Positions 1-64,000 of a DNA stretch of 64,000 bases are shown piece by piece; within the stretch, counting starts at the first letter, position 1; each line of letters opens with the position of its first letter. Under the pieces are notes generated by a model. That model was not told where the DNA came from. It saw only the letters and a program-made list of their open reading frames with translations, and did no database searches. This DNA is from Polaribacter reichenbachii (GTDB lineage: Bacteria > Bacteroidota > Bacteroidia > Flavobacteriales > Flavobacteriaceae). The position numbers were made by a program, and so were the translations under genes. The stretch is from assembly GCF_001975665.1 (NCBI RefSeq), contig NZ_CP019419.1, forward strand, positions 1,488,001 to 1,552,000, in the 5' to 3' direction.

Positions 1-2016
1 ATTTTAGATGAAAATGGTGTACAAAAAACAGGTTCATTGCCACTTACAGCAGCCAATGCAGAAAGAAATAAGATTAAGTTAGAACAAATATTAAGTTATT
101 TTGAAACTAATGATTTAGTAGAACATCATTTTTTATATCAATGGGTTAATGATGCTAGATCATTAGAATTAGGTGGGCAAATTACACCTGCAGGAGAAAT
201 GTTTGGTGAATTTAATTCTAGTAAAGGATTTAAAAAATCTAAAGAATATAATCACACTTGGAAAATTGCACCAGCATGGTTAGAACAAAGTTTATCGAAC
301 GATTTTAGTAAAAGTGTAATTTCTTGGTATGATCATAATGGAGAAACTGGTAAAAATTATACTTTAGAAAGAAAAATAAACGATGAAACTAATTTTACAC
401 CAATTGCAACATTGGTTTTAGGTGAAGATTATGAAGCAGGAAAAACAATAAGTTTTGAAGATGAATTTACCTATGACATTGCAAAATATAGAGTTAGAGC
501 AGTAAGTTATAAAGATAGTCAATCTATATATTCAAGAGAAATAACTATTACTAGAGATCAACCTGCAGCAGCACCTAATTTAACTGCTAAAGCACTTTCT
601 GGAACTGTAATAGAACTTGATTGGAATAACGCTGCAAATGCAAGTTTGTATAATATTAAAAGGTCTAACACAGTAGATGGAGAGTTTGAATTGATAGCAG
701 AGAACATTAGTGAAATTACCTTTAGAGATACAAATTTAGATGCTAATACAACATATTTTTATAAAGTTGTAGGTGTTAATAGTTTTGGAGAAGGAAATTC
801 GTCTAATACAGTGTCTGTTACAACTCTTGGTATTAGTGCTCCTGAGCAAATAGATAATATTTATATTTCTTCTGGTGATGGCTCAAACATAATTACTTGG
901 AATTTTGTATTTGATACATATTATACAATTTATAGAGCTACAAGTCCTAACGATACTTTTTCAGAAATTGAAAGTAACTTTGAGGGTGTAAAGTATGTAG
1001 ATAATTCTAATATAGTAAATGGAACTACTTACTATTATAAAGTTGTACCAAAAAATACTGAAGGTACAGGTCCTGAATCTGACGTGTTAGTTGCTACACC
1101 AAAAAAAGGACAGCATGCCAAATTTACCTTTAATGAAAATGTAGGAGTTGTAGCTTATGATGAGTGGGGAGGATATCATGGAGAATTAAAAAATAATGCA
1201 AATTGGTCTATAGGATCAGAAGGAAGTGCAGTTTCATTATCTGCTACAGACGAGTCATATATACAAGTTGGAAACAATATCATGTCTAACCTAAATGATT
1301 TTTCTATTTCAACATGGTTCAAAACGCCTGCAGTTAATAACGATTTTTTACGTTTATTTGATTTTGGTGGTGGAACAGGCAATTTTATGTTATTAATACC
1401 AAAAGCTAATGACACCCAATCTAGATTTATAATAGACCCTATAAACGGAACACGTTATAATGTATATATGACATGTGATTTCCCTGTAGATGAATGGGTG
1501 CACGTTGCTTTAACTTTAGAAGGTAGTACTTTAAAATATTATATTAATGGAGAATTAGTTTTTACAGATACTAATTGTACACTTACACCTGCAGATGTTG
1601 GTGATACTAATCAAAATTACTTAGGTAAATCTCAATATTCTAATGATTTATATACAGATTATAGTTATGATAGTTTTGAAATTTATAATTACGCATTAGT
1701 AGATAGTGATGTAATAAAACTTTCTAAAAGAGAAACGTTGCTTATAGAAAATATTAAAGATTTTAATAATTTAAATGTTAGAGTATATCCTAACCCAATA
1801 GAAAGAGGACAAAGAATTAACATTGATCTTAGTTCTAAATATAATGTTGATATGAAAGGTACAATAAACGTTTATAATCTATTAGGAGCTCTAGTAAGTA
1901 GTAATAAGATTCAAAAAAATGTTATGACTATTAAAGCACCATCTAAAAGTAATATTTATATTGTTGAAATAAGAACAGCAACTATAACAAAGCAATTAAA
2001 GATTATTGTTAAATAA
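1..2016 (+). CDS. C-terminal part of large T9SS-secreted multidomain protein (5' end outside window)
   Basis: The frame is open from the first base, so the gene begins before the window; the TTG at 37 is not a convincing start. Counting from the first codon, about 80 residues look like the end of a sugar-hydrolase TIM barrel (a pattern resembling GH128/agarase-like ends: a helix with VEHHFLYQW, then ITPAGEMFGEF). Three FnIII-like modules follow (about 85-185, 186-275, 278-368), then a LamG/concanavalin-like domain (about 370-580), and a T9SS type A sorting domain (about 590-671) containing VYPNP. The protein should be exported by T9SS and attached to or released from the cell surface. FnIII plus LamG plus T9SS is also the tail of the two minus-strand genes just beyond, so this is probably another enzyme of the same locus. 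The catalytic family cannot be decided without the missing N-terminus. Confidence 0.8.
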   Translation: MLDENGVQKTGSLPLTAANAERNKIKLEQILSYFETNDLVEHHFLYQWVNDARSLELGGQITPAGEMFGEFNSSKGFKKSKEYNHTWKIAPAWLEQSLSNDFSKSVISWYDHNGETGKNYTLERKINDETNFTPIATLVLGEDYEAGKTISFEDEFTYDIAKYRVRAVSYKDSQSIYSREITITRDQPAAAPNLTAKALSGTVIELDWNNAANASLYNIKRSNTVDGEFELIAENISEITFRDTNLDANTTYFYKVVGVNSFGEGNSSNTVSVTTLGISAPEQIDNIYISSGDGSNIITWNFVFDTYYTIYRATSPNDTFSEIESNFEGVKYVDNSNIVNGTTYYYKVVPKNTEGTGPESDVLVATPKKGQHAKFTFNENVGVVAYDEWGGYHGELKNNANWSIGSEGSAVSLSATDESYIQVGNNIMSNLNDFSISTWFKTPAVNNDFLRLFDFGGGTGNFMLLIPKANDTQSRFIIDPINGTRYNVYMTCDFPVDEWVHVALTLEGSTLKYYINGELVFTDTNCTLTPADVGDTNQNYLGKSQYSNDLYTDYSYDSFEIYNYALVDSDVIKLSKRETLLIENIKDFNNLNVRVYPNPIERGQRINIDLSSKYNVDMKGTINVYNLLGALVSSNKIQKNVMTIKAPSKSNIYIVEIRTATITKQLKIIVK

Positions 2017-2033
2017 TAATTAATACAACTTTA

Positions 2034-2073
2034 TAAAAAAAAGGGGAATGACAGAAATTATCATTCCCTTTTT
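2034..2073 (+). terminator. Rho-independent terminator after the truncated T9SS gene
   Basis: GGGAATGA (2044-2051) pairs with TCATTCCC (2061-2068) around a 9-nt loop and is followed by TTTTT. It starts 17 bp after the stop codon at 2016. Confidence 0.8.
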
Positions 2074-2259
2074 AATTACCCTTAAAATTATAGAGAGTTT
2101 AAAATCATTTTAACTTATAAGAGAAATAATAATATAGTTTTTAGCAGGCATAAATTCGTTTTTAGTTATGTTAACATCTAATAAAAGTATGTATTAAACC
2201 TAGACAAACTAAATAAAACTTAATTATGTAACCTAATTAACTAGTAGAAGAAAGCTAAT

Positions 2260-2300
2260 AAAAAAAGGGAATGACAACTAAACTAGTTATCATTCCCTTT
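2260..2300 (-). terminator. Terminator of the tandem T9SS enzyme genes
   Basis: A 17-bp arm (2264-2280) pairs with 2284-2300 around a 3-nt loop with one C/A mismatch. Read on the minus strand, a T-run follows (complement of the A-run 2260-2266). It lies 24 bp past the stop codon of the minus-strand gene. Confidence 0.8.
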
Positions 2301-2323
2301 ACTATTTTATTATTTACTTATAA

Positions 2324-5116
2324 CTAATGCCTAACTAAAAGTTTTTTTATAGATATTTTATCATCTTGATTAAGCTTTAGAATATACATACCAGAAGGTA
2401 ATTTAGAAACATTTAACTGTTTGCTATTCGTAATATTTTTATTTAATAATAACCTTCCATTTACGTCGTATACAAATGCTTTTAATGTTGAATTAGTATT
2501 GTTAAAATTAAATTTTAAAACATCATTTGCAGGTATTGGTCCGTATGTTAAGCCATCAATACAATTATTACCACAATCTTCTAAAGAAAGCGTTTTATTA
2601 TAAAGAGCAGCAATATCGGAAGCAGATAATGCGTAATTATAAATTCTAAAATCATCTACTTTTCCATTTAATAAAGGATCACTAGTAAATTGACTTTTCC
2701 CAATATAATTAAACATTGGTTTAAAATCTATTGGTCTTGCTATAATAGAACTAGATTCATCAGCTAAGGCTCCATTTACGTATAAACGTGCAGAATCATT
2801 TCCTAAAGTTACTGCAACATGAGACCAAGCTCCTTCAGTTAGTTTTGCACTAGAATTTAAAGTTTCTAATCCGTTACCATTATTAATTCCAAAACGAACT
2901 GTACCAGCACCAGAATAAGGAGAAATAAACATAAATTGATCTTGGCTATTTCCAAAATCGAAAACACGTTGCCAAATTTTACCTCCATTCCAATATACCC
3001 AACTTGCTACTGTAATTTCTTCTTGATTTGCTATATCTGCAGGCAATTGTAAAAAATTATCTGCACCATTTAATTCTGCAGCATCAGTACCTATTTCACC
3101 AGAACCATAAGTAATAGTTCCTGCTGCTGCTGTATGATTTAAGTTTGAAGTTTTATCTAAAAGATTTTGTTCAAATTCATAATGAGCTACTAATGTATTG
3201 GCTCCAGTAGTAGTTGCAGAAACCTCATTAGAATAAGAAGAGTAATTTAAAGAATTATCTACTGCTTTAATTTTATAAAAATATTCTCCATTACTAGTTC
3301 TTGTATTATCTACAAAATTAGTTGTAGTAACATTTCGTGCAATTGTACTATAACTCCCACCAGCAGATGATGCTCTAAAAATAGTATAACCAGCTACATC
3401 ATTCTCTGTATTTGCTGTCCAACTTAACTGAATTGCTTCTTCTTTACCTGTTGCAACTAAATTAGTTGGTGCTGCTGGTGCGTTAAATTCTACAGGAGCA
3501 TCAATTGGTAAAAAACGCCATAATTGGCTATCTTTACTTTGTGCATCCCTTTTTTCCCATTGTCTAATATTGGCATTTTCATTTATAGAAGCAACATCTA
3601 GATACTTTCCACTTTGACGGTTACCAATATAAAACCATCCATCTTCATCATACTCAATAAACCAATGCCTATTTAAACTGGTACTATTTTCATAAGTTAT
3701 AATATTACCGTTATTGTTTAGGTTAGAAGCATCTACAGCTATTTTTTTGTTAGTCGCAGATCCTAAACCTATTTTATAATAGGTAAAATCTCCACCTACA
3801 TCTTCTGGTACAAGGCTCATTTCCCATTGTTGGTAAGTTTGTTGTGTATCTGAACCTATTTCTAAATTAGCACCGTCGTTAGCAGAACCATTTGCTACTT
3901 GCACAACTTTACCACTTGCACGATTTACCAATTTATACATTCCACTAATTGCTGGTTGAATATCTTCACCAGATTGAATGTTAATTACACGTTCTGCATT
4001 TGGTTGATTTTGATGATAACCAGTTCCTCCTGGAATATTCATTACAAACTCTCTATGAGGACCATATCCATCGTAAAAAACAGCTTTATCTTTTGATACA
4101 AATCTGTAAGATGTTGCTTTTGCTTGTCTTTCGGATGCTCCAATAAAACCTTCTACTTTTCCATCTAAATTTCTATACACAGCTGCAGCAGTCCAATTTG
4201 ATCTATGTTCGGCATAACCCAATCTAACACCATCTGACGCTTTAACAAATTGACCTCCAGCAAACTCAGGTGTTCCCCACCAAATACCCATTTCCATTCC
4301 GTATTCTAAACCAACCATTGCTTCAATAACATTATGCAACTCATCATTACTTGCGTATTTTCCATCACTTTTTACGGTCTCAAAAAAAGAAGCATAATTA
4401 TTAAAAGAACCCGCTAATTGATGTGTATTTCCTTCATCTAAAGTTTCCTTTAAATAAGTGTACCAAAGCAAAGCTTGGTCTGTATTTAATGTACTAGAAG
4501 AAATTCTAATTCCGTCTAATTCATTTAATTTTCGTAGTTCTGTGTTAAGAGCTGCACTAAAAGGCTTATCTCCATTTCCATAATTATTTCCAAGATCACA
4601 CTCATTACAAGGAGAAATAGAAATTACTTCATGGCCAGCAGCTTCGTAATATTTAATTGTTGCTGCTATATTAGCTGCCCACGTAACTGGATTATAATTA
4701 CCTGGAGTTCCAAAGCTAGGGTCTACAGAAAAACGAATACTATTCATCGTTAATTTCATAGGTCTATTTAAAAGGGCTATATAACCTAGTCTTTTATCAA
4801 TAGCTTCTTTAATACGAGGATGAAGTTCTCCATTTACTAAAGGCTCTTCTGTAAAGTAAGAAACCCTTACTACATCTACATTTTCTGGATCCATAAAAGC
4901 CATACCTCTTTTAAAGTTTGCTAAATCAGGCCATGCTGTATCTATACCCCAAACTAAATTTTTAGATTCACCTGTAGAGTTTGTATCAAAAAGCAATGTT
5001 CTATCTGCTTCTGGCTGCACTATAAAATTTGTGCTTGTACTTGTTTGAGCATTTATTTTAGAAAATGCTAATGCCAATAGGAGAAAGCTTCCTTTTAGCA
5101 GCTTATTTGTATTCAT
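2324..5116 (-). CDS. T9SS-secreted putative glycosidase with ricin-type, FnIII and LamG modules (paralog A)
   Basis: 930 residues with a signal peptide ending at about INAQ (24). The N-terminal ~380 residues form an enzyme-like domain that I cannot assign to a named family. SPCNE (E172) and VIEAMVG (E265), followed by a tryptophan-rich strand (IWWG), are spaced like the acid/base and nucleophile of clan GH-A barrels; this is inference. Then follow a ricin/CBM13-like trefoil (about 390-535, with QQWEM and QLWRF repeats), an FnIII module (about 553-640), a LamG/concanavalin-like domain (about 650-815) and a T9SS sorting domain (about 850-930). It is closely similar along its length to the gene immediately upstream but lacks that gene's CBM42-like module. 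It sits at the distal end of the enzyme block and is probably co-transcribed with its paralog (67-bp gap). Confidence 0.8.
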   Translation of the reverse strand: MNTNKLLKGSFLLLALAFSKINAQTSTSTNFIVQPEADRTLLFDTNSTGESKNLVWGIDTAWPDLANFKRGMAFMDPENVDVVRVSYFTEEPLVNGELHPRIKEAIDKRLGYIALLNRPMKLTMNSIRFSVDPSFGTPGNYNPVTWAANIAATIKYYEAAGHEVISISPCNECDLGNNYGNGDKPFSAALNTELRKLNELDGIRISSSTLNTDQALLWYTYLKETLDEGNTHQLAGSFNNYASFFETVKSDGKYASNDELHNVIEAMVGLEYGMEMGIWWGTPEFAGGQFVKASDGVRLGYAEHRSNWTAAAVYRNLDGKVEGFIGASERQAKATSYRFVSKDKAVFYDGYGPHREFVMNIPGGTGYHQNQPNAERVINIQSGEDIQPAISGMYKLVNRASGKVVQVANGSANDGANLEIGSDTQQTYQQWEMSLVPEDVGGDFTYYKIGLGSATNKKIAVDASNLNNNGNIITYENSTSLNRHWFIEYDEDGWFYIGNRQSGKYLDVASINENANIRQWEKRDAQSKDSQLWRFLPIDAPVEFNAPAAPTNLVATGKEEAIQLSWTANTENDVAGYTIFRASSAGGSYSTIARNVTTTNFVDNTRTSNGEYFYKIKAVDNSLNYSSYSNEVSATTTGANTLVAHYEFEQNLLDKTSNLNHTAAAGTITYGSGEIGTDAAELNGADNFLQLPADIANQEEITVASWVYWNGGKIWQRVFDFGNSQDQFMFISPYSGAGTVRFGINNGNGLETLNSSAKLTEGAWSHVAVTLGNDSARLYVNGALADESSSIIARPIDFKPMFNYIGKSQFTSDPLLNGKVDDFRIYNYALSASDIAALYNKTLSLEDCGNNCIDGLTYGPIPANDVLKFNFNNTNSTLKAFVYDVNGRLLLNKNITNSKQLNVSKLPSGMYILKLNQDDKISIKKLLVRH

Positions 5117-5183
5117 ATGTTTATTTTTGTTTGTGCTTATAACATTTGTGGGTTGAGATGGTATAACTTTTAGTTTATACTAA

Positions 5184-8100
5184 TTAATGTTTTACTATAA
5201 TTTTTCTAATGGATATTTGTTGGTTGTTATTTAATTTTAAAATATAAACACCAGAAGGTATATTTGAAACATTCAATTCTGCATTTTTAATATTGATGAA
5301 TTTTTTACTCAATAGTAGCCTTCCATTAATATTAAATAGCTCAATATTAGCTGAAGTTTTATTATTTTCATTGTTATAATATTTAATATTTAATAGATTA
5401 TTTACTGGCATTGGCCAAATAGAAAATCTTTCTGTACAATCTCCATTACAGTCTTCTATAGAGATTTTTTTATTTTTGGTAGCATTTCTAGAAGCTACAT
5501 TATTTAATTGTTCAAGCACTTCAAAAGTGGCATCATTTCTGTACACATTACTATCAGTATAATTAGAAATTCTTAAATTATAATTTTGATGTCTAATGAA
5601 ATAGTTAGGCCAATCCTTTGATTCAAAAGATACTAAATCACTGTCAGCTAAGCCTTCTCTTGGGTAAAAAGTGGCCGTGTTTTTAAATGCTTCATAATCT
5701 TGATCATCACCAGATCTTAATTTCAAAATAAAATTTTGGTGAGAAAGATAATATCCAGGGGCATCTACCGATTCAAATGAAACTCCATTTTCATCTGCCA
5801 AACCTTTAACAATATTAAACTGTGCATTTAATTTATTACTTACAAAAGGACTATCTGCATTATATTCAATTTTAGAGCCTCCATTAATACTTGTATGTGT
5901 AATATAATAATCAGGAAAATTAAAAGATCTAAAAGCTTTAATTCCTTCAGATACAATTACAGGATTAGAAATATTAGCTATTTCTTCTGGAGCTAAACTA
6001 TAATTATAAATCTTAAAATCATCAATACGACCATTTAATAATGGATCGTTATAATGGCTTTTACCTATGTAATTTAATGTTGGTTTAAAATCTAGAGGAC
6101 TTGCAGTTACTGTGGTAGATTCATCTACTAATACACCATTTATATACAAGCTACCTCCAGTAGCTCCTAATGTAACTGCTACATGCGACCATTCTCCAAT
6201 AGCTAAAGGAGCAGAAGCATTTAAATTCTGCTGTCCATTACCATTATTAATACCAAAACGTAAATTTCCTGTACTTCCGGCCATTGGTGTCATATATATA
6301 AATTGACTTTGATTATTACCAAAATCAAAAATACGTTGCCAAGCATTTCCGCCATTCCAATAAATCCAAGTAGAAATTGTAATCTCTTGTAAATTTGCTA
6401 CATCTGCTGGTAATTGTAAAAAAGTATCTGAACCATTTAATACTATAGAATTTAAATCTGCTTTACCTGTATCAAATGAAATATTTCCAGTGGATGCACT
6501 ATGGTTTAAGTTTACTGAAGAGTCTAAAGTATTTTGTTCGAATTGAAGGTGTGTAACAAGCCCATTAGCCCCAGTTGCAGTTGCAGAAACTTCGCTTGTA
6601 TACGAAGAACTATTTAAAGAATTATCTACCGCTTTTATTTTATAAAAATAAGTTGCATCATTTGTTGTATTATCTACAAAAGATGTTGTTGTTATGTACC
6701 TAGCAATAGTACTATACTCTCCAGTAGTAGATTCTGCTCTAAAAATAGTATAACCAGCAACGTCAGAGTCTGGACTTGCTGTCCAGTCTAGTTGAATAGA
6801 TTCTGAATTTGCAGTAGCCACAAGATTAGTTGGAGCGCTTGGTGCATTAAATTCTACAGGAGCATTAGTTGGAAGAAAACGCCATTGTTGATTTGTATTG
6901 CCTGTTTTTTCCCATTGACGAATATTTGCACTTTCTGATGTTGAAGCAGCATCTAAATATTTTCCACTCTGACGACTTCCAATATAAAACCATCCATCTT
7001 CTGCATATTCGAGATACCATTGTCTGTTAAAACCATCACTATTGGCATAAGAAATTACGTTTCCATCATTCTCAAGAGTAGAACCATCTACCGCTATTTT
7101 TTTATCAGTATTGCTACCTAAGCCTATTTTGTAAAAAGTAAAATCTCCTCCAATTGTAGATGGAACACGCGTCATTTCCCATTGTTGATATGTTTGCCCT
7201 GCATCTGTACCTAATTCTAGGTTAGCACCATCATTAGCAGATCCATTAGCAACTTGAATAACTTTTCCACTTTCGCGATTTACTAATTTATACATACCAC
7301 TAATTGCAGGTTGTATATCATCTCCCCATTGAATATTAATTACTCTTTCTGCATTTGGTTGATTCTCTAAATATCCTGTACCTCCAGTTATTTCCATTAC
7401 ATATTCACGTTGAGGTCCATATCCATCATAATAAACAGGTCGATCTTTTGATCTAAACTTATACGTTGTTGTTGTAGCTTGTCTTTCTGAAGCCCCAATA
7501 AAAGCTTGTACCTTACCTTCTAAGTTTTTATATACAGCCGCAGATGTCCAATTAGAACGATGTTCTGAATAGCCTAACTTTACACCTTCTGATGCTCTTA
7601 CAAATTCTCCTCCAGCATATTCTGGTGTTCCCCACCAAATACCCATTTGCATACCATGCTCTAAACCAACTATCGATTCTATTACATTATGTACTTCATC
7701 ATTACTTGCATAGTTTCCATCTGCTCTAACTGTTTGAAAAAATGTTGCATAGTTATTAAAAGACCCAGCTAATTGATGTGTATTACCTTCATCAAGAGTT
7801 GCTTTTAAGTAATTGTACCAAGGTAAAGCCTGATCTGTATTTAGTGTACTTGAAGAAATTCTAATTCCATCAAGTTCAGGTAATGTGCGTAACTCTTGGT
7901 TTAAAGCAGCATTAAATGGCATATCTCCATTTCCGTAGTCAGTACCAAGATCACATTCGTTACAAGGAGAAATAGAAATTACTTCATGGCCTGCTGCCTC
8001 ATAATAGTTTATGGTAGCAGCAATGTTTGCAGCCCATGTTACAGGATTATAATTACCATCTGTGCCATAACTAGGATCAACAGAATTTCTTACACTATTC

Positions 8101-8465
8101 ATTGTAAGTTGCATTGGTCTTCCAAATAAATCTATATATCCTAAACGTTTATCTATTAAAACTTTAATGTCTGGATGAAGTTCTCCATTAACCAAAGGTT
8201 GATGTGTAAAATAAGATACACGAACAACATCAACATTGTCTGCTCCCATAAAAGCAATTCCTCTTTTCATATTCTCCAAACTAGCCCAAGCCGTATCTAA
8301 ACCCCAAACTAGTGTTTTGGTTTCTCCAGTTGCATTTACATCGTAAACAACGGTTCTATTAGTATTGGGTTGTATTACTAGATTATCACTGGTACTAGAT
8401 TGGGCATTGATATTTGTAAATACAATAAGAATTAAAAAATTTAGAAATAAGATAGATTTTTTCAT
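5184..8465 (-). CDS. T9SS-secreted putative glycosidase with ricin-type, FnIII, LamG and CBM42-like (AbfB) modules (paralog B)
   Basis: 1093 residues with a signal peptide ending at about INAQ (22). The architecture matches the neighbouring 930-residue paralog: an unassigned barrel-like domain with the same SPCNE and VIES motifs, ricin/CBM13-like trefoil, FnIII and LamG. An extra block of about 150 residues sits before the T9SS tail. That block repeats the pattern 'SFES...PGYYLSHQN' and 'SFES...PNYFIRHQN', typical of AbfB/CBM42 arabinofuranose-binding beta-trefoils. The protein probably works at the cell surface on a polymer bearing L-arabinofuranosyl branches. The pair looks like a tandem duplication in which one copy gained or the other lost the binding module. 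The exact reaction is unknown. Confidence 0.8.
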   Translation of the reverse strand: MKKSILFLNFLILIVFTNINAQSSTSDNLVIQPNTNRTVVYDVNATGETKTLVWGLDTAWASLENMKRGIAFMGADNVDVVRVSYFTHQPLVNGELHPDIKVLIDKRLGYIDLFGRPMQLTMNSVRNSVDPSYGTDGNYNPVTWAANIAATINYYEAAGHEVISISPCNECDLGTDYGNGDMPFNAALNQELRTLPELDGIRISSSTLNTDQALPWYNYLKATLDEGNTHQLAGSFNNYATFFQTVRADGNYASNDEVHNVIESIVGLEHGMQMGIWWGTPEYAGGEFVRASEGVKLGYSEHRSNWTSAAVYKNLEGKVQAFIGASERQATTTTYKFRSKDRPVYYDGYGPQREYVMEITGGTGYLENQPNAERVINIQWGDDIQPAISGMYKLVNRESGKVIQVANGSANDGANLELGTDAGQTYQQWEMTRVPSTIGGDFTFYKIGLGSNTDKKIAVDGSTLENDGNVISYANSDGFNRQWYLEYAEDGWFYIGSRQSGKYLDAASTSESANIRQWEKTGNTNQQWRFLPTNAPVEFNAPSAPTNLVATANSESIQLDWTASPDSDVAGYTIFRAESTTGEYSTIARYITTTSFVDNTTNDATYFYKIKAVDNSLNSSSYTSEVSATATGANGLVTHLQFEQNTLDSSVNLNHSASTGNISFDTGKADLNSIVLNGSDTFLQLPADVANLQEITISTWIYWNGGNAWQRIFDFGNNQSQFIYMTPMAGSTGNLRFGINNGNGQQNLNASAPLAIGEWSHVAVTLGATGGSLYINGVLVDESTTVTASPLDFKPTLNYIGKSHYNDPLLNGRIDDFKIYNYSLAPEEIANISNPVIVSEGIKAFRSFNFPDYYITHTSINGGSKIEYNADSPFVSNKLNAQFNIVKGLADENGVSFESVDAPGYYLSHQNFILKLRSGDDQDYEAFKNTATFYPREGLADSDLVSFESKDWPNYFIRHQNYNLRISNYTDSNVYRNDATFEVLEQLNNVASRNATKNKKISIEDCNGDCTERFSIWPMPVNNLLNIKYYNNENNKTSANIELFNINGRLLLSKKFINIKNAELNVSNIPSGVYILKLNNNQQISIRKIIVKH

Positions 8466-8765
8466 AATTTAAATATTTGATTTAGTTTTTAGCAGCTATT
8501 TTTAAAATAGACTCAACAAATCAACATAAAAAATTTAGTGCCTCTAAGGGAAAAATTGGCTAAAACTAGGTCAAATAATAACTATTTTAATATATTCTTA
8601 TTTTTTTCTGTTAAAAACCATTGCATTGATATTTTTTTGTGGTATAAAATTGGTTTTTGATAAAAAAAATCAAGCAATACTGATTTTATTAACCAAAAAC
8701 TAATTCTTACTCTTAAACTATAAAAATGATTGTTCGCAACGTGTTTTTAATTCGTTAATAAAAAC
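8466..8765. other. Intergenic region upstream of paralog B
   Basis: 300 bp of AT-rich DNA between the double GH43 gene and paralog B, both on the minus strand. It contains AAAAACCA (8613-8620) facing TGGTTTTT (8651-8658), plus a further AACCAAAAAC at 8691-8700. This could be a regulator site for paralogs A and B. No ORF and no clear terminator were seen. Confidence 0.35.
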
Positions 8766-10928
8766 TTAGTTTACTGGTTTAATTCCGGTAATAGTTGGTT
8801 TTACAGTAATTATACTACCATCTGAATTAAATTCTAATTTATCAATACAAACTTCTCTATTAAAACCTGCTGCAGAACCCATTGTAATACCATTTGGACG
8901 ATTAAAACGATGATAAACAATATGCCAAACATCTGTATCTGGTGTCTGTATTACACTGTTATGGCCCGTACCGTAAATACCCATTTCTGGTTTCTTTTCT
9001 ATTACAATGTTGTTTTCAGGAATGTTTAATTTACCTGTTGGTGAGTTTGAAGTAGCATATCTTACTCTATAATTAGGGCTTCTAGTATCGTCTTCAGACC
9101 ATAAGAAATAGTACTTTCCTTTTCTATAAAAAATTTCTGCTCCTTCTCTAAAAGTTCTATCTGGGGTCATAATTTTTATGGTGTTCTTTTTTATTGAAAC
9201 CATATCTTTATTTAGCTCTGCACAAGCCATATAACCATTACCCCAGTACAAATAACTTTTTCCAGAAACAGGATCTGTAAATACATCTGGGTCTATTTCT
9301 TGTCCTCCTTTAATTCCTTTAGGTCTTTCTGCAATTAATGGTTTCCCTGAATCTACAAAAGGTCCTGTTGGATTGTCTGAAACTGCAACACCTATTTTTT
9401 GTGCTGCTGTAAAGTAGTAGAAGTACTTGTACTCTCCATTAATTTTCTTTTCTATTGCAGTTGGTGCCCAAGCATTTCTATTAGCCCAACTAACGTCTTT
9501 TTTTAAATCTACAATTACGCCTTCATCTGTCCAGTTTACTAAATCTGGCGAAGAAAATGTTTTAAAATATGTACCAGACCAACCTGTAAAACCATCGCTT
9601 GTTGGGTACAAATAGTATTTGTTTGTTTTATGAGAATAAATAATTTCTGGATCTGCGTAAAAACCATTTAAAACAGGATTATTGTCTTGCTGAGCAGATA
9701 CTTTATAGCTTTTAGTTTTTTCTCCCATACTAAAACTATAGGTTACAGGACCGTTAAAAAAATCTTGCGCACCTTCTGGAGAAGCAGTTATTCCTGGTGT
9801 TAATTGAAATTCTGGATTTAAACTTTTTAAATCTGTGTCTAAATTAACAGGAAGATAAATTGTATTATTTTTATCGTCTACAACTACATTATTCTTTTTA
9901 ATATCTTTTGAATTGTAAGACACAAAAGCACTTTTACCTATATTTCCCCATTTATTAAGAAGTGATAATTCTTCTTCTTTTGTAATTGGAATTACAGTAC
10001 CATGTCTTGGGTGAAAATTCATTGATATTTTATCATCAACAACAGCAAAACTTTTTAAATCTTTACTTTTTGTAAATTGATATTTTCCTGAAGAATACAT
10101 ATCATACATCAAAATATACTCATCAGAATCTATTAATTTAAAAATACTAGAACCTTCTACTGGTTTTTTGGTAACATTCATAAAACCTTCTAACTCTTCA
10201 TAACCAGAGGTTAAATTATCAGAAACAGCCTGCATAATTCCTTTTTTAGAGGCATCTTCATTCTTAAAAAATAAATGATATTTACCATCTTTATAAATAA
10301 TATCTCCATCTATACATGCAGCATTACTTGGACTAAAATACAACTGTTTTGGTGTAGTTGCTAATGCTGTAAAATCTTCATTTGCATAAGCATAATAGAT
10401 AATATCTGGCCCTTTATCTCCTAACATAGACCAATAAATCATATATTGTTTTGTCTCCTTATCATAAATTGTTTGTGGCGCCCAAACACGTTTTACGTCT
10501 CCAAACTCTTCTGGGTATGTTTCTGGAATATTAATAATTGAAGAAGTCCAATTAATTAAATCTGTAGATTTCATTAAAATCATAGCATAATTATTCCAGC
10601 CTTGTTCTGTTACATACAAGTCTGTAATTACCATATAAAATGTTTTACCATCTTCACCTCTTAAAATATGAGGATCTCTAACTCCACCAGAAGAGCTAAT
10701 TTTTTTAGAATCTATAATTGGTTCATTGTTATTTAATGCATAATAGTTATAGCCATCTTTACTTAATGCATATCTTACTGCTTCTTCACCAGGGCCATTC
10801 CCTGTAAAATAAGTAAATAAATAACCACTATACTCTTTATTATTAGATGTAGTACTGCAAGCTGCAATAAATAGTATAGCACAACAAACACTTAGTAGTC
10901 TAATTTTTTTTATCAGATTTAGTTTCAT
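8766..10928 (-). CDS. Lipoprotein with two GH43 domains (arabinofuranosidase/xylosidase type)
   Basis: 720 residues. The signal peptide ends at a lipobox IAAC (C24), so it is probably lipid-anchored in the periplasm or at the surface. The N-terminal five-bladed GH43-like domain (about 35-320) shows RDPH (D85), a DGD strand (D207/D209) and VEGSS (E258). An Ig-like linker (about 325-415) leads to a second GH43 domain (about 420-715) with YADP (D426), IDPDVF (D546/D548) and REGAE (E595). These match the usual base, pKa-modulating aspartate and acid of GH43, so both halves may be active. GH43 enzymes most often release L-arabinofuranose or xylose; no subfamily is claimed. It lies 14 bp downstream of the GH31 gene in the same operon. 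Confidence 0.85.
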   Translation of the reverse strand: MKLNLIKKIRLLSVCCAILFIAACSTTSNNKEYSGYLFTYFTGNGPGEEAVRYALSKDGYNYYALNNNEPIIDSKKISSSGGVRDPHILRGEDGKTFYMVITDLYVTEQGWNNYAMILMKSTDLINWTSSIINIPETYPEEFGDVKRVWAPQTIYDKETKQYMIYWSMLGDKGPDIIYYAYANEDFTALATTPKQLYFSPSNAACIDGDIIYKDGKYHLFFKNEDASKKGIMQAVSDNLTSGYEELEGFMNVTKKPVEGSSIFKLIDSDEYILMYDMYSSGKYQFTKSKDLKSFAVVDDKISMNFHPRHGTVIPITKEEELSLLNKWGNIGKSAFVSYNSKDIKKNNVVVDDKNNTIYLPVNLDTDLKSLNPEFQLTPGITASPEGAQDFFNGPVTYSFSMGEKTKSYKVSAQQDNNPVLNGFYADPEIIYSHKTNKYYLYPTSDGFTGWSGTYFKTFSSPDLVNWTDEGVIVDLKKDVSWANRNAWAPTAIEKKINGEYKYFYYFTAAQKIGVAVSDNPTGPFVDSGKPLIAERPKGIKGGQEIDPDVFTDPVSGKSYLYWGNGYMACAELNKDMVSIKKNTIKIMTPDRTFREGAEIFYRKGKYYFLWSEDDTRSPNYRVRYATSNSPTGKLNIPENNIVIEKKPEMGIYGTGHNSVIQTPDTDVWHIVYHRFNRPNGITMGSAAGFNREVCIDKLEFNSDGSIITVKPTITGIKPVN

Positions 10929-10942
10929 TTTATTATTTTTTT

Positions 10943-13375
10943 TTAATTTAATTTTATAGTTATTTTTTTTCCTCTATAATTAACAGTTTTATCAAATATT
11001 TCAGGTTTATTATTACCTGTACCTTTTTTATCTGTTACTAAAACTATATTGAATTTCATTTTTTTAAGCATTCCAGAAAAACTACCTTCTCTGCTATGAA
11101 TAGTTAATTTTTGTTTTTTGTCATTCCAATCTAATTTAATAGTTGCAAAAGACCCTTTTTCATAATTATAATTATCATGCTCATCATCATATAAAGTAAA
11201 AGTTGCATCCGCCCCAGGATAAACTCTAAGTGTTATTGGTCCTTTTTTCTCGTCTGCATATTGTACTTTTGGTCCTAAAGGAATTATTGATCCTGCTTTT
11301 ACGTAAAGTGGTAAAATATCTATTGGTACTTCTCTATTAATCGTTTCTCCTCCTTTTTTTACTTCTCCTGTCCAGAAATCAATCCAGTTTGAACCTTTAG
11401 GAAGATAAACTTGAGTTGTTTTAACTTGGCTAAAGTCTTCTCCTTCTCCAAAATATTTATTTCCTTCTTTCTTGTATTTAACATACATTGGTTCTGTTAC
11501 AGGGCAAACTAAAATATTTTTACCAAACATAAATTGATTGTCTATGTCTAAAACATTTTTATCCTCTGGAAAATCCATTACCAAAGCACGCATAATACTA
11601 GAACTGTTTTTTGTAACATCCCATGAATTAGAATATATATAAGGTAAAAACTTATATCTTAATTCTATCATTTTTTTAAGAGCATCATATGTCCAGTCTC
11701 CTTCTTTACCATAATTCCATAATTCTCTTGGTGTATCTGTTCCATGAGAACGCATCATAGGAGAAAATGCACCAAATTGCATCCAGCGTACATAAAGTTC
11801 GTGATATGCTTTGTTTTTATATCCTCCAGGAAAATTCCATATAAAAAAACCTCCAATATCACTATTCCAATAAGGTATTCCTGCTAAAGAAAAGTTTAAT
11901 CCGGCAGAAATTTGATTTCTTAAAACATCCCAATCTGCAACAACATCTCCAGACCAAGTATTGGCACCATAACGTTGCTGACCTGTAAACGCAGAACGTG
12001 TTAAAATAAATACTCTTTTATCTGATGTTGTTTCTCTTTGATGATCATAAACACCACCAACCGTCATTAAAGGAAAAGCATTTCTAACTTTTCTAAAAGA
12101 GCCCAAATGTGTTTTTTCATTAAAATCTGAATCTTTCATTTCTAAGTGATCAGGATCTGTAGAATCCATCCACCAGCCATCCATTCCTAAAGAAAAAATG
12201 CCTTCATTTAAGTACTTCCAATAAATATCTCTAGCTTCTTGGTTATATGCGTCGTAAACTCTCACACCTGATGGTAAATTAGGATCTGGTGGCCAACCTT
12301 CGTTACCAGATTGTGGCCAAGTTTTAAAGCTTAAAAGCATGTCCTTTTCTTTTAAAACTTTAAATGGTTTTGTTTCTGGACCAAAAGATGCCCAGATAGA
12401 AATAATCATATGTGCATTTAAATTGTGCACATCATCTACCATTTTTTGCGGATTTGGAAATGTAGGATTTAAAAACTCCATTGCATTCCATTGGTAATTT
12501 GTTCCCCAGTATTGCCAATCTTGAATAATACCATCTAAAGGAATTTCTAATTCGCGATATTTTTTAACAACATTTACGGTTTCATCTTGACTTTTATAAC
12601 GCTCTTTACTTTGCCAATAACCAAATGTCCAGTAAGGAAACATTGGTGCTTGCCCTGTTAATTTTCGTAATTGACCAATTACTCCATCAGAATTTTTACC
12701 ATACATAAAGTAATAGTCTATACAATCTCCAACCTCAGATTCAAATGAAGTTTCTGTTGGGTTATCTGTATAATAAGTTGGTGCATAGTTATCCCAAAAA
12801 ATACCATACCCTTTTACAGATTGTAAAACAGGTGATGTATCTTCTAAATTATCTTGTCTTAAAAGTAGTTTTTGATTACGCTGAGACATTTTTCCGTGCT
12901 GAAACTGCCCCAAACCATATACTGTTTCTTCTTTATCTAACAAAAAAGCCTGACGAACAATAAAAGAGTTTCTATCTACATCTTTTATGGGTGTAAATTG
13001 AGAACCATAATCTTTTTCTGTAAGTAAGCTATTACCTTCTGTATCAAAAAAAGAAATCTTACCTGTTTTAGTGTTAATATTTAAAATAATAGATGGAGTA
13101 GAAGCTGTAATAAGATTGTTTTTTTCAGTTATTATAAGATCTACATTTTCTGGAGTTTTAATAACAGTTAAACTTTCTTTTTCAAATTTACTATTCTCAG
13201 GATATTTAAGAATTCTTGCCGTTTTTGATGTAAAAAACTGTACTTCTAAAACCTGATTATTTATTACAGTTTTTAGCCCTTTTTGTGTCTTAGTATATTG
13301 CTGAGCATAAGTTACTTGTAACCCTAAGAACAATGCTAAAACAAAACACAATACATTACTAATTATTCTCTTCAT
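10943..13375 (-). CDS. GH31 family glycosidase (alpha-xylosidase/alpha-glucosidase clan)
   Basis: 810 residues with a signal peptide (MKRIISN to TYAQ, about 25), so periplasmic or exported. It has an N-terminal beta-sandwich, a GH31 (alpha/beta)8 barrel and C-terminal beta-domains. The catalytic nucleophile motif DGWWMDST is present (D404), and the acid/base motif ANTWSGD places D477. Substrate specificity within GH31 (alpha-xylose, alpha-glucose, alpha-galactose) cannot be read from the sequence. The DSTDPD variant after the nucleophile resembles the alpha-xylosidase-like bacterial branch. It lies in a tight operon between GH105 (18 bp) and the double GH43 (14 bp), which suggests a side-chain-trimming role. 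Confidence 0.85.
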   Translation of the reverse strand: MKRIISNVLCFVLALFLGLQVTYAQQYTKTQKGLKTVINNQVLEVQFFTSKTARILKYPENSKFEKESLTVIKTPENVDLIITEKNNLITASTPSIILNINTKTGKISFFDTEGNSLLTEKDYGSQFTPIKDVDRNSFIVRQAFLLDKEETVYGLGQFQHGKMSQRNQKLLLRQDNLEDTSPVLQSVKGYGIFWDNYAPTYYTDNPTETSFESEVGDCIDYYFMYGKNSDGVIGQLRKLTGQAPMFPYWTFGYWQSKERYKSQDETVNVVKKYRELEIPLDGIIQDWQYWGTNYQWNAMEFLNPTFPNPQKMVDDVHNLNAHMIISIWASFGPETKPFKVLKEKDMLLSFKTWPQSGNEGWPPDPNLPSGVRVYDAYNQEARDIYWKYLNEGIFSLGMDGWWMDSTDPDHLEMKDSDFNEKTHLGSFRKVRNAFPLMTVGGVYDHQRETTSDKRVFILTRSAFTGQQRYGANTWSGDVVADWDVLRNQISAGLNFSLAGIPYWNSDIGGFFIWNFPGGYKNKAYHELYVRWMQFGAFSPMMRSHGTDTPRELWNYGKEGDWTYDALKKMIELRYKFLPYIYSNSWDVTKNSSSIMRALVMDFPEDKNVLDIDNQFMFGKNILVCPVTEPMYVKYKKEGNKYFGEGEDFSQVKTTQVYLPKGSNWIDFWTGEVKKGGETINREVPIDILPLYVKAGSIIPLGPKVQYADEKKGPITLRVYPGADATFTLYDDEHDNYNYEKGSFATIKLDWNDKKQKLTIHSREGSFSGMLKKMKFNIVLVTDKKGTGNNKPEIFDKTVNYRGKKITIKLN

Positions 13376-13393
13376 TATATTTAATTATTATCT

Positions 13394-14563
13394 TTAATTT
13401 AAGAAACGATACATTTCACTGGCAGCTAATAAAAAAGCCCCCACACCAAAATCTGCTGTAGAATTTACATTAACTACCTGTCCTGGTATTGCTTTTTCTC
13501 CAATTGGTTGTACATAACCAACAGCTCCATTTGCTTGTAAAGCAGTATTTATTAAGTAATTCCAAGATTTATTTATTACTGGTGTATACACTTCTTTATC
13601 TAAAATATTGTTATTTATTCCCCATAAAAAAGCATAAGTAAAGAAAGCTGTTCCGCTAGTTTCTGGGCCTGGAGCATGTGCAGGATCTAAAATACTTCTG
13701 GTCCAATAACCTTCTTTTTGCTGAGATGCTGCTAATGCTTCTGCCATTGCTTTAAATCTCTTAATATATTCTTGTTTATGTTTTGCAGTATCTGGCATGT
13801 CCTGAATTATTTTTGCGTAACCTGCAAAAACCCATCCGTCTCCTCTTGCCCAAAAATCTTTTTTACCGTTTGCACTTTTATGTTTTGGATATACATATTT
13901 AGCATCTCTATAATAAAGTTGTGCTTCATCATCATACATAATACCATCTGCATACGTTAAATATTCTTCTAATTTCTCTAAATATTTATCGTTACCAGTT
14001 GCTTTATAAAGCTTTGTCATCACTGGCATTACCATATACAAACCATCTGCCCACCACCAATAATCATTTGCGCTGGTGCTCATTTGGTATTCCATTACTT
14101 CTCTAGCACGAGCCATTTTATAAGCATCTTTTTTTCCTGTAAAATTGTATAAATCTATATACGTTTGAAAACAAATTTGCCAATCTCCAAACAACACATA
14201 TTTATCATTTTCACCATAATTATATCTCCATTCAGATTTGTCTTGAGATTTTGCTCCCATCCACTGGTTTTTTTCTGCCCAAGCTAAAGAATAATCTAAA
14301 AATTGTTTGTTTTTAGTAATCTTATAAGCTTCCATATTACCAGTATGGTATGCTGATACATGCCAAAAAGCATTACCAGGATTTAGGTTGTTTTTCTGCC
14401 AATGTGTATTTACTTTATTAATTATTGAAATAACATCTTCTTTTGATTCTTTAATTGAAGATTCTTGATTCGTTGTCTCTTTATTATCTTTTGTTGTTCC
14501 ACATCCTGTAAAAAGAATAGAGATTAAAATAAAAGATAAGAACCATACTGTTTTTTGATACAT
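13394..14563 (-). CDS. GH105-type unsaturated uronyl hydrolase, lipoprotein
   Basis: 389 residues with lipobox LFTGC (C21). The (alpha/alpha)6-barrel family GH105/GH88 removes 4,5-unsaturated uronic acid from the non-reducing ends of lyase products by hydration. Family marks seen here are FGDWQICF (D127), WWWADGLYM (D173, the position of the general acid/base aspartate) and ARGDGWVFAG, with GYW and SGTAFF later. The gene directly follows the BNR_4 gene with a 7-bp gap. A lyase or BNR_4 enzyme paired with an unsaturated glucuronyl hydrolase is a recognised arrangement for rhamnose/glucuronate-containing glycans, so the substrate is likely an unsaturated glucuronyl oligosaccharide. An unsaturated galacturonyl (YteR-like) role is the alternative. 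Confidence 0.8.
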   Translation of the reverse strand: MYQKTVWFLSFILISILFTGCGTTKDNKETTNQESSIKESKEDVISIINKVNTHWQKNNLNPGNAFWHVSAYHTGNMEAYKITKNKQFLDYSLAWAEKNQWMGAKSQDKSEWRYNYGENDKYVLFGDWQICFQTYIDLYNFTGKKDAYKMARAREVMEYQMSTSANDYWWWADGLYMVMPVMTKLYKATGNDKYLEKLEEYLTYADGIMYDDEAQLYYRDAKYVYPKHKSANGKKDFWARGDGWVFAGYAKIIQDMPDTAKHKQEYIKRFKAMAEALAASQQKEGYWTRSILDPAHAPGPETSGTAFFTYAFLWGINNNILDKEVYTPVINKSWNYLINTALQANGAVGYVQPIGEKAIPGQVVNVNSTADFGVGAFLLAASEMYRFLN

Positions 14564-14570
14564 AACTATA

Positions 14571-15908
14571 CTAATTTAGTATTTCTGAAAGATTGTTTAT
14601 TTGTAGCACTTCTACTTTTGATGGCTTTTTATTTGCAACCCCTTCACCATCTACCTGAGTTACATTTTGATAAAATATGTTTAATTTCTGTTGCTTATTC
14701 CACAGTGAAATATCATAATTTGGTTCCCATTCACCAACAGCGTTTTCACTTAAATCTATAACTTTCCAAGGTGAATTATTGTCTAAATTAGAGTAGGCTA
14801 AAGAAACTTTGTTTCCTCTTTCTAAATCTCTAAAAAGTATATTTATCTTATTTTTTTCACCTGAATTATCAATTAAAATATCTGGTCTAGAAATTGGGAT
14901 TCTTTTAGTACCACCGCCACCTAATTGAAAAGGTGTTTTTCTAAAACCTGTGTTCTTTTTCTTCCAAATACCATTTTCTAAAAAAACAACTTGATATTGT
15001 GTTATTTTATTTTCGTTAAAATAAGTAGCTATGTATGGATTTCCTATATTATCTGTAGCCGTAGCTGTCTGATTAATTAGATTGCTATCTTGTGGAATTC
15101 TCCAAGCATATTCTGCAGAAGCCAAAGTTATTGGCAAATTGTATTTCTCTTTTGTAGATTTTTGCCAAGTTTTACCATCGTCTAAAGAACGTGCATAACA
15201 TAAATCATGATTGGTTTCTACGTTCCAAGTTTCTCTCCAAACCCAAGACATATGAATTATCCCTGTATTATCTACACATATTTGCCAATATGCGCTTCTT
15301 ATATTTTCTCCATCTATTAAATTCTGATGTAATTGCGTCCATTTTTTATCTTTAACATCATAAGAATTAATAACCAAATTACCTCTTCCAGACTCTCCTG
15401 ATCTATAAAAAAACAATAAATTTCCGTTAGGTAAATTATAAAACTCTGGATACGTAACTTTATCCTCTTGTTTGCCTGTCATAGCAATTTCTTCTCCTAA
15501 ATTTAAACTTAGTGGTTCTTTAGAAATTGCATATCTAAGTTTTGTGTTATGATGATCCCAACTAATATGTAAAAACCCATTACCATCTACGGCAATACTT
15601 ATTGCATTATGTGCATCTTTTACATTTCCTTTATAGCTAGTTTTTACGGTTTGCCATGTGTTGCTATTAATTTTTCTTTTTCCTAAAACTAAATAACCAT
15701 CACCGTCATAATAACCAACAAATTGATGCCTTTTATAAGTAGTTAAAGCATTTTTTCTAAACTTAACAGTATTTACAGAATTGTTAGACCAACCTTTACC
15801 TACCTTTAAATATGTTATACTTTTAGAACAAGACAAACACAAAACATTACATACTAAAATTAGTATGTATTTGTTTAAGTTGAATTTTATTGTCTTGCAA
15901 TTTATCAT
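14571..15908 (-). CDS. BNR_4-family beta-propeller lyase/hydrolase (PL24/PL25/GH145-like)
   Basis: 445 residues with an N-terminal hydrophobic segment; C27 after LS could be a weak lipobox. The rest is a seven-bladed propeller of the BNR_4 family. Its signature is DAHNAISIAVDGNG (H100), then HISWDHH (H119/H120), as in ulvan lyases of PL24/PL25 and the GH145 alpha-L-rhamnosidase family, where histidines in this blade are catalytic. Those families cut bonds between rhamnose and glucuronate, either by elimination or hydrolysis. The adjacent GH105 favours elimination, giving an unsaturated glucuronyl end. No sulfatase is present in the window, so sulfated ulvan is a poor fit. Lyase or hydrolase cannot be decided from sequence alone. 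Confidence 0.7.
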   Translation of the reverse strand: MINCKTIKFNLNKYILILVCNVLCLSCSKSITYLKVGKGWSNNSVNTVKFRKNALTTYKRHQFVGYYDGDGYLVLGKRKINSNTWQTVKTSYKGNVKDAHNAISIAVDGNGFLHISWDHHNTKLRYAISKEPLSLNLGEEIAMTGKQEDKVTYPEFYNLPNGNLLFFYRSGESGRGNLVINSYDVKDKKWTQLHQNLIDGENIRSAYWQICVDNTGIIHMSWVWRETWNVETNHDLCYARSLDDGKTWQKSTKEKYNLPITLASAEYAWRIPQDSNLINQTATATDNIGNPYIATYFNENKITQYQVVFLENGIWKKKNTGFRKTPFQLGGGGTKRIPISRPDILIDNSGEKNKINILFRDLERGNKVSLAYSNLDNNSPWKVIDLSENAVGEWEPNYDISLWNKQQKLNIFYQNVTQVDGEGVANKKPSKVEVLQINNLSEILN

Positions 15909-15996
15909 TTTAATCTAAATTTTTTTATTATTTCATTATCTGAAGAAATATTATTACCTTTTTTTTCAATTATAAATTATAAGTAATAAAAACAAA

Positions 15997-16004
15997 CAAA
16001 CATA
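15997..16004 (-). promoter_or_regulatory. Candidate Bacteroidota -7 box before the BNR_4/GH105/GH31/GH43 genes
   Basis: Minus-strand TATGTTTG matches TAnnTTTG exactly. 19 bp upstream stands ATG rather than the preferred TTG. It would give a leader of about 80 nt to the BNR_4 start at 15908. It lies in the 200-bp gap after the GH30 gene, the longest gap inside the downstream enzyme block. Confidence 0.35.
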
Positions 16005-16109
16005 CTTTTTTAAAGTAATTGCTCATTTTATATGTACTTATAGTTTTCTTCATTTTTATTTTTAATTCTGATAAATAAAATTTGAATTATTATTTAGTTT
16101 TTTTTTAAA

Positions 16110-17687
16110 CTATTTTTTTAAAACACACGTCACTAACGACCTTTTAGCTAGTGTAAAAGTTTCATTACTATTTATAGTTGAAACCTTTTTTAAATTCTCA
16201 GTTACATCTTCTGTTGTTTGGTATAATTCTATAGAACTAAAACCTTCTGGAATTCCAGAAATCTTAATATTTTCTGATTTATTAAGTTGATTTACAAACA
16301 CTATTACAATTTCATCATTAGACATGTAAGACGATTGTAAAACACCATCTATGTTGTCTTCTTTAAAATTAGTTAGAGTACTAGCTATACGTTTCATTTC
16401 TGGTTTTACGAATCTTGAATAATGCCCTAAAGTCCAAAGCATTTTAGATTCGTAATAATTACCATTAAACTTATTGTTATCTATATAAATTAAACCATCT
16501 TTATAATTGTACGGACTAATAGCCAACCACCAGTGCCACGCAGAAGCGTTTGCAAAAACTAAATCTGAATGTATAACTCTTGCCATATATAAAGCAGCAT
16601 CAATGCCTAAATCGCGTTTATTTCCTTTGATTCTTTCGTTATTTTCTAGAATACAATATTCAGTCATCCAATATTCTAAATCAGAATTTACAGCTTGTAT
16701 CTTTTTATTTAATTGCTTTCTAGTATTTATAGAATTTTTTAAATTCCAAGTAGAAAAATAACTATGTCCTGCAATTTTCTTCGGAATAGAATTTAAATCC
16801 CCAACAAAACCATCAGAATTTTTATCAAAAAAATAAGCTATTTGATTTCCTCTATTTGCTTTGTCTGCGTTACTGTACAAAGCATCAATTTTACCAGCTT
16901 CAGAAATTTCTATTTTAGATGAAATATTGTTTTTTTTAAATGATTTATCTATTGCATTTACAGCATCAAAAATTTCTTTATTATTCCACGGAGAACCTTC
17001 TTGATTACAACATTTCCAATCCCATTGTGGTTCATTAAACGGACTAATATAATTAAAGTTTACACCAGTTTTATTAGCAATTCCTTTAACTACAGAAGAT
17101 AAGAAATTGGCATATTTTACATAATTATTTTCTGCTAAATTGGATGAAATACCATCAGCAGACCAAGCTTTATTATTTTTAGTGAAATAAACAGGAGGAC
17201 TATTTACAAAACCAATAAAGGTTTTAACTCCGTAATTTTTAGCTTCTTTTAAAAACCATAATTGTCCAGATTGTTTATTCCAGTCGTAAGTTCCTTTTGC
17301 TGTTAAAAATGATTCTGCTCTTCTCCATTCATCTTTAATTTGGCTATTATTACCTTGTTCTATACTTCCAGCTCCAATATTAAATCTCCAAGCTGTTAAA
17401 CCAATTCCTTCTGGGCTACCATCTGTTTTATTGGTTGTACTAAATAAAAGTTTTGCTATTTTATTTTTTGTTTCTTCAGGCCAATTTTTGCCTACAAATT
17501 GTGTAGACCAAGCGTCAGAAGCTCCGAAATTTCTTATTGTTTGAAATGTTTTACTTGTATTTAATTTTACTACTAAAACATCATCATTTATATTCGAAAT
17601 ATTTTTGCAACTAAATAGAAAAATTACTGTTAGCAAAAAGACAAATAGAATTTTAAATGATTTTTTATGAATTACTAAAATTTTCAA
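16110..17687 (-). CDS. GH30-family glycosidase lipoprotein (possibly beta-1,6-galactanase type)
   Basis: 525 residues with a lipobox LFSC (C27). The GH30 barrel begins with NFGASDAWS. Acid/base FNEPQWDW (E219) and nucleophile YWMTEYC (E343) are in place, and the C-terminal ~90 residues form the GH30 beta-sandwich. The stretch WRFNIGAGSIEQ near residue 100 recalls the GH30 branch that I associate with beta-1,6-galactan-active enzymes rather than glucuronoxylanases, but this is recollection and not a subfamily assignment. It is 4 bp upstream-coupled with the GH43 gene, and a 200-bp gap separates it from the BNR_4 gene. Endo- or exo-action on a galactan side chain would suit the GH2 and GH43 neighbours. 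Confidence 0.8.
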   Translation of the reverse strand: MKILVIHKKSFKILFVFLLTVIFLFSCKNISNINDDVLVVKLNTSKTFQTIRNFGASDAWSTQFVGKNWPEETKNKIAKLLFSTTNKTDGSPEGIGLTAWRFNIGAGSIEQGNNSQIKDEWRRAESFLTAKGTYDWNKQSGQLWFLKEAKNYGVKTFIGFVNSPPVYFTKNNKAWSADGISSNLAENNYVKYANFLSSVVKGIANKTGVNFNYISPFNEPQWDWKCCNQEGSPWNNKEIFDAVNAIDKSFKKNNISSKIEISEAGKIDALYSNADKANRGNQIAYFFDKNSDGFVGDLNSIPKKIAGHSYFSTWNLKNSINTRKQLNKKIQAVNSDLEYWMTEYCILENNERIKGNKRDLGIDAALYMARVIHSDLVFANASAWHWWLAISPYNYKDGLIYIDNNKFNGNYYESKMLWTLGHYSRFVKPEMKRIASTLTNFKEDNIDGVLQSSYMSNDEIVIVFVNQLNKSENIKISGIPEGFSSIELYQTTEDVTENLKKVSTINSNETFTLAKRSLVTCVLKK

Positions 17688-17691
17688 TCTT

Positions 17692-18717
17692 TTAGTTTTG
17701 GGTATTAGAATTAATATCTACAAAACTAGTAACCCCACCTTGTGGTTCTACAGTTAATAGGTTACCATTTACATCAAAATTTAAACTGTCTATTGCTATT
17801 TCTCTTAAAAGAGTGTTATTATTATCTTTAATACGATGATATAAAATATAATCTTGATTGTTTTCGCTAAATACGGTATGATGTCCTGGTCCTAAAGTGG
17901 TGCCATCTTTTGATGTTGATAAAACTGGGCTTGTAGCTCCTTCTGTCCATGGACCATAAGGTGTTTTTCCTACAGAATACCTTACCATATATGTACTATC
18001 TATACACTTGCCTTCAGAATACATTAAATAATACTTATTATTTTTTTTCATCATAAATGGTGCTTCAAAAAAATGAGGAGGTGTTATGTCTTTGATTTCA
18101 TTTTCATCAAAAGAAATCATATCATCATTTAAAGGAACTATAAAGCAGTGCCCGTTTTTCCAATTTAATCCAGAACCCCAATATAAATAAGCTTTACCAT
18201 CATCATCTATAAAAGCTTCAGCGTCTATCATATGGTATTTAGGAAACATATTACCTTTTATTAAAGGAGAATTATCTGCTTTTGCATTTTTCCATGGCCC
18301 TAAAGGAGTAGAACTAACACCTGCCCAGATTTCGCTTCCTACTGATACGTACATATAAAATTTACCATCTTTGCCTTTAATAACGCAAGGTGCCCAAACT
18401 CTACTATTTGTAGATATTGGAGTTGAACAAGCTTCTCTTGTTGGCCAGTTAATTTTTTTGCGTTGCCAATTTATAAAATCTGATGATTGAAAAACGGCTA
18501 ATTCATCTCCTCCCCAAGGGTCTATTGTAGCATATACATAATAATTACCTTTATGTTTTACAATAGTAGGATCTGCAAAATGACCTTTAATTACTGGGTT
18601 TGTAAGTTTTGCTGTATTATTTTGATTTTTACTTTTCTTTATTTGATTACAACTCAACAAAATGAAGAGAATTAAAAAAGAAAGAAAAAAAATAATTTTG
18701 TTATAAATATTTTTCAT
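17692..18717 (-). CDS. GH43 glycosidase lipoprotein
   Basis: 341 residues, a single five-bladed propeller domain with a lipobox LLSC (C23). The GH43 triad is visible: FADP (D49, base), MIDAEAF (D165, pKa modulator) and FFEAP (E218, acid). It ends with GPGHHTVF and a C-terminal strand, without an accessory module. The likely product is L-arabinofuranose or xylose; the presence of araBDA and absence of xylose genes in the window favour arabinose. It is the second gene after GH2 (12-bp gap) and precedes GH30 by 4 bp, so the three are surely one transcript. Confidence 0.85.
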   Translation of the reverse strand: MKNIYNKIIFFLSFLILFILLSCNQIKKSKNQNNTAKLTNPVIKGHFADPTIVKHKGNYYVYATIDPWGGDELAVFQSSDFINWQRKKINWPTREACSTPISTNSRVWAPCVIKGKDGKFYMYVSVGSEIWAGVSSTPLGPWKNAKADNSPLIKGNMFPKYHMIDAEAFIDDDGKAYLYWGSGLNWKNGHCFIVPLNDDMISFDENEIKDITPPHFFEAPFMMKKNNKYYLMYSEGKCIDSTYMVRYSVGKTPYGPWTEGATSPVLSTSKDGTTLGPGHHTVFSENNQDYILYHRIKDNNNTLLREIAIDSLNFDVNGNLLTVEPQGGVTSFVDINSNTQN

Positions 18718-18729
18718 TCTTATTATTAA

Positions 18730-21894
<3,165 letters not shown>

Positions 21895-21934
21895 TTAGTA
21901 TTTATTGAGGGTATGATTTCTTTTAAGGTTGATT

Positions 21935-21955
21935 TTAGGCCTTTAGAAGGCCTAA
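21935..21955. other. Short perfect hairpin between GH115 and GH2
   Basis: TTAGGCCTT (21935-21943) and AAGGCCTAA (21947-21955) around a 3-nt loop. No T-run is attached. It may be an RNA-processing or stability stem in the polycistronic message. Confidence 0.4.
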
Positions 21956-21968
21956 CATTACTATTGAA

Positions 21969-22019
21969 ATGGGTAGAGCAAAAAAGAGAATGGAACTCAT
22001 TTTTTGCTCTAATACCCAT
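21969..22019 (-). terminator. Long hairpin after GH115, probable attenuating terminator
   Basis: ATGGGTA plus GAGCAAAAAA (21969-21985) pairs with TTTTTTGCTC plus TACCCAT (22000-22019) with a small bulge. On the minus strand it follows the GH115 stop by 17 bp. The T-run lies inside the stem rather than after it, so termination may be partial and expression of GH2 and later genes lowered. Confidence 0.5.
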
Positions 22020-22035
22020 CTTCAAATAATAAACA

Positions 22036-24921
22036 TTACTTTTTAATTAAGGTAGAGTTTGGTCCTAAATAAGATTTTTTCAATCCACCAAAATCAATTA
22101 TTATTTTCTGAATAATCATACCTGGATCAATCGAAATTATTTTAAGAGTATGTTTTCCTGGTTTATCAATATGAAACTTTGATTTATTGATTGCACTATT
22201 TCGAATAATATTACCAGCCCATTCTTTTGAATACTCTTTAACATCATTAGATTGTGTAATTAATTCTGAATCATCAATTTGAATAGCATAACGAGTACTG
22301 TGTAATTTATCTTTTGCAAAAAGAGGCAACATATATGTATTTATGTTTACATCACCAGATTCAGAAGCATAAAAATCGTAAGAAATAAATGATCCTTCTC
22401 CAGAATCATATGTAGCACTACCTAACTGTACAGATGCATTACTATACCCTAAACCTTCAATTACTTGAAATTGGATATTACCATTTTCTTGCTTTCTATG
22501 GAATTTAGAAGGATTAATACTTATTACACCGTTGTTTTCTACATAAACATCTTCTGTGATTTCTTTTTCAGGATTTATAGCTACAACCTTAATACGTTTG
22601 GTAACATTTCCGCCTGAAATTACAATTTCACCTTTTGCATATTCTTTTGAAGGAAATTGATTCCAATCAATTGAAACTTGAACTCTTTCTTGTGTCTCTG
22701 TTTTTCCTTTAGTAATATTTAACTGGATCCATTTTTCAGAAGTCTTAGCTTTCCATTTAATACACTTTGTTCCTTTATTATAAACTTCAAAAAAATGAGA
22801 TTGATTAAAATATTTATTAAACTGAGGCAATTCATAATTTTGTGTTATTTCAGAAGTCTGTCCTTCAACAAAAATATTCATTTTAGCCTTTTTTGGTAAC
22901 TCTATTTCTTTTGTTGGTGGTAATTGTTGTGTTGGTAAAAAACCTGGAGCAGTCATCATACCTTGCCATTTTCCATCTAGTAAATTGTTATATTTAGAAG
23001 TAATAGCTGCAATACTATCTTGATACGATACAACATCTTTTACCAAGGTATTTGTAGAAGCTCTATTTTGTTTAGCGTACCATCTGTTTTTTTGTGCAAT
23101 CAACATTTTGTGATTGTAAAGAGAAGCTCCTTTTACTTGATAATAAACCAATTCATAAAAAGAGGCTTTATATGCTTCTGGTAATTCATTTAAAATAGCT
23201 TCTGCTTTATTTGAAATATCGGCATAATCGTTTAGCCTGTTTTCTGCCTCGTTATAATTAATAAAAGATAAATCTGTATCTTTTATTTTAGCATGTGAAA
23301 AAATACTACTCCATTTCCAGTCCCAAGTCATGTATTCTGGTTTACGTGTAAATCCGTGATAGTAGTATCGATCAAGAATATAATCAATATCTTTTTTATA
23401 CTTTTCTCCAAAAATAGATGATAATTGATTTCCTTGATATTCGTTGATGTTTTCATAATTAAATGCATCAAAATCCCAAGCCATATCAAGAAAAAGTTGC
23501 ATTCCCATTTCACCTGGCTTAATATCTCCAACATTTACAAGCCAATACTTTTTAGCTCCTAAATCGTAAGCTTTTTTCATTTCAGCATACATTAATGCTG
23601 GTGCCGTAGTATTTAACCAAAGGTAATCGTTTGGCCAACCTAGGTATGAAATGTGATAATATACACCAGATCCACCAGATCTTTGTTGCTCTTTAGTATT
23701 ACTAAGTTTTTTAATATACCCATAATTATCATCTGGCCATACAATGGTGATGTCTTCTGCTAATTTCATACCACTTTCATAAATATCTAAAACCTCTTTA
23801 TAAGGCACAAATATTTGAGGAATTTCATTTTTAGGTTTATTAATATGTTTGTTAAGTATATTTCTTTCTTCATCAATAACCTGTTCTAAAACATTTGCTT
23901 TTGTATATCCCTCTGGTACATCACTCATTCCAGTATCATGTATACCACGCATACCAACTGTGTAGATGTTCTCATAAGGAGAAGCTTCTTTTACTCTGTT
24001 ATCTAATGCTTCAAGTACTCCTTTTTTGTTTTGAACATAATCCCAATTTCCATTAACTAGTTGTTGCCATTCTGTAGTATTATTATACAACAATGGTTCT
24101 GCATGACTACTAGTCATCATAATTGCAAACTTGTCTGCAACTATTTTATTTTCTGGATATTTAAAAAAGGCTCCAGTAACCTCATGCATAGCAGGAGCCA
24201 GCATGTTAGCTTTTAATCTAAGAAGTAATTCACATACTTTTTCGTATGTATTTGGTCCAATATCATTAATTTTCGGATCCATTAATTTAGAAGCCCAAGG
24301 TTTTAACCCCCAATCTTCATCATTTAAAAATACACCTCTGTATTTAACAGAAGGTGCTTTAGATGTATAATCTATAGCGCTTATAATAAGCTTTTCTTTC
24401 TTTTTTGTAGGAACATCTGCCCACCAATACCAAGGTGAAACACCAATAGTTTTCGATAATTCAAAAACACCATATGCCGTACCTCTTCTATCACTACCAA
24501 TTATTACTAAAGCTTCATTTACATTAGGAAATGGATTTTTAATTGTCTTGTATGTAAACCTTTCCCAATTTCCTTTTAAGTCTTTGACATCAATTTTGCC
24601 ATTACTTATTAATTCATCAATTAACTTATTATTGCCAAGAGTACCAATTATAATTACATTATTAGCCTTAGGTAAACTAGTTGAAACAATAGGCTTTATA
24701 TTAGTTACACGCTCTATATCTTCAGATAAAAGTTTTGAAGCTATTTTTACAACTTCAAAATCTGACTTATCGTAATAAATAGTAGACGTATTTTTATTAT
24801 CTACAATAGAGAATGAAGAAGTATTGTTATTCTTATCTTCTAATTTTAACTGTGCTTGTAAAGTATTTAAACCTAATACAATTAAAAGAAATGCAATGAT
24901 TTTTTGCTTATATACTCTCAT
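22036..24921 (-). CDS. GH115 alpha-glucuronidase
   Basis: 961 residues, the normal GH115 length, with a signal peptide ending at about LQAQ (24). Family marks in order: an N-terminal domain with RRGTAYGVFELS and SPWYWWADVP, then the barrel with YRGVFLNDEDWGLKPW, LKANMLAPAMHE, SSHAEPLLYN, GMRGIHDTGM, WPDDNYGYI, YYHISYLGWPNDYLW and NVGDIKPGEM. C-terminal beta-domains follow. GH115 enzymes remove (4-O-methyl-)glucuronic acid from internal or terminal positions of xylan, and in some bacteria from arabinogalactan. The freed glucuronate would enter through the uronate transporters and the UxaC/UxuA genes in this window. It follows SusD1 after a terminator-like hairpin. Confidence 0.93.
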   Translation of the reverse strand: MRVYKQKIIAFLLIVLGLNTLQAQLKLEDKNNNTSSFSIVDNKNTSTIYYDKSDFEVVKIASKLLSEDIERVTNIKPIVSTSLPKANNVIIIGTLGNNKLIDELISNGKIDVKDLKGNWERFTYKTIKNPFPNVNEALVIIGSDRRGTAYGVFELSKTIGVSPWYWWADVPTKKKEKLIISAIDYTSKAPSVKYRGVFLNDEDWGLKPWASKLMDPKINDIGPNTYEKVCELLLRLKANMLAPAMHEVTGAFFKYPENKIVADKFAIMMTSSHAEPLLYNNTTEWQQLVNGNWDYVQNKKGVLEALDNRVKEASPYENIYTVGMRGIHDTGMSDVPEGYTKANVLEQVIDEERNILNKHINKPKNEIPQIFVPYKEVLDIYESGMKLAEDITIVWPDDNYGYIKKLSNTKEQQRSGGSGVYYHISYLGWPNDYLWLNTTAPALMYAEMKKAYDLGAKKYWLVNVGDIKPGEMGMQLFLDMAWDFDAFNYENINEYQGNQLSSIFGEKYKKDIDYILDRYYYHGFTRKPEYMTWDWKWSSIFSHAKIKDTDLSFINYNEAENRLNDYADISNKAEAILNELPEAYKASFYELVYYQVKGASLYNHKMLIAQKNRWYAKQNRASTNTLVKDVVSYQDSIAAITSKYNNLLDGKWQGMMTAPGFLPTQQLPPTKEIELPKKAKMNIFVEGQTSEITQNYELPQFNKYFNQSHFFEVYNKGTKCIKWKAKTSEKWIQLNITKGKTETQERVQVSIDWNQFPSKEYAKGEIVISGGNVTKRIKVVAINPEKEITEDVYVENNGVISINPSKFHRKQENGNIQFQVIEGLGYSNASVQLGSATYDSGEGSFISYDFYASESGDVNINTYMLPLFAKDKLHSTRYAIQIDDSELITQSNDVKEYSKEWAGNIIRNSAINKSKFHIDKPGKHTLKIISIDPGMIIQKIIIDFGGLKKSYLGPNSTLIKK

Positions 24922-24951
24922 TAATAATTAGTTTTTGAATTAGTTAAAATT

Positions 24952-24983
24952 AAACCTGTTATGCTTAAAGACATAACAGGTTT
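24952..24983 (-). terminator. Hairpin downstream of SusD1
   Basis: AAACCTGTTATG (24952-24963) pairs with CATAACAGGTTT (24972-24983). On the minus strand it follows the SusD1 stop and leads into TTAATTTTAA. It probably causes partial termination, setting SusCD above the downstream enzymes. Confidence 0.65.
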
Positions 24984-24991
24984 AAAAAATA

Positions 24992-26656
24992 TTAGTTATA
25001 ACCTGGGTTTTGAGTTAATTCTCCAGTTCTATTTCTTTCAATTTCACTAAAAGGGATTGGCCATAAATTATATGTCGGTAAAATATCGTCATAATAAGGG
25101 TTAAAACGACTAACACGGTCAAAAATTAAGCCTAACCTTCCAAGCGTTAACCTTCTCTTTTCTTCAATCCCTAGCTCTCTCATACGTTCATCTAAAATAT
25201 AATCGATATCTACATCAGCTGCTAAAACATCGGAAGCGTTAGCTCTTCTTCTAACAACATTTATATCTGCTGCAGCTAAATCTGGTTTACTATCCGCTAA
25301 GTATGCTTCTGCTCTTAATAAATAAGTTTCTGCCAATCTTAACTGATACCAATCTGTATAGGTTCCTCCACCAGAATTTGTAAGCGCAAATGGTACAGAT
25401 GAATTTGTATTATACAAACCATCTGGATGATTAAATGGAGTGGTACATTTTGATTGATACGCATAAAAAGCTCTACTAGGAACAGTTACACCAGCAGGAG
25501 GATTTTCTGTTGAATAAACAGTTCCAAAATTTGACGATGATGGATTAGTAGCAGTATATTCTCTTACAAAGTTATGATTAGCATTTCTAATATCATTATC
25601 AAAATCACTTTCCCATATTGTATTTGAAAAATGTGTTGTAGATATAGCCCAACCAATACCTCTTCCTCCTGTATAATCTCCTACAGGCCAAGAAAAAGGA
25701 CGACTTCCGGTAGCTAATTTAAAATCTCTAATTAATGGAGGGAAATGTCTTTCTATTCTATAAGAACCTCCAATAGAAGTAGACTGTATTCCTCCTCCTA
25801 AAACATCAAGTTCAAATTGAACAACCCATAATGCTTCTGTATTTCCACCTGCTCTATTTTGATTTCCTCTTCTAAATAAATCCCAATATACATCTCCTGG
25901 AGTTTCATTAGCTCTAGAGCCAAACCTGTTTCGCATTAATGCTGTAGCCGGATCATCTATTACTTTGCTTGCAGCAGTTATTGCTTCTTGAGTTCTACCT
26001 AAAGCTAAATATACTTCTGCTAAATGATGATAAGCAACTAAATCATTTATTCGTCCATCTTGTGTATTAGCTATTCGAGATAAATTTTGACTCGCATATT
26101 CTAGATCTTCTACTGCCTGTAACAAAGTTTCTTCTTTGGTAGCACGAACAAAATCTGTTTTAGGAGAAATAATTTCTTCTGTTACCAAAGGAACACCTCC
26201 GAAAAGATATGCTAGGTTACGATAAGTAAAACCTCTAAAGAATCTTGCTTGCGCAGTTATTTCAGTAATCTGATCAGCAGTCATATCTGATCTTTCTGTT
26301 CGATCTATAATTGTATTTGCCTCTGCTATTATTTTATAATTATTATTCCAATGTTCTCTAGGAATACTAGATTCTGTTCTAAAAGCTTGCTCGAAATTAC
26401 TGTGACGATTTCCACTATTTTGCCCATCAAAGACTAAATCTGTACTATACATAAAATCGAATGGTTTATTTTCACCATTAGTATAAAACTCATGTCTAAA
26501 AAGACCATAAAGATTACTTACTGATGCATCAAAATCTTCATAAGTTGTAAATGCATTAGCTGAGCTTAAAAAATCTTCTGGTTTTTCGTTTAAATAATCA
26601 CTACTACAGGAATAAAATAAACATACTATTGCTGTAAAAAAAATTGTTTTTTTCAT
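24992..26656 (-). CDS. SusD-like glycan-binding outer-membrane lipoprotein (pair 1)
   Basis: I place the start at the ATG at 26656 (MKKTIFF...). The frame continues upstream to 26698, but that would overlap the SusC1 stop at 26667 and spoil the signal peptide. From this start the protein has about 554 residues, with a lipobox around YSCSS. A RagB/SusD fold follows: TPR helices with RAQARFFRG-like helix RFFRGFTYRN, YHHLAEVYLALG, and the C-terminal RLAETYLLRAEAYL and LDERMRELGIEEKRR motifs. It caps the SusC1 channel and binds the oligosaccharide at the cell surface. It is coupled to SusC1 by a 10-bp gap. Confidence 0.93.
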   Translation of the reverse strand: MKKTIFFTAIVCLFYSCSSDYLNEKPEDFLSSANAFTTYEDFDASVSNLYGLFRHEFYTNGENKPFDFMYSTDLVFDGQNSGNRHSNFEQAFRTESSIPREHWNNNYKIIAEANTIIDRTERSDMTADQITEITAQARFFRGFTYRNLAYLFGGVPLVTEEIISPKTDFVRATKEETLLQAVEDLEYASQNLSRIANTQDGRINDLVAYHHLAEVYLALGRTQEAITAASKVIDDPATALMRNRFGSRANETPGDVYWDLFRRGNQNRAGGNTEALWVVQFELDVLGGGIQSTSIGGSYRIERHFPPLIRDFKLATGSRPFSWPVGDYTGGRGIGWAISTTHFSNTIWESDFDNDIRNANHNFVREYTATNPSSSNFGTVYSTENPPAGVTVPSRAFYAYQSKCTTPFNHPDGLYNTNSSVPFALTNSGGGTYTDWYQLRLAETYLLRAEAYLADSKPDLAAADINVVRRRANASDVLAADVDIDYILDERMRELGIEEKRRLTLGRLGLIFDRVSRFNPYYDDILPTYNLWPIPFSEIERNRTGELTQNPGYN

Positions 26657-26666
26657 ATTCTTAATT

Positions 26667-29600
26667 TTAAAAAGATAAATTAACACCAATTGAAACACCT
26701 TTCATAACAGGTCTTCCTCCAGCGACTAAGCCAGAACCATATATACCTCTATCAACATCTTGAATTTCAGGATCCCAACCTTTCCAATCTGTCCAAGTGG
26801 CTAAATTTTTACCACTCAAGAAAAGACTTAAACTAGACATCCCCAACTTATCTAAAACTGCTTGATTAAAGTTATATCTTAAACTAACGTCTTGTAATCG
26901 TACAAAACTACGATCTTGATAAATTCCAGCACCTACACTAGGGTTACTTACTCCATTAGCTGTTAATGGTTGATCTCCTGTAGGATTATTAGGTTGCCAG
27001 AAATTAATACCTTCTAAATAATTAAATCTAATAGTATTGTCACTATGACTGATTCCTACATTTGTATTACTTAAATAACTGTCTTTACCTCCCTGAATAG
27101 AGTTTAAGAAAAAACTAAAAGAAAATTGTTTATACTTAAATGTATTTAACATACTTATTCTATATGCAGGATCTCTTCTTCCAATTATCTTTCGATCATC
27201 TTCATTAATGATACCATCATCATTTTGATCTACAATTCTTAATTGACCTGGACTAAAACCAGCTGGTATGTCATCACCTATTTGATAAATGCCATCTTGT
27301 TCATAGGTATATATGACATCTCTAGCTGTTCCTTGTCCAATAAATAAATTACTAGCTATAAGGTCATCTTCTACTCCATCTTGATTTACATCTTCACCAG
27401 TTAACTCAAGAATCTTATTTTTATTTGTAGAGAAATTTACAGTTGTACCCCAACTAAAATCTTGTTTTTTTATAATATCTCCTGTTAGAGATATTTCAAG
27501 ACCTTTATTTTGCATTTTACCAATATTTGTTTGAATCGAAGAGAATCCAGTTATTTGTGGTAAAGCTACAGAAAACAATAAATCATTTGTAGTATTTTGA
27601 TAAGCATCTATACTACCTGTTAACCTACTATTAAATAATGAAAAATCTAATCCTAAGTTCATACCTGCCGTTCTCTCCCATCTTAAGTTTGGGTTTGCTA
27701 ATGAACTCAATTGTTGTCCAAAAACAGTAGCTCCTCCATCACCAAACACATATGCTGCTCCTGTACTTAACCTCGCAAGTGAACTATATCTACCTGTAAG
27801 GTTACCACTAACACCATAACCTCCTCTTAGTTTTAGATTATTTATCCAGTCTGTATTTTCCATAAAGGATTCATTAGAAATAATCCAACCAAATGCTCCT
27901 GAAGGAAAGTATCCATATTTTTCATTTTCTGCAAAACCAGAAAATCCATCTTCTCTTATAGTACCCGTTAATAAATATTTATCATTAAATTTATAATTCA
28001 ATCGAAACATTTGGTAATTGAACTTTTCTGTAAATGCATACGAACTTACAAACTGATTTTCACCAAGTTGTATTCTATCATAACCTAATTTCAATCTAGA
28101 AAACACTGTTGCACTTGCATTAGTTCCTTCTTCTTTTTTCTCGCGAACTCCATACAAATATGTAGCAGAAATATCGTGCTTTCCAAATTTTTTCTTGTAC
28201 GTTATAATATTATCTAAAGTAAAATCTAATTTAAATCTTGTATTCTTATAAGCTGCTCCATTTTCTGATGCCTCATATTCGCTAGCACCATATCTTAATT
28301 CTGTTTTGTAATTATTACCAAAATTTATGCGGTACGACAAACCTGGGATAAAAGGAACATCAATTTGAGAATATAAATTAGCAGAAATATAGTTGTCTCT
28401 TTCTTCGTTTAATACATCATAAGTTAAAAATGGATTTCTATCTAGTGTATTAAATGGGCTAGGGTTAAGATCCCCATTTTCTAAATACGGTGTATGAAGA
28501 GGAGAAGATCTAACGATAGAACTCAAACTCGGCTCTGCTCCATCTTTATTTGTAAAAGAACCAAACACTTGTGTTCCTACAGTCCACCAATCTGCAGCTT
28601 CTGTTTCTAGATTCACCCTTATACTTTTACGTTCAAAATTGTCATTTATAATATATCCATTTTGTTCTGTTAAACCAAGTGAAATTAAATATGTTGTTTT
28701 TTCTGAACCACCAGAAACATTAAATAGTGTTTCCTGTATATATCCTCTTTGAGTTGCCTGATCCCACCAATCAAAGTCATTAGGCAAAAGTTCTCCAGTT
28801 ATTGGATCTAAAACAGAACTATCTACATATTCTAAAACATCATAATCAGGATTTGGAACAGTATATTCCGGAGCTATATATGCATCTCGATAATTTAACA
28901 TTTTAATATGTTCCAAGTACCCTTCTCTTCCCATAGGTCTTAAACCTACAGACGGAGCTTGTGTAGAAAACTTAGAAGAAAATGAAATAACTGGATTTCT
29001 ATTTTTTCTCCCTTTTTTGGTAGTAATTAAAATAACCCCATTTGCAGCTTGTGCACCATATACAGCTGTAGAACTAGCATCTTTTAAAACATCAATACTT
29101 TCAATATCATCAGGGTTTAAAGATGATAAAGAATTTGTATATTGAATACCATCTAAAATAATTAAAACGCTTTGATTTCCATTTAAAGTACTAGCCCCTC
29201 TTATTTGTATTGATGGTGTTGACCCTGCAGATGTTACTTGTCCAATATTTAAACCTGGCACTGTACCTTGTAAACTTTGTCCAATGTTAGCATTTGGAGC
29301 ATCTCTAAAATCCTCTATATTAGCTCTAGTGACAGCTCCTGTAACATCTATTTTCTTTTGAGTACCATAACCAACTACCACTATTTCATCTAATGAAGTT
29401 GCGTCACTTTCTAACTTAACATTAATTGTTGTTTGGTCACTTACAGCCACCTCTTTAGTTGCATAACCAATATAAGAGAATACAAGTATATCAGATTTTG
29501 CTACTTTTAATTTGTAAAGCCCATCAAAATCTGTTATTGTACCTGATTGGGTTCCTTTAATAAGGACATTTACCCCAGGTATAGGTTCGTTAGTGTCATC

Positions 29601-29723
29601 GGTTACTTTTCCTGTAATGGTTACACTTTGCCCAAAGACAGTAAAAATGCCAAGACTAAAAAAGATTAAAAAAAACATTTTTTCTTTTTTAAAACCTGAA
29701 AAGCATTTCATTAGTTTTTTCAT
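26667..29723 (-). CDS. SusC-like TonB-dependent outer-membrane transporter (pair 1)
   Basis: 1018 residues with signal peptide, then a carboxypeptidase-regulatory-like domain (about 33-115, GKVTDDTNEPIPGVNVLIKGT). The TonB box region DEIVVVGYGTQKK leads into the plug (about 125-230, LIILDGI, SIDVLKDASSTAVYGAQAANGVILI) and a C-terminal 22-strand barrel ending in GVNLSF. There is no STN domain, so it is not of the sigma/anti-sigma-signalling kind. With SusD1 it imports oligosaccharides, energised by TonB/ExbBD. It is first in the enzyme operon and divergent from the hybrid sensor gene, whose product is the likely activator. An AARTGT-N7-ACAYTT site lies about 100 bp upstream. Confidence 0.95.
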   Translation of the reverse strand: MKKLMKCFSGFKKEKMFFLIFFSLGIFTVFGQSVTITGKVTDDTNEPIPGVNVLIKGTQSGTITDFDGLYKLKVAKSDILVFSYIGYATKEVAVSDQTTINVKLESDATSLDEIVVVGYGTQKKIDVTGAVTRANIEDFRDAPNANIGQSLQGTVPGLNIGQVTSAGSTPSIQIRGASTLNGNQSVLIILDGIQYTNSLSSLNPDDIESIDVLKDASSTAVYGAQAANGVILITTKKGRKNRNPVISFSSKFSTQAPSVGLRPMGREGYLEHIKMLNYRDAYIAPEYTVPNPDYDVLEYVDSSVLDPITGELLPNDFDWWDQATQRGYIQETLFNVSGGSEKTTYLISLGLTEQNGYIINDNFERKSIRVNLETEAADWWTVGTQVFGSFTNKDGAEPSLSSIVRSSPLHTPYLENGDLNPSPFNTLDRNPFLTYDVLNEERDNYISANLYSQIDVPFIPGLSYRINFGNNYKTELRYGASEYEASENGAAYKNTRFKLDFTLDNIITYKKKFGKHDISATYLYGVREKKEEGTNASATVFSRLKLGYDRIQLGENQFVSSYAFTEKFNYQMFRLNYKFNDKYLLTGTIREDGFSGFAENEKYGYFPSGAFGWIISNESFMENTDWINNLKLRGGYGVSGNLTGRYSSLARLSTGAAYVFGDGGATVFGQQLSSLANPNLRWERTAGMNLGLDFSLFNSRLTGSIDAYQNTTNDLLFSVALPQITGFSSIQTNIGKMQNKGLEISLTGDIIKKQDFSWGTTVNFSTNKNKILELTGEDVNQDGVEDDLIASNLFIGQGTARDVIYTYEQDGIYQIGDDIPAGFSPGQLRIVDQNDDGIINEDDRKIIGRRDPAYRISMLNTFKYKQFSFSFFLNSIQGGKDSYLSNTNVGISHSDNTIRFNYLEGINFWQPNNPTGDQPLTANGVSNPSVGAGIYQDRSFVRLQDVSLRYNFNQAVLDKLGMSSLSLFLSGKNLATWTDWKGWDPEIQDVDRGIYGSGLVAGGRPVMKGVSIGVNLSF

Positions 29724-29824
29724 AAGTTTAAATTATTTTAGTTTGAATATAGTTAAGCAAAATATAATGTTAATAGTCTTTTTATCTTTATAATTACTAA
29801 ACTTTTTTAACAATTACATATTGC

Positions 29825-29843
29825 AAGTGTAAAACTAACACTT
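29825..29843. promoter_or_regulatory. Operator-like palindrome AAGTGT-N7-ACACTT (SusC1 side)
   Basis: Perfect 6-bp arms 29825-29830 and 29838-29843 separated by 7 bp, 102 bp upstream of the SusC1 start. Same spacing and arms as four other sites in the window. Confidence 0.6.
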
Positions 29844-30059
29844 ATAGATGGTTTGTGAAGGTGTAAAAAACAACTAATAATGGGGTACAAAATGACTTCA
29901 CTTTATACAAATCTTAGCTAAAAGCTTAATTATCCTATAAAAAACGGTACTTTTTAATAAGTAGTTAATTTAAATTATTTTATTTTTTTGCTAAAATTAT
30001 TCTTAATTTTTAATTAAATATATAATTTTTATAGCGAATATTTTACAGAATTAAATAAT

Positions 30060-30078
30060 AAATGTAAATTACACACTT
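30060..30078. promoter_or_regulatory. Operator-like palindrome AAATGT-N7-ACACTT (sensor-gene side)
   Basis: Arms 30060-30065 and 30073-30078 with one mismatch, spacing 7, 65 bp upstream of the hybrid sensor start at 30144. Confidence 0.5.
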
Positions 30079-30143
30079 ATTAAAATATAGTTATTCTTAT
30101 TTATAATACTAAATTTTATGTTTAGTGAACAGTTTTCAATCAT

Positions 30144-33100
30144 ATGGGTAAAAAATATACATATACCGTTCTTTTTATTTTGTTTTTTATAAGCATAATA
30201 CCTGCACAAGAATCTAAATATATTAAAGACATACTTACTTTTCATTTATTGGATGTAGAGTCTGGCTTATCTCATAATTTTGTAAATGATATTGAACAAG
30301 ACTCTCTTGGTTTTATTTGGATTGCCACTTTAGAGGGTTTAAATAGGTATGATGGTACAAATTTTATTAAGTTTAAAAAAGAGAATACTAAAAATGGTAT
30401 AATTAATAATCATATAAATACTTTAAGAGTAGATGAAAATGGTAAACTAATAATAGCAACCGATAAAGGTGTAAATATTTATAATCCTAAAAAAGAAACA
30501 TTTGAGATTTTTAAACATAATAATAAACCACTTAAAACTCATGTTAGTTCTTTAGAAATATCACCAAATAATCAGCTTATTGTTGGATCAGCTAGAAAAA
30601 AATGGGGATTATCTTTTAAAGATAAAAATGGAAATTTAAAATTTATTAATCATCAATCTCATAATTTATCTTCTTTATCATCTAATTATGTTTCTAGTTT
30701 ATGTGTTCAAGGAGATTCTATTTTATGGATTGGTACCAATAATTTTGGATTAAATAAGTACAATTATAAAAATAAAAAAATAACAAGAGTTTCTTTAGGT
30801 AATAATCTTAATGATAGTTCTTTAACTATAGAGACTTTTTATCTAGATTCTAAAGGTAATTTATGGATGGGGACATCTAACGGACTTTTTGTAATAACTA
30901 AAAACGGTGATACTTTAAAACTAAAAAAATCCTTAATACCAAATAGAGGTTTAAGCGATAATGATATTCTTGCTTTAGAAGAAGATAACCAAAATAAAAT
31001 GTGGATCGGAACAAGAAACGGAGGACTAAATATACTAGATATATCTTCTTTTTTATTAAATAAAAAACTTAACATAAAATGGTACTTACCTAAAAGCGAT
31101 GGCTCTAGTGTTTTTAATAGAACTGTATCATCTATAAAAAAAGATAGCGATGGAAATATGTGGTTAGGTACCAGTACAGGAGTAAATTTTGTAAATCCTA
31201 GGGGAGAACCTATTAAACTATTTAAAAAAAACATAGACAATCCTCATGGTATTAACCACAATAGGATTGGTGCTTTTGCTCAAAAAAGTGATGGTAAAAT
31301 ATGGGTTGGTACAGATGGTGCAGGTCTAAATTTGTTTGATCCTAATACTGGAAAATTTTTAAGCTATAGACATAATTATAAAAATTCTAAAAGTTTAAGT
31401 AACGATTACATAATATCGTTATATGAAGATACTAAAAAAAGAGTTTGGGTTGGTACTTATGGTGGTGGTATAAACAAAATGGATTCAAAAACTGGATTAA
31501 ATAAGCATTATTTACAGCATTCTATAGAAAATGGAAGTGATGTTAGAAAAATTTTCGAGGATAAAAAAGGTCTAATTTGGGTGGGTACAAATCGTGGTGG
31601 ATTATATAAATATAGTGAAACAGATGATAAATTTGAATATGTAAAGAGCTTAGGTAAAATAGATATTAGAGATATTATTAATGACAATTCTGATAACTTA
31701 TGGCTAGCTACATATGGTGATGGTATTTTAAAATACAACCCTGTAAATGACACTTATATTCAGTATAATATGAACAATACAAAAGGAATGACAAGTAATG
31801 TTGTTTTTTGCCTTTTACATCTTAATAATGGAGAAATTCTATCAGGATTAAGGTATGGTGGTCTTATTAAAATTAACCCTAAAACTAAAACTGCTATAAG
31901 TTTTACAGAAAAAGACGGTCTTAGCAATAATACCGTAAGTAGTATTGTTATGGAAGATGAAACAAATGTTTGGCTTGGTACTTTTAATGGAATTAGTCAT
32001 TTTAATACAGCAACAAATAAGGTTGAAAATTTAAACACTTTTAATAACATTCAAAGAAGTGAATTTAATATTGGTGCAGTTTTAAAAGACAAAAATGGAT
32101 ATATTTATTTTGGTGGGAATAAAGGTTTTAATATGTTTAACCCAAAAAATTTAAAAAACAATTTTACTAAATCTTACAAAATTGTTTTTGAAAATATACA
32201 AGTATTAAATAAAAAAATTAACGTAACCCCTTCTGATAAAAATGCTATTTTAAAAGAAGCAATCTCTTACCAAGACAAAATTACCTTAAAGCATAATCAA
32301 AATTTTTTATCAATAGATTTTGCTGTTTTAAAATATCCCGTAGCAAAAAATATACAATATTCTTATATTTTAGAAGGGTATCATAAAAATTGGATAGATA
32401 ATAAAAGCAGTGGTAAAGCAAATTTAAGCAATATACCTGCTGGTAAATACTACTTAAAAGTTAAAGCAAAACTAGATTCTGGTAAAGAGGTATTTGGTAA
32501 GTTGTCTGTAAATATTATTCCTCCTTTTTGGAATACTCCAGTATTTTATACCATATGCATTCTATTATTAATGACTGCCATATATTTTGCTTTAAAATAT
32601 TATTCTGATCATATTAAACTAAAAAACTCTTTATTATTTGAAAAAAAACAACGTCAGCTAGAACAAGATTTTAATAAAGAAAGAATTCGATTTTTTATCA
32701 ACTTTTCTCATGAACTAAGAACACCTCTAACTTTAATTTTAGGCCCAATTGATGATTTATTAAATGAGCTTACAAATAAAAGACATTTAGAAAAACTAGA
32801 TTTAATGAAAAAAAACGGAACTTATCTATCTCAATCTATTAATAAACTTTTAGAATTTAGAAAATCTGAAGTTGGGCTTAGCGATTTAATAATAGGAGAA
32901 TACAACATATCTGATGTATTAAAAAGAATAGTAGATAATTATTTGTTAATGACCCAAAAACAGGGTATTAATTTAACCTATTCTAGTTCTGACAAAAATT
33001 TAATGGTTTGGTTCGATATAGAAAAAATTCAAATAATTATAAATAATTTATTATCAAATGCTATAAAAGCTTGTAAAGAAAAAGATAATATAAATATACA

Positions 33101-34256
33101 TTTAAGTACTGATGAACAGTATTTTAAAATAACAATAAAAGATTCTGGATCTGGAATTCATCCAGAAGATTTTGATCATATATTTGAATGGTACTATCAA
33201 TCTAAATCTCTACCTAGAAAAAAGGGTTCTGGTATTGGGCTTGCTTTATCTAATAACTTAGCAGTATTACACAAAGGGAAAATTAATGTTGAAAGTAAAC
33301 TAAATGAAGGAGCTACTTTTACAGTTTATATACCTAGAGATAAATCATTATTTGAAGCAACTACAGTAAAAAAGGTCCAAAAAAACTTAAATCCAGGTTT
33401 AGAAACAGCTACCCCAGATGCTTTGAGGTCACCATCACTTTTAATACCAGAAGATAAAAAGAAATTAAATGTTCATTTAGGTGAAGAAATGTTATTAATA
33501 TTAATTATTGATGACAATCCAGATATTTTAAAATATCTAGAAGGTATATTAGATAAAAATTACGATTTAATTTATGCTGAAAATGGAGAAAAAGGAATTG
33601 AAAAAGCTATAAAATATGTCCCAGATTTAATTATTTCTGATATTATGATGCCCGTTAAAAGTGGTATCGACTTATGTAATAATTTAAAAAACAATACAAC
33701 TACAGCTCACATTCCTATTATATTATTATCTGCCAAAAATAATATAGAAAGTATTAAGGAAGGGTATGAAACTGGAGCAGATGAATATGTTGTAAAACCA
33801 TTTAACAGCCAACTTCTTTTAACTCGTATAGATAATCTTATCAGTAATAGAAAATCATTGAGTAAATATTTTACAGAACAAAACGAACCTCTTGCCTCTT
33901 TTCCTTTAGAACACACTAAATTAATAGAAAAAGAAAAAGAATTCTTAAGAAGATTAGAAACTATAATTCTAAAAAAATTAAAAGAAGGAAAAGCTAACGT
34001 AAAAGAAATTACAAATGAAATAGGTATGAGCAGAACACCACTTTTTAGAAAAATAAAAGCAATTACTGGTGGTAATATTAATGATTATATTACTACAGTA
34101 AAATTAAAAAAAGCGGCTACCCTTATTAAAAATGAAGAATATTCAATTTCTCAAGCAGCCTTTGAAGTTGGTTACAATAGCCCTAAATATTTTAGAAAAT
34201 TATTTAAAGAACAATTTGGTATAGTGCCTTCTAAATATAAAAATAATATAGACTAA
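30144..34256 (+). CDS. Hybrid two-component system sensor kinase/response regulator (HTCS)
   Basis: 1370 residues, one polypeptide holding a full phosphorelay. A signal-anchor N-terminus (to about 22) is followed by a periplasmic double beta-propeller of two-component (Reg_prop) repeats, with many 'LWIGT.N.GL' units from about 40 to 700. Next come a Y_Y_Y domain (about 710-792), a transmembrane helix (about 796-818), HisKA with NFSHELRTP (H856), HATPase_c with NNLLSNAIKAC and GSGIGLALSNNLA, a receiver (about 1116-1235, SDIMMP, D1166) and an AraC-type DNA-binding domain (about 1290-1370). Such proteins bind oligosaccharides in the periplasm and activate the adjacent SusCD operon. It is divergent from SusC1 and converges on uxuA with 11 bp between stops. 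Confidence 0.95.
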   Translation: MGKKYTYTVLFILFFISIIPAQESKYIKDILTFHLLDVESGLSHNFVNDIEQDSLGFIWIATLEGLNRYDGTNFIKFKKENTKNGIINNHINTLRVDENGKLIIATDKGVNIYNPKKETFEIFKHNNKPLKTHVSSLEISPNNQLIVGSARKKWGLSFKDKNGNLKFINHQSHNLSSLSSNYVSSLCVQGDSILWIGTNNFGLNKYNYKNKKITRVSLGNNLNDSSLTIETFYLDSKGNLWMGTSNGLFVITKNGDTLKLKKSLIPNRGLSDNDILALEEDNQNKMWIGTRNGGLNILDISSFLLNKKLNIKWYLPKSDGSSVFNRTVSSIKKDSDGNMWLGTSTGVNFVNPRGEPIKLFKKNIDNPHGINHNRIGAFAQKSDGKIWVGTDGAGLNLFDPNTGKFLSYRHNYKNSKSLSNDYIISLYEDTKKRVWVGTYGGGINKMDSKTGLNKHYLQHSIENGSDVRKIFEDKKGLIWVGTNRGGLYKYSETDDKFEYVKSLGKIDIRDIINDNSDNLWLATYGDGILKYNPVNDTYIQYNMNNTKGMTSNVVFCLLHLNNGEILSGLRYGGLIKINPKTKTAISFTEKDGLSNNTVSSIVMEDETNVWLGTFNGISHFNTATNKVENLNTFNNIQRSEFNIGAVLKDKNGYIYFGGNKGFNMFNPKNLKNNFTKSYKIVFENIQVLNKKINVTPSDKNAILKEAISYQDKITLKHNQNFLSIDFAVLKYPVAKNIQYSYILEGYHKNWIDNKSSGKANLSNIPAGKYYLKVKAKLDSGKEVFGKLSVNIIPPFWNTPVFYTICILLLMTAIYFALKYYSDHIKLKNSLLFEKKQRQLEQDFNKERIRFFINFSHELRTPLTLILGPIDDLLNELTNKRHLEKLDLMKKNGTYLSQSINKLLEFRKSEVGLSDLIIGEYNISDVLKRIVDNYLLMTQKQGINLTYSSSDKNLMVWFDIEKIQIIINNLLSNAIKACKEKDNINIHLSTDEQYFKITIKDSGSGIHPEDFDHIFEWYYQSKSLPRKKGSGIGLALSNNLAVLHKGKINVESKLNEGATFTVYIPRDKSLFEATTVKKVQKNLNPGLETATPDALRSPSLLIPEDKKKLNVHLGEEMLLILIIDDNPDILKYLEGILDKNYDLIYAENGEKGIEKAIKYVPDLIISDIMMPVKSGIDLCNNLKNNTTTAHIPIILLSAKNNIESIKEGYETGADEYVVKPFNSQLLLTRIDNLISNRKSLSKYFTEQNEPLASFPLEHTKLIEKEKEFLRRLETIILKKLKEGKANVKEITNEIGMSRTPLFRKIKAITGGNINDYITTVKLKKAATLIKNEEYSISQAAFEVGYNSPKYFRKLFKEQFGIVPSKYKNNID

Positions 34257-34267
34257 ATAATTTTATT

Positions 34268-35482
34268 TTAATTTTTGCTCTGTAATAGATGTTTAATTCC
34301 TATTTCTAATCCAGATAACTCTGCGAGTCCTTTTAATCTACCTATTAAAGGATAACCAGGATTAGATTTTCTATTAAAATCATCTAACATTTTGTGTCCA
34401 TGATCTGGTCTAATAGCAATATTATAATCTAATCTACCAGTTTTTTTTCTTCTTAATTGTTCTTCAATAATAACTTGCATTACAGCAGCTAAATTTACAT
34501 TCTCATCTAAATGTTCTGCTTCGTAAAAATCACCATTATCTAATATTTTGGTACTTCTTAAATGTAAAAAATGAACTCTATCTGCATAATCTTTAAATAT
34601 TTCTGGAAGATTATTATCTGTTCTAGCACCTAAAGAACCAGTACAAAATGTAATTCCATTATTTAAAGATGGACATGTTCTTGTTAACCACTCAAAATCA
34701 TCTGGAGTGCTAACAATTCTAGGTAAACCCAATAATGGGTAAGGAGGATCATCTGGGTGAACTGCCAAATTAACACCAAATTCTTCTGCTACAGGTATAA
34801 CTTTACTTAAGAAATATGAAAAATTATCTCTTAGTTTTTCTTTATCAATTCCATCGTATTCTGCTAGTAATTTTAAGAAAATTTTAATAGGTTCTTTTTC
34901 ATCTTCACCAACAGCACCATCAATAAAAGATTGTGTAACTACAATAATATTGTAAGCTATTGCTTTAATTTCATCTTTACTTAATTCACTATATAGAGCT
35001 TTTGCAGCCGCAATTTGCTTTTCTGTATAATCTTTTAAAGCATTTGGCCTTTCTAAAATATAAATATCAAAAGCAGCAAATAAATCTGCTTCAAAATACA
35101 TGGCTTCTGTACCATTTTTAAGAGTATATTTTAAATTAGTTCTAGCCCAATCTAAAACTGGCATAAAATTGTAACAGATAGTAGAAATACCACATTTACC
35201 TAAATTCTTTACACTTTCTTTATAATTTTCAATAATTTTATATCTGCTCGGTTTTCCTTTTTTAATATCTTCATGTAATGGTAAGCTTTCAACCACATCC
35301 CAAGTAAGACCATGAGATTCTATTTTATTTTTAGTTTTTAGGATTTCTTCTACAGACCAAACTTCACCATTTGGAATATGATGAAGTGCTGTAACAATAC
35401 CTTTTGCGCCAGTTTGTGCTATTTGCGCTAAACTAATGGGGTCTTTTTCACCAAACCACCTTAATGTCTTTTTTAATTCCAT
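34268..35482 (-). CDS. uxuA: Mannonate dehydratase
   Basis: 404 residues, standard UxuA length. It converts D-mannonate to 2-keto-3-deoxygluconate in the cytoplasm, the last uronate-specific step before KdgK/KdgA. Family marks: RWFGEKDPISL at the start, GIVTALHHIPNGEVW, ICYNFMPVLDWARTNL, LAVHPDDPPYPLLGLPRIV, ITFCTGSLGA and the C-terminal RPDHGHKM and GYPLIGRLKGLAELSGLE. It is the last gene of the run GH39-like, oxidoreductase, uxuA, 11 bp after the oxidoreductase. The genes for 2-keto-3-deoxygluconate kinase and aldolase are not in the window. Confidence 0.95.
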   Translation of the reverse strand: MELKKTLRWFGEKDPISLAQIAQTGAKGIVTALHHIPNGEVWSVEEILKTKNKIESHGLTWDVVESLPLHEDIKKGKPSRYKIIENYKESVKNLGKCGISTICYNFMPVLDWARTNLKYTLKNGTEAMYFEADLFAAFDIYILERPNALKDYTEKQIAAAKALYSELSKDEIKAIAYNIIVVTQSFIDGAVGEDEKEPIKIFLKLLAEYDGIDKEKLRDNFSYFLSKVIPVAEEFGVNLAVHPDDPPYPLLGLPRIVSTPDDFEWLTRTCPSLNNGITFCTGSLGARTDNNLPEIFKDYADRVHFLHLRSTKILDNGDFYEAEHLDENVNLAAVMQVIIEEQLRRKKTGRLDYNIAIRPDHGHKMLDDFNRKSNPGYPLIGRLKGLAELSGLEIGIKHLLQSKN

Positions 35483-35493
35483 ATTATTTTAAA

Positions 35494-36312
35494 TTATACT
35501 CCACTAAAAGAACTAAAACCACCATCTATAGGAATAATTGTACCTGTTATAAAGCTTGCAGAATCTGAACATAAAAAATGAACCATTCCATTTAATTCGT
35601 TAATATCACCAAAACGTTTCATTGGTGTTCTAGCTAAAACTTTTTTACTTCTTTCTGTGTAAGAACCATCATCATTAATTAAAACTTTTCTGTTTTGGTC
35701 TCCAATAAAAAATCCTGGTGAAATCGCATTTACACGCACTTTTTCTCCAAATTTAGTACCTAATTCCATCGCTAACCATTTTGTAAAAATGTCTATTCCA
35801 CTTTTTGCAACAGAATATCCAGGAACACGAGTTATAGCAGATAATGTAGCCATTGAAGATACATTAATAATACTTCCTTTTCCATTATTAGCCATTGCTT
35901 CTCCAAAAACCAAACAAGGATAAACAGTACCATTTAAATTAAGGTTTGTAACTTTTTCAAAATCTTCAATTTTCATATCGAAAACTGTTTGCTCTTCTGT
36001 TAATGTAGCACCAGGTAAATTACCTCCTGCTGCATTAATTAAGATATCTATACTACCCCAAGCATCCAAAATTTTAGATCTTGTTACTTTCATTTCTTCT
36101 ACATCTAAAACATTAGAAACAAAACCAATAGCTTCGCCACCAAGTTCTTCTAATTCTTTTACTCTGTTATTTACATTTTCTTCACGAATATCTAAAACAA
36201 CAACTTTACAACCTGCTTTTACTAAATGTCTAGAAATACTTCCTCCTAAAACACCTCCACCACCAGTAACGATAGCAACTTTACCTTTTATGTCAAAAAA
36301 ATTATCACTCAT
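35494..36312 (-). CDS. Short-chain D-mannonate oxidoreductase (fructuronate reductase role)
   Basis: 272 residues of the short-chain dehydrogenase family. The cofactor motif TGGGGVLGG lies at about 16-24, NAAGG at about 92, and the catalytic tyrosine-lysine motif YSVAKSG follows the serine pair INVSS. The C-terminal IDGGFSSFSGV is typical. Its place directly before uxuA indicates D-fructuronate to D-mannonate reduction, as carried out by SDR-type enzymes in several Gram-positive and Bacteroidota uronate operons in place of the long-chain UxuB. The family alone would not fix the substrate; the assignment rests on context. The gene is 18 bp after the GH39-like gene. Confidence 0.8.
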   Translation of the reverse strand: MSDNFFDIKGKVAIVTGGGGVLGGSISRHLVKAGCKVVVLDIREENVNNRVKELEELGGEAIGFVSNVLDVEEMKVTRSKILDAWGSIDILINAAGGNLPGATLTEEQTVFDMKIEDFEKVTNLNLNGTVYPCLVFGEAMANNGKGSIINVSSMATLSAITRVPGYSVAKSGIDIFTKWLAMELGTKFGEKVRVNAISPGFFIGDQNRKVLINDDGSYTERSKKVLARTPMKRFGDINELNGMVHFLCSDSASFITGTIIPIDGGFSSFSGV

Positions 36313-36330
36313 TTTATTTATTATTATAGT

Positions 36331-38340
36331 TTAGTTTTTAAAAATTCTTTTTGTTGATGTTTGTTCTTTATTAAAAATTTTAATAAAATAAACTCCTTTT
36401 GAAAGTTTACTAATATTTAAAGAACTATTATTTGAAATTACTTTTTTATTAATTAAAAGTCTACCTGTATTATCATATAAATGTAAAGTATTCTTTTCTG
36501 AATAATTTTTATCAATCTCAATATTAATTATATTTAATGCAGGATTTGGATAAATATTAAAGCTTAATTTATTATTGATATTTGTAACTTTTGCTGTTTC
36601 TAATTCTCCTAAAAAAGTTAAATCAAATTTATCTAACACTATAAAATACCCATTTGATGCTGGATTTTTACCAACTACTTCAAATTTTAAATTTAAATCT
36701 TCAGTACCAACTTCAATATTCCCAAAATCGTTCTTATAATAACCCAAGTCGCTATTATATAAATCTTCTGGCGGACAAGTTGCTTTACCATTAATGTATA
36801 GTTGAACAAAACCACGATTAGAAGCTCCTTTAAGAATTGCAGATAAATTATAAATACCTGCCCCTGGAGATGGTATTGTATATTCTATATAATCTCCAAC
36901 AGAATTTGATTCTAAAGCTACAGAAGAACCATTACTGGCAATTTGTTCATTAAAAATATATGGTTGTTTTCCTGTTGTAAAAGAATTTTTAATAGTTAAA
37001 TTTTCTGCTTCAAAAGACATTTTATTATTATTACTAGTAGCTGCAGAAATATAGATTGCGTACGAGCTTTTAGGAATCATTCTTGGTAGGTTTAGAGATA
37101 CAGTGTTATTATTTAATTCATAATCTTGGGCAACAACAACTTCAGGATTTGTGAGTATCATTTCATTTGTTATTTTTTCTACTCTAATGTTTACTTTTTC
37201 TTCATATTTTAAATACTCAGGAATATTATTTAAAGTTAAAGTTACATCATGTTCGGTAAAGTAATTTCGTGTTCCAATTAAAATAACAGATCTTTTCATA
37301 TTACTGTCTAGACTAGCAATTGCATCAGAATTTGCGCCTTCTATATTTACATCAACTTTTCTACCTGTCATGTCTTTATAGGTATTATAATTCCACCACA
37401 GACCTCTTGGTAAATTTGCGTTATCTCTATCTGCCATATCTGCAAGAGTTGCTATAAAATCAGGATCATCTCCTACACGTGTCCAACAAGCATGTAAACC
37501 AAATTCGAAACCATACTGCACAGCTCTTTCCATAGATGCTAGGTAATATACATTAACACCAGGAATAGAGGTGTTGTCATTAGAATAGGATTCTCCTTGG
37601 TATTCTGTAACTGTCATTGGCATTGGTGTAATTTCATTAGCCAACATCCATTCTTTTAATTCTTTACAGTGTGCTTCTATATTTAAAGGGTCATTAGATA
37701 ATTCATGCCAAGCTAAAATTTCTGGTAAACAATTATTGGTTTTACAGTATAACAAAAACTGTTTCATAAAATCGAAATTATAAGAATGATCTTCTGGAGC
37801 TTGAAGTTTAGCTAAAGGGTTTATAGCTTTTATAGCTTTATAAGCTACTTCATGAGCTTTAAAGTATCTATTTCTATTAGAATTGCTGTTTCCCCATTGT
37901 AAGCGAGGCTCATTCCAAGTAATCCAAGAATAAATATCTAAATTTTTAGTCTGTGCATCATTGTAAACATTTTTACAAATTTCTTCCCATTTATTAAAAT
38001 CTCCTCCATCTCCTGGAAAATAAGAATCATTTGCTCTATAATAATATAAGCCAATCATTAATTTAGCTTCTGTTTCTTTTGCTCTTTTATAAGTTGGTTC
38101 TTCAAAAAAACTAGGTAAATTAGGATGATAATCTGCACCTCTTATAGATCTAACTTTAATACCATCAATTAAATATTGGGCAGGGTTATTGGCACTAATT
38201 CCATGTAAAAGACCACTTGCAACTTGTTTAGATGTTCCTTTATCTATAGTATAATCTATGGATATTTTTGATGAAGTTTGAGCATAGGTTGTTGAAAATA
38301 TAAAATAGGAAACTACTGTAATTAAAAATTTACCTCTCAT
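36331..38340 (-). CDS. T9SS-secreted clan GH-A glycosidase (GH39-like) with carbohydrate-binding module
   Basis: 669 residues with a signal peptide ending at about TYAQ (21). The N-terminal barrel (about 25-330) has acid/base WITWNEP (E144) and nucleophile MTVTEYQGE (E246), the arrangement of clan GH-A and most like GH39 or agarase-like enzymes. A beta-domain follows to about 430, then a CBM6/CBM35-like jelly roll (about 435-580, FEAENLTI, VGDYIEYTIP). A T9SS sorting tail with IYPNPALN spans about 595-669. It probably acts outside the cell. Being first of a transcript that continues into oxidoreductase and uxuA, it may release a uronate-bearing oligosaccharide. The family assignment is tentative. 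Confidence 0.7.
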   Translation of the reverse strand: MRGKFLITVVSYFIFSTTYAQTSSKISIDYTIDKGTSKQVASGLLHGISANNPAQYLIDGIKVRSIRGADYHPNLPSFFEEPTYKRAKETEAKLMIGLYYYRANDSYFPGDGGDFNKWEEICKNVYNDAQTKNLDIYSWITWNEPRLQWGNSNSNRNRYFKAHEVAYKAIKAINPLAKLQAPEDHSYNFDFMKQFLLYCKTNNCLPEILAWHELSNDPLNIEAHCKELKEWMLANEITPMPMTVTEYQGESYSNDNTSIPGVNVYYLASMERAVQYGFEFGLHACWTRVGDDPDFIATLADMADRDNANLPRGLWWNYNTYKDMTGRKVDVNIEGANSDAIASLDSNMKRSVILIGTRNYFTEHDVTLTLNNIPEYLKYEEKVNIRVEKITNEMILTNPEVVVAQDYELNNNTVSLNLPRMIPKSSYAIYISAATSNNNKMSFEAENLTIKNSFTTGKQPYIFNEQIASNGSSVALESNSVGDYIEYTIPSPGAGIYNLSAILKGASNRGFVQLYINGKATCPPEDLYNSDLGYYKNDFGNIEVGTEDLNLKFEVVGKNPASNGYFIVLDKFDLTFLGELETAKVTNINNKLSFNIYPNPALNIINIEIDKNYSEKNTLHLYDNTGRLLINKKVISNNSSLNISKLSKGVYFIKIFNKEQTSTKRIFKN

Positions 38341-38515
38341 AAAAAATAGTGTTCAAGTTGAAGAATGTTTAGTTTATTAATTAATAACAATTCTTAAAAA
38401 GAATTTATAAAGTAAAGATTTATAAAAAAATGAAACGAGGTAAAATTTAGCAAAATAGAGGGTAGTTATTGGTTTATTTTATTAAAATTACTCTAGTTTT
38501 TAATATTGAATTATT

Positions 38516-41500
38516 TTAAGGTAATATCTTAATTAATTGTAAATAATTATTGTTTTTAGCAAATACTATTCCTTTTCTATCTCCAGTAAGAGAAATTAAA
38601 GCTGTATTTTTTGTATCTCCATTTATGTATAATCCGCTTAAACTAGCAGAAATTTCTTCAAAATTACCTTTTCCATTTCCTTTTAAGAAGACACCTATAC
38701 TTCCATCATTTCTTGGAGTTTCAACTTCTGATGCATACAAATTTCCTGCCAGTAGCATATCTAAATTTCCATCGTTATCAAAATCATTAATAGTAATTGC
38801 ATTTACAGAAGATTGTTGTGCAATATTACCAAGTGGCCTAACAGTAAAAGTACCATCTCCATTGTTTTCAAAATAACTAGTTGCAAAGCTTGTAGCCTTA
38901 TAATGTATGGCATCTTTTAAATTTGTATTCCCATAAACATCTATTAAGGTTGCTTCTCCAAAAGAATCATAATCTTTAAACTTCTCCTTTATAAATGGCA
39001 TTTGATTTGATGAGCATTGTCGTCCACGAAGTGGATATAAATTACCTAAATCGTAATATCCTAACACAATATCTAATTGTCCATTGTTGTCAAAATCTTT
39101 TTGATAGACTTCAAAAGGTTCTTTTTCTGTGGCTTTATACTTATAATTTAGCCCTAAATTTCCTGCCACAAAGTCTTCATCTCCATCACCATCAAAATCT
39201 GCAGATTCAATACTAAACCACCAACCAACTTGTTTAGAAAACCCTGATTTTTCTGATACATTTTCAAAAAAACCTTTATTATTTTTTAGTAAAACTGGCG
39301 ACATCCATTCACCAACAATCATTAAATCTAACCACGAGTTGTTATCTACATCTACCCAAACAGCATCTGTTACCATTCCTATATTTAATAACGGAGTGGC
39401 TATCTCATTGGTTACATTTGTAAACTTTATTTTTCCTAGTTCACTATCATTTCTTAATATAAAACTAGTTGTTGGTGCAGGGTAATGACCTGGTTTTTGT
39501 CTTCCTCCAACAAAAAGATCTACATCTCCATCTTTATCAAAATCGGCAGCTTTTACTTTTGATCCACTTGTACCTAAAGAAGAAATTGCTTTAGTGATTT
39601 CAAAATTACCATTTCCTTTATTTTCATATAATCTATCATTTAAAAATTTAGAACCTTCATCATATTCGTTTCCACCACTTACCACATATAAATCTACATC
39701 GCCATCTGAATCTGCATCAAAAAATAGGGCACCTACATCTTCATAATTTTTATCTTTTTTAAATGCTGAAATTTCTTTTTCTTTAAATGTTCCATTATTT
39801 AATTGAATAAGTAGTTTTCCACTACTGTCTTTTGCTCCACCAATAAAAATATCATCTAAACCATCTCCATTAACATCACTTGTTGCTAAAGCTGGACCAA
39901 ATTGAGACATTTTATGAGGTAAAAGAGATTCTCTTTTAAAATCATCAAAATAATTCTCTTTATGTTGATGTATTAGTTTACTACTTTTAGTAATATCTTT
40001 AAATAGTTTTTTGCTATTTTTTGATGCAACATCAATTGATTTACTATCATTATAATCTAAAATAAGAGTTTGGTTTGTTTTACTATTTTTATAAGATTTT
40101 GTTTTACCATCTCCCCAAATTACAGTGATTTTCTCTATACTTTCTTCACCTCCAACTCCAAAATGTAAATTGGCGCTAGCTGCTGATTGAAATCCTCTTG
40201 AAAAGTAATTTTCTTGTATTTGAATTTCATTATTATTTTCTAAAATAACACGAGCTCCAATTCCATTTAGATTCTTTTTTGACCCTTTTAACTTTATTTG
40301 AATGTAATTATTAGTGTTTAATTGTCTGGAATTATTTTCATAAATAAGTGCAAAATCATCGGTATTATTAACAATAATATCTACATCTCCATCATTATCT
40401 AAATCTGCATATGCAGCACCATTAGAGCTGGTTGGGTAATTTGCAACCCAATCGTTATTTTTCTTTACAAATCCTTTTCCTTTTTTATTTTGAAAAAAGT
40501 AATTCGGTTTATTTCGAATAGGCATTTCATTAATCAATTCCATTGTTAAATCTCTTGCTAATTCTTGATTTTTTCTAGTTTTCTGTCCGTGAGTACTAAA
40601 AAAAGCATCAAACTTGGCTTTTTTATGTTTTATGAAATCGTTATTTCTAAAATCTCTCTTAATTCCGTTTGAAATAAATATGTCTTTCCAACCATCATTA
40701 TCCATATCAAACATTAAAGGTCCCCAGCTCCAGTCTGTGCTAGAAACTCCATTCATTTGGGCGACATCAGAAAATAATGGAATTTGATTTTCTATATTAG
40801 GAATTCCATTGTTTAACTGTAAAGCATTGTACATATATTGATGATGTAACCCTTTATCTATTAAACCATAAAAACGATCTGGGTTCATACCACTCATAGA
40901 AGTTTTTATGTCGTAATTATGTTCAGACATCATATCTACAGATATAAAATCTAACCAACCATCATTATTAAAATCTGAAATATCATTTCCCATAGAAAAA
41001 TAAGAAATATGATTCGTAGCTTCTTTAATAACCTCTTTAAAAGTTCCGTCTTTCTGATTTAAATATAAATGATCTTTTTCAGAAAAATCATTTCCAACCA
41101 ATACATCAGGCCAAGTATCATTATTTAAATCACCTATTGCAACTCCCAATCCGAAGCTAATTGCATTATTTATAATATTACTTTCTTCTGAAACATCTTT
41201 ATAATGCCCTTTATCATTTTGGTAAAGTCTAGAACTTTGTAACGGTGATTGTGTAGCCATTAACCTAGAAATTGCTTCACTTTCATAAGGTCTGGCACCG
41301 TGATTTATAAGAAACATATCTAAATCTCCATCTTTATCGTAATCGAAAAAAGTTGCTTGTGTAGAATAGTTAGGTAAGTCTAATCCATATTTTTTTGCAT
41401 CTTCTTTAAATATAGGATTTCCATTTTTATCATTTCCTAAATTTACATACAACTCATTTCTTCTGTCATCTGAATTTCTATAATTACCAGATTTACAAAC

Positions 41501-41884
41501 ATAAATATCTTGTTTCCCATCAGAATTTATATCTACAATAGTTACACCAGTAGGAAAGCCTTTTTTTCCGTTTACTTTAGATACATCTGTAACGTCTTCA
41601 AATTTTAATTTCCCTTTATTTAAATACAGTTTATTAGATTCTAGGTTAGAAACAAAATATACGTCTTGTAAATTATCTCCATTAAAATCTGCAACTGCAA
41701 CACCACCTCCGTTGTAAAAATACTCATATAAAATTCCATTTAAAATTCTATTTTCTACAAGTGAATTTTTAAAATTAATACCTGTGTCACCAGCATTTTT
41801 TATGGTAAATAAAGGTTTTTCTTTTTTAGTATTAGTACAAGCAATTATTAAAATTGTTGAAAAAATAAATATCCCTTTTTTCAT
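38516..41884 (-). CDS. FG-GAP/VCBS-repeat lipoprotein with ASPIC/UnbV domain
   Basis: 1122 residues with lipobox IIACT (C16). It has many FG-GAP/VCBS calcium-binding propeller repeats with the pattern 'DFNGDNLQDVYFVSN', 'DINSDGKQDIYV', 'DLNNDTWPDVLVGND', 'DFDGDGDEDFVAGN'. An ASPIC/UnbV domain occurs at about 535-605 (NLNGIGARVILENN, FQSAASANLHFGVGG, ITVIWGDGK). Proteins of this type are very often encoded right after SusCD pairs in Bacteroidota and are lipid-anchored, presumably at the surface. Their biochemical role is not established. It follows SusD2 after a hairpin, so it belongs to the second transport unit. Confidence 0.85.
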   Translation of the reverse strand: MKKGIFIFSTILIIACTNTKKEKPLFTIKNAGDTGINFKNSLVENRILNGILYEYFYNGGGVAVADFNGDNLQDVYFVSNLESNKLYLNKGKLKFEDVTDVSKVNGKKGFPTGVTIVDINSDGKQDIYVCKSGNYRNSDDRRNELYVNLGNDKNGNPIFKEDAKKYGLDLPNYSTQATFFDYDKDGDLDMFLINHGARPYESEAISRLMATQSPLQSSRLYQNDKGHYKDVSEESNIINNAISFGLGVAIGDLNNDTWPDVLVGNDFSEKDHLYLNQKDGTFKEVIKEATNHISYFSMGNDISDFNNDGWLDFISVDMMSEHNYDIKTSMSGMNPDRFYGLIDKGLHHQYMYNALQLNNGIPNIENQIPLFSDVAQMNGVSSTDWSWGPLMFDMDNDGWKDIFISNGIKRDFRNNDFIKHKKAKFDAFFSTHGQKTRKNQELARDLTMELINEMPIRNKPNYFFQNKKGKGFVKKNNDWVANYPTSSNGAAYADLDNDGDVDIIVNNTDDFALIYENNSRQLNTNNYIQIKLKGSKKNLNGIGARVILENNNEIQIQENYFSRGFQSAASANLHFGVGGEESIEKITVIWGDGKTKSYKNSKTNQTLILDYNDSKSIDVASKNSKKLFKDITKSSKLIHQHKENYFDDFKRESLLPHKMSQFGPALATSDVNGDGLDDIFIGGAKDSSGKLLIQLNNGTFKEKEISAFKKDKNYEDVGALFFDADSDGDVDLYVVSGGNEYDEGSKFLNDRLYENKGNGNFEITKAISSLGTSGSKVKAADFDKDGDVDLFVGGRQKPGHYPAPTTSFILRNDSELGKIKFTNVTNEIATPLLNIGMVTDAVWVDVDNNSWLDLMIVGEWMSPVLLKNNKGFFENVSEKSGFSKQVGWWFSIESADFDGDGDEDFVAGNLGLNYKYKATEKEPFEVYQKDFDNNGQLDIVLGYYDLGNLYPLRGRQCSSNQMPFIKEKFKDYDSFGEATLIDVYGNTNLKDAIHYKATSFATSYFENNGDGTFTVRPLGNIAQQSSVNAITINDFDNDGNLDMLLAGNLYASEVETPRNDGSIGVFLKGNGKGNFEEISASLSGLYINGDTKNTALISLTGDRKGIVFAKNNNYLQLIKILP

Positions 41885-41909
41885 AATTAAATCTTTAAAA
41901 TAAAAATTA

Positions 41910-41944
41910 AGAGCAAAGAAAAGTATTTAATTCTTCTTTGCTCT
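41910..41944 (-). terminator. Hairpin downstream of SusD2
   Basis: AGAGCAAAGAA (41910-41920) pairs with TTCTTTGCTCT (41934-41944). On the minus strand it follows SusD2 by 60 bp and leads into TTAATTTTTATTTT. It is a likely full or partial terminator before the UnbV-type gene. Confidence 0.6.
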
Positions 41945-42004
41945 TTCACTCACATTTAAATAAAACAAATTAACTTTACAAATTATAAGTTTTTATAAGA
42001 CTAC

Positions 42005-43642
42005 CTACCAGCCATTTATTTGCTTAGCTGCTGGATTTTTTTCTATTTCATTTTGTGGTATTGGCAAAACATACAATTTAGAAGGGAAACTACGTGTTTC
42101 AAATTCGTAACGTGTATATGTTATTGTACCATCATTTTCTTTTACCATTTTTACACCTATTAAAGGTCCATTCAATAAACTTTCTGCAATTTTCCATCTT
42201 CTAATATCAAAAAATCTATGTTCTTCGAAAGCTAATTCGATACGTCTTTCATTTCTAATTTTCTCACGCATTTCGTCTTTACTTAAACCTGCTGGTAAAT
42301 CAGGGTTAGTAATACCTGCTCTTTGTCGTATTTCTTTAATTGCTGCATAAACAGAACCATCTGGTCCGCTAGCTTCATTTTTAGCTTCTGCATAATTTAA
42401 TAACACTTCTGCATATCTCATAAAAATCCAATCTTGATCGCTACTTTTTGTATAGATTGGAAATTGTTCTTCATGAAATTTTCTAAGATTATAACCTGTT
42501 TTTGTAAACTCTGGTTGTGTACCTGTATCAAATCCTCCTTCATACATTTCCATTACATGGCCTCGAAATGTAGATCCATTATAAACTACAGTTGCTTCGA
42601 ATCTAGGATCTAAATTCTCATATGGATTTTCTGCATCAAATAGAGGAGAAGTAGATTGTGGTTCGCCATCTGCCATATCGTAAGCATCTATAAAGTTTTG
42701 GGTAGGCACATTTCCTCCCCAACCTGCATCACTAGCTCCTCTAAAAGAACGTGGTGAATTAATTACATCAAAACCATTATTTGTACCAAAATGTATTTTA
42801 TCTGGTGCTAAAAACTTTTTTGCAAAAATTATCTCATTATTATTTTTAGTTAAAAAGATGTCTTTATAGTTTGGAAATAAAGAATAGCCTGTAACCTTAG
42901 TAGCTGCTGTAGCAGCCTCTGCCCATCGTTCTGCATATAATAATACTCTGCTTTTAAGAGCATAAGCAGCTCCAATTGTAGCTCTACCTTCTTCAATTTC
43001 TCCTTTTGCAGGCAGCATAGAAGCTGCCATATCTAAATCGTCTATAATAAAATCAATAGTATCATCATAAGTAGCTCTTGGTATTTGAAAATTATCATCT
43101 ACTGCCAAGGTTCTATCAATAATAGGCACCCCTGTTGGCTCACTGCCACTAGATTTTAATCCGTACAACCTTAATAATTCATGATAAATAAAAGCTCTCA
43201 AAAAATGTGTTTCACCCATAAGACGTTTACGTAACACATCATCTTCTAATCTATCTAAATTTTCTAGAGCAGCATTTGTTTTACGAATTAATCTATAATA
43301 ATCTCCCCATGTTTCTCCCCAAGGAACATTACTTGGTAAAAACTCTCCGTTTTGTAATTGATTTGCATGTACCCAAGGTATAGCAACATCTCCGTCATCT
43401 GAAGCACCATCTAATAAATAAAGACCTTTAGCCCAACCACCATAATTGCGATCGAATCCTGAAGGCATACCTCCGTAAACTGCATTTACAAATTGGGTTG
43501 CTCCCTGTGGGTCTGTCCAAACAGTTTCTTCTGTGAGGTTGTCTTTTGGTATTTGATCTAAAATATCACTATCACAACTAATTAATGCTGAGATACATAA
43601 AGCATAACCAAAGTATAATATGTTTTTAATTTTTTTGTTCAT
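42005..43642 (-). CDS. SusD-like glycan-binding outer-membrane lipoprotein (pair 2)
   Basis: 545 residues with lipobox LISCDS (C23) and a RagB/SusD fold. Visible parts are the N-terminal FVNAVYGGMP, helices with GETHFLRAFIYHELLRLYG, the AYALKSRVLLYAERWAEAA repeat, and the C-terminal DWIFMRYAEVLLNYAEAKNEA plus RNERRIELAFEEHRFFDIRRW. It is clearly divergent from SusD1, so the two systems should bind different oligosaccharides. The stop-start gap to SusC2 is 12 bp. Confidence 0.93.
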   Translation of the reverse strand: MNKKIKNILYFGYALCISALISCDSDILDQIPKDNLTEETVWTDPQGATQFVNAVYGGMPSGFDRNYGGWAKGLYLLDGASDDGDVAIPWVHANQLQNGEFLPSNVPWGETWGDYYRLIRKTNAALENLDRLEDDVLRKRLMGETHFLRAFIYHELLRLYGLKSSGSEPTGVPIIDRTLAVDDNFQIPRATYDDTIDFIIDDLDMAASMLPAKGEIEEGRATIGAAYALKSRVLLYAERWAEAATAATKVTGYSLFPNYKDIFLTKNNNEIIFAKKFLAPDKIHFGTNNGFDVINSPRSFRGASDAGWGGNVPTQNFIDAYDMADGEPQSTSPLFDAENPYENLDPRFEATVVYNGSTFRGHVMEMYEGGFDTGTQPEFTKTGYNLRKFHEEQFPIYTKSSDQDWIFMRYAEVLLNYAEAKNEASGPDGSVYAAIKEIRQRAGITNPDLPAGLSKDEMREKIRNERRIELAFEEHRFFDIRRWKIAESLLNGPLIGVKMVKENDGTITYTRYEFETRSFPSKLYVLPIPQNEIEKNPAAKQINGW

Positions 43643-43654
43643 CTTTAATGTTTT

Positions 43655-46600
43655 TTATAATTTAAAATTTACACCAACATTCCATGTTCTAAACTGTGGA
43701 TAATCCCAACCTCTTCCACTAGCATTTTCTGGATCGAAGTTTTTTATTTTAGACCATGTAGCCACATTGTTAGCATTTAAATAAATTCTCATACCAGTAA
43801 TAAATTTAGTGTGTAACTTATCTATTGGTACATTATATGCTAATTCTAAAGTTTTAAGACGTAGGTAAGAAGCGTCTCTTAACCAAAAAGAAGAGGTTTG
43901 ATGATTTTTATCTGCATCAATTAATACACGTGGTTCGCTTGCATCTGTATTTGTTGGTGTCCAACGATCTAGTGTAGATTTTAATCCTCCAGAACCCACA
44001 AAAAATGGCCAAGCTCCTTCACCACTATAATACTGGTTTACATTAGTTGCTCCTTGAAATAAAAATGAAAATTCAAAATCTTTATATTTTACATTTCCAT
44101 TATACCCAAAAATAATTTCAGGCACATTACTAGGCCCAATAGCTGTTCTGTCGAAGTCGTTTATTTCTCCATCTGGCACACCATCAGGACCACTTATATC
44201 TGCATATCTAATGTCTCCAGGTGCTGGGTTTCCTATTTGGGTAGGTGCATTATCTACTTCTTCTTGTGTTTGAAAAATACCTAAAGCACGTAAACCAAAT
44301 TGAGTACCAATAGGTTGTCCTGTTCTTCTAATGTTAGGATTGTCTGATTCAGCCTCATCAATAAAAACAACTTTATTTTTTGCATACGTAAAATTAGCGT
44401 TCATTGAATAAGTTAAATCATCATTCACACGGTTTCTATGTCCTAAAGCAATTTCAATACCGCTGTTATCAACTTTTGCTAAATTTTCTATTGGTAAAGT
44501 AGCACCTAAAAGACTTGGTACAGAAAGAATTCTATTTCCTAAAATATCACTTCTTTTATCTGAGAAATAGTCTATAGATGCAGTTAATTTGCCGCTCCAT
44601 AGAGTTGCATCTACTCCTAAATTTAATTTTTTTACAGTTTCCCAAGTTACATCAGGGTTAGATAAACGTCCTTCTACGATTGCTTGTTGTACGTTTCCAT
44701 CTCCAAAAACAGCATTACCACTAACGTTATAAGCTTGTAAGTAAAGAAATGAGTTACCTCCTAAACGATCATTTCCTAAGATACCATAAGATGCTCTAAA
44801 TTTTAAAAAATCGATTGTTTCTGAATTTTCTAAAAAAGATTCTTTAGACATAATATAACCTAATGAAGCCGATGGGAAGTATCCCCATCTTTTACCAGGA
44901 GCAAACTGTTCTGATGCATCTGCACGAATACTACCTTCTAAAATATATTTATCATCATAGGTCCAATTAAGCCTACCTACAACACCTTGTCTACCGCTAG
45001 TACCAGAATACCCTCTGTTAGTTCTTTCTTCTGCACCACCAAAGTCTAATTCATCAATACCTAAAGTATAACCGATTCTGTTTGCCTCCATTGTATTGGA
45101 AGCTTCTTTAGTTTGTGTGTATAATACTAACGCAGTTAAACTACTTTTTTCAAAAGATTTAGTGTAGTTTAAATGAGATTCTAATGTTACAGATTGATAA
45201 TCTATGTGCCTTTGAAATAAATTTGAAGCTTCTTGTATTCCTTCTTCAAAAACACCTTCGCTTATTCTATTGTAAAAAGGCGTTTTTGTAAATCTCCAAG
45301 ATTTATAATCTGTAAACCTTTTATCATAAGAAGCAATTCCTTTAATAGACAAACCTTCTATTGGTAATTGTTGTTCTAATTCTATTCTACCTTGAAAAAC
45401 TTGAATTCTATTTTTTCTATATCCATTGTCTGGTAATGCTAAAAATGATGGACCATTTGAATACGTACCATTAGACCATTGTATAGGAGCTCTATTTGGT
45501 GGAATACCAGTCATCCATCTAAAAACCTCTCCAGAAGCTACATTATTTACATCCTCATCTCTACCAGAAACATCAAACGATAATTTAGTGGTGGTGGTAA
45601 CTTCTGCATCGATATTTGATCTAAAATTATATCGTTTAAATACATTTGATGGAATAATACCTTCTTGTTTTAAGTAACCTAGTGATGTTGCATACTGAAG
45701 TTTATCTGTACCACCATTGGCTGTAATGTTATATTTTTGTACAATGGCTGTTTTTTCTAGAACAGAAAACCAATCAGAGTCTGGGTGAGTATCTGGACTA
45801 CTACCGTCTTTATATTTTTGAATATCATCATCAGAAAATAAAGGTGCGTCTCCTTGATTTGCTAAAGCTTCATTATATAGAGTCGCATATTCATAAGAAT
45901 TTAAAAACTCCGGAATTCTAGTTCTTTCTTGTACACCTATATTAGAAGTAAAACCTATTTGCATTTTGCCAGATTTACCTCTTTTAGTAGTTACCAAAAT
46001 AATACCATTTCCTGCACGTACCCCAAAAACAGCAGAACTTGCAGCATCTTTAAGTACAGAAAAAGTTGCTATTTCTTCTGGGCTTATTTGAGCAAAATCT
46101 GACGCAGAACGCACAATACCATCTATTACATATAATGGATCTATGTTTCCTGTTGTACCTATACCTCTTATAAAAATGTTAGAACCATCATTTCCTGGCT
46201 CACCAGAACGTTGTGTAGCAATAATACCTGTAGTGTTACCAACTAATGAGTTACTTAAGTTTGGTGATGGATTTCTTTCAATTTCTTTTTGATCTACTTG
46301 AGATACAGAGCCAGATATGTTACTCTTTTTTTGTGTTCCATAGCCAATAACAACAATTTCATCTAAAGATGAAGCACCTTCAATTAATTTAACTGAAATT
46401 GAAGTTTTATCTCCTACTGTTATTTTTTGTGTAGTAAAACCTATATATGAAACAACAAGTATTGCTTCTTTACTTGCTACATTAATAGAAAATTTTCCAT
46501 TAAAATCTGTCTCAGTTCCATTTGTGGTTCCTTGTTCTAAAATACTTGCTCCTGGTAAAGGACCTAGATTGTCAGACACTGTTCCTGTAATTGTAATGGT

Positions 46601-47002
46601 TTGATTCTTTTTAACTGTTATTGGTAATTTTAATGCTGGTTTTTCTTTTATAATTATGGTGTTTTGTTTAGAAAACTCAAAATTTAAACCTTTTGTAGAT
46701 AAGCTTTTTTCTAGTAATTTAGATACTAGAATTTCTCCTTTTTCTAAATGTACTTTTGGTGCATTTAGAAATAAATTTCTAGGATAAATAAAACGATAAT
46801 TTGTTTGATTTTTAATAATTTTAAAAACTTGATCTACTGTTACAGTTTGCTCTTGTTTAATTAAAACTTTTTCCTGAGAAAATGAATTTTCGGTATTTAA
46901 ACTGAAAACACTTGTACATAATAAAAAAATGAACGTTTTCATAATTAATAATAATAGCCGTCTTCTTATAATGAATCCGACAGTTGTTAATTTAAATTTC
47001 AT
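43655..47002 (-). CDS. SusC-like TonB-dependent transporter with STN signalling domain (pair 2)
   Basis: 1115 residues. After the signal segment (about 1-43) comes a secretin/TonB short N-terminal (STN) domain (about 45-125, VDQVFKIIKNQTNYRFIYPRNLF). A carboxypeptidase-regulatory-like domain (about 138-210), a TonB box with DEIVVIGYGTQKK, the plug (about 230-340) and the barrel ending VGVNFKL follow. The STN domain, absent in SusC1, contacts the periplasmic part of a FecR anti-sigma factor. fecR and an ECF sigma gene lie directly upstream, so transport by SusC2 should be sensed and fed back through trans-envelope signalling. I keep the start at 47002 although an internal ATG 20 codons on would also leave a signal peptide. 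Confidence 0.94.
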   Translation of the reverse strand: MKFKLTTVGFIIRRRLLLLIMKTFIFLLCTSVFSLNTENSFSQEKVLIKQEQTVTVDQVFKIIKNQTNYRFIYPRNLFLNAPKVHLEKGEILVSKLLEKSLSTKGLNFEFSKQNTIIIKEKPALKLPITVKKNQTITITGTVSDNLGPLPGASILEQGTTNGTETDFNGKFSINVASKEAILVVSYIGFTTQKITVGDKTSISVKLIEGASSLDEIVVIGYGTQKKSNISGSVSQVDQKEIERNPSPNLSNSLVGNTTGIIATQRSGEPGNDGSNIFIRGIGTTGNIDPLYVIDGIVRSASDFAQISPEEIATFSVLKDAASSAVFGVRAGNGIILVTTKRGKSGKMQIGFTSNIGVQERTRIPEFLNSYEYATLYNEALANQGDAPLFSDDDIQKYKDGSSPDTHPDSDWFSVLEKTAIVQKYNITANGGTDKLQYATSLGYLKQEGIIPSNVFKRYNFRSNIDAEVTTTTKLSFDVSGRDEDVNNVASGEVFRWMTGIPPNRAPIQWSNGTYSNGPSFLALPDNGYRKNRIQVFQGRIELEQQLPIEGLSIKGIASYDKRFTDYKSWRFTKTPFYNRISEGVFEEGIQEASNLFQRHIDYQSVTLESHLNYTKSFEKSSLTALVLYTQTKEASNTMEANRIGYTLGIDELDFGGAEERTNRGYSGTSGRQGVVGRLNWTYDDKYILEGSIRADASEQFAPGKRWGYFPSASLGYIMSKESFLENSETIDFLKFRASYGILGNDRLGGNSFLYLQAYNVSGNAVFGDGNVQQAIVEGRLSNPDVTWETVKKLNLGVDATLWSGKLTASIDYFSDKRSDILGNRILSVPSLLGATLPIENLAKVDNSGIEIALGHRNRVNDDLTYSMNANFTYAKNKVVFIDEAESDNPNIRRTGQPIGTQFGLRALGIFQTQEEVDNAPTQIGNPAPGDIRYADISGPDGVPDGEINDFDRTAIGPSNVPEIIFGYNGNVKYKDFEFSFLFQGATNVNQYYSGEGAWPFFVGSGGLKSTLDRWTPTNTDASEPRVLIDADKNHQTSSFWLRDASYLRLKTLELAYNVPIDKLHTKFITGMRIYLNANNVATWSKIKNFDPENASGRGWDYPQFRTWNVGVNFKL

Positions 47003-47052
47003 AAATTTGCATGGTGTTAGTTAAACATTTTGATTAATTAATACTTAGTCTA

Positions 47053-47100
47053 GGGGTCGAAGTTTAATACACGCCAATGTTTTGCTTCGCCCTTTTTTTT
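47053..47100 (+). terminator. Plus-strand terminator-like hairpin in the fecR-susC2 gap
   Basis: GGGG.CGAAG (47053-47062) can pair with CTTCGCCC (47085-47092), followed by eight T on the plus strand. No plus-strand gene precedes it, and on the minus strand the U-run would come before the stem. Function is uncertain. Confidence 0.3.
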
Positions 47101-47110
47101 CAAAAAAAAA

Positions 47111-48274
47111 TTATTTTATAATTACTTCTTTATTTTTTATGATATAGTTATTGATTACTTTAAAGTTTTTAATAATATTTAATACTTCTTCTATACTTTG
47201 GTTTTTGTCTAATACACCATTAAATTCTATATTCTGGCTATTTTTATTATCAAAAGTTACTCTCATATCATACCATCTTGCTAATACTTTCATAATATCT
47301 TTTAACGGTTTGTTTTCAAAACTAAAAACGCCCTCTTTCCAAGAGATTTCATTGTATACATCAACTTTTTTTAATGTTAACGTGTTGGTTTTATAATCTA
47401 AATATGATTGTTGATTTGGTATTAAATGCTGTTTTTTACCTTCATAATTTAAAGTTACTTTACCTTCTACTAAGGTTGTTGCTGTATTAAAATCATCTTT
47501 ATAAGATTTAATATTAAATTCTGTTCCTAAAACTTCAATTTCCTGATTTTTATTTACAACCAGAAATCTAGCTCCATTATGATTAATGCTTGGAGAAACA
47601 TTAAAGTAGGCTTCACCATATACAAGTTCTACTTTTCTTGTTTGATTTTTTACAAAAGTTACTGGATATTTTAGTTTAGAATCAGAATTTAACCAAACTT
47701 TTGTGCCATCTGATAACTTAATAAAAAACTGTCCTCCTCTAGGAATTGTTAAATAATTGTATGCTATTTCTGGTTTTGTTATTTGAGCTGAATTATAAAC
47801 CAACTCTTCTCCATCACTACTAATATTATTTTTTTGGTATGATTTTCCTTTTTCTAAAGAAACGTTAGTTCCGTCTGCTAAAGTTAATATTGCTTTATCC
47901 TTACCAATTTCAATTTTATTTTCTACAATAGTTGTGTTAATATCTTTATTTTCAGAAAAAAAACTAGCTCTAAAAAAATAAACAGTGGTTAGTAAAATTA
48001 CTATTGATGCTGCAACGGTATATTTCCAATACAATTTTTTAACAGGAATAGTAATTTTATTTTTAACTTTTTCTAAATCGGCCTGTTTATTAATTTGCTT
48101 TTTTAATTTTGTTCTTTCTTTAATTAGAGATGGGTCTGTAAGTTGATTTAAGATATATAACTTATCCTTTTTACTAAATAAATCTGAATTTTCAAACTCA
48201 CTATTAGATTCTTCTTTTAATAAAGATGAGGCGAGTCGTCTAGATATGATTACTATTTTATTAAATAAGAACAT
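47111..48274 (-). CDS. FecR-type anti-sigma factor
   Basis: 387 residues. There is a cytoplasmic N-terminal part (about 1-80), one transmembrane helix (about 84-101, VAASIVILLTTVYFF), then the periplasmic FecR domain (about 165-270, PRGGQFFIKLSDGTKVWLNSDSKLKYPV and VELVYGEAYFNV). A C-terminal STN-like DUF4974 domain ends the protein (about 305-387, ENKPLKDIMKVLARWYDM). It should hold the adjacent ECF sigma factor inactive until SusC2 signals through its STN domain. It lies 108 bp upstream of SusC2 and 89 bp after the sigma gene. Confidence 0.92.
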   Translation of the reverse strand: MFLFNKIVIISRRLASSLLKEESNSEFENSDLFSKKDKLYILNQLTDPSLIKERTKLKKQINKQADLEKVKNKITIPVKKLYWKYTVAASIVILLTTVYFFRASFFSENKDINTTIVENKIEIGKDKAILTLADGTNVSLEKGKSYQKNNISSDGEELVYNSAQITKPEIAYNYLTIPRGGQFFIKLSDGTKVWLNSDSKLKYPVTFVKNQTRKVELVYGEAYFNVSPSINHNGARFLVVNKNQEIEVLGTEFNIKSYKDDFNTATTLVEGKVTLNYEGKKQHLIPNQQSYLDYKTNTLTLKKVDVYNEISWKEGVFSFENKPLKDIMKVLARWYDMRVTFDNKNSQNIEFNGVLDKNQSIEEVLNIIKNFKVINNYIIKNKEVIIK

Positions 48275-48363
48275 TAATTGTGTATTTTTTTAACCTAAAA
48301 ATATGCTTAATTAACTTTTAGACGACAAAAAAGATAAAGAGGGTTAAATTTTTTTTATATTTA

Positions 48364-48915
48364 TTATTCAATAAATATAAAAGCGATTAAAAAATAGTAT
48401 TCTTTTAAAATAGGTTTTAGTCTTTTGTAAGCAATTTTCTTTTGTGCTTTAATAGTATTTATAGATAAACTTAGTTCGTTTGCTATTTCAGCATTAGAAA
48501 GTTCTTTAATACTCATTCTAATAATTTGTGCACATTTACCAGGTAATGTATTTATTGCGTTTTCTATTATAATAGAAGATTCTGAAACTACTACTTCTCT
48601 TAAAAAAAAAGTTTCTGTTTCTATGTGTTCTAATTCTTTTGTTGATAAATGAGAAGTATTTTTATAGCGTTTACTTTTAAGATAATCTAGAGATTTATTT
48701 CTAACAGAAGTATATAAATACGATTTAATATTGTTTTTATCTTTAAAGAGAATTTTATGCTCCCATATTTTTACAAAAATATCTTGTACAATATCTTTAG
48801 ACACCTCTATATCCTCAATATATTTATTAGAAAATAAACATAATGAAGTATATAATTTGTCAAAAAGACTCTTATATTCTTTTAGTGTTAAGTAAGATGA
48901 GTTTTTTTTTTGCAC
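48364..48915 (-). CDS. ECF-subfamily RNA polymerase sigma factor
   Basis: 183 residues. The sigma-70 region 2 is at about 15-80 (EVSKDIVQDIFVKIWEHK, then IKSYLYTSVRNKSLDYLKSK). Region 4 is at about 115-170 (LPGKCAQIIRMSIKELSNAEIANELSLSINTIKAQKKIAYKRLK). It is of the Bacteroidota type that travels with FecR and an STN-bearing SusC. It probably directs transcription of the SusC2/SusD2/UnbV unit. No autoregulated promoter could be recognised in the 63 bp before the Nudix-like gene. Confidence 0.93.
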   Translation of the reverse strand: MQKKNSSYLTLKEYKSLFDKLYTSLCLFSNKYIEDIEVSKDIVQDIFVKIWEHKILFKDKNNIKSYLYTSVRNKSLDYLKSKRYKNTSHLSTKELEHIETETFFLREVVVSESSIIIENAINTLPGKCAQIIRMSIKELSNAEIANELSLSINTIKAQKKIAYKRLKPILKEYYFLIAFIFIE

Positions 48916-48948
48916 TTATTAATAAATAATTTCTAATTAATTATCATT

Positions 48949-48975
48949 GATTTCTCTTATAAAAAAGAGAAAATC
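48949..48975 (-). terminator. Weak hairpin after the Nudix-like regulator gene
   Basis: GATTTCTCTT (48949-48958) pairs with AAGAGAAAATC (48965-48975) with one bulge. It lies 3 bp beyond the minus-strand stop at 48979, without a good T-run. Confidence 0.35.
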
Positions 48976-48978
48976 TGA

Positions 48979-49668
48979 TTATATTTTAAGATAAAAGTTT
49001 TTTTCTTGTTTAGCATCATATTTTTGCTGATCGAATTGATATAAAAACGAACCTTTTGTAGAAGAAGACATGTCTTTTTCTTTTAATTTTACTAATATAT
49101 CCATAGAATTTATTTTATTAATAAAATTTCTCTTATCCAATTTTTTATCTAAAATAGCTTCATACAATTTTTGTAATTGACGCATTGTAAATTTTTCGGG
49201 TAATAGTTCAAAACCTATAGGATTAATTGAGGTTCTTCTCCTTAATCGTCTTACAGCTTTCTTTAAGATAATGTTATGATCAAAAATTAAATCGGGTACT
49301 TTAGAAAGGCTAAACCACTTGGCATTATAATTTTGAATTAACTCTTTATTATGTTTTTCTATGTTTACAATTGCATAATATGATGTAGAAATGGTTCTAT
49401 CTACAGGGTCTCTGTCAACCTCACTAAAAGAATAGAGTTGTTCCATATAAATATTATGCATACCTGTTAATTTAAATAAAACTCTTGAGGCAGCATCATC
49501 TAGCGTTTCTTCTTTTTTTAAAAAACCACCCATTAAAGACCATTTCCCTTTTTCAGGTTCAAAATCTCTTCGAATTAGAAGAACTTTTAAATCTTCATCA
49601 TCAAAACCAAAGATGATACAGTCTACTGCTAAAAAAACTTTATATTCAGAATAATAACCTTTATGCAT
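48979..49668 (-). CDS. Nudix-like transcriptional regulator of arabinose/PUL genes (AraR/NrtR type)
   Basis: 229 residues. The N-terminal Nudix fold (about 8-140) has the box at residues 48-70. The spacing of GX5EX7REUXEEXGU is kept, but the catalytic glutamates are replaced: V63 for E in the RE position, and K66 and L67 for the EE pair. Hydrolysis is therefore unlikely and the fold probably senses a ligand. A winged-helix DNA-binding domain follows (about 150-225, FTMRQLQKLYEAILDKKLDKRNFINKI). This is the organisation of the Bacteroidota arabinose regulator AraR, a Nudix-derived repressor. It is divergent from araBDA, with two palindromic sites in the shared intergenic region. Ligand L-arabinose is inferred. 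Confidence 0.85.
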   Translation of the reverse strand: MHKGYYSEYKVFLAVDCIIFGFDDEDLKVLLIRRDFEPEKGKWSLMGGFLKKEETLDDAASRVLFKLTGMHNIYMEQLYSFSEVDRDPVDRTISTSYYAIVNIEKHNKELIQNYNAKWFSLSKVPDLIFDHNIILKKAVRRLRRRTSINPIGFELLPEKFTMRQLQKLYEAILDKKLDKRNFINKINSMDILVKLKEKDMSSSTKGSFLYQFDQQKYDAKQEKNFYLKI

Positions 49669-49730
49669 AGTTAAATTTTTAAGCTAAATTATATTTTTTT
49701 TTCGAAAAACACCAAAGATAATTGATGTAT

Positions 49731-49749
49731 AAGTGTAAAAATAACATTT
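49731..49749. promoter_or_regulatory. Operator-like palindrome AAGTGT-N7-ACATTT (ara promoter, distal)
   Basis: Arms 49731-49736 and 49744-49749 with one mismatch and 7-bp spacing, in the 189-bp gap between the Nudix-like regulator and araB. Confidence 0.6.
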
Positions 49750-49795
49750 ATATTCTTATTTCCTTGTAAATATAAAATTTTTGTGCTTATTTTAC

Positions 49796-49814
49796 AAATG
49801 TAAAATTTACACTT
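49796..49814. promoter_or_regulatory. Operator-like palindrome AAATGT-N7-ACACTT (ara promoter, proximal)
   Basis: Arms 49796-49801 and 49809-49814 with one mismatch and 7-bp spacing, 43 bp before the araB start. It is 65 bp from the first site centre to centre, about six helical turns, allowing binding on one face or looping. Confidence 0.6.
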
Positions 49815-49857
49815 ACTAAATAATGTTGTATTATTTAGAACCACAAATTAGTATTCA

Positions 49858-51531
49858 ATGAAAAGTTATGTAATAGGTTTAGACTATGGTTCAGATTCTG
49901 TAAGAGCTATTTTAATAGATGCCCTAAATGGAAATGAGATTGCATCTGAGGTATTTTGGTACCCAAGATGGAAAAAACAACAATACTGTAATTCTAGAAT
50001 TAATCAGTTTAGACAACATCCACTAGATCATATAGAAGGTTTAGAACAAACAATTAAATCTGTAATTTATCAAGGTAAAATAAATCCAGAACTAATTGTA
50101 AGCATCTGTATAGATACAACAGGTTCTTCTCCTTTACCTGTAAATATAAATGGAATTCCTTTAGCTTTATTAGATGAATTTAAAGAAAATCCAAATGCTT
50201 TAATGGTACTTTGGAAAGATCATACAGCTGTTAAAGAGGCTAACGAAATAAATGATCTAGCTAAAACTTGGGGAGGTAAAGATTTTACAAAATTTGAAGG
50301 TGGTATTTATTCTTCTGAATGGTTTTGGGCTAAAATTTTACATATTATAAGAGAAGATAAAGATGTAAAAGATGCTGCTTACACATGGATGGAACATTGT
50401 GATTATATGACATATATGTTGGCAGACAATAAAGATTTAAATACTTTTAAAAGAAGTAGGTGTGCTGCAGGGCATAAAGCAATGTGGCATAAAAGCTGGA
50501 ATGGTTTACCCGATGAACAATTTTTAAATCAATTAGATCCATATTTAGCAGGTTTAAAAGATAATCTTTACGAAGCAACTTATACTTCAGATGAAATTGC
50601 GGGTCATTTAAATGAAGAATGGGCTGATAAATTGGGCTTAACTACTAAAACAGTTATAGCAGTTGGTACTTTTGATGCACATTCTGGTGCAGTAGGTGCT
50701 AAAGTAGATCAACATACATTGGTAAGAGTTATGGGTACTTCTACTTGTGATGTTATGATTGCAAATGATGAATTAATAGGAGATAAATGCGTTCGTGGAA
50801 TTTGCGGACAAGTAGATGGTTCTGTGATTCCTGGTTTTATAGGTTTAGAAGCAGGTCAATCTGCATTTGGAGATGTTTTGGCATGGTTTAAAAATTTATT
50901 ATCATGGCCAATTGATAATTTAGTATTAACTTCAAAAATACTAACCAAAGAACAAAAAGAAAAACTTCAAGAAGAAATAGATGCTAATTTTATTAAAACA
51001 TTAGCAGAACAAGCAGAAAAAATTCCTTTAGAAGAAGCGGTACCAATTGCGTTAGATTGGGTTAATGGTAGAAGAACACCAGACGCAAACCAAGAATTAA
51101 AAGCTGCTTTTACAAGTATTTCTTTAGGTACAAAAGCACCTCATATTTTTAAAGCATTGGTAAATGCAATTTGTTTTGGTTCTAAGATGATTGTAGATCG
51201 TTTTGAAAGCGAAGGTGTAGAAATAAAATCGGTTATTGGTATTGGTGGTGTTGCACGTAAATCTCCATTTATTATGCAAACTTTAGCCAATGTCTTAAAT
51301 ATGCCAATTAAAGTAGCAGAATCTGACCAAGCACCAGCTTTAGGAGCTGCAATTTATGCTGCAGTTGCTGCAGGCGTTTACAGTAATGTAATTGAAGCTA
51401 GTAAAGTAATGGGAAGTGATTATGAAGCAGAATATTTCCCAGAAGAAAATCACATAAAAACATACGCAAACTTAATGGAATCTTATAAAACATTAGGCGA
51501 ATTTGTAGAAGAGACTATAAAAACTAAATAA
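49858..51531 (+). CDS. araB: L-ribulokinase
   Basis: 557 residues, the usual AraB length; FGGY kinase family. The N-terminal phosphate-1 motif is GLDYGSDSVRAILID, with later TFDAHSGAVGAKV, VRVMGTSTCDVM and the C-terminal adenosine-binding IGGVARKSPFIMQTLANVL and ALGAAIYAAVAAGVY. It phosphorylates L-ribulose to L-ribulose 5-phosphate. It is the first gene of the plus-strand arabinose operon, 1 bp before araD, behind two operator-like sites. Confidence 0.95.
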   Translation: MKSYVIGLDYGSDSVRAILIDALNGNEIASEVFWYPRWKKQQYCNSRINQFRQHPLDHIEGLEQTIKSVIYQGKINPELIVSICIDTTGSSPLPVNINGIPLALLDEFKENPNALMVLWKDHTAVKEANEINDLAKTWGGKDFTKFEGGIYSSEWFWAKILHIIREDKDVKDAAYTWMEHCDYMTYMLADNKDLNTFKRSRCAAGHKAMWHKSWNGLPDEQFLNQLDPYLAGLKDNLYEATYTSDEIAGHLNEEWADKLGLTTKTVIAVGTFDAHSGAVGAKVDQHTLVRVMGTSTCDVMIANDELIGDKCVRGICGQVDGSVIPGFIGLEAGQSAFGDVLAWFKNLLSWPIDNLVLTSKILTKEQKEKLQEEIDANFIKTLAEQAEKIPLEEAVPIALDWVNGRRTPDANQELKAAFTSISLGTKAPHIFKALVNAICFGSKMIVDRFESEGVEIKSVIGIGGVARKSPFIMQTLANVLNMPIKVAESDQAPALGAAIYAAVAAGVYSNVIEASKVMGSDYEAEYFPEENHIKTYANLMESYKTLGEFVEETIKTK

Positions 51532-51532
51532 A

Positions 51533-52234
51533 ATGAGTTCTAAATATAAATCTCTAAAAGAAGAGTGTTACGAGGCCAATATGCAACTAAATGCATTAGA
51601 TCTTGTGGTCTATACTTTTGGTAACGTTAGTGCTGTAGATAGAGAAAACGGAGTGTTTGCCATAAAACCAAGTGGTGTTGCTTACGAAAACCTTAGACCA
51701 GAAGATATTGTTATTTTAGATTATGATAATAATATAGTTGAAGGTAAAATGAGACCGTCATCTGACACAAAAACACATTCTTACTTATATAAAAACTGGG
51801 ACGACATTGGCGGAATTGCGCATACACATGCTAAATTTTCTTGTGCTTGGGCACAAGCGCAACAAGATGTACCTATTTTTGGAACAACTCACGCAGATCA
51901 TTTAACAGCAGATATTCCTTGTGCACCACCAATGAGTGATGAACTTATAAAAGGAAACTACGAGCACAATACCGGAATTCAAATTTTAGATTGTTTTAAA
52001 GATAAAAACCTATCTCATAATGAAGTAGAAATGATTTTAATAGGAAATCATGGGCCGTTTGCTTGGGGTAAAAATGCAGCAAAAGCTGTTTATAATAGTA
52101 AAGTATTAGAAGTGGTTGCTGAAATGGCATATTTAACACTTCAAATTAACCCTAATGCACAGAGGTTAAAAAATTCATTAATTAAAAAACATTACGAACG
52201 TAAGCATGGTAAAAATGCTTATTACGGACAATAA
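51533..52234 (+). CDS. araD: L-ribulose-5-phosphate 4-epimerase
   Basis: 233 residues, class II aldolase/adducin fold. It converts L-ribulose 5-phosphate to D-xylulose 5-phosphate. Metal-binding histidines are in [15 protein letters not shown], and substrate phosphate residues are in [10 protein letters not shown] and [15 protein letters not shown] marks the third metal-ligand region. Its gene sits 1 bp after araB and 11 bp before araA, completing the usual arabinose kinase, epimerase, isomerase set. Confidence 0.95.
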
Positions 52235-52245
52235 CCAACTATAAT

Positions 52246-53754
52246 ATGATTGATATATCTAACAAAGAAATTTGGTTTGTAACAGGTAGCCAGCACCTTT
52301 ATGGTGAAGAAACTTTAAATCAAGTAGCAAAAAATTCGCAAGAAATAGCAAAAGGTCTAGACGATTCTAAAAATATTCCTGTAAAAATTATCTTTAAACC
52401 AACTGTAAAAACCCCCTCAGAAATTACAGCAATTTGTGAAGCTGCAAATGCTTCTAAAGCTTGTATTGGTATAATTACTTGGATGCATACTTTTTCTCCT
52501 GCAAAAATGTGGATTGCTGGTTTAAATCTTTTAAATAAACCTTTGTGTCATTTACACACCCAGTTTAATGCAGAAATTCCTTGGAAAGATATTAATATGG
52601 ACTTCATGAATTTAAATCAATCTGCTCATGGAGATAGAGAATTTGGTTACATCATGTCTCGTATGCGTATTAAACGTAAAGTTGTTGTTGGTCATTGGCA
52701 AGAAGAAAAAGTACAAAATAAAATAGGTATTTGGTCTAGAGTTGCTTTAGGTTGTGATGAAATGAAGAACTTAAAAGTTGCTCGTTTTGGAGACAATATG
52801 CGTGAAGTTGCAGTAACAGATGGAGATAAAGTAGAAGCGCAAATACGTTTTGGAATGTCTGTAAATGGTTATGATTCTTCAGATATTACTAAAAAAATAG
52901 AAGATGTAACCTCAGAGCAAGTAGATGATTTAGTAAAAGTTTACGAAAAAGAATATAACTTATCTGATAATTTAAAATTAGGTGGTAAAATGAGAGACTC
53001 TCTTATTGAATCTGCCAAAATAGAAATTGGATTACGTACATTTTTAGATGAAGGTGGTTTTAGAGCTTTTACAGATACTTTCGAAAACTTAGGAAGTTTA
53101 AAACAATTACCAGGTTTAGCGGTACAACGTTTAATGGCAGATGGTTATGGTTTTGGAGGAGAAGGAGATTGGAAAACAGCTGCTATGCTTAGAGTTATGA
53201 AGGTAATGGCTTATGGTTTAGAAGGTGGAACTTCTTTTATGGAAGATTATACGTATCACTTTACGCCTCAAAAATCTTATGTCTTAGGATCACATATGCT
53301 AGAAATTTGTCCTACTATTGCAGATGCAAAACCTTCTTGTGAAGTTCATCCTTTAGGAATTGGCGGAAAAGAAGACCCTGTACGTTTGGTATTTAATTCT
53401 CCTGAAGGTGATGCAATAAATGCATCTTTAGTAGATATGGGTAATCGTTTTAGGTTAATTGTTAATGAAGTAGAAGCTGTAAAACCAATGGAAGATTTAC
53501 CAAATTTACCTGTAGCACGCGTACTTTGGGATGCAAAACCAAATTTAGATATTGCTGCAACTACTTGGATTCTGGCTGGTGGAGCACATCATACTGTATA
53601 TTCTCAAGCAATTACAACAGAATATATGGAAGATTTTGCAGATATCTTTGGCATTGAATTACTTGTTATAGATAATGATACTAAAGTTAGAAGCTTTAAA
53701 AACACAATGAATGCAAACGAAGCTTATTACAATACGTTTCAACATGGATTATAA
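52246..53754 (+). CDS. araA: L-arabinose isomerase
   Basis: 502 residues, standard AraA length. It interconverts L-arabinose and L-ribulose with Mn2+. Marks: VTGSQHLYG at the start, [56 protein letters not shown] with a metal-binding glutamate, [12 protein letters not shown] and [10 protein letters not shown] with the next, and GGAHHTVYS near the end. Third gene of the operon. Confidence 0.97.
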
Positions 53755-53777
53755 TATTAACTAAAAACTTTTTAAAG

Positions 53778-54956
53778 ATGAAAATTTTAAAACCTCTTTC
53801 TTATCTTTTTATATTTATTCTTGTTTTAGGGCTTTTTACAGATTGTAAAGGCAATAAAAAAGAAGCTATAAAAAAACAAGATGAAACTTTGGGTAAATTA
53901 GCAATTAACATTTCTGATTTTGGTAAAACAAAAGAAGGAAAACCAGTTGAAAAATTTACGCTAAAAAACACCAATGGTGTAGAAGTAGATATTATTACTT
54001 ACGGAGGAAGAATTACATCTTTAAAAGTACCAAATAGTAAAGGTGTTTTAGAAAATGTAGTTTTAGGATTTGATAATATTGAAGATTATGAAAATGATAA
54101 TCCTTTCTTTGGAGCTTTAATTGGCCGTTACGGAAACAGAATTGCAAAAGGTAAATTTAATTTAGAAGGAAAAGAATATACTTTAGCAAAAAACAATGAC
54201 GAGAATCATTTACATGGTGGAGTTATTGGTTTTGATAGAGTTATTTGGACGGCTACACCAATAGAAGGAACTGAAGATTCGTCTTTAAAGTTAACCTACT
54301 TAAGTAAAGATGGTGAAGAAGGATATCCTGGAAACTTAAAGGTAACCGTTGTTTATACACTAACAAAAGACAATGCAATTGAAGTTTCTTACGAAGCGAC
54401 TTCAGACAAAACAACCGTTGTTAATTTAACTCAACATGCTTATTTTAATTTATCCGCAGATTTTTCTAAAGAAATTTTAGATCATGAAATTGTTTTAAAT
54501 GCAGACGCTTTTATACCTGTAGATGCGACTTTAATTCCTACAGGAGAAATTAGAAAAGTTACAGGAACACCTTTCGATTTTACATCAGCCAAAAAAATAG
54601 CTAAAGAAATAAATTCTAACAATAAACAATTAAAATTAGGTTTGGGTTACGATCATTGTTGGGTTTTAAATGGTGCAAAAGGAGATATGCGTTTTGCTGC
54701 TTCTGCTTATAATGAAGAAAGCGGACGTTTCATGGAAATTTTCACAGAAGAGCCAGGTATACAATTGTACACAGGTAACTTTTTAGACGGAACTTTACCA
54801 ATGCTAAATGGCGGAACTTATGCTCATAGAACAGGGTTTTGTTTAGAAACACAACATTTTCCAGATTCCCCAAACCAAAAAGACTTTCCTTCTACAGTTT
54901 TAAAGCCAGGACAAGTATATACAACCAAAACAACTTTTAAATTTTCAACTAAATAA
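53778..54956 (+). CDS. galM: Aldose 1-epimerase (mutarotase), lipoprotein
   Basis: 392 residues. Unlike cytoplasmic GalM it has a signal peptide with lipobox LFTDC (C25), so it is lipid-anchored in the periplasm. Family marks: GRYGNRIAKGKF, NHLHGG (substrate histidine), NLTQHAYFNLS (catalytic histidine), LGYDHCW and the catalytic glutamate in GFCLETQHFPDSPN. It interconverts alpha and beta anomers of arabinose or galactose freed by the periplasmic glycosidases, probably to feed the symporter encoded next (26-bp gap). Confidence 0.9.
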   Translation: MKILKPLSYLFIFILVLGLFTDCKGNKKEAIKKQDETLGKLAINISDFGKTKEGKPVEKFTLKNTNGVEVDIITYGGRITSLKVPNSKGVLENVVLGFDNIEDYENDNPFFGALIGRYGNRIAKGKFNLEGKEYTLAKNNDENHLHGGVIGFDRVIWTATPIEGTEDSSLKLTYLSKDGEEGYPGNLKVTVVYTLTKDNAIEVSYEATSDKTTVVNLTQHAYFNLSADFSKEILDHEIVLNADAFIPVDATLIPTGEIRKVTGTPFDFTSAKKIAKEINSNNKQLKLGLGYDHCWVLNGAKGDMRFAASAYNEESGRFMEIFTEEPGIQLYTGNFLDGTLPMLNGGTYAHRTGFCLETQHFPDSPNQKDFPSTVLKPGQVYTTKTTFKFSTK

Positions 54957-54982
54957 CAATCAACTAACTAAAAATATTAATT

Positions 54983-56548
54983 ATGGGAATATTATCATTT
55001 GTTGCATTTACTTTACTTGTAGCAGTTATAGCTTGGTGGTCTACACGAAAAACTAATGAAAAATCATCTGATGGTTATTTTTTAGGTGGAAGAAGTTTAA
55101 CGGGCCCAGTGATTGCGGGATCTTTACTATTAACTAATTTATCTACGGAACAAATTGTTGGAATGAATGGAGTTTCTTTTAGGGATGGTTTACCAATTAT
55201 GGCATACGAAGTTGTAGCAGCTATTGCAATGGTTTTTACAGCTTTTATTTTATTGCCAAAATATCTTAAAAGTGGTATTGCAACGATTCCTCAATTTTTA
55301 GAAAAAAGATATGGTAAAAGTACAAAAACAATAGTTTCTTTATTATTTTTATTAGGCTATGCAATTTCTATGTTGCCTACTGTACTATATTCTGGTGCAT
55401 TAGCAATTAACACAATGTTTGATATTCCTCAGTCATTAGGAATGGAGCCAGAACCAGCTCTTTGGGTAACAGTTTGGGCTATTGGTATTATTGGTAGTAT
55501 TTATGCCATTTTTGGAGGATTAAAAGCAGTAGCAGTTTCAGACTCTATTAATGCCGTAGGATTAATTATCGGAGGGTCTTTAATACCTATTTTTGGTTTG
55601 ATGAAGATTGGTGATGGTAACATAATAACAGGATTACAAAAGCTTACAACAGCATTACCAGAAAAGTTCGATATTATAGGTGGACCTGATTCTGATGTAC
55701 CTTTTTGGACCCTTTTTACAGGAATGATAATCGTTAATTTCTATTATTGGGGAACAAATCAAGCAATTATACAAAGAGCTCTTGGTGCTAAAAACTTAAA
55801 AGAAGGTCAAAAAGGACTTTTATTAGCTGCTTTTATAAAAATATTAGGTCCGTTTATTGTTGTTTTACCAGGTATTATTGCTTTTTATATTTTTAATGGA
55901 GATATTGCAAATGCAGATGAAGCTTATCCAATGGTTGTAAAAGCTGTTTTACCAGTTGCTTTTATTGGATTTTTTGCTGCTGTTCTTTTCGGAGCAATTT
56001 TAAGCTCTTTTAATAGTGCTTTAAATAGTTCTGTAACTTTATTTGGTTTAGATTTTTATAAAGAATATTTTAACCATAATGCTTCTGAAAAACAAATAGT
56101 AAGAGCCGGAAAAACATTTGGAATTGTTTTAGCACTATTTTCTATGGCAATTGCACCTTTATTATATGGTGTAGAAGGTGGGATTTTTACATATTTACAA
56201 GAACTAAATGGAACACACAGTGTACCAATTTTAGCTATAATACTTGTTGGTATATTTTCTAAGAAAGTTTCAGGAAAAGCGGCAAATATTGCTATTTTAT
56301 TTAGTGTGGTTACATACTTAACTACGCTTTATGTAATTAAGCCAGATATTAGTTTTTTACATCTAATGGGAATACTTTTTGTGTTAACTGTTATTATAAT
56401 GTTTGTGGTTAGTAAATTTGTTCCAAGAGAAACCGAATATGTTCAGGAGTATACAAAGCAAGTAGATATTACCTCTTGGAAATACTTAAAACCTGTTGGT
56501 TATACAATAGTTGCTATTGTTGTAGGGGTTTATATTTATCTATCTTAA
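54983..56548 (+). CDS. Sodium/sugar symporter (SSS family), probable arabinose importer
   Basis: 521 residues with about 14 transmembrane segments of the sodium:solute symporter (SGLT-like) family. Typical stretches are GGRSLTGPVIAGSLLLTNLSTEQIVGMNG early, PQFLEKRYG after the third helix, ISMLPTVLYSGA, YAIFGGLKAVAVSD, YWGTNQAIIQRALGAKNLKEGQKGL and SSFNSALNSS. It carries a monosaccharide with Na+ across the inner membrane. The place in the araBDA-galM transcript points to L-arabinose; galactose is an alternative. Last gene of the operon before a strong terminator. Confidence 0.88.
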   Translation: MGILSFVAFTLLVAVIAWWSTRKTNEKSSDGYFLGGRSLTGPVIAGSLLLTNLSTEQIVGMNGVSFRDGLPIMAYEVVAAIAMVFTAFILLPKYLKSGIATIPQFLEKRYGKSTKTIVSLLFLLGYAISMLPTVLYSGALAINTMFDIPQSLGMEPEPALWVTVWAIGIIGSIYAIFGGLKAVAVSDSINAVGLIIGGSLIPIFGLMKIGDGNIITGLQKLTTALPEKFDIIGGPDSDVPFWTLFTGMIIVNFYYWGTNQAIIQRALGAKNLKEGQKGLLLAAFIKILGPFIVVLPGIIAFYIFNGDIANADEAYPMVVKAVLPVAFIGFFAAVLFGAILSSFNSALNSSVTLFGLDFYKEYFNHNASEKQIVRAGKTFGIVLALFSMAIAPLLYGVEGGIFTYLQELNGTHSVPILAIILVGIFSKKVSGKAANIAILFSVVTYLTTLYVIKPDISFLHLMGILFVLTVIIMFVVSKFVPRETEYVQEYTKQVDITSWKYLKPVGYTIVAIVVGVYIYLS

Positions 56549-56604
56549 AACAATAAGAAACCAAAAAGTTATCCTGATTTTTACAGATTAACTACTTATA
56601 ATTT

Positions 56605-56638
56605 AAACCAGTGAATTTATTTTCACTGGTTTTTTTTG
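56605..56638 (+). terminator. Terminator of the ara operon
   Basis: AACCAGTGAA (56606-56615) pairs with TTCACTGGTT (56622-56631) around a short loop, followed by a T-run to 56637. About 58 bp after the symporter stop. Confidence 0.85.
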
Positions 56639-56930
56639 TTGGATAACATTTTAGGTAACAATTAAGTTGAATTCAATTATATTATTTAAATGAATATAAA
56701 ATGTGCTTTAACTACACAAACTTTTTATTATGAATATTCTTTTTTTACAGCTTTAAAGCATACATTAAAATTGATGTAGGTAAACTTTGTAAACTTTATC
56801 TAGAAGTTAAAAGCTCTTTAAATTCCTTAATTTATTGAATTTCATTAGCTAACTATTCAAAAATGAGACTTATAATGTTAGTATTTAAAAGACTGTTGAA
56901 TATTTACAATCAGTAACTTTTAAAACAAAA

Positions 56931-56966
56931 AAATAGCCTATTAAGAATTTACTTAATAGGCTATTT
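56931..56966 (-). terminator. Terminator of the uronate MFS gene
   Basis: A perfect 15-bp stem, 56931-56945 with 56952-56966, loop of 6 nt. On the minus strand it follows the stop at 56989 by 22 bp and runs into a T-rich tail (complement of the A-run before 56931). Confidence 0.85.
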
Positions 56967-56988
56967 ATATATTTAGAAATCTACTATA

Positions 56989-58287
56989 CTATGCTTTAGA
57001 AAGATTTAAATTTTCGTCTAGTGGAATCATTTTTGGCATTAATAAATGAACCAAACCAAGAATAATTAAATAACAAGAACCTGCTAGTAAAAACGCCCAG
57101 AAATAACCTGTATTACCTGCAGAATCTAAAACAGATCCTAATGCCATATCTGCAACAATACCAGAAACTGCTCCAATCATACCACCAATACCAACAACAG
57201 ATGCTGTAGCTTTTCTTGGAAATACATCAGAAACCAATGTAAAGATGTTTGCAGACCAAGCTTGATGACCAGCTGCTCCTAAACCAATTAAGAAAACAGC
57301 AATCCATTTGTTATCTGTAATGGCAACAAAACTTACTGGTAGAATTATTAATGCACAAATTAATAACGTAACTTTTCTAGCTTTGTTAACGGTCCAACCT
57401 CTGTGCATTAACGCTCCAGAAAGATAACCTCCAAAAATACTACCTCCATCTGCTAAAAGATAAATTACAAAGAATGGTAAAGCTATATTTTTAATATTTA
57501 CATCAAAAGTATCTGCTAAAAACTTTGCTCCCCAGAATAAATAGAACCACCACACTGCATCTGTAACTTTTGCTAAACCAAAAGCCCAAGTTTGACGCTT
57601 TTTTAAAACACTTTTCCAAGGTAATTTATCTTCATTTTCTACTACAGAATCACTTTGAATATAGGCTAATTCTTCTTTTGTTACTTTTGGATGTACTTGT
57701 GGTTTTTTATACATCTTTAACCATAAAAAGATCCAAATTGTGCTTAAAACACCTGTAATTAAAAATGGAATTTGCCAATTTTTACCATTTTCATGCACAA
57801 TCCAACCAATTACAAATGGTGCTGAGATTGCACCAATACTTGTAGCTGCATTAAATAAGCCAGTAGCAAAAGCTCTATCTTTTTTTGGAAACCATTCTGC
57901 AGTTGTTTTTATAGCTGCCGGAAAATTTCCTGCTTCACCAAACCCCAAACCAAATCTTGCAGCAGCAAAACCAATAATACTAAATCCTGGTCTTACTAAT
58001 GCGTGTAACATTCCAAAAAAACTCCATATTGCAATAGATAATGTGTATCCTTTTTTTGTTCCTAAACGATCTATTAATCCTCCCATAGAAAGCATACCTA
58101 GTGCATAAGCTACTTTAAAAGAAATCATAATATTTGCATAATCACTATTTGTCCATCCAAACATTTTTTCTAGAGTAGGTGCTATTACTCCAATAATACT
58201 TCTGTCAAAATAATTAATTGTTGTAGCAAACATTAGTAATGCTAAAATTCGATAACGATAGTTTGCTATCTTTTTTGTTTTATCCAT
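56989..58287 (-). CDS. Major facilitator uronate transporter (ExuT-like, anion:cation symporter family)
   Basis: 432 residues with 12 predicted transmembrane helices. The opening RILALLMFATTINYFDRSIIGVIAPTLEKMFGW, the loop motif GGLIDRLGTKKGY and GFGEAGNFPAAIKTTAEWFPKKDRA are hallmarks of the ACS family that includes hexuronate transporter ExuT. It likely imports glucuronate and/or galacturonate with protons. It is a single-gene transcript with its own terminator, and its -7 box is covered by the shared operator-like palindrome. It faces the separate uxaC-TRAP transcript upstream on the same strand. Confidence 0.88.
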   Translation of the reverse strand: MDKTKKIANYRYRILALLMFATTINYFDRSIIGVIAPTLEKMFGWTNSDYANIMISFKVAYALGMLSMGGLIDRLGTKKGYTLSIAIWSFFGMLHALVRPGFSIIGFAAARFGLGFGEAGNFPAAIKTTAEWFPKKDRAFATGLFNAATSIGAISAPFVIGWIVHENGKNWQIPFLITGVLSTIWIFLWLKMYKKPQVHPKVTKEELAYIQSDSVVENEDKLPWKSVLKKRQTWAFGLAKVTDAVWWFYLFWGAKFLADTFDVNIKNIALPFFVIYLLADGGSIFGGYLSGALMHRGWTVNKARKVTLLICALIILPVSFVAITDNKWIAVFLIGLGAAGHQAWSANIFTLVSDVFPRKATASVVGIGGMIGAVSGIVADMALGSVLDSAGNTGYFWAFLLAGSCYLIILGLVHLLMPKMIPLDENLNLSKA

Positions 58288-58298
58288 AATTAAATTAT

Positions 58299-58321
58299 AT
58301 AAGTGTCAAATATACACTTAT
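58299..58321 (-). promoter_or_regulatory. MFS promoter: -7 box TATATTTG inside palindrome ATAAGTGT-N7-ACACTTAT
   Basis: Perfect 8-bp arms 58299-58306 and 58314-58321 around 7 bp, the best of the five sites in the window. On the minus strand the spacer plus the preceding T reads TATATTTG, an exact Bacteroidota -7 box (58307-58314). TTA, one base off TTG, stands 19 bp upstream. A protein bound here would block polymerase. Confidence 0.65.
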
Positions 58322-58480
58322 AAATAATACATCTAAAATTTTATACATAAAACCTTATAATTTTTATTATTTTGTTAAGTAGAATAAAGTATTAATAGTA
58401 CGAATAGCCTAGGTATATATAAATTTGATATTGAATTTAGGGTTTTTATAAGAATAGGAGTTTAATTAACTCTTTAAATG

Positions 58481-58513
58481 TATAAACCTCAACTTCTAAA
58501 GTTGAGGTTTATA
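58481..58513. repeat. Perfect 15-bp inverted repeat with 3-nt loop
   Basis: Arms 58481-58495 and 58499-58513 (TATAAACCTCAACTT and its complement). There is no T-run in either direction. It may be a transcript-stabilising stem, a factor-dependent stop for the TRAP operon, or a relic of a mobile element. Confidence 0.6.
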
Positions 58514-58568
58514 CTTGCTGTAAAATAATTATTATATATGTTGAAATCTGATGCTTACTTTTAAATTG

Positions 58569-58697
58569 TTAATCTACATTTAAAAAAGTTTCTTGACTAA
58601 ATGTAAATACTTCAGAAGGTGTTCTTGCTTCTTTAAAATGATGGAAAGATCTTAATAATATCTTAAAAAAAATATTTTTATTTATAAGTTTTTTCAA
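58569..58697 (-). pseudogene. Short coding-like remnant, 42 codons
   Basis: From TTG at 58697 the minus strand reads 42 codons to TAA at 58569. Its second half (RSFHHFKEARTPSEVF) is well mixed and polar, unlike translated AT-rich noise. There is no ATG start, and it is in the same frame as the TRAP permease stop a few codons upstream. I do not recognise it. It could be the 3' end of a decayed gene, for instance a transposase or regulator, or a small leader peptide. Confidence 0.3.
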
Positions 58698-58715
58698 CCT
58701 TGCTTTTCTTTAAAA

Positions 58716-60020
58716 TTATAATTCAAATAAATTTGGTAAAAACATAGAGATTTCTGGAATAAAACTAATTAGCATAAGCACAGCTATCATAATTGCTAAA
58801 AAAGGCAATAAAGATTTTATAACCTTTGTTACAGAAACATTGGCAACACCACTACCTACAAAGAGTAAAGTTCCTACTGGTGGTGTACAAATTCCGATAC
58901 ATAAATTTAGAACTATTACAATTCCAAAATGTACTGGATGCATACCCAAAGTAGTTACAACTGGTAAAAAAATTGGAGTAAATATTAATACAGCAGGTGT
59001 CATATCCATAAAAGTACCAATTATTAGTAAAATAATATTAATTGCTAAAAAGATGGCAAATTTATTGTTTAAAGATTCTAATAAAAATGTACTTATCATT
59101 TCTGGTATTCCCTCGAAAGAGAACAACCAAGACATCGCCATAGATGTGCATATTAAAAACATTACAACAGAAGTTGTTTTTCCACTTGTTAATAATATAC
59201 TTGGAAAGTCTTTAACTTTCATATCACCATATATTAAAGACAAAATTGCAGCATATAAAACTGCAATTACAGAGGCTTCTGTTGCTGTAAAAATACCTGC
59301 TACAATACCACCAACTACAACAACTAATAGTAATAAGCTAAAAAATGCTTTTCTAAAATAGGTCCATACTTCTTTTAAAGTAGATCGTTTTCCTTTTGAA
59401 TATCCTTTGCTAATTGCAATAAATGCAATGTAACCCATAATAGCAAAACCAAGTAAAATTCCGGGTAAATAACCAGCAATAAATAAAGCAGCAACAGAAG
59501 CAGTACCACCACTAGCTAATGCATAAACAATTAAAATATTACTTGGCGGAATTAATAAACCTGTAGTAGAAGAAGTAATATTTACAGAGGCACTTAGCGC
59601 TCTTGGGTAACCTTCTTTTTCCATTCTGTCTGTCATAATAGAGCCAATTGCAGAAGCTGCAGCAACAGCAGAACCAGAAATGGCACCAAATAACATAGAA
59701 GCCAATACGTTTACATAAGCTAATCCTCCAGGTAAACTTGCAACTAAAGATTTTGCAAAATTAATTAGTCTGTTTGCAATTCCTCCTTGCTTCATAATTT
59801 CACCAGCTAAGACAAAAAACGGAATTGCTAATAGAGCAAAACTATCTATACCAGTTGTCATACGTTGTGCAATGGTGGTTAAACCAGGCATTTTATCAAT
59901 ATTCAATAATAAACTTAAGGTTGTTGATATACCTATGCTATATGCAACAGGCACTTTCATTAACAATAGAGTAAAGAAACTTGCAAATAAAACGATAATA
60001 CTTATAACCTCTATACTCAT
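58716..60020 (-). CDS. TRAP transporter large permease (DctM family), uronate type
   Basis: 434 residues and about 12 transmembrane helices. Typical DctM features are MKVPVAYSIG near the start, FALLAIPFFVLAGEIMKQGGIANRLINFA, LFGAISGSAVAAASAIGSIM, MEKEGYPRALSASVNITSSTTGLLIPPSN and the C-terminal NLCIGICTPPVGTLLFVGSGVANV. With the small permease and the periplasmic receptor it imports an organic acid driven by Na+. The uxaC neighbour indicates glucuronate/galacturonate. Last gene of uxaC-P-Q-M, with a 2-bp gap to the small permease gene. Confidence 0.92.
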   Translation of the reverse strand: MSIEVISIIVLFASFFTLLLMKVPVAYSIGISTTLSLLLNIDKMPGLTTIAQRMTTGIDSFALLAIPFFVLAGEIMKQGGIANRLINFAKSLVASLPGGLAYVNVLASMLFGAISGSAVAAASAIGSIMTDRMEKEGYPRALSASVNITSSTTGLLIPPSNILIVYALASGGTASVAALFIAGYLPGILLGFAIMGYIAFIAISKGYSKGKRSTLKEVWTYFRKAFFSLLLLVVVVGGIVAGIFTATEASVIAVLYAAILSLIYGDMKVKDFPSILLTSGKTTSVVMFLICTSMAMSWLFSFEGIPEMISTFLLESLNNKFAIFLAINIILLIIGTFMDMTPAVLIFTPIFLPVVTTLGMHPVHFGIVIVLNLCIGICTPPVGTLLFVGSGVANVSVTKVIKSLLPFLAIMIAVLMLISFIPEISMFLPNLFEL

Positions 60021-60022
60021 AA

Positions 60023-60514
60023 TTAAACGATGTTTTTATTAGAATAAAAATTTGAAATGTGATAAATTGAAAAGTACATAATTAAGATGCCACTTAAAGG
60101 CAAAATAGCATATACATAACCTAAAGGAATACGTAAAGTACCAGATAATTGATTTAAATGTAATGTTGTGTAAACCAAATTAAATCCTCCAATTACCATT
60201 ATTATTAAAGCAAAAAGAAATATAAATATCTCAATAATTATAGAAGCTTTTCTTTTATTTTTAATTGATAATTTTTGATATAAAAAATCCATTGATAAAT
60301 GTTCTTTTTTTGCATTAAGATAGGCAGCACCAATAATGGTCATCCATATTAATGAGAAACGTGCAAACTCTTCTGTCCAAGTAAAAGAAGTACCTAAAAG
60401 GTATCTTGAAATAACTTGAAATAAAACATCTAGAACTAATAAAGCAAAAATGATAATGATAAACCATTCAAGTGTTTTATTAATCTTGTTAAAAATATAT
60501 TCAGCTTTACTCAT
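60023..60514 (-). CDS. TRAP transporter small permease (DctQ family)
   Basis: 163 residues with four transmembrane helices. The DctQ mark is the second helix region VISRYLLGTSFTWTEEFARFSLIWMTIIGAAYLNAKKEHLSMDFL, where the E-E-x-x-R and HL(S/A)xD patterns are typical. It forms the membrane complex with the large permease. It lies 5 bp after the receptor gene and 2 bp before the large permease gene, in standard P-Q-M order. Confidence 0.92.
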   Translation of the reverse strand: MSKAEYIFNKINKTLEWFIIIIFALLVLDVLFQVISRYLLGTSFTWTEEFARFSLIWMTIIGAAYLNAKKEHLSMDFLYQKLSIKNKRKASIIIEIFIFLFALIIMVIGGFNLVYTTLHLNQLSGTLRIPLGYVYAILPLSGILIMYFSIYHISNFYSNKNIV

Positions 60515-60519
60515 ACCAA

Positions 60520-61491
60520 CTATTTTTTTATTTGGTTTACTATATCAGCCATTTCAGGAAATTTTTTCACAAACTCTATAACAACATTTTTAGACTCTTC
60601 AGCAAATAATGATTTTTCAGGTATAATTACTTCAACACCCCAATCTTTAACAATTTTCATAGATGCTTCTACAGATTCTCTCCAAAAAACCTTTTGTGCT
60701 TGTGCAGATTCATCAGCTGCAGCTTGTACCCAAACTTTTTCTTGTTCAGATAATTTATTCCAAAACTTTGTACCAATTAACAATACATCTGGTACAGAAG
60801 AATGTTGATCAAGCGTATAATATTTACTAATTTCGTAATGATTTGAAGAGACAAATGAAGGAGGATTGTTTTCTGCTCCATCTACAACTCCTTGTTGAAT
60901 TGCAGCATATAATTCGCCATACGCCAAAGGTGTTGCAGCTCCTCCCATAGAATTTACCATATTAATTGCCATTTGATTGTTTTGAACTCTAATTTTAAGA
61001 CCTTTTAAATCTTCTGGAGTTCTTATGGCTTTTTTACTAGTATAAAAACTTCTACTTCCAGCATCATAATAACAAAGACCTCTTAACCAAAATTTAGATC
61101 CTTTTTCTAAAATAGTTTTTCCTACTTTTCCTTCTAAAACACTAAATTGATGTTCTTTGTTTCTAAACAAATACGGAATGCCTAAAACATTGTACTCAGG
61201 TACAAAATTAGATAATGTAGCAGCACTTACTTTAGTTGCAGCAACACTACCAATTTGCAATAATTCTAAAGTTTCTCTTTCAGATCCTAATTGACCATCA
61301 GGAAAAACTTTTACTTTTAATGTGCCATTAGATTTTAATTCTAATGCTTTTTTAAACTCTATAATTCCTTTATGAACAGGATGAGTTTGTGGTAAAGTAT
61401 GGCCTAAATATAAAACTTTAGTCTCGCTAGCTTTTTTGCAAGAACTAATACTTATACATAGAATTACCAATAAAATTATTTTAAACCGCAT
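60520..61491 (-). CDS. TRAP transporter substrate-binding protein (DctP family), probable uronate receptor
   Basis: 323 residues with lipobox SISSC (C18), so a lipoprotein facing the periplasm. DctP family marks are HTLPQTHPVHKGIIEFKKAL, VKVFPDGQLGSERE, LKGLKIRVQNN, with the arginine that contacts the ligand carboxylate, and YGELYAAIQQGVVDGAENNPPSF. It delivers the acid sugar to the permeases. Glucuronate or galacturonate specificity is inferred from its place 20 bp after uxaC. Confidence 0.92.
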   Translation of the reverse strand: MRFKIILLVILCISISSCKKASETKVLYLGHTLPQTHPVHKGIIEFKKALELKSNGTLKVKVFPDGQLGSERETLELLQIGSVAATKVSAATLSNFVPEYNVLGIPYLFRNKEHQFSVLEGKVGKTILEKGSKFWLRGLCYYDAGSRSFYTSKKAIRTPEDLKGLKIRVQNNQMAINMVNSMGGAATPLAYGELYAAIQQGVVDGAENNPPSFVSSNHYEISKYYTLDQHSSVPDVLLIGTKFWNKLSEQEKVWVQAAADESAQAQKVFWRESVEASMKIVKDWGVEVIIPEKSLFAEESKNVVIEFVKKFPEMADIVNQIKK

Positions 61492-61511
61492 TATAAGTGT
61501 TGTTATTAGGT

Positions 61512-62909
61512 TTATATTTTAAAATATTCTTTTGCGTTATTATAGCTAATATCTGCAACCATTTTACCTATCCATTCCATTTCTTCTTTTGGTAATTCTC
61601 CTCTTTTAATTTCATCTCCTAAAAGATTACAAAGAATTCGTCTAAAATATTCGTGTCTTGGAAAAGATAAAAAGCTTCTAGAGTCTGTTAACATCCCTAT
61701 AAAGCAACTAATTAATCCCATATTAGAAAGTGCATTTAATTGTTTTGTCATACCATCTTTTTGGTCTAAAAACCACCAACCAGAACCAAACTGAACTTTA
61801 CCACGTACGCTACCATCATTAAAGTTACCAATCATTGTAGCCATAACTTCATTATCAGCAGGATTTAAGTTGTAAATAATAGTTTTTGCTAATTTATCTT
61901 TACTATCTAATGCATTTAAAAATGCTGATAATTTTTGAGCTTGTGAATAATCTCCAATTGAATCCCAACCTGTATCTGGCCCTAAAACTTTTAACATTCT
62001 TTTGTTATTATTTCTTAAAGCACCTAAATGATATTGTTGTACCCAGCCATATTTATGGTAAGTTTCTGCTAAGAATAATAAGATGGCACTTTTAAATTTT
62101 AATGTTTCAGAAGTAGATAATTTCTTGTTTTCTCTTTTCTTTTTAAAGATTTCTTTTACTTCATTTTCTGTAAAATTTTCAAAATAAATTTGAGCTAAGC
62201 CATGATCGCAAACATTACATCCATTTTTATTAAAAAACTCTATTCTACTGGTTAAAGCATCACATAAATCATTATAATTATTAATCGGTTTATTAGTGGC
62301 TTGTGCTAGAGAGTCTATATAATCATTATAATTATTATCACAAATTAAGATTGCTTTATCTGGTCTAAAAGAGGTGCCAACTTTAATTTCGAAATTGCTT
62401 TTTGCTATTTGTTGATGATAAATTAAAGTATCTACAGGATCTTCTGTTGTGCATACATATGCTGTGTTTACTTTGCGTAGTAAGTTTTTAGTACTGTATG
62501 CTTTGGTATTTATCTTTGCTGTTATTTCTTCATAAATTTTTTCTGCAGACTTTTCATTTAATAAATCATAGACATCAAAATAACGAGCTAATTCTAAATG
62601 TGTCCAATGATATAGAGGGTTACGCATGGTGTGGGGTACTGTTTTAGCCCAGTTTAAAAATTTGCTTTTGTCAGAACCTTTACCTGTAATAAACTCTTCT
62701 TGTATTCCTAAAGTTCGCATTGCACGCCATTTGTAATGATCTCCATCAATCCAAACATTGGTAATGTTCTTAAATATATGATCTTCTGCAATTAATTGAG
62801 GAGATAAATGATTATGGTAATCAATAATAGGTTGTTTTTTTGAGTAATTATGATACAACTCTTCAGCATATTTATTTTCCAACAGAAAATTATCGTGTAT
62901 AAAACTCAT
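61512..62909 (-). CDS. uxaC: Glucuronate isomerase (uronate isomerase)
   Basis: 465 residues, standard length. It converts D-glucuronate to D-fructuronate (and galacturonate to tagaturonate) in the cytoplasm. Family marks: metal-binding DYHNHLSP near residue 30, WIDGDHYKWRAMRTLGI, the C-terminal HLGALRNNNKRML, GPDTGWDSIGD, QFGSGWWFLDQKDGM, GMLTDSRSFLSFPRHEYFRRILCN. It is the first gene of the uxaC-TRAP transcript. The further steps (oxidoreductase and uxuA) lie 26 kb away on the same strand. No tagaturonate reductase (UxaB) or altronate dehydratase (UxaA) is in the window, so glucuronate is the likelier substrate here. Confidence 0.96.
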   Translation of the reverse strand: MSFIHDNFLLENKYAEELYHNYSKKQPIIDYHNHLSPQLIAEDHIFKNITNVWIDGDHYKWRAMRTLGIQEEFITGKGSDKSKFLNWAKTVPHTMRNPLYHWTHLELARYFDVYDLLNEKSAEKIYEEITAKINTKAYSTKNLLRKVNTAYVCTTEDPVDTLIYHQQIAKSNFEIKVGTSFRPDKAILICDNNYNDYIDSLAQATNKPINNYNDLCDALTSRIEFFNKNGCNVCDHGLAQIYFENFTENEVKEIFKKKRENKKLSTSETLKFKSAILLFLAETYHKYGWVQQYHLGALRNNNKRMLKVLGPDTGWDSIGDYSQAQKLSAFLNALDSKDKLAKTIIYNLNPADNEVMATMIGNFNDGSVRGKVQFGSGWWFLDQKDGMTKQLNALSNMGLISCFIGMLTDSRSFLSFPRHEYFRRILCNLLGDEIKRGELPKEEMEWIGKMVADISYNNAKEYFKI

Positions 62910-63023
62910 GCTTATATATTATTTAAAAATTATTTTTTTTATCTGCGTTTTACATCTTAATCAATCTCATAATTTAGCATAAACCAAACCATTTTTTAAT
63001 TGAAAAGTAATAATGTAATCGAT

Positions 63024-63068
63024 TGTACAAATATAGAGTATTGATATTAATTAACAATAATTTGTACA
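63024..63068 (-). promoter_or_regulatory. uxaC promoter bracketed by inverted repeat TGTACAAAT...ATTTGTACA
   Basis: On the minus strand -33 TTG (63055-63057), a 19-bp spacer and -7 TATATTTG (63028-63035) form a canonical Bacteroidota promoter. The 9-bp inverted arms 63024-63032 and 63060-63068 flank it, one overlapping the -7 box and the other just above -33. AATCGATT lies immediately downstream (63018-63025). The leader to uxaC would be about 110 nt. Confidence 0.65.
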
Positions 63069-63159
63069 TGTTTTAATTAAAAATGTCTTGTGTATTTTTA
63101 AAAAAAAGAATTAGTTATTTTATTTTTATTTATTCTAAATAAATACTTAGTTTTGCTGC

Positions 63160-63447
63160 GTGAGTATTTTTACAGACATACAATTCAATGTTCAATTACA
63201 GCAGATAACTTTTTGTAACTATCAATTAGTGATAGATGATAAAAGTATGCAACTCACTTTTCCTCAGTTATTACAATTGCGTAATAAAATAAACGAAATT
63301 ACTTTACCAGAAAATCTAGAGCATATTATTCAAAATGAAAATTTTGTTTTATTGTTTATTGCAGATAGAAAGCATTTGGTTTTTTTAGAAATTCCTAAGT
63401 TATTAGATCTACAACAAGAAATTTCAATTTGTTTTAATAGTTATTAA
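63160..63447 (+). CDS. Small conserved-looking hypothetical protein (GTG start)
   Basis: 95 residues. The only in-frame start after the preceding stop TAG is GTG at 63160; the next ATG is 30 codons in and would remove a strand. The sequence is acidic and leucine-rich with no signal peptide or membrane helix, and contains TFCNYQLVIDDKSMQLTFPQLLQLRNKI. Small proteins of this shape (DUF6686-like, from memory) occur beside ferritin genes in Flavobacteriia, which is also the case here (96-bp gap). Function unknown; the coding assignment is likely but not certain. Confidence 0.6.
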   Translation: MSIFTDIQFNVQLQQITFCNYQLVIDDKSMQLTFPQLLQLRNKINEITLPENLEHIIQNENFVLLFIADRKHLVFLEIPKLLDLQQEISICFNSY

Positions 63448-63517
63448 TTTCAGTTTCCTTTTTATTTAGATTACTTTTAAATTCGACTACTGAGTTTAAA
63501 AATCTTTGTTTTTATTG

Positions 63518-63525
63518 TACCTTTG
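63518..63525 (+). promoter_or_regulatory. Candidate -7 box of the ferritin gene
   Basis: TACCTTTG matches TAnnTTTG exactly; TTTA instead of TTG stands 19 bp upstream. The leader to the ATG at 63544 would be only about a dozen bases, so this is tentative. Confidence 0.35.
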
Positions 63526-63543
63526 ATTATCAATACAGAATTT

Positions 63544-64000
63544 ATGAAAACAGCAATAAGAAGACAAATGACTATTAATCCAGAAGTTATGGATGCTTTA
63601 AATGGTCAAATCGCATTAGAAATGCACGCTTCAGCTTCATATTTAGCAATGGCTTCTTGGTGTGATCAAAGAGAGTTACTAAATAGTAAAGCCTTTTTTT
63701 ACAAGCAAGCTGAAGAGGAAAGAGCACATGGAATGAAAATTTTCAATTTTATTAACGAAACTGGTGGTGCAGCAATTTCGCCTGCGATACCAGAAGTAAA
63801 TAACGATTTTGAAAGTTTAAGAGAAATTTACGAAAAATCTTTAGATCAAGAAATAGCAGTAACACAATCTATTTATAAATGTTTTAAAGCCGCTAGAAAT
63901 GTAGATGATTTTGCATCTGAGGTTTTTTTACAATGGTTTGTTAATGAGCAAATTGAAGAAGAAGATACAGTAAGAAGTATTATAGATATATTCGATTTAA
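63544..64000 (+). CDS. Ferritin, bacterial non-haem type (3' end outside window)
   Basis: 152 complete codons before the window ends, so the C-terminal part is missing (family length is about 165-175). Ferroxidase-site residues are recognisable: the first-helix glutamate in LNGQIALEMHASASYLAMASW, the E and H pair in EEERAHGMKIF, the third-helix glutamate in SLDQEIAVTQSIYK, and Q/E in LQWFVNEQIEEE. It stores iron as a 24-subunit shell in the cytoplasm. It is not related to glycan use and marks the end of the PUL on this side. Confidence 0.93.
   Translation, partial: MKTAIRRQMTINPEVMDALNGQIALEMHASASYLAMASWCDQRELLNSKAFFYKQAEEERAHGMKIFNFINETGGAAISPAIPEVNNDFESLREIYEKSLDQEIAVTQSIYKCFKAARNVDDFASEVFLQWFVNEQIEEEDTVRSIIDIFDL

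Follow-up and report, generated by a model that had tools for sequence, protein, structure and literature searches.

Predicted AraR operators at the arabinose genes and an arabinogalactan-type PUL of Polaribacter reichenbachii

Five copies of the near-palindrome AARTGT-N7-ACAYTT lie beside genes for arabinose catabolism, glycan degradation and a uronate-type transporter in a 64,000-bp stretch of the Polaribacter reichenbachii genome (hereafter, the window). Which protein binds them, and how many of these genes does it control? All five are exact matches located outside the listed ORFs, at the positions given in the preliminary description, which overlooked a sixth exact match inside a GH2 gene. 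Site scores come from a matrix based on all seven intergenic copies in this region, i.e., the five in the window and two more strong exact intergenic sites to its left (genome positions 1481975 and 1485523). The features considered are as follows (palindromic sites are given without strand).

8766–26698, minus strand: SusD1, GH115, GH2, GH43, GH30, GH145-like, GH88/105, GH31 and GH43 (Pfam)
19585–19603: sixth exact match, inside the GH2 gene (18730–21891); score 8.7
26667–29723, minus strand: SusC1, heading a same-strand run of glycan-degradation genes (TIGR04056, ORFs; putative operon)
29825–29843: predicted AraR operator, exact, 102–120 bp upstream of the SusC1 start codon; score 25.8, leave-one-out 21.6
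30060–30078: predicted AraR operator, exact, 66–84 bp upstream of the HTCS start codon; score 24.6, leave-one-out 21.0
30144–34256, plus strand: hybrid two-component sensor (HTCS) with propeller, HisKA, HATPase, receiver and AraC-type HTH (Pfam)
48979–49668, minus strand: araR, NUDIX and NrtR/AraR winged-helix repressor (PF00293, PF21906, PF19368; 5bs6 BtAraR)
49731–49749: predicted AraR operator 1 of the araR-araB tandem pair, exact; score 25.1
49796–49814: predicted AraR operator 2 of the same pair, exact; score 26.9
49858–56548, plus strand: araB, araD, araA, aldose 1-epimerase (araM-like) and sodium/solute symporter (araP-like) (Pfam, NCBIfam)
56989–58287, minus strand: MFS transporter, galactonate/hexuronate type, putative substrate (TIGR00893; PDB 6e9n)
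58301–58319: AraR-type site, exact, 14–32 bp upstream of the MFS start codon; score 27.7
58716–62909, minus strand: TRAP transporter genes and uxaC, next to the MFS gene; no strong AraR site (best 13.2 at 61495)

The leave-one-out scores of the seven intergenic sites range from 20.2 to 26.6, against 8.7 for the match in the GH2 gene, which is probably a chance occurrence. ATGT replaces GTGT in one half, on one side, of three of the seven; region sites scoring 10–14.4 were left out of the operator count.

The product of the gene divergent from araB carries PF00293, PF21906 and PF19368, each over its own cut-off. Its closest solved relative is BtAraR (5bs6, E 1.5e-70, residues 3–218 of 229; next 3gz5, E 1.6e-22), with 102 of 216 aligned residues identical (47%). 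BtAraR (BT0354) belongs to the NrtR family and is the L-arabinose repressor of Bacteroides thetaiotaomicron (PMC4666351). The three residues hydrogen-bonding arabinose (Arg34, Arg86 and His131) are all identical, and six of seven further pocket residues are kept, Val92 being replaced by Thr. Among the six DNA contacts, Lys179, Arg180 and Asn181 are kept, while Lys184, Lys204 and Arg205 are changed to Asn, Thr and Lys, a point against the AraR reading. All six are stated to be conserved across the AraR orthologues studied in PMC4666351, which we take as an observation on those orthologues and not as a definition of AraR. The Nudix box appears impaired, as Val, Lys and Leu occupy the three Glu places of REUXEEXGU in the translation read by eye. 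An ADP-ribose-responsive NrtR was rejected (NF050029, 134.8 bits versus a cut-off of 400). Sequence comparison identifies the divergent Nudix-like protein as a Bacteroidota AraR, and the repeated palindrome is almost certainly its docking site.

We propose, and consider very probable, that the palindromes are AraR operators and that apo-AraR dimers occupy these AAGTGT-N7-ACACTT sites. Two operators, 65 bp apart, would serve the divergent araR/araB promoters; others would act between the SusC1 and HTCS genes of the arabinogalactan-type PUL, at a left-hand DUF2264/glycosidase locus and, probably, at a tkt-tal operon. Cytoplasmic L-arabinose would release AraR from these operators, and the HTCS would supply polymer-specific activation. 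Binding, repression and the role of arabinose as the effector are modeled here on B. thetaiotaomicron. AraR would then probably switch the arabinose and plant-gum genes together.

The core of this regulon recurs in Flavobacteriaceae on sequence comparison. We scanned named araR loci from the 80 best of 581 relatives with the same matrix: 77 of the 80 carry a site scoring 16 or more and three do not. Within these loci, 214 of 225 matches are intergenic, though only 10% of bases are, and 100 permuted matrices gave a mean of 1.8 matches. The site-adjoining named genes are most frequently labelled araR, SusC, araB and tkt; sites precede tkt in G127, G175, G159 and G071. The proposed links to araB and SusC are supported and seen in relatives as well. 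Conservation adjoining araR partly reflects common descent. The 65-bp start-to-start spacing of the tandem pair recurs beside araR in G159, G175 and G134, and also in G157, where the second site scores just 15.9. In the 80 araR loci, spacings of 99 bp (16 pairs) and 89 bp (10) are commoner than 65 bp (5).

A narrower account holds that the araR-araB, SusC1, DUF2264 and tkt sites are AraR operators, while the site at 30060 is an auxiliary operator of SusC1, that at 58301 is recent or unused, and neither the HTCS nor the MFS gene is controlled by AraR. We regard this account as quite plausible, if somewhat short of an even chance. For the HTCS gene, the closest homologue has no site within 600 bp upstream, and such a site is found in only four of 20 homologues at score 16 (seven at score 13), with the two best candidates per genome scored and one shown as 16.0 falling just under the threshold. 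An HTCS copy with two stops (L137) was excluded before this count, though a site scoring 19.1 adjoins it. Against the narrower account, 200 permuted matrices gave means of 0.05 (score 16) and 0.23 (score 13) homologues and at most three. The suggested link to the hybrid sensor thus stands as far as the site is present, but the site is shared by a minority of relatives, and AraR control of the HTCS gene itself is less supported than the core.

The MFS gene also bears on the choice. Its product resembles the acid-sugar transporter type, the precise substrate being putative: it scores 236 bits against TIGR00893, under the cut-off of 395, and its structural match is the D-galactonate transporter 6e9n. 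The gene adjoins or sits near uxaC in all five relatives whose neighbourhoods were covered, out of 17 homologue loci. None of 16 homologues has an upstream site at score 16; a locus at a contig end (L112) was excluded before this count and has no match at 13. Six of those genomes are known to hold an AraR-type match, and none of the six has a score-16 MFS site. Strong matrix sites are likewise lacking at uxaC, the TRAP genes, uxuA and uxuB. The narrower account is opposed by the score of the MFS site itself and by G061, whose AraR-type protein is 53% identical and which has retained 15 identical bases in a row, including one half-site, upstream of the MFS gene (total score 15.9), 22 bases from the start codon compared with 20 here. 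An exact site thus lies before an acid-sugar-type transporter gene near uxaC, but because it is absent from the homologues and the uronate catabolic genes have no strong sites, its tie to another monosaccharide pathway is weak. AraR control of this gene is the weakest part of our explanation.

A scan of nine genes for the promoter-box consensus TTG, 18–23, TAnnTTTG, with one mismatch allowed, gave candidates at araR and DUF2264b only, which were left aside, and placed none for SusC1, HTCS, araB or MFS. The description of the last site as lying over the uronate MFS promoter is therefore unsupported.

A broader extension places the polymer sensor itself under AraR. Without cytoplasmic arabinose, HTCS and PUL expression would be held down together; the sugar would act as a proxy for arabinogalactan and also open the glucuronate-type transporter and the tkt-tal outlet. 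We offer this tentatively and think it somewhat less likely than not. The parts of PMC4666351 and PMC5061871 considered here describe no such feed-forward gating of a sensor by Bacteroides AraR.

It is very unlikely that the palindrome belongs to another regulator, such as the AraC-type domain of the HTCS, a Crp-like sugar regulator or a second NrtR-type paralogue. Such a paralogue does exist (genome positions 3450778–3451485, 38% identical), and in B. thetaiotaomicron the arabinose/arabinan genes are also subject to an HTCS and to BT4338 (PMC5061871). However, Asn stands at the Lys179 column of the paralogue and the palindrome next to its gene scores just 12.5, no site-adjoining gene is labelled HTCS in the 80 araR loci, and the Crp-like consensus wwwTATGTTnTAnAACATAwww has a different half-site (PMC3878776). 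Site presence also tracks close AraR proteins: among 199 family genomes, the 25 with a close AraR (window genome counted) gave 116 stringent strand-hits versus 15 for the control, and the 138 without an AraR match gave 85 versus 49. Together with the BtAraR match, this supports well the proposal of the Nudix-like protein as the single regulator. The paralogue, which may be a XylR or some other regulator, has PfkB and mannitol-dehydrogenase proteins among its neighbours.

That the palindromes are chance products of AT-rich sequence has practically negligible probability: the plain motif is indeed no commoner genome-wide than the backwards pattern (13 places versus 11; 139 versus 152 with one mismatch), but six exact matches fall in the window versus 0.06 ± 0.24 in shuffles (none of 100 reaching six), eight of the 13 places lie within one 64-kb stretch (Poisson P 1.6e-11 against the backwards-pattern rate, for a stretch picked after the sites were seen), and the sites recur in relatives. 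The five reported palindromes are real and beyond chance; chance is refuted for the sites taken together, and individual ones could still be accidental. The genome scan proposed earlier thus yields clustering but no overall enrichment, and we rejected as genome-wide markers both the plain motif and WAAGTGTWWWWWWWACACTTW with three mismatches (184 versus 193 for the control). The five exact places outside the cluster score 27.3, 13.3, 7.0, 6.5 and 4.2; the first (genome position 2039035) precedes a C39/VKOR protein gene without a sugar link.

Gut Bacteroides AraR leaves DNA on binding arabinose (PMC4666351), and the system here shares with BtAraR the domain order, the arabinose-bonding residues, a GTGT-N7-ACAC operator with 7-bp spacing, two operators before the arabinose genes and additional ones preceding PUL genes, SusC among them. 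The operator in the BtAraR crystal, AAGTGT-TACTTTT-ACACCC (PMC4666351, Table 2), shares the AAGTGT-N7-ACAC core and scores 9.1 with our matrix, compared with a mean of −21.0 in 20,000 letter shuffles, one of which reaches 9.1. The two differ in that araR is divergent from araB here, whereas the BtAraR gene lies inside araMPRDAB, in the three changed DNA contacts, and in the sites near the HTCS gene, the uronate-type MFS, DUF2264 genes and, via a T9SS-protein gene, tkt-tal. The words "transketolase", "transaldolase" and "uronate" do not occur in the main text of PMC4666351.

Dual control of the B. thetaiotaomicron arabinan PUL by the HTCS BT0366 and AraR has been published (PMC5061871), so joint control of this kind is already known. 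A role wider than araBDA, as first suggested, holds for this locus but had been published for Bacteroides AraR (PMC4666351, PMC3878776, PMC5061871). In both PULs, a polymer-sensing HTCS adjoins SusCD and an AraR-type site lies upstream of SusC; the present PUL differs in its apparent arabinogalactan type and in a second site adjoining the HTCS gene. The araM and BT0365 promoters are reported targets of BtAraR, and the rise of BT0366 mRNA was ascribed to autoregulation (PMC5061871), both in line with the narrower account above. Since a B. thetaiotaomicron araR mutation left PUL mRNA unchanged on arabinose or glucose, altering kinetics on arabinan alone (PMC5061871), the role of AraR as a PUL repressor may be modest, as was its effect on an arabinogalactan PUL gene in that species (PMC5061871).

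The enzyme set encoded from SusD1 onward points to arabinogalactan as the substrate. The BNR_4 protein best matches 5muk, 5mum, 4irt and 5mvh, proteins of a type named GH145 in PMC8406133, and matches of the GH115 protein include BtGH115A. A GH145-like gene beside GH88/105, GH115 and GH43 is shared with the GH145/GH105-containing arabinogalactan PULs of PMC8406133 and with those of Maribacter (PMC11036162), the main text of which contains neither "AraR" nor "Nudix"; we found no flavobacterial AraR regulon in the open-access library searched. Our results extend a structurally solved gut-Bacteroides repressor, with a recurrent operator, to Flavobacteriaceae, and predict a directly testable regulon of arabinose genes, SusC genes, symporters and tkt-tal. 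At this locus, moreover, the gene of a polymer sensor may be under a repressor that responds to a monosaccharide. Compared with its Bacteroides counterparts, this is probably an ordinary AraR system with a reach somewhat wider than described.

All five intergenic copies of AARTGT-N7-ACAYTT on which the preliminary description was based were borne out as described. The sites and the genes concerned are as follows:

29825, site before SusC1
30060, site before the hybrid two-component sensor (HTCS) gene
30144..34256 (+), HTCS gene
48979..49668 (-), Nudix-like araR gene
49731 and 49796, tandem pair between araR and araB
56989..58287 (-), galactonate/hexuronate-type MFS transporter gene
58301, site before the MFS gene

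Six exact motif matches were counted in the window against 0.06 expected, a number reached in 0/100 shuffles; the sixth match lies within a GH2 gene and scores 8.7 with a 27-bp matrix. Genome-wide, the motif as written is unselective, at 13 places versus 11 for the backwards-read pattern. Its clustering is selective: 64 kb, a stretch picked post hoc, contains 8/13 places (P 1.6e-11). The matrix was trained on the five window sites and two more intergenic ones to the left of the window. These seven scored 20.2–26.6 when left out one at a time, and nowhere else in 94 kb did a place score above 14.4. At score ≥20, nine places were found in 155 kb of own sequence versus 0.02 with 200 permuted matrices, a comparison that leans upward because the matrix had been built from seven of these places and some sequence was fetched for motif matches. 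A full-strength site (27.3; genome 2039035-2039053, L016:9035-9053) lies ~50 bp upstream of a C39-peptidase/VKOR/thioredoxin protein gene with no evident sugar link. One-mismatch sites precede a gene for a 935-aa protein with carboxypeptidase-regulatory-like domains (genome 1754488, L099:4488; 20.3) and lie at a uvrC-type gene start (genome 1602267, L100:4267; 19.4).

The Nudix-like protein encoded divergently from araB carries NUDIX, NrtR_WHD and AraR_C domains, and its best solved relative is the Bacteroides thetaiotaomicron L-arabinose repressor BtAraR (5bs6, E 1.5e-70; 102/216 aligned residues identical). Arg34, Arg86 and His131, described as bonding L-arabinose in BtAraR (PMC4666351), are all retained in the alignment. 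Among the DNA contacts reported there, Lys179, Arg180 and Asn181 are retained, while Lys184, Lys204 and Arg205 are replaced by Asn, Thr and Lys. The BtAraR crystal operator contains AAGTGT-N7-ACAC (PMC4666351), and these features together support the Nudix-like protein as the regulator. A second NrtR-type protein (genome 3450778-3451485; L019, L098) is 38% identical to AraR and has Asn in the Lys179 column. Near it are PfkB and mannitol-dehydrogenase genes, and the palindrome beside it differs (AGACGT-N7-ACGTTT, matrix score 12.5).

Such sites recur in relatives, with a site at score ≥16 in 77 of 80 named araR loci (the best 80 of at least 581 relatives). Intergenic positions account for 214 of the 225 matches, against a 10% intergenic share of bases; 11 are genic, 4 have no facing gene, and 100 permuted matrices gave a mean of 1.8 matches. 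The genes that a site faces at up to 600 bp, counted on both sides, were labeled araR (121, a count built in because loci were found via araR), SusC-like (78), araB (34), AraP-like (28), tkt (15), tal (3) and ECF sigma (1), with 52 unlabeled. The proposed link of araB and SusC genes through a common site is supported and is seen in relatives as well. A pair with the 65-bp spacing is also present beside araR in G159, G175 and G134, as well as in G157, where the second site scores 15.9; in these four genomes araR usually faces SusC, and araB lies behind its own site. Across the 80 loci, the commonest spacings below 300 bp were 99 (16 pairs) and 89 (10); 65 occurred five times. Strand-hits of a stringent site numbered 116 versus 15 for the control in the 25 genomes that have a close AraR, 49 versus 16 in the 36 whose relative is more distant, and 85 versus 49 in the 138 without an AraR match at E 1e-40.

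Downstream of the tandem pair lie araB-D-A, then epimerase and symporter genes. SusC1 heads a run of SusD, GH115, GH2, GH43, GH30, a GH145-like protein (best solved matches are structures named GH145 in PMC8406133), GH88/105, GH31 and GH43, which suggests an arabinogalactan-type set. Of the two sites to the left of the window, one separates a DUF2264 gene pair from a glycosidase gene, and the other precedes a gene for a T9SS-tail protein, with tkt and tal after that gene. Sites directly precede tkt in G127, G175, G159 and G071 (in G175 and G159, the stretch was chosen for its motif matches), which makes the tkt-tal link credible. Two adjacent DUF2264 genes lie at L014:14153-17411; for the one at 14153-15421, the solved relatives are 8oi4, which is named a beta-galactosidase, and two structures named glucuronate dehydratases (9o4u, 9nwf).

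The proposed link to polymer sensing stood in part. The site is present 66-84 bp upstream of the HTCS start. Among 20 other HTCS homologues, 4 have a site within 600 bp upstream when a score of 16 is required, and 7 do when the threshold is 13 (200 permuted matrices: means 0.05 and 0.23, maximum 3 each); the closest homologue (65% identity) has none in that interval. Where HTCS and SusC diverge, such sites may serve SusC alone.

As to the uronate link, the MFS site scores 27.7, but 0/16 MFS homologues had a site at score 16, and the matrix scan found no strong site at uxaC, the TRAP genes, uxuA or uxuB. The second monosaccharide pathway would therefore be tied in by one transporter gene. Site absence in ten homologues says little, because an AraR-type match is known in only 6/16 of the genomes or loci; the G061 homologue reaches 15.9 and shares 15 identical bases, lying at almost equal distance to the start. 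The MFS protein resembles a D-galactonate transporter, and its gene adjoins or is near uxaC in five relatives whose neighborhood was fetched. A terminator-like inverted repeat, judged by eye, lies between the MFS and TRAP genes (58480-58514). At 34268-48915, a SusC2/SusD2/FG-GAP set comes with ECF sigma and FecR genes of its own, and uxuB-uxuA lie after it on its strand; no strong AraR site is present there.

The open-access literature, within limited coverage, yielded no flavobacterial AraR regulon. This kind of system, an AraR regulon with PUL genes, is already known: Bacteroides AraR regulons are described as including PUL genes and overlapping HTCS regulons (PMC4666351; PMC3878776). According to PMC5061871, B. 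thetaiotaomicron AraR has no effect on the tested arabinan genes on glucose or arabinose; it represses arabinose genes, with arabinose as its antagonist, and influences how fast arabinan PUL genes and, modestly, arabinogalactan PUL genes respond (their kinetics).
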